Origin: an uncultured Pseudomonadota bacterium
GTDB lineage: Bacteria > Pseudomonadota > Gammaproteobacteria > Steroidobacterales > Steroidobacteraceae
NCBI GenBank assembly: GCA_902826575.1
Contig: CADEFJ010000008.1
Span: forward strand, 1 to 53,910
Direction of reading: 5' to 3'
Length of the DNA: 53,910 bases
Shown: one piece after another, positions 1-53,910 of the stretch
How positions within the stretch are numbered: the stretch's first letter is position 1
How the letters are laid out: each line of letters begins with the position of its first letter
Made by a program: the position numbers and the translations under genes
The notes under the pieces: generated by a model
Seen by the model: the letters and a program-made list of their open reading frames with translations, nothing else
Databases searched by the model: none
What the model was told of the DNA's origin: nothing

Positions 1-1
1 C

Positions 2-1456
2 GCCGCATTGCTCAGTGCGCTGGCGGTAGGCGTCACCGGCGACATGTCGCGCGAGCAGTGGCGCGTGTTCAATGCCACCGGCACCACGCATCTGGTGGCG
101 ATCTCGGGTATGCACGTGACGCTGTTTGCGATGATCGCCATTGCTGGTGCCCGCCGTGCCTGGCGCGCAGCCGGGGGCTGGTGCACTCGACTGCCCCGCG
201 AGAGCTTCGCCGCGACCCTCGGCATCGCCGCGGCGGCGGGCTACGCACTGCTCGCCGGGTTCTCGGTGCCGACACAGCGCACGCTGGTCATGTTGTCTGC
301 GTGGCTCATGGCGCGCCATGTCGCGCGTGCGCACGGTGCGCTGCACGCCTTCGCCGTGGCGATGATCGTCGTACTGCTGCTCGATCCGCTCGCGCCGCTC
401 GCGAGCGGCTTCTGGCTGTCGTTCGGTGCCGTGGCTGCCATCCTGCTTGCCACCGGCGCGCGCCTCGGTCGCGCCCACTGGTTGCACGAAGCGGTGCGCG
501 TGCAGTGTGCGGTGACGATCGCACTGGTACCGGTCACGCTGGCGGCCTTTGGCAGCGTGTCGCTCGCGAGCCTCGTCGTGAATGCCGCGGCAATTCCGGT
601 GTTCACGCTGCTGCTAGTGCCGCTCGCCCTCGCAGCCACGGCCGCAATGGCCATGTGGCCCGCGCTCGCCACGTTGTTGCTGCGGCTTGCGGCGTGGTTG
701 CATGCGCAGCTGTGGCCCTGGCTCGAGGCCGCGGCCAATTGGCCGCATGCGCTCGTGCAGCTGGCACCGCCGTGGTGGGCCTATCTGATGCTGGTGCCGG
801 CCGTGGGCATCGCGATCCTGCCCTGGCCGCGAGGCCTGCGCGCCACGGCGGCGGCGGCCATCCTGCCGCTTGCCTTTGCGCGGGCCCTCGTACCCGCAGC
901 CAGCGAGGTCACGGTGGCCGTGTTCGACGTCGGGCGAGGCCAGGCCGTGGCGATCCGCACGGCACACCATGTGATCGTGCACGGGACTGGCGACAGTTTC
1001 GGGACCGAAGGGCGGCGCATGGCGCGAGTGGTCGTGCCGTGGCTGCGCACGCAGCGCATTGCGCGTGTCGATGATCTCGTGTTGCCGCATCTGTATCGCG
1101 ACTACGCGGCCGGCGCCGCCGAACTCGATATCGCCTTCGGTATCGACCGCATGCTCGTGGCGCGTCCCTGGCCGGGCGGTCCTCAACGCGCGGTTCCGTG
1201 CGGCAGACACACGGCCTGGACGCGCGCGCCAGCGCAGTTTGCGCTGACTCCGTCCTGCGACATGACCGTGACGGTCGGTGCGACCCGGCTCGAGATCACC
1301 GGCAAGGGGGTGGTTCTGGACGCCGGGGCGGGGCGCGAGCGGCTCGATAGCGCCCGCGATGGCGCCATCACCCTGGGCCTTGACAGGGACACTGGTGCCG
1401 TCCGGCGCCACCGTGCCCGCGACGGCTATCCATGGCCATGGCGCGCTCCGGTATGA
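2..1456 (+). CDS. comEC: ComEC/Rec2-type DNA uptake channel, 5'-truncated by window edge
   Basis: The reading frame is open to the window edge, so the N-terminus lies outside; about 484 codons are seen. The first ~280 residues are a hydrophobic multi-helix region with the ComEC competence-domain signature (ATGTTHLVAISGMH followed by membrane helices). ComEC forms the inner-membrane channel for transforming single-stranded DNA. The C-terminal ~180 residues align in outline with the family's metallo-beta-lactamase-like domain (FDVGRGQAVAIRT, then VVVPWLRTQRIARVDDLVL). However, the expected HxDxDH metal motif reads PHLYRDYAAG near 1085-1114, and no LTGD or PHHGS motif is visible. The stop overlaps the next gene region by ATGA. 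Family is certain; nuclease activity of this copy is doubtful. Confidence 0.9.
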   Translation, partial: AALLSALAVGVTGDMSREQWRVFNATGTTHLVAISGMHVTLFAMIAIAGARRAWRAAGGWCTRLPRESFAATLGIAAAAGYALLAGFSVPTQRTLVMLSAWLMARHVARAHGALHAFAVAMIVVLLLDPLAPLASGFWLSFGAVAAILLATGARLGRAHWLHEAVRVQCAVTIALVPVTLAAFGSVSLASLVVNAAAIPVFTLLLVPLALAATAAMAMWPALATLLLRLAAWLHAQLWPWLEAAANWPHALVQLAPPWWAYLMLVPAVGIAILPWPRGLRATAAAAILPLAFARALVPAASEVTVAVFDVGRGQAVAIRTAHHVIVHGTGDSFGTEGRRMARVVVPWLRTQRIARVDDLVLPHLYRDYAAGAAELDIAFGIDRMLVARPWPGGPQRAVPCGRHTAWTRAPAQFALTPSCDMTVTVGATRLEITGKGVVLDAGAGRERLDSARDGAITLGLDRDTGAVRRHRARDGYPWPWRAPV

Positions 1457-1491
1457 TGCGCACGGGTCGCCAAGCTGTGAGGGTCGAGCGG

Positions 1492-2121
1492 ATGTGGGAA
1501 ATCGTGCGCGCCGGTGGGCCACTGATGTGGCCGATCATCCTGTGTTCAATTGGTGCCGCGGCGATCATTCTCGAGCGCTTCTGGACCCTGCAGGACAAGC
1601 GGGTCATCCCGCCCGACCTCACGAAAAAGGTCGCGCAGCTGGTCGAGAGCAACCAGATCAACGACAAGGTGATCGCCGCGCTCGAACAGAATTCGCCCTT
1701 GGGCCGCATCCTGGCCGCGGGCCTTGCCAATCGCCACCGCCCGCGCGAGATCATGATGGAGCGCCTGCAGGACACCGGACGCCACGTGATCTATGAGCTC
1801 GAGCGCTTCCTCAATTCGCTCAACATGATCGCGGGCGTCAGCCCGTTGCTCGGCCTGCTCGGTACCGTGACCGGCATCATCAAGGCGTTCGATGCCGTCC
1901 AGGCAGGCGGCATGGGCGATCCGCGCATGCTCTCCGGCGGCATTGCCGAAGCGCTGATCACGACCGCGGCGGGACTGTGCGTCGCGATCCCGTCGCTGAT
2001 CGGGTTCAGGCTGCTGCGCGGCAAGGTCGACCGCATCGTGATCCAGATGGAAAAGGATGCGCTGCGCCTCGCCGACGAAGTCGATGCGGCCGCCGGCCGC
2101 AGCAGGGCGGGCGCTGCGTGA
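1492..2121 (+). CDS. exbB: MotA/TolQ/ExbB-family proton channel (ExbB)
   Basis: 209 residues. Three predicted membrane segments: near residues 10-30 (PLMWPIILCSIGAAAIILER), a second around LNMIAGVSPLLGLLGTVTGI, and a third around EALITTAAGLCVAIPSLIGF, the typical ExbB/TolQ order. Together with ExbD it converts the proton gradient into energy for TonB-dependent transport or envelope maintenance. I chose the ATG at 1492 (MWEIVRAGG) because family members usually begin there; an in-frame ATG at 1453 overlapping the comEC stop (ATGA) is the alternative. Linkage to exbD-msbA-lpxK-kdsB is the common gammaproteobacterial arrangement, so it may serve lipid A/envelope functions as much as siderophore uptake. 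Confidence 0.92.
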   Translation: MWEIVRAGGPLMWPIILCSIGAAAIILERFWTLQDKRVIPPDLTKKVAQLVESNQINDKVIAALEQNSPLGRILAAGLANRHRPREIMMERLQDTGRHVIYELERFLNSLNMIAGVSPLLGLLGTVTGIIKAFDAVQAGGMGDPRMLSGGIAEALITTAAGLCVAIPSLIGFRLLRGKVDRIVIQMEKDALRLADEVDAAAGRSRAGAA

Positions 2122-2549
2122 ACTTCAAGCCGCGCCGCACGGACGAGCCCGAGCTCAACATGACGCCGCTCATCGATGTCGTGTTGCTGCTGATCGTCTT
2201 TTTCATGCTGTCCTCGACATTCGCGCAGGAAGGCCGGTTGCGCGTGCGCCTGCCCGAGGCTCGCGATGTGCCGGTGACCCGCCCCGCACCGGATCCGATC
2301 GTCGTGACCGTCACGCAGGGTGGCGGCTATCGTGTCAATGAGCGCGAGCTCGTCAATGCGAGCGCCGATACATTGGGCGCGGCCCTGCAACAGGTGGCAG
2401 GGAGCGAGCGCGGCGCGCCGGTCACGCTGCGTGCCGACGGGCGTGCGTCCCACCAGTCGGTCGTCACCGCCATGGACGTGCTCGGCAAGCTCGGTTTCGC
2501 CGAGATCAATATCGCTACGGTGAACGACGCGGACGCCGCCGGCCCGTGA
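2118..2549 (+). CDS. exbD: ExbD/TolR-family biopolymer transport protein
   Basis: 143 residues from a GTG start whose GTGA overlaps the exbB stop, implying translational coupling. One N-terminal transmembrane helix, TPLIDVVLLLIVFFML, carries the conserved proton-accepting Asp. A periplasmic domain follows. ExbD assembles inside the ExbB pentamer and transmits proton flux to TonB or related partners. The frame is open further upstream, but those codons lie inside exbB and read as shadow sequence. Confidence 0.93.
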   Translation: MNFKPRRTDEPELNMTPLIDVVLLLIVFFMLSSTFAQEGRLRVRLPEARDVPVTRPAPDPIVVTVTQGGGYRVNERELVNASADTLGAALQQVAGSERGAPVTLRADGRASHQSVVTAMDVLGKLGFAEINIATVNDADAAGP

Positions 2550-4297
2550 CCCCCTCACCGCTCGTCGTCGCGAATCCCGGGCAGGTCTATCGCCGCCTGC
2601 TCGGCTACGCGCGGCCCTACGTCGGCACTTTCCTGATCGGCGTCTGCGGCATGGTGCTGTTCGCCGCCACCGACGCGCTGCTCGCCTATCTGGTCAAGAT
2701 CTTCCTCGGCGGCGCATTCATCGAGCGCGACCCGCGCATCATCTGGATCGTGCCACTGGGCGCGGTAACCCTGTTCTTCCTGCGCGGCGTCGGTGATTAC
2801 GTCTCCACGTATTTCCCGGCATTGGTCGGGCGGCGGATCATCAAGGCGCTGCGCGGCGAGCTGTTCGCGAAGTACCTGCGCCTGCCGGTGTCGTGGTTCG
2901 ATGCCACGTCGACCGGCGAGGCGCTCTCGCGGCTCACCTTCAACATCGAGCTGGTCGCGGAGGCCACTACCAACGCCGTCACGGTGATGATCCGTGACAC
3001 GCTGACGATTGTGGCACTGCTCGCTTACCTCTTCTGGATCAACTGGCAGCTGGCCGCCTTCGCGCTGACCCTCGCGCCCCTCATCTCGGGCCTGATCCGG
3101 GGCATCAACAAGTCCTTCCGCCGCTACAGCACGCGCATCCAGAATTCGATGGCGGACGTGAATCGCGTCGCGAAGGAGTCGCTCGACGGCCAGCGGGTCA
3201 TCCGCGTGTTCAATGCGCAGCAGCAGCTCGAGCAGAGTTTCGAGGTCGCAAACGAGCTGAACCGGCACAGCAACATGCGCCTGATCAACGCGCGTGCGAT
3301 GAGCAATCCGGTGGTGCAACTCGTGGCGGCGATCGGACTCGCCGGCGTGCTGTACTTCGCGATCAGCCAGGTGCAATCGCGTGCGATGCGGGTCGACGAT
3401 TTCATGTCATTCCTGACCGCGCTGCTGCTGATCACGGCGCCGCTGCGCCGCCTCGTGAACATCTTCGTGCCGCTGCAGCAGGGTATTGCGGCGGGTGCGA
3501 GCGTGTTCGCGGTGCTCGATGCGCCCGCGGAGGACGAGGGCGGTACGCTGCGGATCACGCGCGCGCGCGGCGACATTGCGTACCGCGACGTGAGCTTCGC
3601 GTATCGCGCGGACAAGGGGCAGGTGCTCGAGCGCATCGATCTCGAGGTGCCCGCAGGCCGCACGCTGGCGATCGTCGGTCGTTCGGGCAGCGGCAAATCG
3701 ACACTGGTCGCGCTGCTGCCGCGTTTCTACGACGTCGACTCGGGCAGCGTGCAACTCGACGGCCGTGACCTGCGCGAGTACGCGCTCGATTCGCTGCGCG
3801 ACCAGGTCGCAGTAGTGAGCCAGGACGTCGTGCTGTTCAACGACACGATCCGGGCGAACATCGCGTTCGGCCAGCCGGAAGCGAGCGCGGCGCAGGTCGA
3901 GGCGGCCGCGGAGGCGGCGTTCGTGATGGACTTCGTGCGCGAGTTGCCGCAGGGCCTCGATACCCTGGTGGGCGATCGCGGCGCGCTGCTCTCCGGCGGC
4001 CAGCGCCAGCGCATCTCGATTGCGCGCGCAATCCTGAAGGATGCGCCGGTCCTGGTGCTCGACGAGGCGACTTCGGCGCTCGACACCGAATCCGAGCGTC
4101 ACATCCAGGCAGCGCTCGGACGCCTGCAGTCCGGGCGCACCACGCTTGTCATTGCGCATCGCCTGTCCACCGTCGAGCAGGCCGACGAAATCGTGGTGAT
4201 GGACGAAGGGCGCATCGTCGAGCGCGGCACCCACGCCGCGCTGCTGGCGCAAGATGGTGTTTACGCGCAGCTGCATCGCATGCAGTTCAACGCCTGA
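2546..4297 (+). CDS. msbA: Lipid A export ATP-binding/permease protein MsbA
   Basis: 583 residues from a GTG overlapping the exbD stop (GTGA). It is an ABC half-transporter: six-helix membrane domain in the first ~320 residues, then an ATPase domain with Walker A GRSGSGKST (about 376-384), ABC signature LSGGQRQR (about 482) and Walker B VLVLDEATSALD (about 501-512), followed by the switch His in IAHRLSTV. As a homodimer it flips core-lipid A across the inner membrane. Length and the partner gene lpxK immediately downstream match msbA rather than a drug exporter. Confidence 0.95.
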   Translation: MTPSPLVVANPGQVYRRLLGYARPYVGTFLIGVCGMVLFAATDALLAYLVKIFLGGAFIERDPRIIWIVPLGAVTLFFLRGVGDYVSTYFPALVGRRIIKALRGELFAKYLRLPVSWFDATSTGEALSRLTFNIELVAEATTNAVTVMIRDTLTIVALLAYLFWINWQLAAFALTLAPLISGLIRGINKSFRRYSTRIQNSMADVNRVAKESLDGQRVIRVFNAQQQLEQSFEVANELNRHSNMRLINARAMSNPVVQLVAAIGLAGVLYFAISQVQSRAMRVDDFMSFLTALLLITAPLRRLVNIFVPLQQGIAAGASVFAVLDAPAEDEGGTLRITRARGDIAYRDVSFAYRADKGQVLERIDLEVPAGRTLAIVGRSGSGKSTLVALLPRFYDVDSGSVQLDGRDLREYALDSLRDQVAVVSQDVVLFNDTIRANIAFGQPEASAAQVEAAAEAAFVMDFVRELPQGLDTLVGDRGALLSGGQRQRISIARAILKDAPVLVLDEATSALDTESERHIQAALGRLQSGRTTLVIAHRLSTVEQADEIVVMDEGRIVERGTHAALLAQDGVYAQLHRMQFNA

Positions 4298-4312
4298 GTC
4301 GCCCCGGGCGCC

Positions 4313-5323
4313 ATGGAGCAGTGGGTCAATTCGATCTGGTACGGGCGCTCGTTCATTGCGGTGCTGCTGCGGCCGCTGGCGTGGCTCTACGCGCTGGTCG
4401 TCGGCGCGCGCCGGCAGGCCTACGCGCTCGGGCTGCTCACCGTCACGAAATTGCCGACGCCGGTCGTGGTCGTCGGCAACCTGACTGTCGGCGGCACCGG
4501 CAAAACGCCGCTCGTCGTGTGGCTGGTCACGCAGCTCGCGGCGGCAGGCCGCAGGCCCGGGGTGATTTCGCGCGGCTATGGGCGCCGCAATGCTGCGCCC
4601 CTGCTGGTCGATATGGACTCGAGCGCTGCGCAGAGCGGGGATGAGCCGCTGCTGATCCGCCGGCGCACCGGACGCCCGGTCGCCGTCGGGCGCGAGCGCG
4701 CGGTGGCGGGCCGGTTGCTCGGGACCCAGGGGGTCGATGTCATCGTTGCGGACGATGGCCTGCAGCACCTGGCGCTGGCACGTGAGTGCGAACTGGTGCT
4801 GATCGATGGCGCGCGCGGCTTCGGCAATGGGCAGATGCTGCCGGCGGGACCCTTGCGTGAAGGCGCCGGGCGGTTGCGCAGCGTGGATGCGGTGATCATG
4901 GTGGACGGCTCGAGTGAGCGCAGCCTTGCCGGCCGGCCCGTTTTCCACATGCAGCTCGTTGCCGAATACGTCGTACCGCTCGCGGGCCCGCGGGATGCCA
5001 GGCTCGCGCTCGCGAGCCTGGCCGGCGAGCGCGTGCACGCCGTGGCCGGCATCGGCAATCCCGATCGTTTCTTTCGCACGCTGCGCGCGGCCGGGCTCGA
5101 GGTGATCGCGCACGCCTTCCCGGACCACCACGTCTACTCGGCCGCGGACCTGGCTTTCGACGACGAGTTGCCGATCCTCATGACCGAGAAGGATGCCGTA
5201 AAATGCACGGCGTTCGCCTCGTCGCGGACCGGCTATGTGCCGGTCAGTGCGGCGTTCAGTGACGCCGAGGCGAGTGCACTGCTGGCGCTCGTCACGGCCA
5301 AGGTTTCCGCGTCCACACGCTGA
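4313..5323 (+). CDS. lpxK: Tetraacyldisaccharide 4'-kinase (lipid A kinase)
   Basis: 336 residues. A single N-terminal membrane anchor (about residues 13-32) precedes the P-loop VGGTGKTP (about 59-66). Family hallmarks ADDGLQH and QMLPAGPLRE are present. LpxK phosphorylates the 4' position of the lipid A disaccharide precursor at the cytoplasmic face of the inner membrane. It follows msbA with a 15-nt gap and precedes the Trm112-like gene and kdsB. All key motifs look intact. Confidence 0.95.
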   Translation: MEQWVNSIWYGRSFIAVLLRPLAWLYALVVGARRQAYALGLLTVTKLPTPVVVVGNLTVGGTGKTPLVVWLVTQLAAAGRRPGVISRGYGRRNAAPLLVDMDSSAAQSGDEPLLIRRRTGRPVAVGRERAVAGRLLGTQGVDVIVADDGLQHLALARECELVLIDGARGFGNGQMLPAGPLREGAGRLRSVDAVIMVDGSSERSLAGRPVFHMQLVAEYVVPLAGPRDARLALASLAGERVHAVAGIGNPDRFFRTLRAAGLEVIAHAFPDHHVYSAADLAFDDELPILMTEKDAVKCTAFASSRTGYVPVSAAFSDAEASALLALVTAKVSASTR

Positions 5324-5332
5324 GGATCCGAT

Positions 5333-5521
5333 TTGGACACCCGATTGCTCGACATCATTGCCTGCCCGCTCTGCAAAGGTCCCGTCGTGCATCGCCGCGC
5401 GGAGGCCGTGCTCGTCTGCCGCATCGACCGGCTCGCCTATCCGATCCGGGACGGCGTGCCGATCATGCTCGTGGAGGAGGCGAAGCCGCTCGCAGTGGAC
5501 GATCCGCTGCTCGAACGCTGA
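5333..5521 (+). CDS. Trm112 family / YcaR-like small zinc-ribbon protein
   Basis: 62 residues from a TTG start at 5333; a GAGG 7 nt upstream, overlapping the lpxK stop, decides this start (no ATG is available). The protein opens MDTRLLDIIACPLCKGP with a CPxC pair and has one further Cys (VLVCR), the minimal Trm112/UPF0434 pattern. Family members are small zinc-ribbon proteins, some of which activate methyltransferases; the function of the bacterial lpxK-kdsB-linked version is not established. It fills the conserved slot between lpxK and kdsB. Confidence 0.88.
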   Translation: MDTRLLDIIACPLCKGPVVHRRAEAVLVCRIDRLAYPIRDGVPIMLVEEAKPLAVDDPLLER

Positions 5522-5532
5522 GTCCCGCCGAC

Positions 5533-6261
5533 ATGTTTCGCGTCGTCATCCCGGCCCGTTTCCAGTCGTCGCGCTTTCCGGGCAAGGCGCTCGCGTTGAT
5601 CGAGGGACTTCCGATGATCGTGCGCGTTTACGAGCGTGCGCGCCTCACGAGTGCCGCTGCGGTCATCGTTGCGACCGATGACGAGCGCATTGCGGCTGCG
5701 GCACGAGTCGCCGGCGCGGATGTCTGCATGACCGCTACGACCCACGTCTCGGGTACCGACCGCATTGCCGAAGTTGCGCGACTGCGCGGCTTTGACGGTC
5801 GGGACATCATCGTGAACCTGCAGGGCGACGAGCCGCGCATGCCGCCGGCGATCGTCGAGCAGGTCGCCGCCGCGCTCGCGGCGCATCCGTCCGCGGCGAT
5901 TGCGACCGCGGCGTATCCGGTGCAGGACCGCGCGGAGTATCTCGATCCGAATGTCGTGAAGGTCGTCACCGACCGCGAGGGCAGGGCGCTGTACTTCAGT
6001 CGCGCGCCCATTCCCTTCGATCGCGACGGCGCCGCTGCGGCGTCCGGGAGCTTCCCGCCTGCGCGCCGTCACATCGGGCTCTACGCCTGGCGGGTCGATG
6101 CGTTGCTGCGTCTCGCGGCACTGGCGCCCACGGCGCTCGAAGAACTGGAGAAGCTCGAGCAGTTGCGCGCGCTCGAGCACGGCATGGAAATCCGCGTGGT
6201 CGATGCCGCGGAGCCGCCGGGTGCCGATGTGAATACGCCGGAGGATCTCCTGCGAACATGA
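5533..6261 (+). CDS. kdsB: 3-deoxy-manno-octulosonate cytidylyltransferase (CMP-KDO synthetase)
   Basis: 242 residues. N-terminal nucleotide-binding signature IPARFQSSRFPGKAL and the metal/sugar-binding motif NLQGDEPRMP identify the family. KdsB activates KDO with CTP in the cytoplasm for transfer to lipid IVA. The order msbA-lpxK-(Trm112-like)-kdsB is classic for gammaproteobacteria, and length is normal (about 240-255). The stop overlaps rarD by ATGA. Confidence 0.96.
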   Translation: MFRVVIPARFQSSRFPGKALALIEGLPMIVRVYERARLTSAAAVIVATDDERIAAAARVAGADVCMTATTHVSGTDRIAEVARLRGFDGRDIIVNLQGDEPRMPPAIVEQVAAALAAHPSAAIATAAYPVQDRAEYLDPNVVKVVTDREGRALYFSRAPIPFDRDGAAAASGSFPPARRHIGLYAWRVDALLRLAALAPTALEELEKLEQLRALEHGMEIRVVDAAEPPGADVNTPEDLLRT

Positions 6262-7196
6262 AGCCCGCGGTCGTCCGGGACAACCTGCCGGCGCGTGATG
6301 CGGCGGCGGTGTTTGCACCTGGCTTCGACCGCCGCGGACTGGCGGCGGCGATCGGCGCTTACGCGATGTGGGGGCTGTTCCCACTCTACTGGTATCTGCT
6401 GAAGACGGTGCCGGCGGTGCAGACCGTCGCCCATCGGGTGGTGTGGTGCGCGGTTTTCGTGATCGGCTGGCTCACATTGCGACAGGAGCGCGGCTGGTTG
6501 CGTAGTGCGCTCGCCACGCCGCGCGTGCTGCCGATGCTGGTCGCGAGCAGCACACTGATCAGCGCCAACTGGGGTGTTTACATCTGGGCCGTGACCCATG
6601 GCCGCGTGCTCGAAGCGAGCCTCGGCTATTTCATCAATCCGCTCGCGAACGTGCTGGTGGGCGTGCTGCTGCTGCGCGAGCGCCTGAGCGCCCCGCAATG
6701 GGGTGCCGTCGCACTCGCCGCGCTCGGTGTGCTGTGGCTCACGTTCAGCCACGGCGAGTTGCCCTGGGTCGCACTGGTCCTCGCGTCGAGCTTCTGCCTC
6801 TACGGGCTGATCCGCAAAGTGGTCGCGGTCGGCGCGGTGCCGGGGCTGGCGATCGAGAACCTGCTTCTTCTTTTGCCTGCGCTCGCCTGGCTCGGCTGGA
6901 GCGAGACACGGGGTGACGGTGTATTTGGCCATGGCGGCGGGCTGCCCGAGGTGCTGCTGATCGCAGGAGGCGCGCTCACAGCCCTGCCGCTGATCGGCTT
7001 CGCATATGGCGCGCGCCGTCTGCCGTATTCGTTGCTCGGCCTGCTGCAGTATGTGTCGCCGACCCTGCAGCTGCTGTGTGGCCTGCTGCTGGGTGAGGTC
7101 TTCACGCAAGACAGGATGATCGGGTTTGCCTGCATCTGGCTGGGCCTCGCCGTCTATGCGGTGGATGGCTGGCGCGGCAATGCCACGATGCGGTAG
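6258..7196 (+). CDS. rarD: EamA-family transporter, RarD type
   Basis: 312 residues. About ten hydrophobic helices are visible, with the RarD signature near the N-terminus (GAYAMWGLFPLYWYLLK) and a second EamA repeat in the C-terminal half (LLGLLQYVSPTLQLL). RarD proteins are inner-membrane permeases of the drug/metabolite superfamily; substrates are mostly unknown. The start ATG overlaps the kdsB stop (ATGA), so it is probably co-transcribed. It converges on the FHA gene with a 6-nt gap and no obvious hairpin terminator. Confidence 0.88.
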   Translation: MKPAVVRDNLPARDAAAVFAPGFDRRGLAAAIGAYAMWGLFPLYWYLLKTVPAVQTVAHRVVWCAVFVIGWLTLRQERGWLRSALATPRVLPMLVASSTLISANWGVYIWAVTHGRVLEASLGYFINPLANVLVGVLLLRERLSAPQWGAVALAALGVLWLTFSHGELPWVALVLASSFCLYGLIRKVVAVGAVPGLAIENLLLLLPALAWLGWSETRGDGVFGHGGGLPEVLLIAGGALTALPLIGFAYGARRLPYSLLGLLQYVSPTLQLLCGLLLGEVFTQDRMIGFACIWLGLAVYAVDGWRGNATMR

Positions 7197-7202
7197 CGCT
7201 GC

Positions 7203-8183
7203 TCAGTCGTCGGCGTCGGCGAGCGGTGCCTCGAGCAGCGATTTCTGGCGCTCCCGACCGGCAGCCAACTGCAGCTTGTCGACTTCGGTCAGGTAATCGG
7301 CGATATCCCGATTCGGCACGACGCGTTGCGCCCCGAGGCGCACCTGCGGACCCAGGGCCACGCGGTTGACGTCGCCTTCCTCGACTGCGAAGGTGATGAT
7401 CCACGCGATGGCGCCGATCACGAGAGTCGCGGCTCCGGCCAGCGCCCATGCCGTGCGGCGCCCGTAACGGGTTGCCTCCCGCAAGTGCAGGTACAGCGCG
7501 GCCAGTGCCACCGCCCCCGCGGCGGCAATGCCCACCTGGACAAACACCGACCACTGCGCGGCGAATGCCAACTGTCCGGCCAGCCAGTAACCCCACACGC
7601 AGAGCGCCGCGCCGATCGAGGCGATCGTCACGTGGACCCGGACTTTCCAGCTTCCCTGGTTCAGTTTCGATATGAGGGCCCACAGTCCGGTCCACGTCGC
7701 GATCAGCGCCAGTACCAGCAGCGCCGCCGTCGTGGCGCTACGGAGCAAGGACGATGGCGCGTCGAGCCACTGCATGAACCCGCCATGGGCGATGCATGCG
7801 GACACGCCGGTAACCGCGAGGATCGTACGGTGCCGACGCACGAAGTTGCGCCGGAAAACGCGTTCCGGTCGCAGCGGCGTGTGCTGTGTGCGCACGCGAA
7901 GCCGCGTGCGACCGACAATGATCTCGCCCTGTTCGATGACTGCGCCGCGATCCACCGGGACCCGGTTGCCGTCGACGCGCGTCCCGTTTCGTGTGCCGAG
8001 GTCCCTTACGCTGACACGGCCATCGTCCAGCAGCGTCAATACCGCATGTCGCGGCGCTGCATACTCGTCGTCCACGACGATATCGCAGCCGAGATCGCGG
8101 CCAACATGGCATTCGGTGCCGGCGCCCCCGAGGCGCTGGCGCAGGACATGGTGCCCCTGCGGGTCGATCTGCTCGATCAGCAT
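7203..8183 (-). CDS. FHA-domain protein with C-terminal multi-helix membrane region
   Basis: 326 residues. Residues ~24-95 form a forkhead-associated domain: GRDLGCDIVV (Gly29-Arg30), an RH motif at 45-46 and NGT at 67-69, as used for phosphothreonine binding; the usual Ser before RxxH is not present. After a basic linker (~105-120), five hydrophobic segments follow at about 120-138, 150-172, 185-205, 210-234 and 246-268, then a ~55-residue tail. The FHA domain should be cytoplasmic. The ATG shares one base with the stop of the protease gene (TGATG), so the two are translationally coupled. I do not recognise a named family for this architecture; the role is unknown. Upstream in-frame codons are protease shadow. 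Confidence 0.8.
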   Translation of the reverse strand: MLIEQIDPQGHHVLRQRLGGAGTECHVGRDLGCDIVVDDEYAAPRHAVLTLLDDGRVSVRDLGTRNGTRVDGNRVPVDRGAVIEQGEIIVGRTRLRVRTQHTPLRPERVFRRNFVRRHRTILAVTGVSACIAHGGFMQWLDAPSSLLRSATTAALLVLALIATWTGLWALISKLNQGSWKVRVHVTIASIGAALCVWGYWLAGQLAFAAQWSVFVQVGIAAAGAVALAALYLHLREATRYGRRTAWALAGAATLVIGAIAWIITFAVEEGDVNRVALGPQVRLGAQRVVPNRDIADYLTEVDKLQLAAGRERQKSLLEAPLADADD

Positions 8184-9571
8184 CACCGCTTCCACTGCAG
8201 GGCCCCCAGGTAGCGCTCCATGATTCGCTTGCCGGATGCGAATCCGACCCCCCGGAGCGCGAGCCGGCTGACGAGGGCCTGTTCCGGGTCGTCGATGCCG
8301 ACGACGGTGACGTCGAAATCGTAGAGTTCGACGAACAGCCGGTACTGGCGCACGCAGGTCGAGATTCGCGCATCGAAGCCGTCCAGCGAAACCAGCGCGT
8401 CGCTGCAGGCGAAGCGCGCCACGTAGGCCGACGCACCCGTCCGGCGCGGGGCCTCGGCAAGACGGTTCACCTGCCGTTCGAACTGCAGTGGATGCAAACC
8501 GATCGACTGCAGAATCCGGTGCTGCATGGTCAGCCCGCCCACGTTCACGCCGGCTTGCGCCGTGATGCGGGCCGGTATCGCGCAACTGACGGCTTCCACC
8601 CGTGTGCGCACGTGCGGGCTGCGTTCCTCGACCGTGCTGCATTCGACGTGTCGCGAAATCTGCGTCGGCAACGCGTAGCCGCGCACGACTTGCGTGCGGG
8701 CCGCGTCCGGCTGGGCTTCGAGCACTTCGGCCGTGTAGGCGAGCACTTGCGCCGTGACGCGCGTGCGCAGTTGTTGCGCACTCGATGTGAGGTCCAGCGG
8801 CTCCTTCGCCCGCGCGAGGAGCGCCGGAATGTGCATGGCCGGCACGACGAAGCCGACCAGTTGCCGGTCGGCGACGAGAGAGACGTTGACTCCGTACACG
8901 CGGCCACGCGTGTCCAGCGCGGGTCCGCCCGACATGCCGCGGTTGATCGCGCCGGTATAGTGGATGCGCTGCCCCATGCTGTTCCCGACCAACCCGTTCG
9001 CAACGCCCTCGGTGATCGCCAGCCCGAGATCGAGCGGAAAACCGATCGACCAGGCGCGTTCGCCCTGGGCGGGAATCTCGCCACGCAGCTTCAGGGGTGG
9101 CAATTCGAGTTCATCGGCCGCCACCACGGCGAGGTCGTGGCGCACGTCGATGGCGAGGATGTGCAGGGGGCCGGTGCGCCCGTCGCCCGTCAGGTATTCC
9201 AGGCGGTACTGTCGCGGATACAGCACGGCCTGCGCCACGACGTGATAGTTCGTCACGATCCGGCGCCCGTCATCGACGGCGAAGCCGCTGCCGTGGAATG
9301 CGCTCGAGGCGGACTTGTCGAAGAACCCGCGAATCTGCACAACGGCGTCGCGTGCCGCGTCGAGCCGGACCCTCGCGTCGCCCGAGAGCTCCTGGTTCGC
9401 GATTTCGGCGTCGACCGCGGCAGCGTCGAGCGTGACGGCCTCCGGCACGGCCTCTTCGGGCGGCGGACCCGCCGGCGCCACAGCGGACACCCCGGGATCT
9501 TCCGCTTGTGCGGCAACGCCAGGCGCGGATCCGCACAGCCACAGAGCGGCGACGAGGCGGGCGATCTTCAA
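8183..9571 (-). CDS. Secreted trypsin-like (S1C/DegP-type) serine protease with extra C-terminal domain
   Basis: 462 residues from a TTG start at 9571, chosen because AGGAG lies 6 nt upstream and a signal peptide begins there (hydrophobic core 4-14, Ala-rich cleavage region near 21-23); further upstream codons have no such context. The catalytic triad is visible: His110 (VTNYHVV), Asp146 (VRHDLAVV) and Ser214 (GMSGGPAL). Residues ~300-462 form a second Cys-containing domain with no PDZ motif that I can see. Predicted periplasmic. Translationally coupled to the downstream FHA membrane protein, suggesting the two act together. Confidence 0.82.
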   Translation of the reverse strand: MKIARLVAALWLCGSAPGVAAQAEDPGVSAVAPAGPPPEEAVPEAVTLDAAAVDAEIANQELSGDARVRLDAARDAVVQIRGFFDKSASSAFHGSGFAVDDGRRIVTNYHVVAQAVLYPRQYRLEYLTGDGRTGPLHILAIDVRHDLAVVAADELELPPLKLRGEIPAQGERAWSIGFPLDLGLAITEGVANGLVGNSMGQRIHYTGAINRGMSGGPALDTRGRVYGVNVSLVADRQLVGFVVPAMHIPALLARAKEPLDLTSSAQQLRTRVTAQVLAYTAEVLEAQPDAARTQVVRGYALPTQISRHVECSTVEERSPHVRTRVEAVSCAIPARITAQAGVNVGGLTMQHRILQSIGLHPLQFERQVNRLAEAPRRTGASAYVARFACSDALVSLDGFDARISTCVRQYRLFVELYDFDVTVVGIDDPEQALVSRLALRGVGFASGKRIMERYLGALQWKR

Positions 9572-9655
9572 GACGGGCTCCTGTGGGGCAAACGAACCGG
9601 CGAGAGAAGTGTAGGCCAGTGGTGCGGGTCGCCCGCCCAATGACAAGGCCGGCGC

Positions 9656-10210
9656 CTACTCGATCATGCGCACCGTCTCCACCGGAGCAAATTCGAAGCC
9701 ACCGGCTGCGCTGTTCCAGGCGACCGCGCGCTGGCAGAACGCTTCGCTCGCGAAATCCGGCGCGGGTGGGCGGCCGCAGTTCTGCCCGGCCACCACCAGC
9801 CACAACGTGGTGGGGTCAGCCTCGATCTGCGCGTCGTAGGTCCAGTCCGCGAAGGATTCGGCAGCGCCGCCCTGGCCGTCGCCGGTGAACACCGCGACAC
9901 GCTTGGCCCGATCGCCATAAACACTCACGGCGTTCTCGCACATCACCCAGCCCGTGTAGAGCACGTAGTCCTCGCGGCTGTCGGCATTCAGGTCGACGCG
10001 TCGCACCGCATCCTGCGTGTGCGGCGTGCCGCCGACGTCGCTGCATTCCGCGGCGATTTCCGCCACGGCCGCGGCGACCGCCGCAGGCAGTTCGGCGCTC
10101 ATCGGTGCGCTTGTCGCAGGTCCCGGCGCGGGGTCCGTTGGCGACTTGTCGCAGGCACACAATGCGAGCAGCGCGCAGCCGGCGGCGAGACGCATGAGTT
10201 GCGAAGGCAT
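9656..10210 (-). CDS. Small predicted lipoprotein, function unknown
   Basis: 184 residues. The ATG at 10210 was chosen over one at 10234 because GGGGAG sits 7 nt upstream. The first 20 residues are a lipoprotein signal with lipobox LCAC (Cys20 as the acyl site); Asp at +2 would, by the E. coli rule, retain it at the inner membrane. The mature part has four further cysteines and an Asp-rich DLNADSREDY segment reminiscent of FG-GAP/VCBS calcium loops. I do not recognise the family. It follows the osmC remnant on the same strand. Confidence 0.7.
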   Translation of the reverse strand: MPSQLMRLAAGCALLALCACDKSPTDPAPGPATSAPMSAELPAAVAAAVAEIAAECSDVGGTPHTQDAVRRVDLNADSREDYVLYTGWVMCENAVSVYGDRAKRVAVFTGDGQGGAAESFADWTYDAQIEADPTTLWLVVAGQNCGRPPAPDFASEAFCQRAVAWNSAAGGFEFAPVETVRMIE

Positions 10211-10234
10211 GATCGTTCTCCCCGTTGCAGTCAC

Positions 10235-10631
10235 TCAGTCTTCGAGCTTCGCATTCATCGTGATACGGGCCTTCAGCAGCTTCGATACCGGGCAGCCCGC
10301 CTTGGCCTCCGCGGCGATCGCGGCGAACTGTGCGGCGCTTGCGCCCGGCACGCGCGCCACGACATCGAGGTGGCTCGCGGTGATCTCGAAGCCTTCGCCA
10401 ACCTTTTCGAGGGTAATCGCGGCCCGTGTTTCGATTCTCGATGGCGTGAGTCCGGCATTGCCGAGCATCAGCGACAGCGCCATCGAGAAGCAGACCGCAT
10501 GCGCCGCGCCGATCAGTTCTTCGCGATTTGTAGCCAGACGGGGCGGCGTTCAGCACCCCTGTCTCGGTCGAGATCGTGCCGCTGCCGTCCTTGATACCGC
10601 CTTGCCAGACAGCCGAAGCCTTCTTGATCAT
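10235..10631 (-). pseudogene. osmC: osmC (organic hydroperoxide reductase) broken by internal frameshifting deletion
   Basis: The N-terminal part starts at ATG 10631 with AGGAG 6 nt upstream and reads MIKKASAVWQGGIKDGSG through GYKS. The C-terminal part (10235-10483 and just upstream) reads EELIGAAHAVCFSMALS through GCPVSKLLKA in another frame. Compared with E. coli OsmC as I recall it, about ten residues (RFEGEKGTNP-like) between GYKS and EELIGAA are missing. At about 10536-10540 the DNA runs TCGC directly into GAAGAACTG, which fits an out-of-frame deletion of about 29 nt. Both peroxidatic cysteine codons survive. The family reduces organic peroxides in the cytoplasm; this copy should give only a short nonfunctional peptide unless it is an assembly error. 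Confidence 0.82.
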
Positions 10632-10675
10632 GATCTGCTCCTGAGCGGGCGACCCCGGGAGCATACACCCGCGCG

Positions 10676-11161
10676 TCAGACGTTGGCGGCGAGCAGCCTG
10701 CCGGCGTTCGAGCGGGTCGCGCCGCCTCGCGCATAGATTTCCAGGCTGCGCGGTGCGCCGCCGGTGAGTGCGTCGAGGCGCCCCGCGACACTGCGCAGTT
10801 GCGCAGTGGCGAGCGCGCCGTTGCGGTCGTTGAGCTTGCGGCAGCGGCGTGTGAGTTCGATGCACGATTGCCAGCGCGTCGCGAGGCGACCGCCCGGGTC
10901 GCAGGAGGCGAGGAGCCTGTGCATGCCGTCGGCGTCGGCGGCGTGTCCGAACATGCGGCAAAACTGGATTCGTTCGCTGTCGAGACGCAGCAGCGTGCCG
11001 ACGCACGCCTGCCGATCGCGGCCCGCGGCAGTCAGCGCCTCGACGTTGCGTTCGACGAGCAGCGCGTGCTCGCGGTCCAGCAACTCCTCGAGTCGTGCGA
11101 GTGTCGCGAGTTGCTCGCCAACGAGCCGCTCCACGCTGTCGCGGGTCAACGCCGGATCCAT
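10676..11161 (-). CDS. flgN: Flagella synthesis chaperone FlgN
   Basis: 161 residues, largely helical with heptad-like spacing (LVGEQLATLARLEELLDREH) typical of FlgN. FlgN is the cytosolic export chaperone for the hook-filament junction proteins FlgK and FlgL. Sequence conservation in this family is low, so the call leans on size, the opening pattern and its place after flgM. It is the last gene of flgA-flgM-flgN and lies about 45 nt from the osmC remnant. Confidence 0.85.
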   Translation of the reverse strand: MDPALTRDSVERLVGEQLATLARLEELLDREHALLVERNVEALTAAGRDRQACVGTLLRLDSERIQFCRMFGHAADADGMHRLLASCDPGGRLATRWQSCIELTRRCRKLNDRNGALATAQLRSVAGRLDALTGGAPRSLEIYARGGATRSNAGRLLAANV

Positions 11162-11168
11162 GGGCCCG

Positions 11169-11504
11169 TCAGTCCTGCGCCGCCGCCGAACGCGTCAGGC
11201 TTTCGAGGTCGTGCTCGAACACCATCAGCTTGGTGGCAGTGGCATCGGCATCGATCGTGTAACTGCCGTCCTCGATGGCTTTCCGGATTCTCGCCACCCG
11301 CGCTTCATCCACCTGGGGGAGCTTGCGGATCGTGGCTTCGAGTGCGGCCAGCTGGCGCGCACCTTCGGTGATCTGTATGCCGGCGGTGCTCGCCTGGGCC
11401 CGGGCGCCGGCGTCACCATAGGCGGCCTGGCGCGCGCGGGAGACGGCGCTTACGTCAGGTGATTTCGCAACAGTGCGATCCAGTCCATTGATTTTATTAG
11501 GCAT
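11169..11504 (-). CDS. flgM: Anti-sigma28 factor FlgM
   Basis: 111 residues from ATG 11504 with GGGAG 8 nt upstream; an upstream in-frame ATG at 11570 lies before the sigma28 promoter boxes and is rejected. The protein opens MPNKINGLD, has a low-complexity Ala-rich middle, and ends with the sigma28-binding helices (RVARIRKAIEDGSYTIDADATATKLM), the best conserved FlgM region. FlgM binds FliA and is exported through the completed hook, releasing late genes such as fliC. A strong sigma28-type promoter lies directly upstream, giving the known negative-feedback loop. Confidence 0.93.
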   Translation of the reverse strand: MPNKINGLDRTVAKSPDVSAVSRARQAAYGDAGARAQASTAGIQITEGARQLAALEATIRKLPQVDEARVARIRKAIEDGSYTIDADATATKLMVFEHDLESLTRSAAAQD

Positions 11505-11533
11505 AGTGCAGTCTCCCATCCGTGTCATGCCCT

Positions 11534-11560
11534 GTAACGGCCCGCCGGGAGAATTCTTTA
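11534..11560 (-). promoter_or_regulatory. Sigma28 (FliA) promoter of flgM
   Basis: On the minus strand the region reads TAAA-N15-GCCGTTAC, against the enterobacterial sigma28 consensus TAAA-N15-GCCGATAA: all four -35 bases match, spacing is exact and six of eight -10 bases match. It ends 29 nt before the flgM ATG, so flgM (and flgN) can be made by FliA independently of flgA. Confidence 0.8.
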
Positions 11561-11594
11561 GTTCCGCCACGTGTTGCGCAAGGTGCGGGCCTGC

Positions 11595-12317
11595 TCATGG
11601 GCTCACGCGCACTTCGGTGGCGTTCTCGACGATGCCCTCGACGACCTTCGCCGACGAGAGGTTCTGTACCCGCACCCGCTCGTGCGCAGCCGCATCGCCC
11701 AGCGCACGACCCGGTGCGCGAATCTGTATGCCTGCAGCGAGCGCGACGAGTGTGACCTGTTGGCCGCGTTTCACCATTTTGTCTGCCGCGAACCATGCCG
11801 CCTGCAGCGGCACTCCGGCGGGCGCCGGTCGGGCGAGATGGCGTCCCTCGATCTCCCCGGGAGTCCTTATATAGGAGTGGGACAAGCCGTCGACCTCGAC
11901 GCTGCGGGTGGTGAGATCACCGGCCGCGAGTGTCTGGCCGCGCGCGGCCGGCGCAGTGAGCACGAGTACGTCGAGGCGGCTGCGCAGGGTCAGCGGCACG
12001 TTCACGCGCCATGCGTTGCCCTGGCGGCAGGTGACGACGACGTTGGTGCGCGCGGCCGGGCGTGAGCCCGGCGACCACGCCGCCTGCAGTGCTCCGCCGC
12101 ACTTCGGCAGCCGCAGACGCGGGTCGAGACGGGCCGCCTGGATCAGCGAGGTGACACCCGCAGTGGCGGGTACCTGCGCGAGCACGAAAGCCTCGGCTGC
12201 CGCGGCAATGTGCGCAGGATCCTCGATCGCCTGTGCCTGGACCGCGACTGGTGCGGCGCTGAGCAGCAACGCGCACGACGCGTACCCGCGCAACCGCCAA
12301 GTGAATCGAGTCCTCAT
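11595..12317 (-). CDS. flgA: Flagellar P-ring assembly chaperone FlgA
   Basis: 240 residues. A cleavable signal peptide (to about VQAQA) precedes the periplasmic SAF-type domain; C-terminal motifs GQQVTLVALAAGIQIRAPGRAL and VRVQNLSSAKVVEGIV are characteristic. FlgA chaperones FlgI during P-ring formation around the rod. Start ATG 12317 gives a normal n-region; an ATG at 12341 is possible, and neither has a strong ribosome site. Divergent from flgB across 217 nt containing a CRP-type palindrome and a sigma54 promoter. Confidence 0.92.
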   Translation of the reverse strand: MRTRFTWRLRGYASCALLLSAAPVAVQAQAIEDPAHIAAAAEAFVLAQVPATAGVTSLIQAARLDPRLRLPKCGGALQAAWSPGSRPAARTNVVVTCRQGNAWRVNVPLTLRSRLDVLVLTAPAARGQTLAAGDLTTRSVEVDGLSHSYIRTPGEIEGRHLARPAPAGVPLQAAWFAADKMVKRGQQVTLVALAAGIQIRAPGRALGDAAAHERVRVQNLSSAKVVEGIVENATEVRVSP

Positions 12318-12409
12318 GCCGAAGAGGATTGCAGATTGCATGCCAGCGACTGCGCGCGCCGATCACTGCCAGCGCTTGCCGCGGCCGCGGCCAGGCTTTG
12401 CCGCATTCG

Positions 12410-12425
12410 TGTGACGCGCTTCACA
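12410..12425. promoter_or_regulatory. CRP/Clp/Vfr-type binding site between flgA and flgB
   Basis: TGTGACGCGCTTCACA matches TGTGA-N6-TCACA at all ten consensus bases. Its centre is about 88 nt upstream of the start predicted from the flgB sigma54 promoter and about 100 nt from the flgA start, so it could act on either operon. The class of regulator is inferred from the motif only. Confidence 0.72.
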
Positions 12426-12479
12426 GCGTGCCGGCCGCGCCGGGGGCCCGGTGGCCGCAAGCCGTTGATCGATACAGGG

Positions 12480-12495
12480 TGGCACAGTGCTTGCT
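12480..12495 (+). promoter_or_regulatory. Sigma54 promoter of the flgB operon
   Basis: TGGCACAGTGCTTGCT fits TGGCACr-N4-TTGCw with the exact GG-to-GC spacing. Transcription would begin near 12505, 30 nt before the flgB ATG. Sigma54 control of the rod/hook operon is known in Pseudomonas and Xanthomonas. Confidence 0.85.
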
Positions 12496-12534
12496 GTGCT
12501 CCTGCGCAGTCAGATTTCTGACGGTGGGACCGAT

Positions 12535-12936
12535 ATGCGATTCAATCTTGACGCTTACCTCGGGGTGCATCAGCAGGCGCTGCAGCTTGGCGCGAAGCGC
12601 ACCGAAGTGATTGCGAACAATCTCGCCAATGCCGACACGCCCGGCTTCAAGGCCCGCGACATCGACTTTCGCGCGGCGCTGGCCGCGGCCGGCAACGGCG
12701 GGTCGCTCGCGATGGCGCAGACGCGCGCGACGCATCTGTCGACGGGTGGTGCAGACGGCGACCTGACGTCGGCGCTGCGTTATCGCACGCCGCTCGCACC
12801 TTCCCTCGACGGCAATACGGTCGATCCCCAGCTCGAGCAGGCAGCCTTCGCGGAGAACGCGGTCCGTTACCAGGCCACGCTCGCCTTCCTGAACGCGCGC
12901 TTTCGCGGCCTGATGACCGCGATCACCGGACAGTGA
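12535..12936 (+). CDS. flgB: Flagellar proximal rod protein FlgB
   Basis: 133 residues from ATG 12535. The rod-protein signature is clear: QQALQLGAKRTEVIANNLANADTPGFKARDIDF at the N-terminus (ANNLANADTPGF is the rod/hook family box) and VRYQATLAFLNARFRGL at the C-terminal helix. FlgB joins the MS-ring/FliE adaptor to the rod and is exported without a signal peptide. First gene of flgBCDEFGHIJKL. Codons upstream to 12487 lie within the promoter and are excluded. Confidence 0.95.
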   Translation: MRFNLDAYLGVHQQALQLGAKRTEVIANNLANADTPGFKARDIDFRAALAAAGNGGSLAMAQTRATHLSTGGADGDLTSALRYRTPLAPSLDGNTVDPQLEQAAFAENAVRYQATLAFLNARFRGLMTAITGQ

Positions 12937-12962
12937 TCGCGGCGCACTGACACAGGAGACGC

Positions 12963-13394
12963 ATGATGTCCTCGTTCAAGACTTTCGATATCGCCGGATC
13001 GGGCATGGCCGCCCAGTCCGTGCGCCTCAATACGGTGGCGAGCAATCTCGCCAACGCCGACAGTGTCAGCGGGGATGCCGCCGCCGTGTACAAGGCCCGC
13101 CATCCGCTGTTCGAGGCGATCAGGCAGCAGCTGGCCGGTGCAAACGCGGGCGCGCAGGGCGGTGCAGCGGTGCGTGTCACCGGCATCGTCGAGAGCGATG
13201 CCGCGCCGGTCGCGCGCTACGAGCCGGGCAATCCGCTGGCGAACGCCGACGGTTACGTCTATGCGCCGAACGTCAACGTGGTCGAGGAAATGGTCGACAT
13301 GATCTCGGCGTCCCGCTCGTACCAGAACAATGTCGAGGTGATGGATACGGCCAAGAGCATGATGCTCGCCACGCTGAGGCTCGGGCAGTCATGA
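12963..13394 (+). CDS. flgC: Flagellar proximal rod protein FlgC
   Basis: 143 residues; CAGGAG lies 7-8 nt before the ATG. N-terminal box NTVASNLANADS and C-terminal VEEMVDMISASRSYQNNVEVM are diagnostic of FlgC. It builds the proximal rod in the periplasm after type III export. The stop overlaps the flgD start (ATGA). Confidence 0.95.
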   Translation: MMSSFKTFDIAGSGMAAQSVRLNTVASNLANADSVSGDAAAVYKARHPLFEAIRQQLAGANAGAQGGAAVRVTGIVESDAAPVARYEPGNPLANADGYVYAPNVNVVEEMVDMISASRSYQNNVEVMDTAKSMMLATLRLGQS

Positions 13395-14074
13395 GCATCG
13401 TGAACAATGATGCCGCCAATCCTTATGCAGGGCTCGGCTTCAATACGTCCGCGCCCGGCATCGCCGCCGCCGGCGACAACTCGCTCGACCAGCAGGACTT
13501 CCTGATGCTGCTCACGACGCAGTTGAAGAACCAGGATCCGCTGAAGCCGCTCGACTCCACGCAGTTCGTGAGCCAGCTCGCGCAGTTCAGCCAGGTTTCC
13601 GGCGTGCAGGAGATGAATACATCGCTGCATGCGCTCGCGAGCAGCCTGAAGAGCTCGGCGGTGCTCGACGGCGCTGCGCTGGTCGGGCGTTTCGTGCTGC
13701 TCGATGGCGATACCGCCACGCTCGCCGCGGACGGCTCGATCGTCGGCGGCGTGACGACACCGGCCGGTGCGACATCCATCACGGTCAACGTCCGCAATGC
13801 CAGCGGCGAACTCGTGCACTCGATGCAGATGGCGCCGACCGAGGGCACCACGCTCTTCAGCTGGGACGGCGTGCAGCAGGACGGCACGCTCGCCGCGCCC
13901 GGCAGCTACCGCTTCAATGCGCTCGCCTCCAACGGCAGCCGGACCGAGGCGGCGACAACGATGGTCGCGGACCTGGTCGCGAGTGTCAGCATCGATCCGG
14001 CGACCTACGCATTGCAGTTGAACACGGCGTCCGGGGGGCCAGTGACCCTCGCCGAAGTCCGCCAGGTGTTCTGA
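13391..14074 (+). CDS. flgD: Flagellar hook-capping scaffold FlgD
   Basis: 227 residues. The N-terminal motif DQQDFLMLLTTQLKNQDPL is the conserved FlgD export/assembly region, followed by Ig-like and tudor-like C-terminal domains (about 90-220, TLFSWDGVQQDG). FlgD forms the transient cap on which FlgE polymerises. Coupled to flgC by a 4-nt overlap. Confidence 0.95.
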   Translation: MSIVNNDAANPYAGLGFNTSAPGIAAAGDNSLDQQDFLMLLTTQLKNQDPLKPLDSTQFVSQLAQFSQVSGVQEMNTSLHALASSLKSSAVLDGAALVGRFVLLDGDTATLAADGSIVGGVTTPAGATSITVNVRNASGELVHSMQMAPTEGTTLFSWDGVQQDGTLAAPGSYRFNALASNGSRTEAATTMVADLVASVSIDPATYALQLNTASGGPVTLAEVRQVF

Positions 14075-14107
14075 AGTCCGAATCCGAATCCCAGGAGTAC
14101 ACGCAAC

Positions 14108-15319
14108 ATGCCATTCACCATTGCCCTCAGCGGGCTGAACGCGGCCTCGGCCGATCTCGCCGTCACCGCGAACAACATCGCGAACGGCTCGACCAGCGGC
14201 TTCAAGAGCTCGCGCACGGAGTTCGCGGACCTGTTCGCCGTATCACCCTTCGGCGTGGCGAGTACCGCCACCGGCAACGGCGTGAAGGTCTCCTCGGTGA
14301 CCCAGCAGTTCACGCAGGGCAATATCGACTTCACCGACAACAATCTCGACCTCGCCCTCTCGGGCGACGGCTTCTCCACGCTGAGCGACGGTGGTGCGCT
14401 CGCGTACACGCGCTCCGGCGCGTTCAAGGTCGACAACCAGGGCTACGTCGTGAGTCCGACAGGTTCGCGGATGCAGGTCTACCCGCCACTCGCGAACGGC
14501 GGCTTCAACACCGGCGGCCTCTCCGACCTGCAACTTGCGACCAACGAAAGCGCCCCGCAGGCGACCTCGACGATCCGGATGACGCTCAACTTGCCGGCCG
14601 ATGCCACCACGCCGCTGGCGGCATTCGATCCGGCGGATGCGACGAGCTACAACCGCCAGACATCCATGACCGTCTATGACTCGCTGGGGGCGGCACACAC
14701 CAACAGCTTCTACTTCGTCAAGGGCGCCACAGCCAATGAATGGACCGTGCAGGCCTACACCGATGGCGCTCCGGTCGGCACGCCGCAACCGCTCACGTTC
14801 GACAGCAATGGTGCGCTCGTCGCACCGGCCGGTGGCTCGATCGCCTTTCCTCCGCACCTGCCGGCCACCGGAGCACAAGCGCTCGAGATCACGCTCGACG
14901 TGCGCGGGGCGACGCAGTACGGCAGCAACTTCGGCGTGCAGTACATCCAGGACGGATACACCACTGGTGCGCTCAGTGGCATCGATGTCGATGCAACCGG
15001 AGTGGTCAGCGCACGCTACACCAACGGCCGCTCGATTCCGCTCGGCCAGGTGGCCGTGACGAACTTCGCGAATGTCCAGGGCCTGCAGAAGCTCGGCGAC
15101 ACACAGTGGGGCGAGACCTTTGGTTCCGGTGCCGCGCAACGCGGCACGGCCGGCAGCTCGGGTTTTGGCGTGATCCAGTCGGGTGCCCTCGAGGCCTCCA
15201 ACGTCGAGCTGACCGAACAGCTCGTGAACATGATCATTGCGCAGCGCAATTTCCAGGCGAACGCGCAGATGATCTCCACCGCGGACCAGATCACGCAGAC
15301 CGTGATCAACATCCGCTGA
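14108..15319 (+). CDS. flgE: Flagellar hook protein FlgE
   Basis: 403 residues; CAGGAG 10 nt before the ATG. Begins MPFTIALSGLNAASADLAVT with the ANNIANGSTSGFK box and ends SNVELTEQLVNMIIAQRNFQ with the usual C-terminal helix, both conserved in rod/hook/HAP proteins. The central domains form the outer surface of the universal-joint hook. The size is typical for a ~400-residue FlgE. Confidence 0.96.
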   Translation: MPFTIALSGLNAASADLAVTANNIANGSTSGFKSSRTEFADLFAVSPFGVASTATGNGVKVSSVTQQFTQGNIDFTDNNLDLALSGDGFSTLSDGGALAYTRSGAFKVDNQGYVVSPTGSRMQVYPPLANGGFNTGGLSDLQLATNESAPQATSTIRMTLNLPADATTPLAAFDPADATSYNRQTSMTVYDSLGAAHTNSFYFVKGATANEWTVQAYTDGAPVGTPQPLTFDSNGALVAPAGGSIAFPPHLPATGAQALEITLDVRGATQYGSNFGVQYIQDGYTTGALSGIDVDATGVVSARYTNGRSIPLGQVAVTNFANVQGLQKLGDTQWGETFGSGAAQRGTAGSSGFGVIQSGALEASNVELTEQLVNMIIAQRNFQANAQMISTADQITQTVINIR

Positions 15320-15337
15320 ATGCCCGTGTAGCCGCAT

Positions 15338-16078
15338 ATGGACAAGTACCTGTACGTGGCGATGTCCGGCGCAAAGGAAACCCTGCGCGCGCAGGCCGTC
15401 AACAGCCACAACCTGGCGAATGCGGGCACCACCGGCTTTCGGGCGGACCTCGCCGCGTTCCAGACGCGCATGGTGGAGGGCACCGGGCACGCCTCGCGCG
15501 CCTATGCCACCAACGCCACGGTGGGTTGGAACGCATCGAGCGGTGCGCTGCTCGCCACGGGCCGCGATCTCGACGTGGCGGTACACGGCGAGGGTTGGAT
15601 TGCGGTGCAGGCGGCCGACGGCAGCGAGGCCTATACGCGCGCCGGTGACTTGCGCGTGGACACCACGGGCCTGCTCCGTAACGGCGCCGGTGACGTGGTG
15701 CTGGGCGATGGCGGGCCACTCACCGTTCCCCCGCACAGCTCGGTCACGGTGGCTGCGGACGGCTCGGTCTCGATCGTGCCGATCGGGCAGGGGCCGGAAA
15801 CGACGGCGATCGTCGGGCGCATCAAGCTGGTCAACCCGGCACCTGAAACGCTGGTGCGCGGGAGCGACGGCCTGTTCAGGTTGCAGGACGGCGCCACGGC
15901 GCCGGCCGACGCGGCGGTGCAGCTCGCGTCCGGCGTACTCGAGTCGAGCAACGTCAATGCCGCGAGCGCGATGGTCGAGATGATAGAGCTCGCGCGACGT
16001 TTCGAGTTGCAGGTCAAGGCGATCCGCACGGCGCAGGAGGACGGCGCTGCCGCTGCCCGCCTGCTGCGGATGGGCTGA
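15338..16078 (+). CDS. flgF: Flagellar distal rod protein FlgF
   Basis: 246 residues. Starts MDKYLYVAMSGAKETLRAQA with the box NSHNLANAGTTGFR, and ends SSNVNAASAMVEMIELARRF. The MDxxLYVAMSGA opening separates FlgF from FlgG. The ribosome site is weak, consistent with dependence on the upstream operon. Distal rod component exported by the flagellar type III system. Confidence 0.94.
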   Translation: MDKYLYVAMSGAKETLRAQAVNSHNLANAGTTGFRADLAAFQTRMVEGTGHASRAYATNATVGWNASSGALLATGRDLDVAVHGEGWIAVQAADGSEAYTRAGDLRVDTTGLLRNGAGDVVLGDGGPLTVPPHSSVTVAADGSVSIVPIGQGPETTAIVGRIKLVNPAPETLVRGSDGLFRLQDGATAPADAAVQLASGVLESSNVNAASAMVEMIELARRFELQVKAIRTAQEDGAAAARLLRMG

Positions 16079-16110
16079 GGCGACGAACCAAGTTTCACTG
16101 AGGACAGCAC

Positions 16111-16896
16111 ATGAACACAGCATTGTGGGCCGCAAGGACCGGACTCGACGCGCAGCAGACGCGCATGGCGGTCACGTCGAACAACCTCGCGAACGTCGCG
16201 ACCAATGGCTTCAAGAAAGGACGGGCCGTTTTCGAGGACCTGATGTACCAGAATGTCCGCCAGGTCGGCGGTTCGACCTCGCAGGACACCGAGGCGCCTT
16301 CGGGCCTGTCGCTGGGTACCGGTGTGCGGGTCGTCGCGACCGAGAAACTCTACACACAGGGCAGCCTTGCCAACACCGGCAACGCGCTCGATGTCGCGAT
16401 CAGCGGCCGCGGCTTCTTCCAGGTGGAGCTGCCTGACGGCACGACCGGCTATACGCGCGACGGCGCGTTCCAGTTGAACGCGCAGGGCGAACTCGTGACT
16501 GCGAGTGGCTACCGCCTGCAGCCCGGCATCACGATTCCCGACGGCTCCCAGTCCGTCACGATCGGTACCGACGGCGTGGTCACCGCGCTCACCGCAGGGC
16601 AATCGACGCCCGTGCAGGTCGGTACCCTGCAGCTGGTCGACTTCATCAACAATGCCGGCCTGCAACCGCGCGGCGAGAATCTGCTCGTCGAGTCGGTCGC
16701 GAGCGGCCCGCCGCAAGCCGGCACGCCCGGACTGAATGGCCTCGGCACCGTCGTGCAGGGCTCGCTCGAGGGCTCGAATGTCAATGTCGTCGAAGAGCTC
16801 GTCAACATGATCGAGACGCAGCGCGCCTATGAAATGAACTCCAAGGCGATCGCGACGACCGACGACATGCTCGCCTACGTGACCAACCAGCTGTGA
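16111..16896 (+). CDS. flgG: Flagellar distal rod protein FlgG
   Basis: 261 residues; GAGGACAGCAC precedes the ATG. Opens [19 protein letters not shown] with [16 protein letters not shown] and contains the FlgG-specific RQVGGSTSQ segment; ends [20 protein letters not shown]. It makes the main distal rod crossing peptidoglycan and the outer membrane rings. The stop overlaps flgH. Confidence 0.96.
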
Positions 16897-17567
16897 TGAA
16901 CATGCCGGTACGCCACACACTGCCCGTCGCGCTGCTCGCCGCATGGCTTGCGGGCTGCGCGAGTTCGCCCGCAGTCGACGACGACTGGCAGGTCGAGGAC
17001 CTGACCGTGGCGCCGGCGATGAACGGCGCGATCTACCAGGCCGGACGCGACGTGGCGCTGTTCGAGAACGCGGTCGCCCGCAATGTCGGCGACCTCGTCG
17101 TGATCCGTCTCGCCGAGCAGACGCAGGCGAGCAAGAGCGCCACGACGACGACCAAGAAGTCGACATCGGCGGATCTGCCCGGGCCGACCATCGCAGGCCG
17201 GCCGGTCACCGTGAACGGCACGCCGGTGCTGCAGATGGGTATGGAGAACGAGTCGGAGTTCAACGGTTCGGGCAGCAGTGCCCAGAGCAACCGCCTGCGC
17301 GGCGAGATCAGTGCGACGGTCGTGCGTCGTCTCGCCAACGGCAACCTCGTAGTGCGCGGGCAGAAGTGGCTCACGCTGAACCAGGGCAGCGAGTACGTGC
17401 GGGTCGAGGGTGTCATTCGCCCGATCGACATCCAGCCGGACAACACGATCGAGTCGTGGAAGGTCGCGAATGCCCGCATCGGCTACGGCGGCAAAGGTTC
17501 GCTCGCCGATGCCAACAAGCCCGGGCTGCTTGCCCGGTTCTTCAATTCCCCATTGATGCCGTTCTGA
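16896..17567 (+). CDS. flgH: Flagellar L-ring lipoprotein FlgH
   Basis: 223 residues from ATG 16896, which shares its A with the flgG stop (TGATG); a GTG at 16893 and ATG at 16902 are alternatives. Lipobox LAGC near residue 21 places it in the outer membrane after acylation. Conserved FlgH blocks are present: [46 protein letters not shown], and a C-terminal FF segment. Forms the outer-membrane bushing. Confidence 0.95.
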
Positions 17568-17569
17568 AC

Positions 17570-18667
17570 ATGCGAATCCTGACCACCGCCTTGCTCACCA
17601 CACTGCTCGGGATGCCTGCGCATGCCGAGCGCGTCAAGGACATCGCGTCCGTGGCCGGTGTGCGCACCAACCAGCTGGTCGGCTACGGCCTGGTCGTGGG
17701 CCTCGATGGCACCGGCGACCAGACCAGCCAGGCGCCGTTCACGATCCAGAGCATCCGCACGATGCTGGCGAAATTCGGCGTCACGATACCCGACAACGTC
17801 AATCCACAGCTGAAGAACGTCGCAGCCGTGACTGTCACGGCGGAGCTGGCGCCGTTCGCCAAGGCTGGCCAGACGATCGACGTCACTGTGGCGTCGATCG
17901 GCAATGCGCAGAGCCTGCGTGGCGGCACGCTGATCATGACGCCGCTGCGCGGCGCAGACGGCGAGGTGTATGCGATTGCGCAGGGCTCGATGCTGGTCAG
18001 TGGCTTTGGCGCCTCGGGCCGGGACGGCTCACGCATTGCCGTGAACGTGCCGAGCGGCGGGCGCATTCCGAACGGTGCCACGGTCGAGCGCGAGGTCGGC
18101 CACAGCTTTGGCGCGGAACCCTGGGTGATGCTTAATCTGCATTCGCCCGATTTCACCACCGCCACTCATCTTGCGCAGGGCATCAATGCGCTGCTCGGCA
18201 GCGGCACTGCCGAGGCGATCGACGCCGTGTCCGTGCGGGTGCTCGCCCCGCAGGATCCGGGCCAGCGCACGCCCTACCTGGCCGCCCTCGAGGAAATCGA
18301 CGTGCGGCCGGCCGAAGCGCCGGCGCGCGTGATCGTGAATTCGCGTACCGGCACCGTGGTGATCGGCAATCGCGTCCAGGTGCGCGCGGCGGCGGTGGCA
18401 CACGGCTCGCTGTCGGTGACGATCACCGAGCGGCTCGATGTGAGCCAGCCCGAACCCTTCGGGCGTGGCGAGACCGTGGTCGTGCCCCACAGCACGATCG
18501 ACGTCTCCCAGCCGGAATCGCGCATGTTCAAGTTCGATGCCGGCGTGAATCTCGACGAGATCGTGCGGGCCGTGAACCAGGTCGGTGCCGCTCCGGGCGA
18601 CATCGTCGCCATCCTCGAAGCATTGAAGGTAGCCGGCGCGCTGCGCGCCGAGCTGATCGTCATCTGA
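17570..18667 (+). CDS. flgI: Flagellar P-ring protein FlgI
   Basis: 365 residues from ATG 17570, 2 nt after flgH. Signal peptide ends near AHAE (about residue 20), then the invariant [20 protein letters not shown] and GLDGTGDQT. The C-terminus [20 protein letters not shown] is also typical. FlgI forms the peptidoglycan-associated ring with help from FlgA. The stop overlaps flgJ by one base. Confidence 0.96.
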
Positions 18668-19599
18668 TGGGCCTGCACGCCACGCCGCCGGCTTCATTCG
18701 GTGACGCGGCGGCGCTCGCGTCGCTGAAACATGCCGATCGATCGCAGACTCCCGAAGCGCTGCGCGAGACGGCGCGGCAGTTCGAAAGCCTGTTCACGCG
18801 CATGCTGCTGAAGTCGATGCGCGCGACTTCGTTCGACGATTCGATGACGGGGCAGGGCGAACTCTTCTATCGCGACATGTTCGATGACCAGCTGGCGATC
18901 GAGCTTTCTAAAGGCAAGGGGCTCGGGCTGGCCGATGTGCTGGTCGAACAGCTGCGACGCTCGGGCCTGGCGGGCGGTCCCGCCGCGGATCAGGCCACGA
19001 GTGCGGCGAGCGCCCCGGCGCCTGCGAACACGGTGTCGCGCGCGCCGCCTTCCCGCGAGCAGTTCGTGCAGGACCTGTGGCCGCACGCGCAGGCGGCGGG
19101 CGCGGAACTCGGCGTCGATCCGCGTACCTTGATCGCCCACGCGGCGCTCGAAACCGGCTGGGGACGCCACTTGCCGGCGGACAGCGCGGGCCGCGCGAGC
19201 CACAACCTTTTCGGCATCAAGGCGACGGGTGGCTGGCGTGGCGAGCGCGTGGCCGCAGTCACGCTCGAGTATTCGGGCGGGGTCGCGCAGGCGCGCACGG
19301 AGCCGTTCCGCGCATACGACAGCACCGGCGAGAGTTTCAGGGATTATGTCGCGCTGTTGCGCGACAACCCGCGGTACGCGGCCGCCCGCAACACCGGCGC
19401 CGACGTCGCGGCGTTTGCACGCGCGCTGCAGGCAGGTGGCTACGCGACCGATCCGGACTACGCCGCGAAACTCGAGCGGGTCGCGCGCGAAGTGCCGCGC
19501 CCGTCGTCGGAGAGCACCCTCAAGATTGCCGCCCGCGCGCCGATATCAGGTGACGACGGGCATGCGAGCGGCCTCACGGCCCCCACAGTGGAGAGCTGA
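18667..19599 (+). CDS. flgJ: Rod-capping peptidoglycan hydrolase FlgJ, two-domain form
   Basis: 310 residues, starting at TGATG overlapping flgI. The N-terminal rod-binding domain (FESLFTRMLLKSMRATSFDD, ~38-100) is followed by an Ala/Pro linker and a C-terminal glucosaminidase domain (~135-280) with the catalytic Glu in AALETGWG and the NLFGIKA motif. It cuts a hole in peptidoglycan for the growing rod. The dual-domain form is the beta/gammaproteobacterial type. Confidence 0.95.
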   Translation: MGLHATPPASFGDAAALASLKHADRSQTPEALRETARQFESLFTRMLLKSMRATSFDDSMTGQGELFYRDMFDDQLAIELSKGKGLGLADVLVEQLRRSGLAGGPAADQATSAASAPAPANTVSRAPPSREQFVQDLWPHAQAAGAELGVDPRTLIAHAALETGWGRHLPADSAGRASHNLFGIKATGGWRGERVAAVTLEYSGGVAQARTEPFRAYDSTGESFRDYVALLRDNPRYAAARNTGADVAAFARALQAGGYATDPDYAAKLERVAREVPRPSSESTLKIAARAPISGDDGHASGLTAPTVES

Positions 19600-19605
19600 T
19601 CGACC

Positions 19606-21492
19606 ATGGCAGACGTCATGTCAACGGCGGTCTCGGGCCTGCTCGCCTTCCAGCGCGGGCTCGACACGACCAGCCAGAACATCGCCAATGCGGCGACACC
19701 GGGCTACAGCCGCCAGCGCGTCGAGCTCGCCACGCGACCCGCGCAACCCTATGGCAGCGGCTGGATCGGCTCGGGCGTGCAGATCGCGACCGTGGCGCGT
19801 GTCTACGACAGTTTCCTCGCCACGCAGGTGCGCTCGAGCGCCAGCAGTCTCGCCCGCTACGACACGATCGCCACGGCTGCGGGCCGGCTCGACAATGTGC
19901 TCGGGGACTCCTCGCACGGTGTGGCGGCCGCATTCCAGAACTTCGTGAATGCCTTCCACGATGTGGCGAGCGATCCATCTTCCGCGACGTCACGCCAGGC
20001 GCTGCTGTCGCAGGCCGAAGTGTTCGTCAGCCAGATGGCGAGCTTCGACAACCGCATGCGCAGCTTTGCCGCGGACGTCAACGAGCAGTTGCGGGCAGGC
20101 ACGGCCGCGGTGTCGGCGCTGGCGTCAAGCCTCGCGCAATTGAACGGACAGATCACCGAGGCCTACGGCCGCACCGGCCAGCCACCGAACGACCTGCTGG
20201 ACCAGCGCGACCGGCTGGTCGACGAGTTGTCACGCCACGTCGATGTCTCGGTCGTCGGACAGGAAGACGGCTCGGCGAACATCTTCATCGGCACAGGACA
20301 GCCGCTGGTGGTGGGCCGCATCGCCACGACGCTGGGCGTCGCGGCCGACCCCTTCGATCCGACGCGACTCACGGTGGCCGTGCAAAGCAACGGTGCAACC
20401 ATCGACCTCGCCTCGCAGGTGAGCGGCGGCAGCCTCGGCGGCCTGCTCGAGTTTCGAGCGCAGGTGCTCGATCCGGCCCGGGATGCACTCGGCAAACTGG
20501 CCGCAGGCATCGTCGAGGCGATCAACGGCCAGCATGTGCAAGGCATGACTTTGACCGGCGCGATGGGCGCGGAGTTCTTCGCCATAGGTACGCCGACCGT
20601 CCTCGCTTCCACCGGCAACACCGGTGGGTCGTCGCTGACGGCACAGATCGGCGCGGCCGGCGACCTGACGGGCAGTGACTACATTCTCGAGTACACGGGC
20701 AGCTGGGAGCTGCGCAATGCCACCTCGGGCGCGCCGCTCGCCATGTCGGGATCCGGCACGGCGTTGGATCCTTTCACGGCGGACGGACTGCGCCTGGTCG
20801 TCGCGGGCGTTCCTGCGCTGGGCGACAGATTCCGCGTCGAGCCGACACGTGACCTGATCGACGGGCTCGCCCTGCGGATCGGCGATCCGGCGGCCATCGC
20901 CGCAGCGTCTCCGGTGAGGAGTACCGCAGCGGCAGGCAACCTCGGCAGTGGTGCAATCGCCGCGCCTGTCGTCACCGACGCCGCCCAGCCGACGTTGCGC
21001 CACACGGTCACGATCGAGTTCACCAGCGCCTCGGCCTACACGGTGAACGGCTCGGGACCGTTCGCCTATGTACCGGGCGCGGATATAGAAGTGAACGGCT
21101 GGCGGGCACAGCTCACCGGCGCACCCGCGGCCGGCGACCGCTTCACGGTCTCCGACAATACGGGTGGCGTCGGCGACAACGCCAACCTGATGGCGATGAT
21201 CGGCGCCCTCGAGTCGCCATCGCTCGGCGGCGGCACGACCTCCATCGGCGATGCCGCGACCCAGATCGTCTCGAGGATCGGCATGCAGACCGCCCAGGCG
21301 CAAGCCAATCGCGATGCCTTCGACGTCGTGCACCGGCAGGACGTGGCCGCGCAGCAATCGGTGTCAGGGGTCAATCTCGATGAGGAAGCCGCCAACCTGA
21401 TCATGCTGCAGCAGGCTTACCAGGCTGCCGCGCAGCTCATCGCCGTGGCGCAGTCGATGTTCGACTCGCTGCTCGATGCGACGAGGAGATAG
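19606..21492 (+). CDS. flgK: Hook-filament junction protein FlgK (HAP1)
   Basis: 628 residues. N-terminus MSTAVSGLLAFQRGLDTTSQ with NIANAATPGYSRQRV, and C-terminus SGVNLDEEAANLIMLQQAYQ, are the FlgK signatures. It is the first of two junction proteins joining hook and filament and is escorted by FlgN. Separated from flgJ by 6 nt with GAGAG upstream. Length is within the family range of 550-680. Confidence 0.96.
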   Translation: MADVMSTAVSGLLAFQRGLDTTSQNIANAATPGYSRQRVELATRPAQPYGSGWIGSGVQIATVARVYDSFLATQVRSSASSLARYDTIATAAGRLDNVLGDSSHGVAAAFQNFVNAFHDVASDPSSATSRQALLSQAEVFVSQMASFDNRMRSFAADVNEQLRAGTAAVSALASSLAQLNGQITEAYGRTGQPPNDLLDQRDRLVDELSRHVDVSVVGQEDGSANIFIGTGQPLVVGRIATTLGVAADPFDPTRLTVAVQSNGATIDLASQVSGGSLGGLLEFRAQVLDPARDALGKLAAGIVEAINGQHVQGMTLTGAMGAEFFAIGTPTVLASTGNTGGSSLTAQIGAAGDLTGSDYILEYTGSWELRNATSGAPLAMSGSGTALDPFTADGLRLVVAGVPALGDRFRVEPTRDLIDGLALRIGDPAAIAAASPVRSTAAAGNLGSGAIAAPVVTDAAQPTLRHTVTIEFTSASAYTVNGSGPFAYVPGADIEVNGWRAQLTGAPAAGDRFTVSDNTGGVGDNANLMAMIGALESPSLGGGTTSIGDAATQIVSRIGMQTAQAQANRDAFDVVHRQDVAAQQSVSGVNLDEEAANLIMLQQAYQAAAQLIAVAQSMFDSLLDATRR

Positions 21493-21494
21493 CG

Positions 21495-22688
21495 ATGCGC
21501 ATGTCCACGCTCGGCTCGCACTACAGCCTGCTCAATCAGATGCTGCGCCAGCAGTCCGACATGGCCAAGGCGCAGATGCAGATCTCGACCCAGCGCCGCG
21601 TACTGACGCCCGCGGACGATCCGATCGCCGCCGGCCGCATCCTGTCCCTCGAGAACCAGATTTCCGCCTATGCGCAATACGAGCGCAACACCAACGCGGT
21701 GCAGACCCGACTGTCGATCGAGGAACAGGCGCTGGCCGACGCCGGGACGGTGCTGCGACGGGTACGCGACCTGACGCTGCAGGCGAACAGTGGGGCGCTC
21801 GACGACGTGTCGCGCGGCGCAATCGCGACCGAGATCGATGAGCGCATCCGCGAGCTTCAGGCCATCGGCAATCGACGCGACGCCGCGGGCGAGTTCCTGT
21901 TCGCGGGCCACAGTACCGGAACGCAGCCGTTCGTGCGCACGGCCGCCGGCATCGCCTATGCCGGCGACCAGGGTGTGCGCGAAGTACAGGTGAGCCCGAC
22001 ACAAGCGGTCGGCACCGGCCACAATGGCTTCGATGTCTTCATGGACATTGCAGCCGGCAATGGCACGTTCACGGTGGCCACCGGGGCGCTCAATGTCGGC
22101 GGCGGCTGGATTGCACCGCTCTCGGTCGTCGCCCCTGCTGCCTGGACGGGCGGCAGCTACACGCTGCGCTTCATCGATGCCGGCAGCTACGAGATTCTCG
22201 ACGCCTCGAGTGCCCAGGTCGCCACCGGCAACCATGCTTCGGGCGATGCGATCGACTTCAACGGCGTGCGCTTCTCGATCAACGGTGCGCCCGCAGCGGG
22301 CGACACCTTCACGATCGCCGATGCCGGTCGCCAGGACCTGTTCACGTCGCTCGACGCGCTGGCCGCGACCCTGCGCCTGCCTGCCGGCACGGAGCAGCAG
22401 CGTGCGCACTTCAATACCGGCATCACGACATCGCTAGGCGCGATCGACGCCGGGCTCGACCATCTGCTCAACATCCGCGCGCAAGTCGGCGCGCGACTCA
22501 ATGTCATCGACAATGTCACCGCGGCACGCGATGGGCTCGAGCTCGAACTGCAGTCGGCGGTATCGACGTTGCGCGACATCGATCCCGTCGAGGCGATCAG
22601 TCGCCTGGTGATGCAGCAAAGTGCGTTGACTGCGGCCCAGAAGTCTTTTGCGCAGTTCTCGCAACTTTCGCTGTTCGACTATCTGTGA
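21495..22688 (+). CDS. flgL: Hook-filament junction protein FlgL (HAP3)
   Basis: 397 residues; AGGAGATAGCG precedes the ATG, overlapping the end of flgK. N-terminal MRMSTLGSHYSLLNQMLRQQ and flagellin-like D0/D1 segment RRVLTPADDPIAAGRILSLE; C-terminal DIDPVEAISRLVMQQSALTA. It is the second junction protein. Its stop codon lies inside a CRP-type palindrome that precedes fliC. Confidence 0.94.
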   Translation: MRMSTLGSHYSLLNQMLRQQSDMAKAQMQISTQRRVLTPADDPIAAGRILSLENQISAYAQYERNTNAVQTRLSIEEQALADAGTVLRRVRDLTLQANSGALDDVSRGAIATEIDERIRELQAIGNRRDAAGEFLFAGHSTGTQPFVRTAAGIAYAGDQGVREVQVSPTQAVGTGHNGFDVFMDIAAGNGTFTVATGALNVGGGWIAPLSVVAPAAWTGGSYTLRFIDAGSYEILDASSAQVATGNHASGDAIDFNGVRFSINGAPAAGDTFTIADAGRQDLFTSLDALAATLRLPAGTEQQRAHFNTGITTSLGAIDAGLDHLLNIRAQVGARLNVIDNVTAARDGLELELQSAVSTLRDIDPVEAISRLVMQQSALTAAQKSFAQFSQLSLFDYL

Positions 22689-22699
22689 CGGGCATCACG
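22684..22699. promoter_or_regulatory. CRP/Clp/Vfr-type site upstream of fliC
   Basis: TGTGACGGGCATCACG matches TGTGA-N6-TCACA at nine of ten bases and overlaps the flgL stop codon. Its centre is about 60 nt upstream of the start predicted from the sigma28 boxes, the distance at which CRP activates class I promoters. Confidence 0.62.
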
Positions 22700-22718
22700 A
22701 ATCCCGTGCTGCCGGCAC

Positions 22719-22745
22719 TCAAGCTTTCCCCGCCGGCTCCGATAC
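22719..22745 (+). promoter_or_regulatory. Sigma28 (FliA) promoter of fliC
   Basis: TCAA-N15-TCCGATAC has exact sigma28 spacing; three of four -35 bases and six of eight -10 bases match TAAA-N15-GCCGATAA. The leader to the fliC ATG is about 60 nt and includes a small AGGC-GATT-GCCT hairpin. Confidence 0.76.
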
Positions 22746-22811
22746 AGGACACGTAACGGCCAAAGGCGATTGCCTCGCCGTACCGGACAGGCAACTACAG
22801 GAGTATTTGTA

Positions 22812-24251
22812 ATGGCACTTGTCATCAACACGAACGTGATGTCGCTCAATGCGCAGCGCAACCTCACGACCTCGGGCAACCAGCTCGCCACGTCGCTGCA
22901 GCGCCTGTCTTCGGGCCTGCGCATCAACAGCGCGAAGGACGACGCCGCCGGCCTTGCGATCTCCGATCGCATGACCGCACAGATCAATGGCCTGAACCAG
23001 GCCGCCCGCAATGCCAATGACGGCATTTCGCTGGCGCAGACCGCCGAAGGCGCCCTGCAGGAAGTCACCAACAACCTGCAGCGCATCCGTGAGCTGGCCG
23101 TGCAGGCCGCCAACTCGACCAACTCGGCATCTGACCTCGAGGCGCTCGACCAGGAAGTGCAGCAGCGCATCGCCGAGATCGACCGCGTCGCGACGCAGAC
23201 GGCGTTCAACAACCGCAAGGTGCTGGACGGCTCGTTCGGCAACGCCAGCTTCCAGGTGGGCGCGAACGTCGGCGAGACGATCAACATCGCGCTGTCGACC
23301 AACATGAAGGCCTCGGCGATCGGCCAGCTGGCAAGCGCGACGGGCTCGGTCGACATGGCCTCGCTGTTCGAGACCGGCGCGACGGCCGGCTCGTGGACCG
23401 GCAGTGCGGTCGCCGACTTCGATTACACCGACGGCACGCTGTCCTTCACGGTCGACGGCAATGCCGTGTCGATCGCGACGAACGTGACCGACATCGCCGG
23501 CCTGGTGGCGGCGGTACAGGGAGACCTCGACACCGAGGCCGGTGCGAACGTCTATGACGTCAGCAACACGGGCAACGCGCTGGTCATCTCCAGGGTCGCG
23601 GTGGGTGCCGCCAGCACGGCGCCGACGATCGTCGGTGGCGGTGCGATCATCGGCGCCGGTACCGGCACCGATGGCGTGGCGGGCACGCCGGCCACTTACT
23701 CCCTTGGCGCCTTCAGCGTCCAGGTCGGTGACGGCACGGCGGTGGACTTCGCGGGTGACTACGATACGTCAGCCGATCTGGTCGCTGCGATCAACAGCCA
23801 GCTTGCGGGCGTGAATGCCAGCATTGACGCGGACACGGGCTTCCTGTCGATCTCCTCGACGGGCGCCCTGACGATCGCTGCGGGTGCGGGCACCACGGCG
23901 CTCGGCGTCACGGACGGCACGGTGGCCCTCTCGGGCGCACTGAGTTCGGCGAACGTGCTGGACGCGGCGGGTGCGAATGACACGATACAGCGCGTCGACG
24001 CGGCCCTGACTTCGGTCAGCAGCCTGCGCGGCACGCTGGGCGCGATCCAGAACCGCTTCCAGTCGACCATCAACAGCCTGCAGACGACTTCCGAGAACCT
24101 CTCGGCGTCGAAGAGCCGCGTGCTCGACACGGACTATGCAGCCGAGACGGCCCAGCTGACCCGCGCCCAGATCCTGCAGCAGGCAGGTACGGCGATGGTC
24201 GCGCAGGCCAACAGTGCCCCGCAGAGCGTGCTCGCGCTCCTGCAGGGCTGA
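22812..24251 (+). CDS. fliC: Flagellin
   Basis: 479 residues from ATG 22812, with AGGAG 8 nt upstream. Classic D0/D1 N-terminus (VINTNVMSLNAQRNLTTSGN, LQRLSSGLRINSAKDDAAGL) and C-terminus (SRVLDTDYAAETAQLTRAQI, ending LALLQG). The LQRIRELAVQAA segment, part of the TLR5-recognised helix in other flagellins, is conserved. The middle (~175-390) is a variable Gly/Ala/Thr-rich surface region. It is the only flagellin gene in the window. Two hairpins follow the stop. Confidence 0.97.
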   Translation: MALVINTNVMSLNAQRNLTTSGNQLATSLQRLSSGLRINSAKDDAAGLAISDRMTAQINGLNQAARNANDGISLAQTAEGALQEVTNNLQRIRELAVQAANSTNSASDLEALDQEVQQRIAEIDRVATQTAFNNRKVLDGSFGNASFQVGANVGETINIALSTNMKASAIGQLASATGSVDMASLFETGATAGSWTGSAVADFDYTDGTLSFTVDGNAVSIATNVTDIAGLVAAVQGDLDTEAGANVYDVSNTGNALVISRVAVGAASTAPTIVGGGAIIGAGTGTDGVAGTPATYSLGAFSVQVGDGTAVDFAGDYDTSADLVAAINSQLAGVNASIDADTGFLSISSTGALTIAAGAGTTALGVTDGTVALSGALSSANVLDAAGANDTIQRVDAALTSVSSLRGTLGAIQNRFQSTINSLQTTSENLSASKSRVLDTDYAAETAQLTRAQILQQAGTAMVAQANSAPQSVLALLQG

Positions 24252-24270
24252 TGGTGACCTGAGTAAGGTA

Positions 24271-24328
24271 TGACCGCTCGCGGTCAGACCCGATCCAGCC
24301 GCGCGGCGGGCACCGGAAGGTGCCCGCC
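24271..24328 (+). terminator. Two hairpins after fliC, terminator or attenuator
   Basis: First hairpin at 24271-24286: TGACCGC-TC-GCGGTCA, a perfect 7-bp stem. Second at 24305-24328: GGCGGGCACC-GGAA-GGTGCCCGCC, a perfect 10-bp stem with a GNRA tetraloop. No T-run follows the second stem, so this may be partial termination or 3'-end protection of abundant fliC mRNA, with read-through into fliD. Confidence 0.65.
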
Positions 24329-24362
24329 GTTCGGCGTTCCCGGCAGCGGAGGCGGCTAACAC

Positions 24363-25751
24363 ATGGCGACGTCGGCAAGCAGCATTTCGGGCGGTTCCAC
24401 GCTCGACGCCAGGTCGCTCGCCGCGCAACTGGTCGCCGCGGAGCGCCAACCGCTCGATGCGCAGATCAAGCGCGCCACCGCGGGCGTCACGACCACGATG
24501 TCTGCGCTCGGCACGTTGAAGAGCGCACTGTCGACCTTCCAGGTGGCGGTCGACAAGCTGTCCCTGCTGGCTGATTTCCAGGTGCGGACCGCCGTCAGCA
24601 GCGACGAGACTTTTTTTGCGGCGCGCGCGGATGAAACCGCGATCGCCGGCAGCTATGCGGTCGAGGTGCGCAGCCTCGCCGCAGCCCAGCAAATCGCCTC
24701 GGGTGCGTACGCCGCCGGCAGCGCCGCCACGGTAGGTTCCGGCACGCTCACACTGGCGGTGGGCGGGGCGAGCTTCGACGTGCGAGTGCAGGCGGGGACC
24801 ACGCTCGCCGGCCTGCGCGATGCGATCAACTACTCGCGCGACAACACCGGCATCACCGCGACGATCGTCCAGAGCAGCGAAGGGGCGCGCCTCGTGCTGG
24901 GCTCCCGCGCTACCGGGGCGGCCAACACCATCGAGGTGACGGCTGGCAATGCCGCCGATGGCCTTGATTCGCTGGCCTACAGTGCCGGCGCGCCGGGCGC
25001 CTATACACAGGTGACCGCGGCGGCCGACGCGGTGGTTCATTTCGCCGGCTTCGAGCAGTCGAGCGCCACGAACACGCTGACGGGCGTGATCGACGGCGTG
25101 ACGCTCGAGCTCAAGGCGGCGGAAGAGGGCAGGATGCTCACGCTGACGGTCGCCAACGACACGGCGACGGTGCGTACGCGCATCGAGACCTTCGTCAGCA
25201 CTTACAATGCGATGCAGACGGCGATATCCGGCCTGCGTTCCTACGACCCAGTGAGCGGTGCGGGCGGACCCCTGCTCGGCGACTCGATGCTGCTCACGCT
25301 CGAAGCGAGCTTGCGTCGCGGCCTCACCGACGCGGTCGACGGGCTCGCAGGTCCGTACAGCTCGCTCGCCGCGCTCGGCATCACCACCACGGCGGATGGC
25401 ACCCTCACGATCAACGATGCGAAGCTCGATGGCGCAATCGCGGGCGGCTTCGACGGCGTCGCGCAGCTGTTCGGCAAGACCGGCGGCATCGGCTTTCGCC
25501 TGTTCAATACGCTGGAGCGCGCGCTGTCTTCGGCCGGTGGCATTGCCGTGCGTACCACGGCGCTCGGCGAGGAACGCCAGCGGCTCGAGGAACGCCAGGC
25601 CAACGTCGATGCGCGCATGGAGGCCATGCTCGCGCGCTACGTGCAGCAGTTCACGACGCTCGACATGCTGCTCTCGCAGCTCGACACCACGTCCTCGTAC
25701 CTCGACACACAACTCGATTCCCTGTCGCGGATGCTGGGCCGCGACAAATGA
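24363..25751 (+). CDS. fliD: Filament-capping protein FliD (HAP2)
   Basis: 462 residues; GGAGG 8 nt before the ATG. N-terminal helix LDARSLAAQLVAAERQPLDA and C-terminal coiled region LDMLLSQLDTTSSYLDTQLD are typical of FliD; the middle holds the flagellin-hook IN-like repeat ASFDVRVQAGTTLAGLRDAI. It caps the filament tip and folds incoming flagellin. No convincing promoter lies between the fliC hairpins and this gene. Confidence 0.95.
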   Translation: MATSASSISGGSTLDARSLAAQLVAAERQPLDAQIKRATAGVTTTMSALGTLKSALSTFQVAVDKLSLLADFQVRTAVSSDETFFAARADETAIAGSYAVEVRSLAAAQQIASGAYAAGSAATVGSGTLTLAVGGASFDVRVQAGTTLAGLRDAINYSRDNTGITATIVQSSEGARLVLGSRATGAANTIEVTAGNAADGLDSLAYSAGAPGAYTQVTAAADAVVHFAGFEQSSATNTLTGVIDGVTLELKAAEEGRMLTLTVANDTATVRTRIETFVSTYNAMQTAISGLRSYDPVSGAGGPLLGDSMLLTLEASLRRGLTDAVDGLAGPYSSLAALGITTTADGTLTINDAKLDGAIAGGFDGVAQLFGKTGGIGFRLFNTLERALSSAGGIAVRTTALGEERQRLEERQANVDARMEAMLARYVQQFTTLDMLLSQLDTTSSYLDTQLDSLSRMLGRDK

Positions 25752-25984
25752 CACCGCCGGAAGACCACACTTCGACTGGCATCCTCAGGCTGCGCGAGGC
25801 CGTCGCGCCGCTCGACCGCTTCCTTCGCGGCATCAGCCGGGCGCTCGAGTTCCGCCGCGATAGCGGCACCGGGGCGATTGTCGTCACGGTGAGGGACCTC
25901 ACCACAGGGGAGGTCCTGCGGCAGAGTCCCGAGGTGGATGCCGCGAGCGGCAATGCCTCAAGGCCCGGCGCCGCCGGCCGTTAA
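25748..25984 (+). CDS. flaG: FlaG-family protein
   Basis: 78 residues; ATG overlaps the fliD stop (ATGA). The core LEFRRDSGTGAIVVTVRDLT followed by TGEVLRQSP matches the short FlaG domain, thought to influence filament length in Vibrio and Pseudomonas. FlaG usually sits between fliC and fliD; here it follows fliD. The C-terminus is a short disordered Gly/Ser tail. Called from the core motif, since the family is small and divergent. Confidence 0.78.
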   Translation: MTPPEDHTSTGILRLREAVAPLDRFLRGISRALEFRRDSGTGAIVVTVRDLTTGEVLRQSPEVDAASGNASRPGAAGR

Positions 25985-25991
25985 CCCGGGC

Positions 25992-26405
25992 ATGACATAC
26001 AGCAAAGCCAACCGCCTCGCGACCTATCGCACCGTGGCGACCCACGGTGGCGTCGCGGCCGCCGATCCTCACCGGCTCACGCTGATGCTGATGGACGGGG
26101 CGCTCGAGCGCATCTCGGCGGCGAAGGGCAACCTCGCGCACGGTCGGACGGCGGAGAAGTGCGCGCTGATCCAGCGGGCCATGGACATCGTGCACGAGCT
26201 GCGCTCGAGCCTCGATCTCGAGGCGGGCGGGGTCATCGCCGCCAATCTCGTCAGTCTCTACGACTACATGGTGCAGCGGCTCGCCAAGGCGAATGCAGAG
26301 GACCGTGCCGAGATCCTCGACGAAGTGATCCGGCTGCTGACCGAAATCAGGAGCGCATGGGTGCTGTTGCCGGCCGAGGCCCGGCGCGCAGGACAGGGAC
26401 GCTGA
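25992..26405 (+). CDS. fliS: Flagellin export chaperone FliS
   Basis: 137 residues from ATG 25992 (MTYSKANRLATYRTV), chosen for its fit to the FliS N-terminus; ATGs at 25938 and 25953 inside flaG are alternatives. Motifs: PHRLTLMLMDGALERISAAK and LRSSLDLEAGGVIAANLVSL leading to LYDYM. FliS binds the flagellin C-terminus to block premature polymerisation and guides it to FlhA. The stop overlaps the next gene (TGATG). Confidence 0.95.
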   Translation: MTYSKANRLATYRTVATHGGVAAADPHRLTLMLMDGALERISAAKGNLAHGRTAEKCALIQRAMDIVHELRSSLDLEAGGVIAANLVSLYDYMVQRLAKANAEDRAEILDEVIRLLTEIRSAWVLLPAEARRAGQGR

Positions 26406-26974
26406 TGGACGACGGCATCGACACGATCGTGCTCGACGAGGAACTGGCGTACGTCGACGTCGTGCCGCTGCGCTGGGTGGCGCTGGCCCGGCCATTGGGC
26501 GCTGACCAGGCTGCGGCCCAGGCCGAACACAACCTGCGGTTGCTGCAGGCCCTCGCGGCACTCGAAGACTATGGCCCGAACGAGAAGTCCGACGAAAACT
26601 CACCGCATTCCGCGGACCTGATGCGCCTCGAATTCAAGGTCAACCTGCTGCTCGACCTGGTCGGGCAGATCCTGGTCAGGGCGCAGCCGCGCCCGCCGGC
26701 GATGCCGATGCGCTTCAACGCGCACGCGGCCATCTGGCGGGCACAGGATCCCGTGCCGCAGGTGGGCGAATCCGGCCAGCTCGAGCTCTACCTGCGCGAG
26801 GCGCTCGTCGAGCCGCTGCGCCTGTACGGCCGCGTGGCCTCCGTCGGGGTCGACCGGCGGGTGAAAGTCAGTTTCAATTCGCTGGGCCAGCCGCTCGCCG
26901 ACCTGATCGAGAAGCTCGCCTTCCGCCGCCATCGACGCCAGGTTGCCGGCACTCGCCAGCCGAAGAACGCCTAG
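26405..26974 (+). CDS. Atypical PilZ-like protein linked to fliS
   Basis: 189 residues, start coupled to fliS (TGATG). N-terminal ~90 residues are helical (RLEFKVNLLLDLVGQILVRA), then a beta-rich segment (LYLREALVEPLRLYGRVASV) resembling PilZ strands, and a basic C-terminus FRRHRRQVAGTRQ. The canonical RxxxR near the start of a PilZ barrel is not seen, so c-di-GMP binding is uncertain. Xanthomonads carry an atypical tetramer-forming PilZ protein in the same slot after fliS, which supports the call. It occupies the position of fliT in enterics and may be a FliT-like or regulatory partner. Confidence 0.66.
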   Translation: MDDGIDTIVLDEELAYVDVVPLRWVALARPLGADQAAAQAEHNLRLLQALAALEDYGPNEKSDENSPHSADLMRLEFKVNLLLDLVGQILVRAQPRPPAMPMRFNAHAAIWRAQDPVPQVGESGQLELYLREALVEPLRLYGRVASVGVDRRVKVSFNSLGQPLADLIEKLAFRRHRRQVAGTRQPKNA

Positions 26975-26985
26975 TCGACTTTTCA

Positions 26986-27000
26986 TATTGCGACGCAATA
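26986..27000. promoter_or_regulatory. Perfect 15-bp palindrome upstream of the fleQ-like gene
   Basis: TATTGCGACGCAATA: 7-bp arms around one central base. It begins 12 nt after the PilZ-like stop and lies about 93 nt before the fleQ-like ATG in an AT-richer patch. A one-base loop is unsuitable for an RNA hairpin, so a dimeric repressor/activator operator is the likelier reading. Regulator unknown. Confidence 0.5.
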
Positions 27001-27020
27001 CGCCGGTAGTCCCCGCACCG

Positions 27021-27036
27021 GTTGAACCGTGTCACA
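27021..27036. promoter_or_regulatory. Weak CRP-type site upstream of the fleQ-like gene
   Basis: GTTGAACCGTGTCACA matches TGTGA-N6-TCACA at eight of ten bases, with a full right half. It lies 57 nt before the start codon. In P. aeruginosa the CRP homologue Vfr represses fleQ through a site in its promoter, which makes this copy worth noting. Confidence 0.42.
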
Positions 27037-27092
27037 CCAGACGCCCGTATGCGCCGACAGAATGGCCGGCAATAAGACCACAGGGTGAGTGA

Positions 27093-28244
27093 ATGTCTGT
27101 CTGTACGGATGACATTCACAGGGATGTGGATTTTGGCAGTGACGCCAGGGCGGGAAGCAACGAACCAAGAATGCCGAGCGGCCGATCGCCGGCCGTGCAG
27201 GCCGTCGTACGGCTGATTCGCAGCGTTGCGGGGCATGACTCCAGCGTGCTGGTGCTCGGTGAGTCCGGTACCGGCAAGGAAGTGGTGGCGCGCGCCATCC
27301 ACGAGGCGAGTCCCCGCCGCCACCGGCCGTTCGTCGCGATCAACTGCGGAGCCATACCGGCGGATCTGCTCGAGAGCGAGCTGTTCGGCCACGAGAAGGG
27401 CGCCTTCACCGGTGCGATCGCCACGCGCAAAGGCCGTTTCGAGATCGCCGAGGGCGGCACCCTGTTCCTCGACGAAATCGGCGACATGAGCCTGCCCATG
27501 CAGGTAAAGCTGCTGCGCGTGCTGCAGGAGCGCGTATACGAGCGCGTTGGCAATCACCAGCCGATGCGCTGCAATGTGCGAATCATCGCCGCCACGCATC
27601 GCGACCTCGAGGCGTCGATCGAGAAGGGCGCCTTCCGCCAGGACCTCTTTTACCGCCTCAATGTCTTTCCTATCGAGATGCCCGCGCTGCGCGAGCGCAG
27701 CGCCGACCTGCCGGCGCTGGTCGAGGACTTCATCGCCGTCAATGTACGCGACGGCCGCGGGCGCGTGGCCTTCACGCCGAACGCAATGCGCGCACTGTCG
27801 GGCTATGCCTGGCCGGGCAATATCCGCGAACTGGCCAATCTGGTCGAGCGCCTCTCGATCCTGCACGGTGGACGCCGCGTCGACGTGCAGGATCTGCCGG
27901 CACGCTACCGCGCCAACATCCCCGATGCCGTCGTACCTGCCGCAGACGAGGAGGCGCCGATCACCGAGGTCGAAGCATTGCAGGTGCTCGAAGGCAGCTA
28001 CGAGCCCGACTCGCTGACCCGGCTGCCAGCAGAGGGCATCGACCTGCGCGGCCATCTCGATGCGATAGAGCGCGCGCTCGTGCAGCAGGCGCTGGATCGC
28101 TCGAGCGGCACGGTGGCGCATGCCGCCCGGTTGCTCGGCCTGCGTCGCACGACGCTCGTCGAGAAGCTGCGCAAGCTCGGCGAACCGGCGCTTGAAACTG
28201 CCGGAGTTTTGACGGACCAGGGCGCCTGCCGCGCTACCATGTGA
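27093..28244 (+). CDS. fleQ: FleQ-like sigma54-dependent activator lacking the N-terminal receiver domain
   Basis: 383 residues against ~470-490 for FleQ/FlrA. The AAA+ domain starts almost at once: Walker A GESGTGKE (56-63), sigma54-contact loop GAFTGA (103-108), Walker B TLFLDEIGDM (123-132), arginine-finger region FRQDLFYRLNVFP. A Fis-type helix-turn-helix ends it (GTVAHAARLLGLRRTTLVEK). [18 protein letters not shown] strongly resembles FleQ. The first ~30 residues are unstructured and the LFRS linker motif implicated in c-di-GMP binding in P. aeruginosa FleQ is absent. Predicted master activator of flagellar sigma54 promoters. Confidence 0.85.
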   Translation: MSVCTDDIHRDVDFGSDARAGSNEPRMPSGRSPAVQAVVRLIRSVAGHDSSVLVLGESGTGKEVVARAIHEASPRRHRPFVAINCGAIPADLLESELFGHEKGAFTGAIATRKGRFEIAEGGTLFLDEIGDMSLPMQVKLLRVLQERVYERVGNHQPMRCNVRIIAATHRDLEASIEKGAFRQDLFYRLNVFPIEMPALRERSADLPALVEDFIAVNVRDGRGRVAFTPNAMRALSGYAWPGNIRELANLVERLSILHGGRRVDVQDLPARYRANIPDAVVPAADEEAPITEVEALQVLEGSYEPDSLTRLPAEGIDLRGHLDAIERALVQQALDRSSGTVAHAARLLGLRRTTLVEKLRKLGEPALETAGVLTDQGACRATM

Positions 28245-28255
28245 TGTGCCTCACG
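28240..28255. promoter_or_regulatory. CRP/Clp/Vfr-type site upstream of the fleR-like gene
   Basis: TGTGATGTGCCTCACG matches TGTGA-N6-TCACA at nine of ten bases. It overlaps the fleQ-like stop codon and is centred about 54 nt before the predicted sigma54 start of the fleR-like gene. It abuts a hairpin, GGTTCCG-GCG-CGGAACC (28255-28271), that may terminate fleQ-like transcripts. Confidence 0.6.
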
Positions 28256-28275
28256 GTTCCGGCGCGGAACCGGCC

Positions 28276-28291
28276 CGGCACGGAAATTGCT
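28276..28291 (+). promoter_or_regulatory. Sigma54 promoter of the fleR-like gene
   Basis: CGGCACGGAAATTGCT fits GGCACG-N4-TTGCT exactly, with correct GG-to-GC spacing. Transcription would begin near 28301, leaving a 34-nt leader with GGAG 8 nt before the ATG. This implies the first activator switches on the second. Confidence 0.85.
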
Positions 28292-28334
28292 CCATACCAG
28301 TGATGCCCGGCATTTTGCCGGCGGAGTGAACTGG

Positions 28335-29318
28335 ATGGACCGAGACACGAGCAGCACGTCGACCGACCCGGTCGCATGCGCCACCGCGTCCCGCGAGACG
28401 CTCGCGCTCGCCAGCCGTGTCGCTGCGAGCGACTGCACGGTGCTGATCGCCGGCGAGTCCGGCACCGGCAAGGAAGTGCTTGCGCGCTACATCCATCGAT
28501 CATCGCCGCGCGCGTGCTGCGCCTTCGTCGCGATCAATTGTGCCGCGATCCCCGAGAACATGCTCGAGGCCGTCTTGTTCGGCTACGAGAAAGGCGCCTT
28601 CACCGGTGCCCACGCCGCGCACGCCGGCAAATTCGAGCAGGCGCAGGGCGGTACCCTGCTGCTCGATGAGGTTTCCGAGATGCCGCTCGGCCTGCAGGCG
28701 AAGTTGTTGCGCGTGCTTCAGGAGCGCGAAGTCGAACGTATCGGTGGCCGCGGGCCTGTCGCGCTCGACGTGCGGGTGCTCGCGACCACCAACCGCCGCC
28801 TGAGGAGCGAAGTGACGGCCGCCAGGTTCCGCGAGGACCTGTACTACCGCCTGAATGTGTTCCCGATGGTGATCGCGCCACTGCGCGAGCGCCGCGACGA
28901 TGTATTGCCGCTGGCCATGCACCTGCTGTCGTTGCGCTGCGCGCCCGGCAAGCGCATTCCGGCACTGTCCGCTGACGCAGCGCAGCTGCTGCTCACGCAT
29001 GCCTGGCCTGGCAACGTGCGCGAACTCGACAACGTCATGCAGCGCGCGCTGATCCTGCTCGACGGTGAGGTGATCCTGCCGGAGCACGTGCGCTTCGAGA
29101 TGGACGAGGGCACCCCGGCCGCCGCACCGGCCGTGAGCCGGGGCCAGCTGTCGAGCGCCATGGCAACGGCCGAACGCGATCTGATCCTCGAGGCGCTGCG
29201 CGATGGCCAGGGCAGCCGGCGCGCCGCCGCCGAACGGCTCGGCATCAGTCCGCGCTCGCTGCGCTACAAGCTCGCCCAGCTGCGCGCCTCGGGCGTCGAT
29301 CTTGCGGCCTGTGGCTGA
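28335..29318 (+). CDS. fleR: FleR/FlrC-like sigma54-dependent activator without receiver domain
   Basis: 327 residues from ATG 28335 (GGAG 8 nt upstream). After ~30 leader residues the AAA+ domain carries Walker A GESGTGKE (40-47), GAFTGA (87-92) and Walker B LLLDE (108-112), followed by a Fis-type HTH ([20 protein letters not shown]). FleR/FlrC normally have an N-terminal phospho-receiver controlled by FleS/FlrB; here both receiver and kinase gene are absent. The HTH resembles FleR, which drives class III genes. The fleR name is by position and similarity. Confidence 0.8.
29291..29306 (+). promoter_or_regulatory. Possible sigma54 promoter for fliE, inside the end of the fleR-like gene
   Basis: GGGCGTCGATCTTGCG keeps GGC, TTGC and the exact 12-nt GG-to-GC spacing but not the ACG triplet. 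Transcription would start near 29316, 23 nt before the fliE ATG. FleQ/sigma54 control of fliE is known in Pseudomonas; the weak -24 element limits confidence. Confidence 0.4.
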
Positions 29319-29338
29319 GCGCATCCCGGAGACCACGC

Positions 29339-29695
29339 ATGAGCCAGATGGAAATCAATCAAGTCCTCGCACAGATCCGTGCGCTCTCCTCGCAGGCGAC
29401 GCGGCCGCAGGCGCCGGCGGCGGGCATCGGGCCGGGAGCGGGCGCAGTCAGCGGTGTTCCGGCATCGGATCCGGGCGCCTTCGCCACGCTGATGAAGCGT
29501 GGCATCGAGCAGGTGAACGCCACGCAGCAGAATGCCGCACAGCTCACGAGCGCCTTCCAGCAGGGTGTACCGGGCGTCGAGCTGCCGCAGGTAATGCTCG
29601 AGATGCAGAAAGCGAGCGTGTCTTTCCGGGCCGCGACTGAAGTGCGCAATCGCCTGGTGAGTGTCTATCAGGAAATCATGAACATGCCGATCTGA
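29339..29695 (+). CDS. fliE: Flagellar hook-basal body adaptor FliE
   Basis: 118 residues; GGAG 7 nt before the ATG. The C-terminal half has the FliE signature: VELPQVMLEMQKASVSFRAA then VRNRLVSVYQEIMNMPI at the very end. FliE links the MS ring to the proximal rod and is the first export substrate. It opens the basal-body/export block fliEFGHIJK. Confidence 0.95.
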   Translation: MSQMEINQVLAQIRALSSQATRPQAPAAGIGPGAGAVSGVPASDPGAFATLMKRGIEQVNATQQNAAQLTSAFQQGVPGVELPQVMLEMQKASVSFRAATEVRNRLVSVYQEIMNMPI

Positions 29696-29720
29696 GCGGC
29701 GTGTCGTACAGGAGTCTTGA

Positions 29721-31361
29721 ATGAATGCCGAGGTTGTACAGCTGCCCGCCTTTACCCGCATCAGCGCGGGGTTGAGGCCGTTGCTGCTGCTGGTGGGCAT
29801 CGCGGCGGCCGTAGCCGTCGGCACCAGCATCGTGCTGTGGTCGCAGCGACCGGGTTACGCGCTGCTGTATACGGGGCTCGCCGCCGGCGATCTCGTCGAG
29901 GTACAGCAATCGCTGGGCGCGGCGGGCATCCGCCAGCAGGTCGATGTCGAGCGCGGCACCGTCAGCGTGCCGGCTGCGAAGCTCAACGACGCGCGCCTGA
30001 CACTCGCCTCGCAGGGCGTGCTGCAGGCGAGCGACGGCTTCAGCGCAATGGCCAAGGACTCGGGCTTCGGCGTCAGCCAGTTCATGGAGGGTGCGCGCTA
30101 TCAGCACGCGCTCGAGGCCGAGCTGGCGCGCACCATCGCCAGCCTGCAGCCGGTTGCTGCCGCGCGCGTGCATATCGCTGCGCCGCGCCAGTCGGCGTTC
30201 GTGCGCGATCGTCGCAGCGCCACCGCTTCGGTGTTCGTGCAGTTGCGCGCGGGCCGGCGCCTCGAGTCGGAGCAGGTCACCGCGATCGTGAATCTCGTCG
30301 CGTCGAGCATTCCGGAGCTCGACCCGAAAGACGTGACTGTCGTCGACCACAGTGGCCGCCTGCTGTCGCAGCCCGTGGACGACGCCGACATCGCCGCGCG
30401 CGAGAAGCAGTTCGAGTTCGCGCGCCGCCTGGAGACCGAGTACCAGCAGCGCATCGAGTCGCTGCTCGCGCCCGTGGTGGGCGAGGGACGCGTGCGCGCC
30501 CAGGTCGTCGCCTCCGTCGACATGTCGGTCACCGAAGAGGCGCGAGAGCAGTTCCGCCCGGATAGCCAGATCGTGCGCAGCGAACAGCTCGCCGAGGACA
30601 GTTCGCGCAGCGCCACGGGCACCGTCGGCGTGCCCGGCGCGCTGTCGAACCAGCCGCCGGTGCCCGGCACCGCGCTGGCGCCCGGCGGCCAGCCGGCCAG
30701 CGCGAATCCAGCCGCGGAAGCGTCGGCCGCACCGGACAACGTCTCGCGCCAGTCGACACGCAACTACGAGATCGATCGCACGGTCGCCTACACGCGCCAG
30801 CCCGCCGGCCGCCTGCAGCGCCTGACGGTCGCCGTGCTGGTCGATGACCAGGTCGTGCCCCAGAAGGACGGCGCGGCCGTGCACAAGCCGCTCAGCGAAG
30901 AGCAGCTTGCACGCATCACGCTGCTCGTGAAGGACGCGGTCGGCTTCGATGCCGGGCGTGGCGACAGCGTCAATGTCGTCAATGCCTCGTTCACGAGCGA
31001 CACGGCGCAGGCCCTCGACATCGAAGATGACGCCTTGCCGTTGTGGCGCCAGCCCTGGGTGCTCGAGCTCGTCAAGATCATCGCCGGCGCCGTCATCGTG
31101 ATCGTGCTGCTGCTGTCGGTCGTGCGTCCCCTGGCACGCGGCCTGTTCGGCCCGACTCGGCTTGCGCCGGCGCTGGCGCCCGCGCTCCCCGCGGCAGGGG
31201 GCGACTCCGCCGCGACGGTGGACGAAGGCGGCTCGCGCATCGCCGGCCAGGTATCCGCGATCGCGTACGAACAGCAACTCGCGCAGGCGCGCTCGTTGGT
31301 GACACAGGATCCGAAGCGCGTGGCGCGCGTCGTCAAGACATGGGTGGGAACGGATGAATGA
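29721..31361 (+). CDS. fliF: Flagellar MS-ring protein FliF
   Basis: 546 residues; AGGAG before the ATG. One transmembrane helix near residues 20-42 and a second near 440-465 (LVKIIAGAVIVIVLLLSVVR) bracket the periplasmic ring-building domains, including YALLYTGLAAGDLVEVQQSL and the GFSAMAKDSGFGVSQFME region. FliF forms the inner-membrane ring that templates rotor and export gate. The C-terminal cytoplasmic tail binds FliG, whose gene overlaps by 8 nt. Confidence 0.96.
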   Translation: MNAEVVQLPAFTRISAGLRPLLLLVGIAAAVAVGTSIVLWSQRPGYALLYTGLAAGDLVEVQQSLGAAGIRQQVDVERGTVSVPAAKLNDARLTLASQGVLQASDGFSAMAKDSGFGVSQFMEGARYQHALEAELARTIASLQPVAAARVHIAAPRQSAFVRDRRSATASVFVQLRAGRRLESEQVTAIVNLVASSIPELDPKDVTVVDHSGRLLSQPVDDADIAAREKQFEFARRLETEYQQRIESLLAPVVGEGRVRAQVVASVDMSVTEEAREQFRPDSQIVRSEQLAEDSSRSATGTVGVPGALSNQPPVPGTALAPGGQPASANPAAEASAAPDNVSRQSTRNYEIDRTVAYTRQPAGRLQRLTVAVLVDDQVVPQKDGAAVHKPLSEEQLARITLLVKDAVGFDAGRGDSVNVVNASFTSDTAQALDIEDDALPLWRQPWVLELVKIIAGAVIVIVLLLSVVRPLARGLFGPTRLAPALAPALPAAGGDSAATVDEGGSRIAGQVSAIAYEQQLAQARSLVTQDPKRVARVVKTWVGTDE

Positions 31362-32367
31362 GAAGTTGGCAACCGCGCGCAGCGGTACGGACCAGGCGGC
31401 GATCCTGTTGCTGTCGCTCGGTGAGCAGGAGGCCGCCGAGGTCCTGAAGCACATGAGTGCCAAGGACGTGCAGCGTGTCGGCACGGCGATGGCGGCGCTC
31501 GATGGCGTGACGCGCGAGGAGGTCTCGCATGTGCTCGAGCATTTCACGACGCAGGTCGAAAGCCATACTTCGCTCGGCGTCGGCGCGGACGAGTACCTGC
31601 GCAAGGTACTGACGTCGGCGCTCGGCGATGAGCGCGCCACGAACCTCATGGACCGCATCCTCGGAGGCCGCTCGAGCCGCGGGCTCGAGGCCATGAAGTG
31701 GATGGACCCGCGCTCGGTCGCTGAAATGATGCGTTTCGAGCATCCGCAGATCGTGGCGATCGTGTTGGCCTACCTCGATCCGGACCAGGCGGCGTCGGTC
31801 CTCGGGCAGCTGCCCGAAATGGCGCGTTCCGACATCCTGATGCGCATCGCGATGCTCGACGGCATCCAGCCTTCGGCACTCAATGAACTCGACGAGATCA
31901 TGGAGAAGCAGTTCGCCGGCAACAGCTCGGCGAAAGCTTCGGTGTTCGGCGGACCGAAGGTCGCCGCCAACATCATCAACTTCCTCGATTCGAGCCAGGA
32001 AACGGTGATCATGGAGCGCATCAACCGCGCCGACGAGTCACTGGGGGAGAAGATCCAGGACCTCATCTTCACCTTTGACGACCTGGTTTCGGTCGACGAT
32101 CGCGGCATGCAGGAACTGCTGCGCCAGGTGCCGGGCGATCGCCTGATGCTGGCGCTCAAGGCTTGCGAGCAGGGCGTGAAGGACAAGGTATTCAAGAACA
32201 TGTCGCAACGGGCGGCGGAGATGCTGAAGGACGACATGGAATCGAAGGGCCCGGTACGCGTGAGCGAAGTGGAGGCCGCGCAGAAGGAAATCCTTGCTGC
32301 CGCGAAGCGCCTGGCGGATGCCGGCACCATTTCGCTCGGCGGCAAGGGTGGAGAGGCGTATGTCTGA
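31354..32367 (+). CDS. fliG: Flagellar motor switch protein FliG
   Basis: 337 residues. N-terminal FliF-binding domain (AAILLLSLGEQEAAEVLKHM), middle domain with the EHPQ motif (RFEHPQIVAIVLAYL) and C-terminal torque domain (FDDLVSVDDRGMQELLRQVP) with the charged residues that meet the stator. FliG sits on the MS ring and converts stator ion flux to rotation. The overlap with fliF suggests coupled synthesis of a 1:1 complex. Confidence 0.96.
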   Translation: MNEKLATARSGTDQAAILLLSLGEQEAAEVLKHMSAKDVQRVGTAMAALDGVTREEVSHVLEHFTTQVESHTSLGVGADEYLRKVLTSALGDERATNLMDRILGGRSSRGLEAMKWMDPRSVAEMMRFEHPQIVAIVLAYLDPDQAASVLGQLPEMARSDILMRIAMLDGIQPSALNELDEIMEKQFAGNSSAKASVFGGPKVAANIINFLDSSQETVIMERINRADESLGEKIQDLIFTFDDLVSVDDRGMQELLRQVPGDRLMLALKACEQGVKDKVFKNMSQRAAEMLKDDMESKGPVRVSEVEAAQKEILAAAKRLADAGTISLGGKGGEAYV

Positions 32368-32986
32368 TCCGGCGCGCTGGGAGCTGCCGGTGGTCGTGGG
32401 CCGCGTTGCAGGCGAGCGCGCCAGGCCGGTCACGGCCGAGGAGCTCGATGACATCGCGCGCGCGGCCTGGGATGAAGGGCATGCCAAAGGCTACAGCGAC
32501 GGCCTCGCGGCGGCCGCCGAGCAAACGCAGCGCCGGCACGCTGCCCTCGATGCGCGCATCGCGCGCCTCGATGAGATCATCGCGCTGCTTGCGCGGCCGC
32601 TGGCCGAGCTGGATGCGGAAGTCGAATCGCAGCTTGCCCAGCTCGCGCTCACCGTGGCGGGCCATCTGGTGCGGCGGGAGCTGCGCATAGATCGTTCGCA
32701 GATCATCGGCATCCTGCGTCATGCCGTGTCGCTGCTGCCGGCCGCCGCACGCGACGTACGCGTGCACCTGCATCCCGATGATGCTGCGCTGGTGAACGAG
32801 AAATTGGCCACTCCCGCCAGCGAGCGGGCGTGGATCCTGGTCGAGGATCCCGTGATGGCGCGCGGCGGCTGCCGCGTGACTGCGGAGAGCTCGCGAATCG
32901 ATGCGCGGCTCGAATCGCGCCTCAAGGCCGCGATCATCGAAGTGCTGGGCGAAGAGCGCCACGGCACGGAGCGTGACCAGCCATGA
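32360..32986 (+). CDS. fliH: Flagellar export ATPase regulator FliH
   Basis: 208 residues from ATG 32360, overlapping the fliG end by 8 nt. The N-terminal [20 protein letters not shown] region contains the GxxxG-like helix typical of FliH; the C-terminal domain has [20 protein letters not shown], conserved in FliH/YscL stators. FliH dimers hold FliI and couple it to FliN at the rotor base. Confidence 0.93.
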
Positions 32987-34344
32987 GCCTGCAGCAGGAC
33001 AGGCAGGCGTTGTGGAGCCAGGGGCTCGCGCGTTACCAGTTCCGGGCGCAGTCGCTGCTGCCGCCACCCGTCGAGGGCACGTTGACGCGCGTGGTCGGTC
33101 TGACGCTCGAGGCCGCCGGTTGCGAAGCGGCCGTCGGGGATCGTTGCGACCTGGTGTCGACGCTCGGGGGCAGGATCGAAGCGGAGGTCGTGGGCTTTGC
33201 CGGCGAGCGGCTCTTCCTGATGCCGACCGCGGATGCGCATGGCCTGTCGCCCAATGCGCGTGTCGTGCCGCGCAGCGGCCACCAGACCGTCCGGGTCGGA
33301 GAGCAACTGCTGGGGCGCGTCATCGACGGTGCCGGCCAGCCGCTCGACGGACTCGGAGCACTGAATTGCGAGGAGCCCGTGTCGCTGATGGGCAGCGGGC
33401 CGATCAATCCGCTGGCGCGCGAGCCGATCACCGCGCCGCTCGACGTCGGCGTGCGCTCGATCAACTCGCTTCTGACGGTGGGCCGCGGCCAGCGCGTCGG
33501 CTTGTTTGCGGGCAGTGGTGTCGGCAAGAGCGTGCTGCTCGGCATGATGGCGCGCTATACCGCGGCGGACGTCATCGTCGTCGGCCTGATCGGCGAGCGC
33601 GGACGCGAAGTGAAGGAATTCATCGAGCGCATCCTCGGCGAGGAGGGGCGGCGGCGCGCGGTCGTCGTTGCGGTACCGGCCGACCAGTCGCCGCTGATGC
33701 GGCTGAACGGGGCATGGCTTGCAACGGCAGTAGCGGAGTACTTCCGGGACCAGGGGCGCAGCGTGCTGCTGCTGATGGATTCGCTGACCCGGTTTGCGCA
33801 GGCACAGCGCGAGATAGGACTTGCGATCGGCGAGGCGCCGGCGACCAAGGGCTATCCACCCTCGGTGTTCGCACGCCTGCCGCAACTCGTCGAGCGTGCG
33901 GGCAACGGCGGCCGGCACGGTGGCTCGATCACGGCGTTCTACACGGTGCTCACCGAGGGCGATGACCAGAACGATCCGATCGCCGACAGCGCGCGCGCGA
34001 TCCTCGACGGCCATTTCGTATTGTCCCGCCAGCTTGCCGAAGCGGGCCAGTATCCGGCGATCGACATCGAAGCATCCATCAGCCGGGCGATGCACGACAT
34101 CATTCCCGAAGCGCACTTCGAGTCGGCGCGGCGCTTTCGCCACGCGCTGTCCACCTACATGCAGAACCGCGACCTCATCTCGATCGGTGCCTATCGCGCG
34201 GGCAGTGATCCGCGCGTCGATGCCGCACTTGCGCTCTGGCCGCGCATGCAGGGCTTCCTGCGCCAGCACATGCGCGAGCGCGCCGACCTGGCCGCGAGCC
34301 TGGCAGCGTTGTCCGAGGTGACCGCAGACGGGGCCGGCCCGTGA
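32983..34344 (+). CDS. fliI: Flagellum-specific ATPase FliI
   Basis: 453 residues; ATG overlaps the fliH stop (ATGA). F1-beta-like ATPase with P-loop [14 protein letters not shown], Walker [20 protein letters not shown] and the family motif [18 protein letters not shown]. It hexamerises under the export gate and uses ATP to unfold and release chaperone-substrate complexes. Length is normal. Confidence 0.97.
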
Positions 34345-34787
34345 CGCGCGCCCGGCGCATGGACCCGGTAGTGCGCGTGGTCGGGCACGACGAGCGCGAG
34401 TGCGCCGCCCGCCTTGCAGAGTGCGGCCAGCGCGTGGCAGACGCCGAACAGCGACTCGCCGAGCTCGAGAAATACCAGGCGGATTACGCGACTGGCCTCA
34501 ATAGCCGCATCGCCGCCGGAATCAGCGCGACCGAAATGCGGGATTTCCGCGCATTCCTCGCGCGACTGAGTGAAGCGGTGCGCACGCAGCAACGCCTGCT
34601 CGCGCAGACGCGGAGCGAGCACGCCGGTGCCCGCGAGGCCTGGCGGATCGCGGCGCAGCGCGCCAAGGCGGTCGATCATGTGGTCGACAAATGGCGGGCG
34701 CAGGAGCGGATCGATCGCGAGCGTCGCGAACAGGTCGATACCGACGAGCGCGCCCTGCAACGTGCGCGTGCCCGCGCGCCCCACTGA
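34341..34787 (+). CDS. fliJ: Flagellar export chaperone FliJ
   Basis: 148 residues from a GTG overlapping the fliI stop (GTGA). Almost entirely a coiled coil ([20 protein letters not shown] then [20 protein letters not shown]), like the gamma-subunit-like FliJ that threads the FliI ring and activates the export gate through FlhA. Sequence identity in this family is low; position and coiled-coil pattern support the call. Confidence 0.9.
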
Positions 34788-34810
34788 CCGTGACCAGAGG
34801 ATCCGACCTG

Positions 34811-35758
34811 ATGATGGCGAACCCACCGGCGTTGCCGCCAGCTCCCACTGCAGCGACCGGCGCCACGACGTCGACCGCGCTCGCCGCATCCGCGCCGACC
34901 GATGCGGCGCTCGCAGGCGTGTTCAGTGACGAGCTCGCACAGCTGCTGGATGAGGAATCAGGGAGCCACGACGAGGAGCTGTCGACGCCGGCGGCCCTGG
35001 CATTGCTGCTGTCCGCGCTGATCGATGCGCCGACCGCGACAGCGGGTAGCGCCTCGCCCGTCGGTGTGCGGCCGGGACACGCGCCGCAGCACGTTGCGCA
35101 GCCCATGCCCGCCGCACTCGATTCCGAAGCGTCACTGGATGGCATGTTGCAGGAGCTGCGCGCACCGCCCGCCGCGGCGGGCGGTGTCTCCGACGGGCCG
35201 ATCATGCTGCCCGGCCTCACCGGTTCGATGAGCGCCCAGGCCGCCGCGACGCCTGCCCTGGACGGCCTGGCGAGCCTCGTTGCGGGCAGTGGCCAGGCTA
35301 CCGACGCGCGTGCCGTGGCACAGCACTCCGCACTGCGGCAAGACCTGCCGCTGCAGACACCGGTCGGAACGCAGGCATGGGGCGATGAACTGGCGACACG
35401 GATTGCGCTGCTCGCATCGGACGGTCGGCAATTGGCCTCGGTGCGGCTCACGCCCGAGCATCTCGGGCCGCTCGACATCCGCATCGCGGTGCGCGGTGAC
35501 GAGGCGTCGGTATCGTTCAGTGCGAGCCACCCCGACACACGCGCCGCTCTGGAACAGGCGCTGCCGAGGCTGCGCGAGCTGTTCGCATCGCAGGGCCTGC
35601 AACTCACCCATGCCGATGTGTCGGGGCGTGATCCGCACGACGCACAGTTCCCTGCGGCCCACCACGCGCTGCGTGGACTGACGCGCGATGTCGCGCAGGA
35701 GGGCGAGGGCGCAACTGCGGTGCGAATGCACCTCGGTTTGCTTGACCTTTACGCCTGA
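34811..35758 (+). CDS. fliK: Flagellar hook-length control protein FliK
   Basis: 315 residues from ATG 34811 with GAGG 10 nt upstream (ATG 34814 is equally possible). The N-terminal two-thirds is Ala/Pro-rich and poorly structured; the C-terminal Flg_hook domain is clear (RLTPEHLGPLDIRIAVRGDE, then ASHPDTRAALEQALPRLREL). FliK measures the hook and switches FlhB to filament substrates. It is shorter than many FliK proteins. The flagellar operon is interrupted directly after it. Confidence 0.93.
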   Translation: MMANPPALPPAPTAATGATTSTALAASAPTDAALAGVFSDELAQLLDEESGSHDEELSTPAALALLLSALIDAPTATAGSASPVGVRPGHAPQHVAQPMPAALDSEASLDGMLQELRAPPAAAGGVSDGPIMLPGLTGSMSAQAAATPALDGLASLVAGSGQATDARAVAQHSALRQDLPLQTPVGTQAWGDELATRIALLASDGRQLASVRLTPEHLGPLDIRIAVRGDEASVSFSASHPDTRAALEQALPRLRELFASQGLQLTHADVSGRDPHDAQFPAAHHALRGLTRDVAQEGEGATAVRMHLGLLDLYA

Positions 35759-35783
35759 GGACGAGTGGCGCTGCAGCACAGCC

Positions 35784-35800
35784 TACAACCAGTGGTTGTA
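35784..35800. promoter_or_regulatory. Perfect 17-bp palindrome upstream of the TonB receptor gene
   Basis: TACAACCAGTGGTTGTA: 8-bp arms around a single G, starting 26 nt after the fliK stop. Related half-sites (GGTTGTT at 35814-35820 and CAAACAAC at 35836-35843) follow in the same AT-richer leader, and a GACTC-GAT-GAGTC repeat lies at 35869-35881. The whole gap 35759-35912 has no gene. Best read as an operator region for a dimeric regulator encoded elsewhere. Confidence 0.58.
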
Positions 35801-35912
35801 TGAATCATTGAAAGGTTGTTGGACTGCATCCCAGTGCAAACAACAGTATGCGAGCGTGACCAGTTGGCGACTCGATGAGTCAGTGTCAAGGTCGATCATA
35901 GGGGGAGTCAAC

Positions 35913-38480
35913 GTGCCTACGAAGCAGATCGTTTGCGCCATGGGTTTGAGTGGATTGCTGGGCTTCGGCTTCAGCGCTGGCGCTGTCGCGCAAGAGTCGC
36001 AGGACGCGCCGGCCCAGGCCAAGGCAGCCGAAGCACTCGACGAAGTCATCGTCACGGCGCGCAAGCGCGAAGAGGCATTGCAGGACATTCCCCTCTCGAT
36101 CTCCGTGTTCGCCGCGGATGACATCCAGGAGGCCGACCTGCGTTCCCTGCAGGATGTCGCCACGATGACGCCCGGCTTCCAGTTCATGAACATGGGGCTC
36201 AGGAGCCCCGGGCGATACGAGACCCAGCTGCAGTTCCGCGGCCTGACTACCGCGCAGCTTTCACCGAGTTTCGCGACCGGCGCCCTGTTCATCGATGGCC
36301 AGTACGTGCTGAGCGGCGGCACATCCCTGTCACTGATGGATATCGAGCGCATCGAGGTGATCAAGGGCCCGCAGGCGGCCTATTTCGGGCGCAATACCTT
36401 CGGCGGCGCAGTCAACATGATCACGCGCGATCCGAACATGCAGGAGTTCAGTGGAGAACTGAATGTCCGCACGACCGATCGCTCCAACAACGATTTCAGC
36501 GGCCTCGTCGAGTTTCCGCTGGTCCGGGACGTGCTGTCGGCGAGCCTGAGCGCGCGCCTGTACGACAAGCGCGGCCAGTGGACCGCCACCGATGGCGGAC
36601 GCATGGGTGACGAGGAATCCAGGACCGCGAATGCCGTCATCAAGTGGAATGTCACGGACGCGCTGGAATTCAAGCTGCGCTATGCCTACTCCGAGGATGA
36701 CGACGGAGCCGCGGCGCAGGGCTACATCTCCGGCATCAAGAACGATACCTGCACCGGACTTACGATCGATACGCCGCAAGGGCCGGCGTCGCCGAGGCGC
36801 TACATCTGCGGCACCGTGCCTTACGGCAGCAGCGTGATCACGGATGCGGGCTCGAAGTCGATTTCCTCCAACACGCACCTGCCGCCGTACCCGCCGCTCG
36901 ACGCCCTGACGCAACCGCCCGCCGCGTTCCCCGATGTGCCGCATCGCGACGACATCGGCTTGTCGCGCGAGACCGAGCGACTGACGTTCATCGGCAGTTA
37001 CGCTTTCCAGGGCGGCTACTCCCTCGATTTCTCCTACGGCAAGAACGAGCAGAACGCCAACTTCCTGCGCGACTACGACATCACGGATCGCATCACCTTC
37101 TTCTCCAGCGATCCGCAGACCATGGAAGACGAGAGCGCCGAGATTCGCCTGGGCGGCCCGCAGGACTCACGCTTCCGCTGGCTCGTCGGGTACAACACCT
37201 ACGAGCAGAAGTTCACGACGTCGGGCGAGGGCGGCACGGTGACGACCTCGTGCTTCGGTGCGGTGCAGACGCCATTTCAGGATAACTATCCCGGCAACTG
37301 CGTCGGCGGCGCGCCAGGCGTTTTCAATCTCGTCCTGCCGCTCGGCCTTGCGAATGCGGACAAGGCCAAGGTGGAAGGCATATTCGCGGCACTCGATTTC
37401 GACATCACCGACCGCGTCACGCTGAGCGTGGAAGGACGCTACCAGGAAGACACCCTGACCAAGGGCGCGGGCGTGGCAACGCCTGGTGGCACCGTTCTCA
37501 AGGAGACCTTCAGTGATTTCCTGCGGCGCGTCATCCTGCGCTGGATGCCGGCGGATGAGACCAATGTCTGGGCGAGCTATTCCGAAGGCATGATTGCCGG
37601 CGACTTCAACAGCACCTTCATCAACGCGGACGAGCGCGAACGCGCGCAATACGTGGCGCTGAACCCGGCCATCTCGGAGGCGCTCGATGCCGAGACCCTG
37701 GAGGCCTGGGAGATCGGCGCGAAGCAGGGCTTCATGGGTGGGCGTGGCCAGGTCAGTGCATCCGTGTACTACTATGAATGGGCCAATATCAAGGGCCGCT
37801 CCTCGTATCCGATCAACGAAACCTGCCGTCCGGCCGACATGGGCGCGGTGGGCTGCGATCCCGCGCTGGGACAGGCCGTCGGCGATCCGAAGCGCTTCCT
37901 GGACGGGAGCGGCGAACTGGCTCCGCTGTTCACGATTCGCAACGTGCTGCTGCCCGGCGATGCGACGCTCTGGGGCGCCGAACTCGAGCTGGCCTACCGG
38001 TTCACGGATTCGCTCCTGTGGCAGCTCAACGGTGCCTACACGGCGTCCGAATACGACGACTACGAATTCAATTTCGTGACGCCCGTCGCCGGCTACTCGC
38101 AGATGGCGGGTAACCAGACGCCGCGGCAGCCCAAGTGGACCGGCAACAGCTCGCTGATCTGGGACCTCAACGCGTTCGGCAAGCCGGCCTATGTGCGCGG
38201 CGATGTGCTCTACCAGGGCGAAGCGTTTGCCGACGAGTCCAACCTCGCGAAGATCGATGATTACTGGCTGCTCAACCTGCGGGCCGGCATCGAGCTGGGC
38301 GCGGTCACCGTGGAGCTGTTCTCCACCAACCTGACCGACGAGAAGGCGTGGCAGACCGGCGCGCGCTGGACCGACTGGAGCAGCCCGACGCAGTTCCCGC
38401 ACCTCACCGAGAAGCAGGGTGTGGTCGCGGCACCGCTCGATCGACGTGAGTTTGGGCTGCGCGTCAACTTTCGCTTCTGA
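35913..38480 (+). CDS. TonB-dependent outer-membrane receptor
   Basis: 855 residues from GTG 35913, decided by GGGGGAG 5 nt upstream and a signal peptide that begins there (core MGLSGLLGFGF, cleavage near AVAQ at 27). A TonB-box-like DEVIVTARKRE (43-53) is followed by the plug domain (~55-170, IERIEVIKGPQAAYFGRNTF) and a 22-strand-type barrel ending in Phe (REFGLRVNFRF). This subfamily is expanded in Sphingomonadales, Caulobacter and Steroidobacter-like bacteria and often serves carbohydrates, aromatics or steroids; substrate unknown. It splits fliK from fliL and is followed by an SDR gene 40 nt away. Confidence 0.9.
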   Translation: MPTKQIVCAMGLSGLLGFGFSAGAVAQESQDAPAQAKAAEALDEVIVTARKREEALQDIPLSISVFAADDIQEADLRSLQDVATMTPGFQFMNMGLRSPGRYETQLQFRGLTTAQLSPSFATGALFIDGQYVLSGGTSLSLMDIERIEVIKGPQAAYFGRNTFGGAVNMITRDPNMQEFSGELNVRTTDRSNNDFSGLVEFPLVRDVLSASLSARLYDKRGQWTATDGGRMGDEESRTANAVIKWNVTDALEFKLRYAYSEDDDGAAAQGYISGIKNDTCTGLTIDTPQGPASPRRYICGTVPYGSSVITDAGSKSISSNTHLPPYPPLDALTQPPAAFPDVPHRDDIGLSRETERLTFIGSYAFQGGYSLDFSYGKNEQNANFLRDYDITDRITFFSSDPQTMEDESAEIRLGGPQDSRFRWLVGYNTYEQKFTTSGEGGTVTTSCFGAVQTPFQDNYPGNCVGGAPGVFNLVLPLGLANADKAKVEGIFAALDFDITDRVTLSVEGRYQEDTLTKGAGVATPGGTVLKETFSDFLRRVILRWMPADETNVWASYSEGMIAGDFNSTFINADERERAQYVALNPAISEALDAETLEAWEIGAKQGFMGGRGQVSASVYYYEWANIKGRSSYPINETCRPADMGAVGCDPALGQAVGDPKRFLDGSGELAPLFTIRNVLLPGDATLWGAELELAYRFTDSLLWQLNGAYTASEYDDYEFNFVTPVAGYSQMAGNQTPRQPKWTGNSSLIWDLNAFGKPAYVRGDVLYQGEAFADESNLAKIDDYWLLNLRAGIELGAVTVELFSTNLTDEKAWQTGARWTDWSSPTQFPHLTEKQGVVAAPLDRREFGLRVNFRF

Positions 38481-38520
38481 CACGCTCACCCGCCCTCCTT
38501 GTCGTGAGGGGAGTTCATCC

Positions 38521-39396
38521 GTGAAGCGACGGGACATCCTGCGCGGCTTGGCATTTGCGGCCGCGGGCGCTTCCGGCAGCGTGACTCGTGCTCAGGTCGT
38601 GCCGGCAGCGCCCACAACGGCGTCGCGGTGGCCGTTGAAGTCGATGCGGGTCGATGGCGCGACAGTGCTGGTGACCGGCTCGAACCAGGGAATCGGGCTC
38701 GGCTTCGTCAAGGCCTTGCTGGCCCGCGGTGCAAAGCGGGTCTACGCAACGGCGCGCCGTGAGGAAAGCCTTCCGGATGTCGTGGCATTGGACCCGGGAC
38801 GTGTCCGGGCGCTGGTTCTGGACGTCAATGAACCCGAGCAACGGCAAAGGGCGGCCGCACAGGCCACCGATGTGACGTGGCTGATCAACAATGCCGGCGT
38901 CCCGGGCAGTCGTACACGCTCCGAGGACCGGATTCTCGCTGCCGCAAGTCTCGACGACGGGCACTGGGTCATGCAGACCAACTGCTGGTCTCCCGCGGAA
39001 CTTTGCCGCCTGTTCGCGCCGATCATCGTGAAGAACGGCGGCGGCGCCATCACGAACATCCTGTCTGTCGGGGCCTGGTATTGCGTGCCGCAGAACACGA
39101 CTTACAGCATGTCGAAGGCGGCTGCCGCCATGATGACGGCGGGAGTGCGGGCCGAACTCGATCGCGAACCGGTGCTCGTGTCGGGTGTCTACACGGCGGG
39201 AGTGGCCACGAACATGTCCGGTGGACAGGGCATGGATCCCGTCGCGCACGCGCACCTTGTCCTGGATGCAGCCGGGCGCGGCGAGACCGACATCCTCGCC
39301 GGTACCGGCGTCGAGCGGCTTCGCGATGCCGTACGGGCCGACCCCAAGGCGGTGGAGCGCGAGCGGATCGAGCGGATGCACGCGGCGGACAAGTAA
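38521..39396 (+). CDS. Short-chain dehydrogenase/reductase with Tat-type signal sequence
   Basis: 291 residues from GTG 38521 (GGGGAG 7 nt upstream). The N-terminus KRRDILRG, then AFAAAGASGSVTRAQ, looks like a twin-arginine signal. The SDR domain starts near residue 45: cofactor motif TGSNQGIG (52-59), NNAG (123-126), catalytic Ser182 and YSMSK (Tyr195, Lys199). ATARRE after the second strand suggests NADP(H). If the signal is real the enzyme is exported folded with its cofactor, which is unusual for an SDR. Probably co-transcribed with the TonB receptor and acting on its substrate; substrate unknown. Confidence 0.85.
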   Translation: MKRRDILRGLAFAAAGASGSVTRAQVVPAAPTTASRWPLKSMRVDGATVLVTGSNQGIGLGFVKALLARGAKRVYATARREESLPDVVALDPGRVRALVLDVNEPEQRQRAAAQATDVTWLINNAGVPGSRTRSEDRILAAASLDDGHWVMQTNCWSPAELCRLFAPIIVKNGGGAITNILSVGAWYCVPQNTTYSMSKAAAAMMTAGVRAELDREPVLVSGVYTAGVATNMSGGQGMDPVAHAHLVLDAAGRGETDILAGTGVERLRDAVRADPKAVERERIERMHAADK

Positions 39397-39444
39397 CGCC
39401 GCCGCCGCGACTGCGAGCGCCAATCTTCCGTCGCAGCCGCCCGG

Positions 39445-39460
39445 TGTGCGCTCGGTCACA
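39445..39460. promoter_or_regulatory. CRP/Clp/Vfr-type site upstream of fliL
   Basis: TGTGCGCTCGGTCACA matches TGTGA-N6-TCACA at nine of ten bases, and one flanking base on each side extends the symmetry (GTGTG/CACAC). It lies about 92 nt upstream of the start predicted from the fliL sigma54 promoter. The gap 39397-39571 holds no gene. Confidence 0.6.
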
Positions 39461-39518
39461 CTGGTTCGCGCGACACAAACGCCGTAAATTCATGAGCTTG
39501 CGCGCGTCCGCGCGCCTC

Positions 39519-39534
39519 TGGCATCGAGCTTGCA
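39519..39534 (+). promoter_or_regulatory. Sigma54 promoter of the fliL operon
   Basis: TGGCATCGAGCTTGCA fits TGGCAy-N5-TTGCw with exact spacing. Transcription would start near 39544, 28 nt before the fliL ATG. It gives fliLMNOPQR-flhB its own start after the inserted TonB receptor/SDR pair. Confidence 0.8.
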
Positions 39535-39571
39535 CCACCTCGCGCGCGAATCGTCGCGCCGAGGAACCGAC

Positions 39572-40051
39572 ATGGCTGAAGCTGCCGTCTCCGCATCACC
39601 GCAGAAGTCGTCGAAGACACTGCTGTGGATCGCTCTCATCCTGATGGTAGGCGCCGCGGGCGCCGCAGGGACCTACTTCCTCGTCGGTCGCGGTAACGCA
39701 TCGGCCGTGCAGGCGGCGCCACCGCCGGCGCCAGCCCTGTTCCACCAGCTCGATCCCTCGTTCGTCGTGAACTTCGAGGCGGAGCAGCTCGTGCGCTTCC
39801 TGCAAGTGACCATCGAGGTCATGACGCGTGATCCGGCCACCCTCGAGTTCGTGAAGCGGCACGAGCCGGTGATCCGCAATGACCTGCTGATGCTGCTCTC
39901 GAACCAGGAATACCAAGTCCTCGCCACCCAGGCGGGCAAGGACGACCTGCGCTCGCGCGCGCTCGAAGCCGTGCGCGCGATCGCCGCGCGCGAGGGTGGC
40001 GACCCCGCGAAGCTCGAGGCCATCTACTTCACGTCCTTCGTGATGCAGTAG
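39572..40051 (+). CDS. fliL: Flagellar basal body-associated protein FliL
   Basis: 159 residues from ATG 39572 with GAGGAACCGAC upstream; codons back to 39530 lie in the promoter. One membrane helix (LLWIALILMVGAAGAAGTYF) near residues 17-37, then a Pro/Ala linker and a periplasmic domain (QLDPSFVVNFEAEQLVRFLQ) ending IYFTSFVMQ, the standard FliL C-terminus. FliL rings surround stators and help their activation. Confidence 0.93.
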   Translation: MAEAAVSASPQKSSKTLLWIALILMVGAAGAAGTYFLVGRGNASAVQAAPPPAPALFHQLDPSFVVNFEAEQLVRFLQVTIEVMTRDPATLEFVKRHEPVIRNDLLMLLSNQEYQVLATQAGKDDLRSRALEAVRAIAAREGGDPAKLEAIYFTSFVMQ

Positions 40052-40063
40052 GCGGACCTGACG

Positions 40064-41050
40064 ATGTCAAACCACCAGATACTGAACCAGGACGAAGTCG
40101 ACGCACTGCTGAACGGCGTCGACAGCGGCGCGGTCGCGACCGAGGCGCAGCCACCGCCGGGCGAGGCGCGCAGCTACGATTTCGGCAACGAGATGCGCAT
40201 CGTGCGCGGGCGCATGCCCACGCTCGAGATGATCAACGAGCGCTTCGCGCGCCTCTTTCGCAGCAGCATGTACAACATGCTGCGCCGCTCGCCCGACATC
40301 AGCGTCGGGCCGGTACAGATGAAGAAGTTCGGCGAGTATGTGCACACGCTGCACCTGCCGACGAGCCTGAACCTGGTGCGCGTGGCGCCGCTGCGTGGCA
40401 CCGGGCTGATCGTGCTCGGGCCCACGCTGGTCTTTGCGATGGTCGACAACTTCTTCGGCGGCAATGGCCGGCACGCGAAGATCGAGGGCCGCGACTTCAC
40501 CGCGACCGAGTCGCGCGTGATCCACATGCTGCTGAAGCGCGTGTTCGAGAACCTGCGCGAGGCCTGGGCGAATGTCGCACCGATCGAGATCGAATACCTC
40601 TCGTCGGAAATGAACCCCCACTTCGCCAATATCGTCAGTCCCACCGAGGTGGTGGTCGTGACGTCGTTCCATGTCGAGCTCGAGGGTGGCGGCGGCGACC
40701 TGCACGTGACGCTGCCGTACTCGATGATCGAGCCGCTGCGTGACGTGCTCGACTCCGGCATCCAGAGTGATCGCGTCGAGCAGGACGAGCGCTGGCTCCA
40801 CACGCTGCGCGAAGAAGTAGAGGGCGCCGACGTGCAACTGACCACCGTGCTCGGCCGCGCGCACATGTCCCTGGCCGATCTCGTGAACATGAAGCCGGGC
40901 GACGTGATTCCCTGCGATTTCTCGGGTCAGGCCACAGTGTTTGCCGAAGACGTGCCGATCTTTCGCGGCGGCTTCGGTGTCTCGCGCGGGCAGCAGGCCG
41001 TCAAGGTCGAGCAGCACGTGCGCCTCCGCAATGCCAAAGGAATGAGTTGA
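40064..41050 (+). CDS. fliM: Flagellar motor switch protein FliM
   Basis: 328 residues. The N-terminal LNQDEVDALLNGV is the CheY-P binding peptide. The middle CheC-like domain includes RVAPLRGTGLIVLGPTLVFA and FFGGNGRH, and the C-terminal SpoA domain (TVLGRAHMSLADLVNMKPGD) mates with FliN. FliM forms the C-ring wall and sets rotation direction. The stop shares a base with the fliN ATG. Confidence 0.96.
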   Translation: MSNHQILNQDEVDALLNGVDSGAVATEAQPPPGEARSYDFGNEMRIVRGRMPTLEMINERFARLFRSSMYNMLRRSPDISVGPVQMKKFGEYVHTLHLPTSLNLVRVAPLRGTGLIVLGPTLVFAMVDNFFGGNGRHAKIEGRDFTATESRVIHMLLKRVFENLREAWANVAPIEIEYLSSEMNPHFANIVSPTEVVVVTSFHVELEGGGGDLHVTLPYSMIEPLRDVLDSGIQSDRVEQDERWLHTLREEVEGADVQLTTVLGRAHMSLADLVNMKPGDVIPCDFSGQATVFAEDVPIFRGGFGVSRGQQAVKVEQHVRLRNAKGMS

Positions 41051-41388
41051 TGAACGCCACAGCCAACCAGGTCGCCGTCCCGGCAGCCGAGTTCGAAAAA
41101 CTGAACGAGGATGCCGGAGGTGCACGGGAAGTGAACCTCGACGTGATCCTCGATGTCCCGGTGACACTGTCGATGGAGGTCGGGCGCACCCGCATTCCGA
41201 TCCGCAACCTGCTGCAGCTCAACCAGGGCTCGGTCGTCGAGCTCGAGCGCGCTGCGGGCGAGCCCCTCGACGTGTTCGTGAACGGCACGCTGATCGCGCA
41301 CGGCGAGGTCGTGGTGGTGAACGAGAAGTTCGGCATCCGCCTGACCGACGTCGTGAGCCCCGCCGACCGGATCCGCAAGCTCAAATGA
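41050..41388 (+). CDS. fliN: Flagellar motor switch protein FliN
   Basis: 112 residues from ATG 41050 (TGATG with fliM). A short N-terminal extension precedes the SpoA domain: LDVPVTLSMEVGRTRIPIR, LLQLNQGSVVELERAAGEPL, VNGTLIAHGEVVVVNEKFGI. FliN forms the base of the C-ring and docks FliH. The end overlaps fliO. Confidence 0.96.
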   Translation: MNATANQVAVPAAEFEKLNEDAGGAREVNLDVILDVPVTLSMEVGRTRIPIRNLLQLNQGSVVELERAAGEPLDVFVNGTLIAHGEVVVVNEKFGIRLTDVVSPADRIRKLK

Positions 41389-41822
41389 GTGTAGCGGCGC
41401 AAGTGGCCGGGGAGGCCGCCGCGGGCACGCCGTTTGCGGCGCCCGCAGCCGTGGGTGCGGCCACGACATCGGGCCTGGCTGGCGCCGGCGAGGTCACGTT
41501 CGCCCTCTTGATCGTGCTGCTGGTGATTTTCGGCTGTGCGTGGTGCGTGAAGCGCCTGCGTACATTCGCGCGGCCGCAGGGCCGCGTGCTGGCGATCGTC
41601 GACGATCTTGCGGTTGGACAGAAGGAACGTGTCGTGCTGCTGGCCTGTGGGGGTGAGCGGCTGCTGGTGGGGGTTGCCGCAGGACAGGTGAGCCTGTTGC
41701 GCATCGTGCCGCCCGCGGCTTTTGCCGCCGCGGACGGCGTGCAGTCGGCAGAGACGCCGGCGGCTGCGCCGACGCCGGACTTCCGTACGGTTCTGCGTCG
41801 CAGCCTGGGGCTCACGCGATGA
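41385..41822 (+). CDS. fliO: Flagellar biosynthesis protein FliO
   Basis: 145 residues; ATGA overlap with fliN. One membrane helix ([20 protein letters not shown]) near 40-60 and a cytoplasmic domain with [20 protein letters not shown] and [11 protein letters not shown], the FliO/FliZ pattern. FliO helps assemble the FliP pentamer of the export gate. Overlaps fliP by ATGA. Confidence 0.9.
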
Positions 41823-42553
41823 GAATCTGGCTCGCGATCCTGACGCTCGTCGCGCCCATGGCCGCGTCAGCGGCGGTGGGCCTGCCCGCCGTGACGATGG
41901 AGAGCGCCCCGGACGGCGGACAGACCTGGACCCTGTCGCTGCAGGTGCTCGCCCTGATGACGGCGATCACTTTCCTGCCGGCGATTCTCCTGATGATGAC
42001 CTCGTTCACGCGCATCGTGATCGTGCTCGCGATCCTGCGCCAGGCCATCGGTGCCGGCCAGGCGCCGCCCAACCAGGTGATCGTCGGCCTGTCCCTGTTC
42101 CTGACGCTGTTCGTCATGGCGCCGGTGTTCGACCGCATCAACGTCGAGGCACTGCAGCCGTACATGGCCGGCTCCCTGGAAATGGGCGATGCGCTCACGC
42201 GCGCGGGCGGTCCGCTGCGCCAGTTCATGCTCGACCAGACGCGCGAGAGCGACATCGCGACGTTCGTGCGCATCTCCGGCGGGCAGGGCTTCGCGACTCC
42301 CGAGGACGTGCCGTTCTCCATCCTCGTGCCGTCGTTCGTCACGAGCGAGCTGAAGACTGCCTTCCTGATCGGCTTCCTGATCTTCATTCCATTCGTGATC
42401 ATCGATCTCGTCGTCGCGAGCGTGCTGATGTCGATGGGCATGATGATGCTCTCGCCGGTGCTGATCTCGCTGCCGTTCAAGCTGATGCTGTTCGTGCTGG
42501 TCGACGGCTGGTCGCTGGTGATGGGCACCCTCGCGGGGAGCTTCTTCCGATGA
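41819..42553 (+). CDS. fliP: Flagellar type III export gate protein FliP
   Basis: 244 residues. Signal-like N-terminus, then FliP motifs [40 protein letters not shown] and [20 protein letters not shown]. FliP forms the core of the FliPQR export channel in the inner membrane. ATGA overlaps at both ends tie it to fliO and fliQ. Confidence 0.97.
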
Positions 42554-42819
42554 GCCCGGAAGAGGTGCTCGCCGTCGGTCGCCACGCGCTCGAGATCACG
42601 TTGCTGCTCGCTGCTCCCCCGTTGCTGGTCGCGCTGGCGGTGGGATTGCTGGTCGGCATTTTCCAGGCCGCGACGCAGATCAACGAGATGACCTTGTCGT
42701 TTATCCCGAAGCTGGTGGCGGTCGCGCTGTCGCTGATGGTGGCGGGGCCGTGGATGCTGAAGCTGATCGTCGCCTACATGCGGGAGCTGTACGAGAGCAT
42801 CCCGGGCCTGCTGGGCTGA
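42550..42819 (+). CDS. fliQ: Flagellar export gate protein FliQ
   Basis: 89 residues with two membrane hairpins; [20 protein letters not shown] and [18 protein letters not shown] are invariant FliQ segments. The start overlaps the fliP stop (ATGA). Four FliQ copies wrap the FliP-FliR core and gate the channel. Confidence 0.96.
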
Positions 42820-42828
42820 GGCGGACCG

Positions 42829-43599
42829 ATGCTCAGGTTCTCGGCCGTCGAGTTCATGGCGCTGATCACGACGTACTTCTATCCCTTTGTCCGCATCGGC
42901 GCCTGCCTCATGGTGGCACCGGTGTTCGGCGCGAGCTACGTGCCGGGGCGGGTTCGCCTGGTGCTTGCGTTCGCGCTCGCCATGCTGGTGGCGCCGTTCG
43001 CACCTGCGCCGCAGGTCGAACTGCTGTCGGCCGAAAGCGCGCTGATCATCGCCCAGCAGATCGTGATCGGTGTGGCGCTCGGCTTTGCGCTGCAGGTCGT
43101 GTTCGATGCGGTGGCGCTCGCCGGCCAGTTGCTCGCCAACAGCGTGGGTCTGTCGTTCGCTTTCAACGTCGATCCGCTGCGCGGGGTGAGCACCCCGGTC
43201 GTCGGCCAGCTCTATACGTTGCTGGTCGTGCTGACTTTCCTGTCGCTCAACGGCCACCTGGCGTTGCTCGAGATGCTGACCGCGGGCCTGCGCACGATGC
43301 CGGTGGGACGCACCGGTCTCGGCGCGGACGCGTTGTGGACCCTGGTGTTGTGGACCGGGCAGGTAATCTACGGCGCACTCGCGGTGGCGCTGCCCGGCAT
43401 GACGGCGATGCTGGTGGTCAACCTCGGCTTCGGCGTCATGAGCCGCGCGGCGCCCACTTTCAACCTGTTTGCGGTCGGCTTCCCTGTCACGCTCGCATTC
43501 GGGCTGGTCGTGCTGCTGCTCGGGCTGCCCTCCGTCCAGTCGGGCTTCCTGGCACTCGCGGGCGACGCCTTCGTCGTCCTCGATGCGCTGCTGCGATAG
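42829..43599 (+). CDS. fliR: Flagellar export gate protein FliR
   Basis: 256 residues with about six hydrophobic segments. Typical blocks: MLVAPFAPAP, GFALQVVFDAVALAGQLLAN and SFAFNVDPLRGVSTPVVGQL. It closes the FliPQR gate. Lies 9 nt before flhB, in the standard order. Confidence 0.95.
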   Translation: MLRFSAVEFMALITTYFYPFVRIGACLMVAPVFGASYVPGRVRLVLAFALAMLVAPFAPAPQVELLSAESALIIAQQIVIGVALGFALQVVFDAVALAGQLLANSVGLSFAFNVDPLRGVSTPVVGQLYTLLVVLTFLSLNGHLALLEMLTAGLRTMPVGRTGLGADALWTLVLWTGQVIYGALAVALPGMTAMLVVNLGFGVMSRAAPTFNLFAVGFPVTLAFGLVVLLLGLPSVQSGFLALAGDAFVVLDALLR

Positions 43600-43608
43600 G
43601 GCACCGGC

Positions 43609-44679
43609 ATGTCGGAGCAGAGCGAACAGGAACGCACTGAACGCGCCACACCCAAGCGCCTCGAGGAGGCGCGCAAGAAGGGTCAGGTGCCGCGTTCAAA
43701 GGAGCTATCGACGTGCGTCGTGCTGCTGGCCGCCTGCGCCGGCCTGCTGCTGCTCGGTGACACGGTCGGGCAGTCGCTGGCGGCGGCGCTGCGCCACGGC
43801 CTTGACCTGAGCCGTGCGGAAATCTTCGACGAGTCCGCGCTCGTCCCCTCGCTGTCCGCAATGCTGTTCGAGGTCGGAATGACTTGCCTGCCGGTGTTCG
43901 GCATCGTCGCCGTCGCGGCGCTGGCGGCGCCGATGGCGATCGGCGGCTGGAATTTCTCCGGCCAGTCCCTGGCGCCCGACTTCAAGCGCTTGAATCCCGT
44001 CACTGGCCTGGGACGCATCTTCTCGATGCGCGGTGTCGTCGAGCTGTGCAAGGCCTTCGGCAAGTTCGCGCTGGTCGCCGTGGTGGCCGCGTGGCTGCTG
44101 TGGCGCAGTGCCGATGAGCTCGAGGCGCTGGGATCGGAGCCCATCGCGGCGGCCATTGGCCACGCGGCGCAGTTGGTCGGCACCACCGTGCTGGCGCTCG
44201 CCGGTGCACTGCTCGCGATCGCGGCCATCGACGTTCCGTACCAGCTCTGGCGGCACGCACAGGACATGAAGATGAGCCGTGAGGAGATTCGCCAGGAGAC
44301 CAGGGAGTCCGACGGCTCGCCGGAGGTCAAGGGCCGTATCCGGCGGGTAGCGCAGGCGCTGGCGAGCGGCCGCATGATGCAGGACGTGCCCACGGCCGAT
44401 GTCGTGGTCGTCAACCCGACGCATTACGCCGTCGCGTTGCGTTACGACGACGCGCGCTCGCGTGCGCCGATCGTGGTGGCCAAGGGCACGGACCTGATCG
44501 CAGCGCGCATCCGTGAGATTGCCGGCGAGCACGGCGTACCGATCGTCGAGGCGCCGCCGCTTGCGCGGAACCTGCATCGCAGCGTCGAGATCGGCAGCGA
44601 GATCCCGGTCGCGCTGTACGCCGCGGTCGCGCAGATCCTCACGTATGTCTACCAGCTGCGCGCCAGGTCCATCCAGTAA
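43609..44679 (+). CDS. flhB: Flagellar export switch protein FlhB
   Basis: 356 residues. N-terminus SEQERTERATPKRLEEARKK, four membrane segments to about 215, then the cytoplasmic switch domain. The autocleavage site NPTH is intact at 269-272 (VVVNPTHYAVALRYDD), the same numbering as Salmonella FlhB. Cleavage, prompted by FliK, changes export from hook to filament substrates. Confidence 0.97.
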   Translation: MSEQSEQERTERATPKRLEEARKKGQVPRSKELSTCVVLLAACAGLLLLGDTVGQSLAAALRHGLDLSRAEIFDESALVPSLSAMLFEVGMTCLPVFGIVAVAALAAPMAIGGWNFSGQSLAPDFKRLNPVTGLGRIFSMRGVVELCKAFGKFALVAVVAAWLLWRSADELEALGSEPIAAAIGHAAQLVGTTVLALAGALLAIAAIDVPYQLWRHAQDMKMSREEIRQETRESDGSPEVKGRIRRVAQALASGRMMQDVPTADVVVVNPTHYAVALRYDDARSRAPIVVAKGTDLIAARIREIAGEHGVPIVEAPPLARNLHRSVEIGSEIPVALYAAVAQILTYVYQLRARSIQ

Positions 44680-44704
44680 ACCCACCCGACGCAACAGGCA
44701 CCAC

Positions 44705-46786
44705 ATGGCCCAGTCGCCCAATTTCAAGCTGCCGTCGCTGCACACGCTGGTCCGATCCGGCCTCGGTGTGCCGATCGGGCTGCTCGCTATCCTGGCGATG
44801 GTCGTCGTGCCGATGCCGCCGCTCGTCCTCGATGCGCTGTTCACGTTCAACATCGCGCTGTCGATCGTCATCGTAATGGCGGTGTTCTATGTCGCCCGCC
44901 CCCTCGAGTTCGGCGTGTTCCCGACGGTACTGCTGCTCGCGACACTGCTGCGCCTCGCGCTCAACGTGGCTTCGACCCGCGTGGTGCTGATGCACGGCCA
45001 CAACGGCACCGGCGCGGCCGGCCACGTCATCGAATCCTTCGGCGAGTTCGTCATTGGCGGCAACTACGTCGTCGGCATGGTGGTGTTCGTGATCCTGACG
45101 ATCGTGAACTTCGTGGTGGTCACCAAGGGTGCCGGGCGTATCTCGGAGGTCAGCGCGCGCTTCACGATCGATGCCATGCCCGGCAAGCAGATGGCGATCG
45201 ACGCGGACATGAATGCCGGGCTGATCACCCAGGACGAGGCGCGCAAGCGCCGCGGTGAAGTGCGCGCCGAAGCGGACTTCTACGGCTCGATGGATGGCGC
45301 CAGCAAGTTCGTCCGCGGCGATGCCACGGCCGGCATCCTGATCCTGATCATCAACATGGTCGGCGGGCTCGCGATCGGCACGATGATGCACGACATGCCG
45401 CTCGGTGACGCCGCCCGCACCTATTCGCTGCTGACCATCGGCGATGGCCTCGTCGCGCAGTTGCCGGCGTTGCTGCTGTCGACGGCCGTTGCGCTGATCG
45501 TGACCCGCATGTCGGGCGAGCAGGACATGGGCGGCGAAGTGGCGCGCCAGCTCATCGGAAAGCCGAAGGCGCTGTGGATTGCGGCGGGACTGCTGGCCGT
45601 CATGGGCGTCGTGCCCGGCATGCCGAATCTCGCCTTCCTCGCCATGGCCGGTGCGTGCGCTGCGCTCGCCTGGTGGCGCAGCTGGCGAAGACAGGCAGCA
45701 CCTCAGGTCGAGCCGGTACCGGCGCCGTTGCCGTCGCCCGAGAGCCGGGAGATCACCTGGGATGACGTGCGTCCGGTCGACGCCATCTCGCTCGAGGTCG
45801 GCTACCGGCTCGTGCCGCTGGTCGACGCCAGCCGTTCCGGTGACCTGCTGGCGCGGATCCGCGGCGTGCGCCGCAAGCTCTCGCAGGACCTCGGCTTCCT
45901 GATCCAGTCGGTGCACATCCGCGACAACCTCGAGCTGTCACCGAATGCCTACCGCATCAATCTCGCCGGGGTCACGGTCGGCGAGGGCGTCGTGCAGGTC
46001 GATCGGGAACTCGCGGTCAACCCCGGCCGCGTGTTCGGCACGCTGGCGGGCGTCGCGACCCGAGATCCGGCCTTCGGCATGGAAGCGGTGTGGATCGAGC
46101 CCGACAAGCGCGAGCACGCGCAGACATTGGGCTACACGGTGGTCGACCCGGGCACGGTGATCGCGACCCATCTTTCACACGTCGTGAGCCAGCACGCCCA
46201 CGAACTGCTCGGCCATGAAGAAGTACAGCAACTGGTGAACGGCCTTGCAAAGGCGACACCCAAACTGGTCGAGGACCTCGTGCCGAAGGTGCTGCCGCTC
46301 AGCGTGATCGTGCGGGTCCTGCAGGGCCTGCTCGCCGAGCGCATTCCGATCCGCAACATGCGCGCGATCGCCGAGGCCCTGTCCGAAGTGGCGCTGCGCA
46401 CCCAGGATCCGGCCGCGCTGCTGGCGCACGTGCGCATCGCGCTGGGCCGCCAGATCGTGCAGGACATCGCGGGCCTCGCCGAGGAGGTGCCGGTGATCAC
46501 GATCGAGCCGGAGCTGGAACAGCTCTTGCAGGGTTCGGGACAGGGTGCCGGCAACCTGACACCCGGCCTCGAGCCGGGTCTCGCGGAGCGCCTGCAGCGC
46601 CAGGTTGCCGAGGCTGCCAGGCGGCTCGAGGGGGCAGGTGAGCCCGCCGTGCTGCTGACGCCGCCGACCTTGCGCGCGACCCTCGCGCGGTTCCTGCGCG
46701 CCGGCATCCCGGGCCTGCACGTGCTCGCCTGGAACGAAATTCCCGACAGCCGCCGCGTGCGGCTCGTCACGGCCATCGGGCGATGA
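44705..46786 (+). CDS. flhA: Flagellar export gate protein FlhA
   Basis: 693 residues from ATG 44705. About eight N-terminal membrane helices (VPIGLLAILAMVVVPMPPLV), the conserved cytoplasmic FHIPEP loop (ARFTIDAMPGKQMAIDADMN, then GLITQDEARKRR) and a C-terminal docking domain with RIPIRNMRAIAEALSEVA. FlhA forms the nonameric ring that binds chaperone-substrate pairs and uses proton motive force. The ribosome site is weak. Confidence 0.97.
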   Translation: MAQSPNFKLPSLHTLVRSGLGVPIGLLAILAMVVVPMPPLVLDALFTFNIALSIVIVMAVFYVARPLEFGVFPTVLLLATLLRLALNVASTRVVLMHGHNGTGAAGHVIESFGEFVIGGNYVVGMVVFVILTIVNFVVVTKGAGRISEVSARFTIDAMPGKQMAIDADMNAGLITQDEARKRRGEVRAEADFYGSMDGASKFVRGDATAGILILIINMVGGLAIGTMMHDMPLGDAARTYSLLTIGDGLVAQLPALLLSTAVALIVTRMSGEQDMGGEVARQLIGKPKALWIAAGLLAVMGVVPGMPNLAFLAMAGACAALAWWRSWRRQAAPQVEPVPAPLPSPESREITWDDVRPVDAISLEVGYRLVPLVDASRSGDLLARIRGVRRKLSQDLGFLIQSVHIRDNLELSPNAYRINLAGVTVGEGVVQVDRELAVNPGRVFGTLAGVATRDPAFGMEAVWIEPDKREHAQTLGYTVVDPGTVIATHLSHVVSQHAHELLGHEEVQQLVNGLAKATPKLVEDLVPKVLPLSVIVRVLQGLLAERIPIRNMRAIAEALSEVALRTQDPAALLAHVRIALGRQIVQDIAGLAEEVPVITIEPELEQLLQGSGQGAGNLTPGLEPGLAERLQRQVAEAARRLEGAGEPAVLLTPPTLRATLARFLRAGIPGLHVLAWNEIPDSRRVRLVTAIGR

Positions 46787-46811
46787 ATGAAGTGATGGAA
46801 AGAGATCGAAC

Positions 46812-48023
46812 ATGAACATGAGACGTTACGTGGCGAAGGACATGCGCGAATGCCTGCGCCAGATCCGCGAGGCCCAGGGCCCCGATGCCGTCATACTCTC
46901 GACCCGCCAGGTCGACGGCGGAGTCGAGGTGGTGGCCGCGATCGACTTCGATCTCGAACCCGCCGATCTTGCAGCCCCACCCGCGGCGACCACCGGCGCT
47001 GCCAGCCTCGTGACCTCGACCGACGAGGCCGAGCGCGAGGCGACCGCCGCGCTGGCCTCGCTGGCTGGCCGCAACGAGCCGGCAGCGGCCACCGGCACGG
47101 CGGACATGCAGGCGGAACTGCGCAGTCTGCGGCGCCTGCTCGAGAGCCAGCTCGCGACGCTCGCGTGGAATGACCTGACGCGCCGCGCACCGGTGCAGGC
47201 GGAGGTGCTGAAGGAGCTCACGCAGATCGGTCTCGCAAACGATCTCGCGGCCTCGATCATCGCGGACCTTCCGCCGCGCCTTGACCTGCAGCGTGCACAG
47301 AATCGCGCGCGGGCCATCCTCACGCAGAAAGTGCAGGTTGCGCAGAGCGGCTGGCTCGAACGCGGTGGTCGCGTGGCTTTCGTCGGACCCACCGGCGTCG
47401 GCAAGTCCACCGCCATCGCCAAGCTCGCGGCTCGCTGGGTGCTCGAGCGCGGCGCGCAGGGCATTGCCCTCGTGTCCACGGACGGGGTGCGCTTCGGCGC
47501 GCAGGAGCAGACACAGAACCTCGGGCGCCTGCTCGGGGTGCCGGCCTACACGGTCGATCATCCGCGCGAACTCCAGCAACTGCTCGAAAGCCTTGCCGAT
47601 ACGGCGCTCGTGCTGATTGACACCGCAGGCACGAGCCAGCGCGACCTGCGCCTCGGCGCCAAGCTCACCGGCATCGCGAGCACGCATCCGCGCCTGGAAA
47701 TGGCGCTGGTGCTGTCCGCGAGTTCGCAGGCAGGGGCGGCCGAGGAAGTCATCGCGCGCTTCGCAGCGGCGCCTCTCAGCGCCTGCATCGTCACCAAGCT
47801 CGACGAGGCGACCAGTCTCGGCGGCACCTTGTCGGCGCTGATCCGTGCCCGACTGCCGATCGCGTATGTCAGCGAGGGGCAGCGCATTCCCGAAGACCTC
47901 ACACCCGCGCGTGCCCATCAGCTGATCGTGCGCGCGGTGACGCTCGCGGAGCGCTCGGGGGCGACCGCCGACGAGGACCTGTTGCAACGCCGGTTCGGAG
48001 GCATGGCGCATGCCCTCGCGTAG
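46812..48023 (+). CDS. flhF: Flagellar SRP-like GTPase FlhF
   Basis: 403 residues. N-terminal B domain (MRRYVAKDMRECLRQIREAQ), an Ala-rich linker with a helical N domain, and a GTPase G domain with P-loop GPTGVGKSTAIAKLA (near 192) plus VLIDTAGTSQRD and TKLDEA motifs. FlhF places the flagellum at the cell pole and promotes its assembly, which argues for polar flagellation. Overlaps flhG by 14 nt. Confidence 0.96.
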   Translation: MNMRRYVAKDMRECLRQIREAQGPDAVILSTRQVDGGVEVVAAIDFDLEPADLAAPPAATTGAASLVTSTDEAEREATAALASLAGRNEPAAATGTADMQAELRSLRRLLESQLATLAWNDLTRRAPVQAEVLKELTQIGLANDLAASIIADLPPRLDLQRAQNRARAILTQKVQVAQSGWLERGGRVAFVGPTGVGKSTAIAKLAARWVLERGAQGIALVSTDGVRFGAQEQTQNLGRLLGVPAYTVDHPRELQQLLESLADTALVLIDTAGTSQRDLRLGAKLTGIASTHPRLEMALVLSASSQAGAAEEVIARFAAAPLSACIVTKLDEATSLGGTLSALIRARLPIAYVSEGQRIPEDLTPARAHQLIVRAVTLAERSGATADEDLLQRRFGGMAHALA

Positions 48024-48888
48024 TCCGCGCGGTCTCGACGCCGCGCGTCCGGGCCGCCCGCGCCCCGTGCAGGTGATCGCGGTCACCGGCGGCAAAGGTG
48101 GCGTCGGCAAGACCAGTGTTTCGGTCAATCTCGCAACGGCACTCGCCGCCGCGGGGCGCGAGGTGATGCTGTTCGATGGCGACCTCGGCCTGGCCAACGT
48201 CGATGTGTTCCTCGGCCTCTCGCCGCAGTACACCATGGCACACGTGCTGGCAGGCGAGCGCACGCTCGACGAGGTCGTGCTCGAAGCGCCGCAGGGCTTC
48301 AGGGTGATACCCGGGGCTTCCGGGATCGCCGCGCTCGCGAACCTCGGGGCAGTCGAGCACCTCGGGCTCGTGCAGGGATTCAGTGCGCTCGCGAGCGGGC
48401 TTGACACGCTGATCGTCGATACCGCCGCCGGCATCTCGCATGGCGTACTGCAGTTCTCGCAGGCCGCGCAGCAGGTGCTGGTCGTCGTTTGCGACGAACC
48501 GGCCTCGCTGACCGACGCTTACGCCCTCGTCAAGGTGCTGAGTCGCAATCACGGCGTGCGCCGCTTTCGGGTGCTCGCCAACATGGTTCGCCAGCGCGGC
48601 GACGGCGAGGTGCTGTTTCGCAACCTCGAGCGTGTCACCAGCCGCTTTCTCGATGTGACACTCGAATTCGCGGGTGAAGTGCCCGACGACCCGTGGATGA
48701 GGCGCGCCACCCGTGCACAGCGCACGGTTCTGGAAGCCTACCCGTCCAGCGCGGCCACCCAGGCATTCAAGAATCTGGCGACTGCGGCCGATAAGTGGCC
48801 TGTACCGGAAGCGCCGCGGGGCAACGTCGAGTTCTTCATGGAGCGCCTGGTGGTACAGCGCGCGCCGCAGCTGCGGGTAGTGCAGTGA
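48010..48888 (+). CDS. flhG: Flagellar number regulator FlhG (FleN), MinD-like ATPase
   Basis: 292 residues. Deviant Walker A KGGVGKTS (29-36), then DGDLGLANVDVFLGL and IVDTAAGISHGV motifs of the ParA/MinD family; a C-terminal amphipathic tail ends the protein. FlhG limits flagellar number by countering FlhF and, in Pseudomonas, by restraining FleQ. The fliA GTG overlaps the stop. Confidence 0.95.
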   Translation: MPSRSPRGLDAARPGRPRPVQVIAVTGGKGGVGKTSVSVNLATALAAAGREVMLFDGDLGLANVDVFLGLSPQYTMAHVLAGERTLDEVVLEAPQGFRVIPGASGIAALANLGAVEHLGLVQGFSALASGLDTLIVDTAAGISHGVLQFSQAAQQVLVVVCDEPASLTDAYALVKVLSRNHGVRRFRVLANMVRQRGDGEVLFRNLERVTSRFLDVTLEFAGEVPDDPWMRRATRAQRTVLEAYPSSAATQAFKNLATAADKWPVPEAPRGNVEFFMERLVVQRAPQLRVVQ

Positions 48889-49607
48889 CGAGCGTGCGCG
48901 CTTATGCACAACGGGCAGCGCCACGCGACGCGGACGCGCTGGTCGAGCGGCACGCCGAGCTGGTGAAGCGCATTGCGTACCACCTGGTGGGGCGCCTGCC
49001 GCCGTCGGTGGATGTGGATGACCTGATCCAGGCCGGCATGATCGGCCTGCTGGAGGCAGGGACGAACTATGTGCCAGAGCGCGGTGCGAGTTTCGAGACC
49101 TATGCGGGCATCCGCATACGGGGCGCGATGCTCGATGCGCTGCGCAAGCTCGACTGGGCGCCGCGCGCCGTCCATCGGCGCGCGCGCGAAGTGGCCGCGG
49201 CTGTGCGCGCCGTCGAGGGCGAGATCGGGCGCGAGGCTCGCGACGCGGACATCGCGGCGTGGATGCAGATCCCGCTCGAGGAGTACCACGCGATCCTGCA
49301 GGACAGCGCGCTGTGCCAGGTCGCGAACCTGGACGACGCTACGGCGGCGGCGGTGGCGGACCAGGGCATGGATCCCTTGCGCGACACGGTCGACGAAGAA
49401 TTTCGCACAGCGCTCGCCGCGCAGATCGGCGGGCTGCCGGAGAGAGAGAAGTTGGTGATGTCGCTCTACTACGACGACGAGTTGAACCTGAAGGAAATTG
49501 GCGCGGTACTCGGCGTAACCGAGTCACGGGTCTGCCAGCTGCACGGCCAGGCCCTGGCGCGATTGCGCGCGCGCCTCACCGAGTGGCAGGACCAGCAGCA
49601 GGAGTGA
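48885..49607 (+). CDS. fliA: RNA polymerase sigma factor FliA (sigma28)
   Basis: 240 residues from a GTG overlapping the flhG stop (GTGA). Sigma-70 regions are visible: region 2 ([39 protein letters not shown]), region 3 ([12 protein letters not shown]-type helix) and region 4 HTH ([20 protein letters not shown]). FliA reads late flagellar and chemotaxis promoters and is held by FlgM. Cognate boxes are seen before flgM and fliC. Confidence 0.96.
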
Positions 49608-49615
49608 CCGGGGCG

Positions 49616-50011
49616 ATGCGCAACAACCTGAAATTCCTGATCGTCGATGACTACTCCACGATGCGTCGCATCGTGAAGAACCTGTTGCACGATCTCGGCT
49701 ATCCCAACGTCGCGGAGGCCGACGACGGCAAGACGGCTCTGCCGATGCTGCAGGCGGGCGGCTTCGATTTCGTGGTGACCGACTGGAACATGCCTGGCAT
49801 GCCCGGGCTCGAGCTGCTGAAGGCCATCAGGGCCGACAGCAAGCTGAAGGAGATGCCGGTGCTGATGGTGACCGCCGAAGCGAAGCGCGAGCAGATCGTC
49901 GAGGCAGCCCAGGCGGGCGTCAGTGGCTATGTCATCAAACCCTTCACGGCGGAGACGCTCAAGCAGAAGCTCGACAAGATCCTCGCGCCGCGCGCGGTCG
50001 TGGCGGGCTAG
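49616..50011 (+). CDS. cheY: Chemotaxis response regulator CheY
   Basis: 131 residues from ATG 49616. Single receiver domain: acidic pair VDD near 11-12, phospho-acceptor Asp in [12 protein letters not shown], switch Thr in [10 protein letters not shown] and Lys in [11 protein letters not shown]. Phosphorylated CheY binds FliM to switch rotation. Follows fliA and precedes cheZ by 3 nt. Confidence 0.97.
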
Positions 50012-50014
50012 CCC

Positions 50015-50548
50015 ATGCTTGCGACGACACGCGGCGCCGATCGCCATGCTGAACTGGTGGCGCGGCTGTGCGGGGCGCTGGCGCGCTTCCAGCACGACGC
50101 GAGCGTTGCAGGCTGCCCGGCGAACGGGATGCCCGATGCACGACAACGCCTCGCGCACGTCGTGCGTCTCACCGACGATGCGGCGCATCGAACGCTCGAC
50201 CTCGTGGAACGCTCGGGTCCGCTCGCCGAGCGCATCGGTGAGGGCGCGCGAACCATTGCGGCAGCGGCGGCGGGCGGCGCCCGCGGCGACGTGGCGTTGG
50301 CCACCTACCTGGGCGCCACGGCCGCGGATGCCGAGACGCTGAGGCGCAATCTGTCCGAAGTGCTGCTGGCGCAGTGCTACCAGGACATCACCGGGCAGAT
50401 CATCCGCGGCGTCATCAACCTGGTCACCGAAATCGAAGCGGCGCTGGCGGAGCTCGCGCAGGGTTCGGCGTTGGCACGCGCGGACGATGGCCGCGCAGTC
50501 AATGGCCAGCAGGACGTCGACGCCCTGCTGTCGGATCTGGGACTCTAA
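50015..50548 (+). CDS. cheZ: CheY-P phosphatase CheZ
   Basis: 177 residues, somewhat shorter than E. coli CheZ (214). The long-helix catalytic segment LAQCYQDITGQIIRGVINLV carries the conserved Gln of QDxTGQ. The C-terminal DVDALLSDLGL is the CheY-tethering peptide after a flexible linker. Its presence is typical of beta/gammaproteobacteria. Confidence 0.92.
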   Translation: MLATTRGADRHAELVARLCGALARFQHDASVAGCPANGMPDARQRLAHVVRLTDDAAHRTLDLVERSGPLAERIGEGARTIAAAAAGGARGDVALATYLGATAADAETLRRNLSEVLLAQCYQDITGQIIRGVINLVTEIEAALAELAQGSALARADDGRAVNGQQDVDALLSDLGL

Positions 50549-50569
50549 CGGCGGAGCAGCAGGCAGAAG

Positions 50570-51313
50570 ATGGACGTACTTTCCCTGACCGGATTCCTGC
50601 TCGCGGCCATCGCGGTGGTCGTCGGCTCCATGCTCAAGGGCGCCGGCGTCGCGGCGCTTGCCTCGTCTGCCGCCTTCATGATCGTGGTGGTCGGCACGGT
50701 CGCCGCGATATTCGTGCAGACCTCCATGCCGGTGCTGAAGCACGCGTTGCGGATCACCGGCTGGGTGTTTCGTCCGCCGCGACTCGAGGCGGGCGCGATG
50801 ATCGGCAAGATCGTCGAGTGGAGCAACATTGCGCGCAAGCAGGGACTGCTCGGGCTCGAACCGCTGATCGAGAAGGAGAGCGATCCGTTCCTGAAGAAGG
50901 GCCTGCAGCTGGTCGTCGATGGCAGCGAGCCGGATTCCCTGCGTGGCACGATGGAGGTGGAACTGTCCTCGCGCGAGCATGCCGATACGGCGGGCGCGAA
51001 AGTGTTCGAAGGCATGGGCATCTATGCGCCGACGCTCGGCATCATCGGTGCCGTGCTGGGCCTGATGGCGGTGATGCAGAACCTGGCCGATCCGAGCAAG
51101 CTCGGCAAGGGAATCGCCGCGGCGTTCACCGCCACCATTTACGGCATCGGCCTTGCGAACCTGGTGTTCCTGCCGATGGCGGCCAAGCTGAAGAGCGTGA
51201 TCAGCGCGCAGTCACAGGTGCGCGAGATGATCATCGAGGGCCTGATCGGCATCGCGCAGGGCGACAATCCGCGCGCAATCGAGGCCCGGCTGCAGAGCTT
51301 CATGCACGGCTGA
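50570..51313 (+). CDS. motC: Flagellar stator protein MotC (MotA family)
   Basis: 247 residues with four membrane segments. The conserved MotA features are a Pro in GIYAPTLGIIGAVLGLMAVM and charged cytoplasmic loop residues (HALRITGWVFRPPR, AGAMIGKIVEWSNIARKQG). The MotC name follows Pseudomonas, where a motC-motD pair lies in the same fliA-che region. With MotD it forms a proton-driven stator. Confidence 0.92.
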   Translation: MDVLSLTGFLLAAIAVVVGSMLKGAGVAALASSAAFMIVVVGTVAAIFVQTSMPVLKHALRITGWVFRPPRLEAGAMIGKIVEWSNIARKQGLLGLEPLIEKESDPFLKKGLQLVVDGSEPDSLRGTMEVELSSREHADTAGAKVFEGMGIYAPTLGIIGAVLGLMAVMQNLADPSKLGKGIAAAFTATIYGIGLANLVFLPMAAKLKSVISAQSQVREMIIEGLIGIAQGDNPRAIEARLQSFMHG

Positions 51314-51326
51314 CCGGGCGCAATCC

Positions 51327-52226
51327 ATGTCACGCAGGCGTCGCAAGCACGAAGATCACACCAATCACGAGGCATGGGCCATTCCCTATGGCGACCTGAT
51401 GACGCTGCTGCTCGCGTTCTTCGTCGTCATGTACGCCATCTCGTCGCTGAACGAGGGCAAGTACCGCATTCTGTCGGATTCGCTGGTGGCGGCCTTCAGG
51501 GGCACGCCGCGCACACTCGAGCCTGTCCAGGTGGGCGAGAAGCAGGTCGGCTCCGGCGCGGACCTGAAGGTGTCGCTCGTCGAGCAGGGTACGCTCGAGG
51601 GCCAGCCACGCCAGCTGCTCGAGGCGGTGCCGATCGAGAACGCCCACCCGCTACGCAACGGGCCGCGCCGCGCCGGCGGTGCCGGCCAGCCGCTACCCGG
51701 CACGACGGCCGCCGACGAGGCGATGCTGCGCAAGGTCGCCGACGAGGTCGAGCAGGCGATGCAGGACCTGGTCGAGCGCAAGCAGGTGCTGGTGCGTCGC
51801 TACGTGGACCGCGTCGAGGTCGAGATTCGCACCGACATCCTGTTCCAGAGCGCCTCGGCGGACCTGTCGCCTCATGCGCAGGCCATCATCGGGCGCCTTG
51901 CGGTCGCGCTCGCCCGGTTTGCGAACCCCGTGCGCGTCGAAGGCCACACCGACAACGTGCCGATCCACACGCGCGCCTATCCGTCGAACTGGGAGCTGTC
52001 CGCCGCGCGCGCCGCCACCGTGGTGCACATCATGAGCGAGCGGGGCATCGAGCCAGCACGCCTTGCGGTGCTCGGCTACGGCGAGTTCCGGCCGGCAAAG
52101 CCGAACGATTCCGCCGAGGGTCGCAACATGAATCGTCGCGTGCTGCTGGTGGTGACCGGCGTGGGCGAAGCGCCGGAGGTTGCGGTGGCGCCGGCGGCAA
52201 TCGTTGCCCAACCCGTCAGTCCCTGA
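51327..52226 (+). CDS. motD: Flagellar stator protein MotD (MotB family)
   Basis: 299 residues. The basic N-terminus MSRRRRKHED precedes one membrane helix with the proton-carrying Asp (IPYGDLMTLLLAFFVVMYAI). After a linker, an OmpA/MotB peptidoglycan-binding domain (~165-285) shows VEGHTDNVPIHTRAYPSNWE and LGYGEFRPAKPNDS. Anchors the stator to the wall. Starts 13 nt after motC. Confidence 0.94.
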   Translation: MSRRRRKHEDHTNHEAWAIPYGDLMTLLLAFFVVMYAISSLNEGKYRILSDSLVAAFRGTPRTLEPVQVGEKQVGSGADLKVSLVEQGTLEGQPRQLLEAVPIENAHPLRNGPRRAGGAGQPLPGTTAADEAMLRKVADEVEQAMQDLVERKQVLVRRYVDRVEVEIRTDILFQSASADLSPHAQAIIGRLAVALARFANPVRVEGHTDNVPIHTRAYPSNWELSAARAATVVHIMSERGIEPARLAVLGYGEFRPAKPNDSAEGRNMNRRVLLVVTGVGEAPEVAVAPAAIVAQPVSP

Positions 52227-52245
52227 CGGACCGGTTCCGACCCGA

Positions 52246-52261
52246 TGGCATGCTTCCTGCT
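52246..52261 (+). promoter_or_regulatory. Candidate sigma54 promoter for the DUF2802-cheA unit
   Basis: TGGCATGCTTCCTGCT fits TGGCAyG-N4-yTGCT with exact GG-to-GC spacing. Start predicted near 52273, 60 nt before the DUF2802 ATG. The gap 52227-52332 has no gene. Confidence 0.6.
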
Positions 52262-52332
52262 GTGTCTTCCGGTGCACTCGCAGGCGTCGGGGAACTGACG
52301 CCCGCCTGGGGTGCGCCACGGGAGCTGAGGGG

Positions 52333-52764
52333 ATGAGCGAATTCGATCTGTTGTTCTGGGCAATGGTCGCGGCCATCGTTGCGCTCGGCGTCGCGGTGGC
52401 GTCGCTCGCGATCGGCCAGGCCAGGTTACGCGAGGCCTCGCGACGCGATGCGCAGCGCCTGTTCGAACAGATGGACCTGACCCTCGGTGAGCTGCGGGAC
52501 GTGTCCACGGCGCTTTCCGGCTGCCTGCAGGGGGTCCAGGAGTTGCGCGTGCGCGGCACATCGGCCCAGCGTGCGGCCGCCAGCGCACCGGCACCGGCGC
52601 CGTCGCGCAGCTATGACATAGCGCTGCGCCTCGCGCGCAATGGTGCGAGCCGCGAGGAACTGATGTCGAGCTGCGGCATGAGCCGGCACGAGGCGGAGCT
52701 CGCGGTACGGCTGCACGGGCCGGAGCAACGCGGCCGGCCGCTGCGTGCGGGGGCCGCCGCATAG
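52333..52764 (+). CDS. DUF2802-type membrane-anchored small protein
   Basis: 143 residues; GAGGGG just before the ATG. One N-terminal membrane helix (LLFWAMVAAIVALGVAVASL), a coiled coil (ARLREASRRDAQRLFEQMDL), a Pro/Ala linker, and a C-terminal HTH-like motif (YDIALRLARNGASREELMSS, CGMSRHEAELAVRLHG) that defines DUF2802. Such genes accompany chemotaxis/flagellar clusters in Pseudomonas and relatives, usually near cheW; function unknown. Confidence 0.78.
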   Translation: MSEFDLLFWAMVAAIVALGVAVASLAIGQARLREASRRDAQRLFEQMDLTLGELRDVSTALSGCLQGVQELRVRGTSAQRAAASAPAPAPSRSYDIALRLARNGASREELMSSCGMSRHEAELAVRLHGPEQRGRPLRAGAAA

Positions 52765-52780
52765 TGTGACGCAGTTCACT
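52765..52780. promoter_or_regulatory. CRP/Clp/Vfr-type site upstream of cheA
   Basis: TGTGACGCAGTTCACT matches TGTGA-N6-TCACA at nine of ten bases. It begins directly after the DUF2802 stop and is centred 41 nt before the cheA ATG. Confidence 0.58.
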
Positions 52781-52813
52781 CAAGCCGCTCCGCTCCCGCG
52801 TCGATACACAGGT

Positions 52814-53910
52814 ATGGGCGTCAGGCAGCAGAAGTTTCACGATGCCTTCATCGATGAGGGCCTGGAATCGCTCCACTCGATGGAGGCTGCGCTGCTTGAG
52901 CTCGTGATCGGCGCACCCGACCTGGAAACGATCAACAGGGTGTTTCGCGTAGCCCATTCGATCAAGGGCACCGCGGGCATGTTCGGCTTCAACGAGATTG
53001 CCTCGTTCACTCATACGCTCGAGGCGCTGCTCGGCGAACTGCGGGCGGGCCGCATGCAGGTCACGAGCCCGATGCTCGACCTGTTGCTGAAATCAGTCGA
53101 CCTGCTGCGCGACATGATGGGCGCGGTGCAACGCAAGGCACCGATCGACCAGCAGGCCGTCGTCGACCTGCAGTTCGACCTGGAGCAGCTGGTCGCAAGC
53201 AGTAACATCGCGGTCGATCCGTCGGCGTCTACCCTCGGCAGCACCGGCATCTATCTCGCAAAGCCCATGGGCGGCGATACCGCTTCGATCCGGGTCAGTA
53301 CCGGCAAGCTCGATGCGCTGGCCGGCACGGTCGGGGAGATCGTGGCGGTGCAATCCGCACTGGCCGACCTTGGCCGCGAATTCGACGGTGATGCAGGCGG
53401 GCGCCTGCGCGCCGCACTGGCGGAACTCGGGCGCCACGTCGGTGAATTGCAGCGGGGCGCCATGCGGGTGCGGATGCTGCCGATCAGTGCGCTCTTCAGT
53501 CCGTTTCCGCGGCTGGTCCGCGACCTTTCGCTGCGCCTCGGCAAGCAGATACAGCTGCAGGTTACGGGCGAGCAGATCGAACTCGACAAAGCCGTCCTCG
53601 AGAAGCTCGGCGACCCCCTGATGCATCTTGTCAGGAACAGCATCGACCACGGTATCGAGATGCCCCGGGCACGCGCCGCGGCGGGCAAGCCGGCGGCCGG
53701 CCAGGTGCGCATCGACGTCCGCAATCCCGACGGCACCCTGACCGTGGAAGTGTCGGACGATGGCGGCGGCCTGGATTACCGGCGCATCCTCGCGAAGGCG
53801 CGCGGCGCCGGCCTCGTCAGTGCGCTCGATCTGCCTTCCATCGATGACATGCACGCACTGATCTTCATGCCCGGCTTCACGACGGCCGAGCAGGCGAGCG
53901 AAGTATCGGG
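52814..53910 (+). CDS. cheA: Chemotaxis histidine kinase CheA, 3'-truncated by window edge
   Basis: 365 codons are visible and the frame is open to the end. Hpt domain (1-105) with phospho-His48 in RVAHSIKGTAGMFGF; a short linker (~106-157); dimerisation helices (~160-225, MRVRMLPISALFSPFPRLVR); then the kinase domain with N-box LMHLVRNSIDHGIE (about 269-282), D-box EVSDDGGGLD and F-box LIFMPGFTT. No room for the P2 CheY-docking domain is left between Hpt and P3. The C-terminal CheW-like domain lies beyond the window. The start ATG 52814 has only a weak ribosome site; no in-frame alternative lies just upstream. Confidence 0.93.
   Translation, partial: MGVRQQKFHDAFIDEGLESLHSMEAALLELVIGAPDLETINRVFRVAHSIKGTAGMFGFNEIASFTHTLEALLGELRAGRMQVTSPMLDLLLKSVDLLRDMMGAVQRKAPIDQQAVVDLQFDLEQLVASSNIAVDPSASTLGSTGIYLAKPMGGDTASIRVSTGKLDALAGTVGEIVAVQSALADLGREFDGDAGGRLRAALAELGRHVGELQRGAMRVRMLPISALFSPFPRLVRDLSLRLGKQIQLQVTGEQIELDKAVLEKLGDPLMHLVRNSIDHGIEMPRARAAAGKPAAGQVRIDVRNPDGTLTVEVSDDGGGLDYRRILAKARGAGLVSALDLPSIDDMHALIFMPGFTTAEQASEVS

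Follow-up and report, generated by a model that had tools for sequence, protein, structure and literature searches.

Does cAMP feed into the flagellar regulatory cascade only at its top or at several of its levels? The window (the whole stretch of 53,910 nt analysed here) raises this question with a set of CRP-type palindromes before its flagellar genes. The original prediction listed six of these, held that five close matches are unlikely by chance, and proposed a direct CRP input throughout the hierarchy. Rescanning the sequence for TGTGA-N6-TCACA returned the same six positions with the same mismatch counts, namely none at 12410, one each at 22684, 28240, 39445 and 52765, and two at 27021 (Table 1).

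Palindromes in the flagellar cluster

At up to one mismatch, the window has five matches against 0.86 expected, a number that only one of 100 dinucleotide shuffles attains. Further, when the half-site letters are rearranged in the 29 other ways, matches average 0.31 and never exceed 2. At up to two mismatches, there is no excess (12 found versus 14.5 expected), and hence the palindrome at 27021 carries no weight by itself. The entire 3.1 Mb genome has 32 matches at up to one mismatch, versus 13 for the reversed pattern used as a control, and five of the 32 lie in the window, which constitutes 1.7% of the genome (0.55 expected; binomial P 2e-4, post hoc).

Going by a rough gene prediction, four of the five matches fall in the 16% of the window that is non-coding, so that within the window coding sequence does not show an equal density of hits. 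The placement of all sites in short intergenic gaps holds for these four; the site at 52765 lies between genes if cheA begins at the ATG at 52814 and inside the frame if it begins at the upstream GTG. Of the left arms (TGTGA), that at 22684 shares bases with the stop codon of flgL, and that at 28240 with the end of the frame of the activator before it. Outside the window, the same kind of rough prediction places nine of 27 matches in intergenic DNA and 18 within frames, several of them at the very frame start. The neighbors annotated for 13 of these 27 matches include three GGDEF genes, a GspH-type gene and rpiA, with no single theme.

Table 1. Predicted regulatory elements and activator genes of the window.
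Feature	Coordinates	Strand	Remark
FlbD-like activator box CGGCAA-N4-TTGCCG (one mismatch), upstream of flgB	12388..12403	.	sequence word
CRP palindrome (predicted), perfect, upstream of flgB	12410..12425	.	kept in genus
sigma54 promoter of flgB, TGGCACAGTGCTTGCT	12480..12495	+	motif match
CRP palindrome (predicted) upstream of fliC, on flgL stop codon	22684..22699	.	kept in genus
sigma28 promoter of fliC, TCAAGCTT-N11-TCCGATAC	22719..22745	+	19 bases after palindrome
Weak palindrome before fleQ-like gene, unsupported as site	27021..27036	.	not conserved at up to one mismatch
Act1, FleQ-like sigma54 activator (putative), no receiver domain seen	27093..28244	+	
Degenerate FleQ-like box upstream of second activator gene	28199..28214	.	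three mismatches in window
CRP palindrome (predicted) upstream of FleR/FlbD-like activator gene	28240..28255	.	kept in genus, family
sigma54 promoter of second activator gene, CGGCACGGAAATTGCT	28276..28291	+	motif match
Act2, FleR/FlbD-like sigma54 activator (putative), no receiver domain seen	28335..29318	+	start placed at ATG after promoter
Degenerate FleQ-like box upstream of fliL	39418..39433	.	boxes in family peak 85-86 bases before -24
CRP palindrome (predicted) upstream of fliL	39445..39460	.	kept in genus
sigma54 promoter of fliL, TGGCATCGAGCTTGCA	39519..39534	+	motif match
CRP palindrome before cheA, Vfr-like spacer, less certain	52765..52780	.	

Conservation and spacing of the sites

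Close relatives retain four of the palindromes, those before flgB, fliC, the second (FleR/FlbD-like) activator gene and fliL. All five genus members with the region available have that of flgB at up to two mismatches, invariably 54 bases before the -24 element (two of the five at up to one mismatch; three of the four congeners have two mismatches, at outer bases). The fliC palindrome is present in all six genus members with the region, separated from the sigma28 -35 element by 19 bases in the window and by 26 in the other five; that of the second activator gene in all five with the region; and that of fliL in all seven, 58 bases from -24 and in one instance with two mismatches. The distances are mostly fixed, being 53-54 (flgB) and 58-59 (fliL) bases to the sigma54 -24 and 26 to the sigma28 -35 (fliC), while the six-base spacers of the four palindromes vary in sequence.

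With the four classes of gene pooled, the palindrome at up to one mismatch is carried by 38 of 71 regions of the family, versus at most three for any of 319 other half-sites; upstream of flgC, flgL, fliS, fliE and motD it was found in none of 87 regions. We also compiled a larger family set of regions with a recognizable promoter (sigma54 score of at least 17 or sigma28 score of at least 12) and enough upstream DNA, which took in 100 of 102 fliL, 42 of 48 second-activator, 27 of 35 fliC and all 15 flgB regions; for fliL, of the 104 genomes in the family in which FliL was matched, G036 and G161 were left out, as the match was cut or split. Here, the palindrome occurs in 52 of 100 fliL regions (best of the 319 other half-sites, 9), 27 of 42 second-activator regions (best other, 5), 11 of 27 fliC regions (best other, 2) and 4 of 15 flgB regions (best other, 1). 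The spacings at the second activator gene (9-10, 18-21, 33, 44-46 and 55) are suggestive of helical phasing, which was not seen at fliL.

The remaining two positions fared otherwise. At the fleQ-like gene, the top of the cascade, a match with up to one mismatch was found in one of 16 regions and in none of the four congeners; that sole match (G023) is the site of a divergent fliL gene, and among the congeners the right arm TCACA is all that recurs at this place, in two of them (G005 and G002). We hence rejected 27021 as a genuine CRP site for want of conservation. The cheA site is likewise not positionally conserved: 10 of 20 relatives have a palindrome after motD, placed otherwise than in the window. 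A sigma28 promoter right behind the cheA site was considered and set aside, its best window score of 11 being equalled or exceeded in 5 of 300 shuffled stretches; this best match falls after the start codon.

Activator boxes and IHF-like words

The commonest symmetrical word in the 15 flgB regions, including those of genomes lacking the palindrome, is GCGGCAA-N4-TTGCCGC. A GGCAA-N4-TTGCC box (up to two mismatches), 70-96 bases from -24, is found in 13 of the 15, with control half-sites giving a 95th percentile of 1 and a maximum of 9. This consensus resembles the FlbD ftr box, CCGGCA-N4-TGCCGG; a literature search for the consensus turned up no paper. Additionally, the sigma54 promoter motif TGGCAC-N5-TTGCW occurs downstream of the palindrome at flgB, the second activator gene and fliL.

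The C-terminal helix of Act1 carries RRTTLVEK, which we take to resemble that of FleQ and on which we presumptively name Act1 FleQ-like. For FleQ itself, the portion of PMC10723142 at hand describes a conserved arginine pair and a box of the form GTCAAT-N2-ATTGAC. A near-perfect version, GTCAATTTATCGAC, is seen in two genomes (G146 and G183), and degenerate ones in the window; the box at the second activator gene is clearer in other genera. At fliL, a FleQ-like box lies 82-88 bases before -24 in 48 of 100 genomes, with a peak at 85-86; it is present in 13 of 35 genomes without the palindrome, and none was detected in 21 of the 52 with it.

IHF-like words between box and promoter were found at fliL in 15 of the 52 palindrome-bearing genomes and in 8 of the 35 that lack it, the mean being about 0.3 per region in either case against 0.03-0.04 in shuffles; none was found in 26 second-activator regions with the palindrome. 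Being equally common at fliL with and without the palindrome, these words suggest that the latter is no simple substitute for them there. The core of an IHF site is, however, similar to the FleQ-like box.

The CRP/Vfr protein

A CRP-family protein is present in the genome. Its gene runs into a contig end after 73 residues, over which it is 97-99% identical to those of congeners. The nearest PDB chains of a congener's protein (G004) are the catabolite gene activator and Vfr, and its alignment retains GE..RSA, THPxGMQIK and SRExxGR, which we take to be cAMP-pocket residues (GE, RS and T), the AR1 stretch and the recognition helix, respectively. In Clp, a c-di-GMP-type protein, the RS pair of the cAMP pocket is lost; the congener protein, which retains RSAWVR, does not fit this type. 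CRP/Vfr matches were recovered in 148 of 160 family genomes and a class III cyclase domain in this genome and in 27 of 30 genomes searched.

The protein's presence does not suffice for the sites, because one genus (g7) has a 93-95% identical CRP and yet shows the fliL palindrome in none of 12 genomes. In another (g13), seven genomes with diverged CRPs (47-70%) have three to four mismatches at fliL; only one of them (G140, CRP 68%) showed the second activator in the DNA examined, where it is unaccompanied by the palindrome, whereas its congener G121 (CRP 93%) has the palindrome at the second activator gene and fliC. This contrast comes from one lineage and is confounded, which slightly weakens the case for CRP binding. 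Vfr sites prefer a W-C-T-R type spacer. A Vfr-like spacer was found in 10 of 80 unique flagellar sites, as counted promoter by promoter and without a chance control (TGTGACGCAGTTCACA and TGTGAACTGCATCACA exemplify it in other genera); in the window, only the cheA site has it and the other four do not. Five family genomes lacking FlgL, FliL and MotD have 145 matches versus 108 controls at up to one mismatch, and six congeners 180 versus 55. The excess is seen in three of those five and not in two, and these counts thus speak neither for nor against a loss of CRP sites along with flagella.

Alternative explanations

Chance matches in GC-rich DNA, with an apparent conservation imposed by coding constraint at stop codons, would fit the lack of excess at two mismatches and the stop codons on which the left arms lie ahead of fliC and of the second activator gene. 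However, in the window no predicted gene reaches into the fliL or the flgB site, and control half-sites are near zero in family regions, making this account extremely improbable. One of the two sigma54 activators of the flagellar genes could also use the palindromes as its enhancers, their likeness to CRP sites being coincidental: three of the four precede a sigma54 promoter, at roughly -54 to -92 relative to the inferred start; TGTGA-N6-TCACA also fits the NifA site, TGT-N10-ACA; most sites of the window's genus lack a Vfr-like spacer; and the site-free clades include some with greater divergence of the second activator (57-62%) or with none seen. Nevertheless, the separate FleQ- and FlbD-like boxes upstream, which also occur in species without the palindrome, suit the activators better and weaken this explanation, and the fliC promoter is a sigma28 promoter at a fixed spacing, a type that FleQ/FlbD-type activators do not serve. 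We hence regard it as improbable.

A third account, which is possible if on balance doubtful, envisages CRP as a brake: with cAMP, it would poise the sigma54 polymerase and block the activator, such that cAMP delays flagellum building. Against this, Clp, the Xanthomonas CRP homologue, reportedly up-regulates fliC, going by the title of Lee et al. 2003, and a brake on sigma54 needs no site at a class I-like distance from a sigma28 promoter. In its favor, the AR1 stretch is conserved in the congener CRP, such inhibition via AR1 and the alpha C-terminal domain is described for E. coli dctA, glnAp2 and Pu in the accessible part of PMC3900584, and Vfr represses fleQ in P. aeruginosa, as stated in an excerpt of PMC8036289.

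A probable CRP-cAMP input to the flagellar cascade

Our proposal is that the cell's cAMP-type CRP/Vfr orthologue probably binds the palindromes before flgB, fliC, the FleR/FlbD-like gene and fliL; this estimate spans both signs of regulation and includes the brake. A positive rather than negative effect is modestly favored. The view that a CRP-family protein would act directly on more than one tier of the cascade is well supported by the conservation of the sites, their fixed spacing and the presence of a CRP/Vfr orthologue. Of the predicted hierarchy-wide input, the part resting on these four sites is supported by conservation, that at the cascade top is not, and that at cheA is less certain. 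At the three sigma54 promoters, CRP would occupy the DNA between the -24/-12 element and an activator box, which is FleQ-like for fliL and the second activator gene and FlbD-like for flgB. For fliC, with its sigma28 promoter, CRP would lie upstream of -35 in a class I-like position. CRP-cAMP would most likely aid these promoters by contacting the polymerase alpha C-terminal domain and would also bend the DNA between activator and promoter, with cAMP setting the gain at several tiers. A more far-reaching version, in which CRP is a built-in architectural co-activator of the sigma54 cascade in the place of IHF, the loop closing well only with cAMP, and also serves the sigma28 flagellin promoter, seems rather unlikely; it is weakened by the excess of IHF-like words over shuffles at fliL, which is seen whether or not the palindrome is there.

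That CRP feeds into flagellar control is already known; in reviews, as far as their sampled text goes, cAMP acts at the top regulator (flhDC or fleQ). The new element would be a CRP seated, at constant distances and on several tiers, in the stretch separating an activator box from its sigma54 promoter. As with X. campestris Clp, a CRP homologue would act at a flagellin promoter; Clp, according to the consulted portion of PMC9600515, is inhibited by c-di-GMP and acts at the fleQ promoter, whereas here the cAMP pocket is kept, no fleQ-like site is conserved and sites accompany sigma54 promoters. P. aeruginosa Vfr is a close protein type that likewise conveys cAMP to a FleQ cascade, but at its top (PMC8036289, in part), unlike the input below the top predicted here. 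E. coli CRP-cAMP similarly operates with enhancer-dependent promoters, which it lowers rather than raises in the account of PMC3900584 available to us; Pu has no recognizable CRP site, in contrast to the near-consensus ones of this family, which stand at fixed distances. According to the same account, IHF, a DNA-bending protein, lies at Pu between the box of the activator and the sigma54 promoter, and a promoter legend in PMC10723142 names IHF for P. aeruginosa fleSR; here, a cAMP-dependent protein would fill that place.

If true, this system would offer a natural test case for CRP working with the sigma54 polymerase. It would also predict a motility and surface-life regulon for Steroidobacteraceae, comprising flagella, GGDEF genes and a GspH-type pseudopilin. 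The sites at fixed distances, kept across many species, suggest that in this family cAMP probably adjusts the building of flagella at more than one step and not just at the top.

Recurrence of the palindrome in the window and its genome

The positions and mismatch counts of the original prediction for six copies of the palindrome TGTGA-N6-TCACA were all reproduced exactly. At one mismatch or fewer, the window holds five palindromes where 0.86 are expected; one of 100 dinucleotide shuffles reaches five, and 29 other arrangements of the half-site letters average 0.31 matches as against these five; with two mismatches allowed, the excess in the window is absent (12 found, 14.5 expected). The genome containing the window (3.11 Mb in 225 contigs, 89% complete) carries 32 palindromes with at most one mismatch versus 13 for the reversed pattern, and six perfect ones versus none; the window accounts for five of the 32 against an expectation of 0.55, a post hoc figure. 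The intergenic placement claimed for every site holds for four of the five window matches, which lie in non-coding DNA (16% of the window by rough gene prediction); that of the cheA site hinges on where cheA starts.

Elsewhere in this genome, palindromes occur near three GGDEF genes, a GspH-type pseudopilin gene and an FtsX-type gene (loci L193, L196, L204, L005 and L207). The flagellar contigs of two relatives, G002 and G005, bear palindromes letter-identical to the FtsX-type one, and G005, a congener, has a perfect palindrome twice, the identical copies lying 155 bases apart (G005:C26:14449-14464 and 14604-14619). At another locus (L201, palindrome at 1505), the site stands 41 bases upstream of a gene whose product has two cNMP-binding domains and, by eye, a rhodanese-like C-terminus.

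Gene content of the flagellar cluster

NCBIfam supplied the gene names: flgA, flgB, fliC, the two sigma54 activators, fliE, fliL, fliA, cheY, cheZ, motor genes, and genes for a TonB receptor and a dehydrogenase. FlgL was assigned by location and by the pattern of its matches; the assignment of cheA rests on the N-terminal sequence. In both sigma54 activators the AAA+ domain comes soon after the N-terminus, and a receiver domain was seen in neither; we take their C-terminal helices to mark them as FleQ-like and FleR/FlbD-like, respectively, the latter name resting also on the best NCBIfam match, which is below cutoff. About 90 bases separate the two activator genes, so that a FleS-like kinase gene is absent from that gap. 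Since fliE and fliL stand about 10.2 kb apart in the window and about 6.5 kb apart in G005, the TonB receptor and dehydrogenase genes look like an insertion that spared the fliL promoter block.

Coordinates of palindromes and associated genes in the window
Feature	Position	Remark
CRP-type palindrome, flgB	12410	flgA and flgB diverge around it
Palindrome GTCAGATTTCTGAC	12509-12522	after the flgB sigma54 promoter, ahead of the likely start codon
CRP-type palindrome, fliC	22684	fliC downstream
CRP-type palindrome, fleQ-like gene	27021	
First sigma54 activator	27093-28244	
CRP-type palindrome, second activator	28240	
Second sigma54 activator	28287-29318	as listed; likely start 28335
TonB-dependent receptor and short-chain dehydrogenase genes	35688-39396	directly upstream of the fliL promoter
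CRP-type palindrome, fliL	39445	
CRP-type palindrome, cheA	52765	
cheA N-terminal sequence	52814	

Conservation of the sites

We compared the window with six genomes of its genus and many of its family. The sites at flgB, fliC, the second activator and fliL are kept, as would be expected of functional elements under the original prediction: upstream of these four genes, 38 of 71 family regions contain the palindrome with at most one mismatch, against at most three for any of 319 alternative half-sites containing two G or C, and it is found in none of 87 regions upstream of flgC, flgL, fliS, fliE and motD. A larger family sample has it at fliL in 52 of 100 genomes (with carriers in 13 of 22 genera), at the second activator in 27/42, at fliC in 11/27 and at flgB in 4/15. 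Among those members of the window's genus whose upstream region was retrieved, it is present at the second activator in 5/5, at fliC in 6/6, at fliL in 6/7 (7/7 with two mismatches allowed) and at flgB in 2/5 (5/5 with two mismatches). Because the six spacer bases vary between species, this conservation is not simple sequence similarity.

The other two sites fared differently. That of the fleQ-like gene found no counterpart: of 16 regions, one holds a match with no more than one mismatch, and that match (in the relative G023) belongs to the divergent fliL gene; the right arm TCACA alone is found again at the equivalent position in G005 and G002. At the chemotaxis end, ten of 20 relatives, including five of six congeners, have a palindrome 81-253 bases past the end of the motD match. 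Six of these palindromes are directly followed by GGAG, which resembles the ribosome-binding site of the next small gene, and cheA directly follows that small gene in G001, G004, G006 and G027. A palindrome does exist before cheA, but its position is not shared, the window's lying downstream of the small gene, unlike those of the relatives; it may be a relocated CRP site.

Promoter spacing and the possible role of the sigma54 activators

The palindrome mostly keeps its distance from the promoter. Its end lies 58 or 59 bases ahead of the sigma54 -24 element at fliL in 42 of 52 genomes, and it stands 53 or 54 bases ahead at flgB in 4/4 (54 in three of five two-mismatch palindromes). At fliC it is 26 bases ahead of the sigma28 -35 element in 9/11, with 19 in the window, and at the second activator the distances cluster at 9-10, 18-21, 33, 44-46 and 55 bases, two-mismatch sites included.

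As three of the palindrome-bearing promoters are of sigma54 type, the palindrome might instead be the enhancer of a flagellar sigma54 activator. The fliC promoter, however, is of sigma28 type, where such an enhancer would be senseless, and candidate activator boxes occur separately. A search for symmetrical words upstream of flgB yielded a distinct palindrome, GCGGCAA-N4-TTGCCGC, standing six bases ahead of the CRP site in the window and four relatives; its core, with at most two mismatches, is in 13 of 15 flgB regions (control half-sites: 95th percentile 1, maximum 9). Of 100 genomes, 48 have a related box 82-88 bases ahead of the fliL -24 element; the commonest distances are 85 bases (20 genomes) and 86 bases (13), and outside that range no distance is used by more than five. 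This box accompanies 31 of 52 palindromes, 4 of 13 two-mismatch versions and 13 of 35 regions without one. In G146 and G183 this box reads GTCAATTTATCGAC, one change from the FleQ box GTCAAT-N2-ATTGAC given in an excerpt of PMC10723142. Upstream of the second activator, six genomes have CGACGGAAGTTTGACG, the reverse complement of the G002 fliL box CGTCAAACTTCCGTCG. With separate boxes at flgB, fliL and the second activator, the activators therefore seem, on sequence grounds, to own boxes to which the palindrome is added. The further palindrome GTCAGATTTCTGAC, with the same letters in three congeners, might serve as a FleQ-type box downstream of the promoter or form an RNA hairpin close to the ribosome-binding site.

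The CRP protein

The reading that a CRP/Vfr orthologue binds the four conserved sites calls for such a protein, and the genome has a CRP gene, which runs for 73 residues to the contig end. The nearest PDB chains to an intact congener CRP are those of the catabolite gene activator (E 1e-76) and Vfr (1.5e-73), with a Clp-type chain ranking behind them (2.2e-60). The congener protein retains GE and RSA, which we take to belong to the cAMP pocket, as well as the AR1 stretch and the helix SREMAGR, with other residue roles likewise presumed. Other cNMP-type proteins include two with FNR-like helices (ETVSR, ESVSR) and one with SRKTVNAALK; in two more, no such domain was visible by eye. Of 160 family genomes, 148 have a match to CRP; 27 of 30 genomes, the window's own among them, have a class III cyclase domain.

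Covariation between protein and site is mixed. In genus g13, seven genomes with a diverged CRP (47-70%) show three to four mismatches at fliL, and in G121, whose CRP is normal (93%), both the second activator and fliC carry sites. G140 (CRP 68%, second activator 64%) is without a site; the contrast is confounded, G140 being the sole one of the seven in which the DNA examined showed the second activator. In genus g7, CRP is intact yet the fliL palindrome occurs in 0/12, which counts against CRP.

Spread and proposed mechanism

Outside the family the arrangement looks rare. The fliL palindrome is in one of ten regions from other families of the order. Among named loci, that of flgB is in one of 46, a record of the window's genus (20 control half-sites there: at most 6, mean 0.3), and that of fliC in five of 19, four of the window's genus and the fifth a Sedimenticola. 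The excerpted literature describes CRP-family control of fleQ (Vfr, Clp) and fliC (Clp); among the open-licence titles surveyed none concerned CRP sites at multiple levels of a flagellar hierarchy driven by sigma54, and Steroidobacteraceae combined with flagellar and CRP matched solely a cave metagenome study.

At the sigma54 promoters the order would be activator box, CRP site and -24/-12 element. CRP bends DNA and, the AR1 patch being retained, it could recruit polymerase as well as set the loop angle. At Pu, an IHF site holds the middle place that the CRP site has here (excerpt of PMC3900584), and an excerpt of PMC10723142 mentions IHF at the fleSR promoter of P. aeruginosa. Neither of two further results favours this reading: IHF-like words at fliL are equally common with (15/52) and without (8/35) the palindrome, and CRP-cAMP restrains E. 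coli sigma54 promoters via AR1, as excerpted from PMC3900584. At fliC, the palindrome distance would fit class I activation, and Clp is described as up-regulating fliC in Xanthomonas (Lee et al. 2003). On balance, the effect of CRP on these promoters is somewhat more probably activation than repression.
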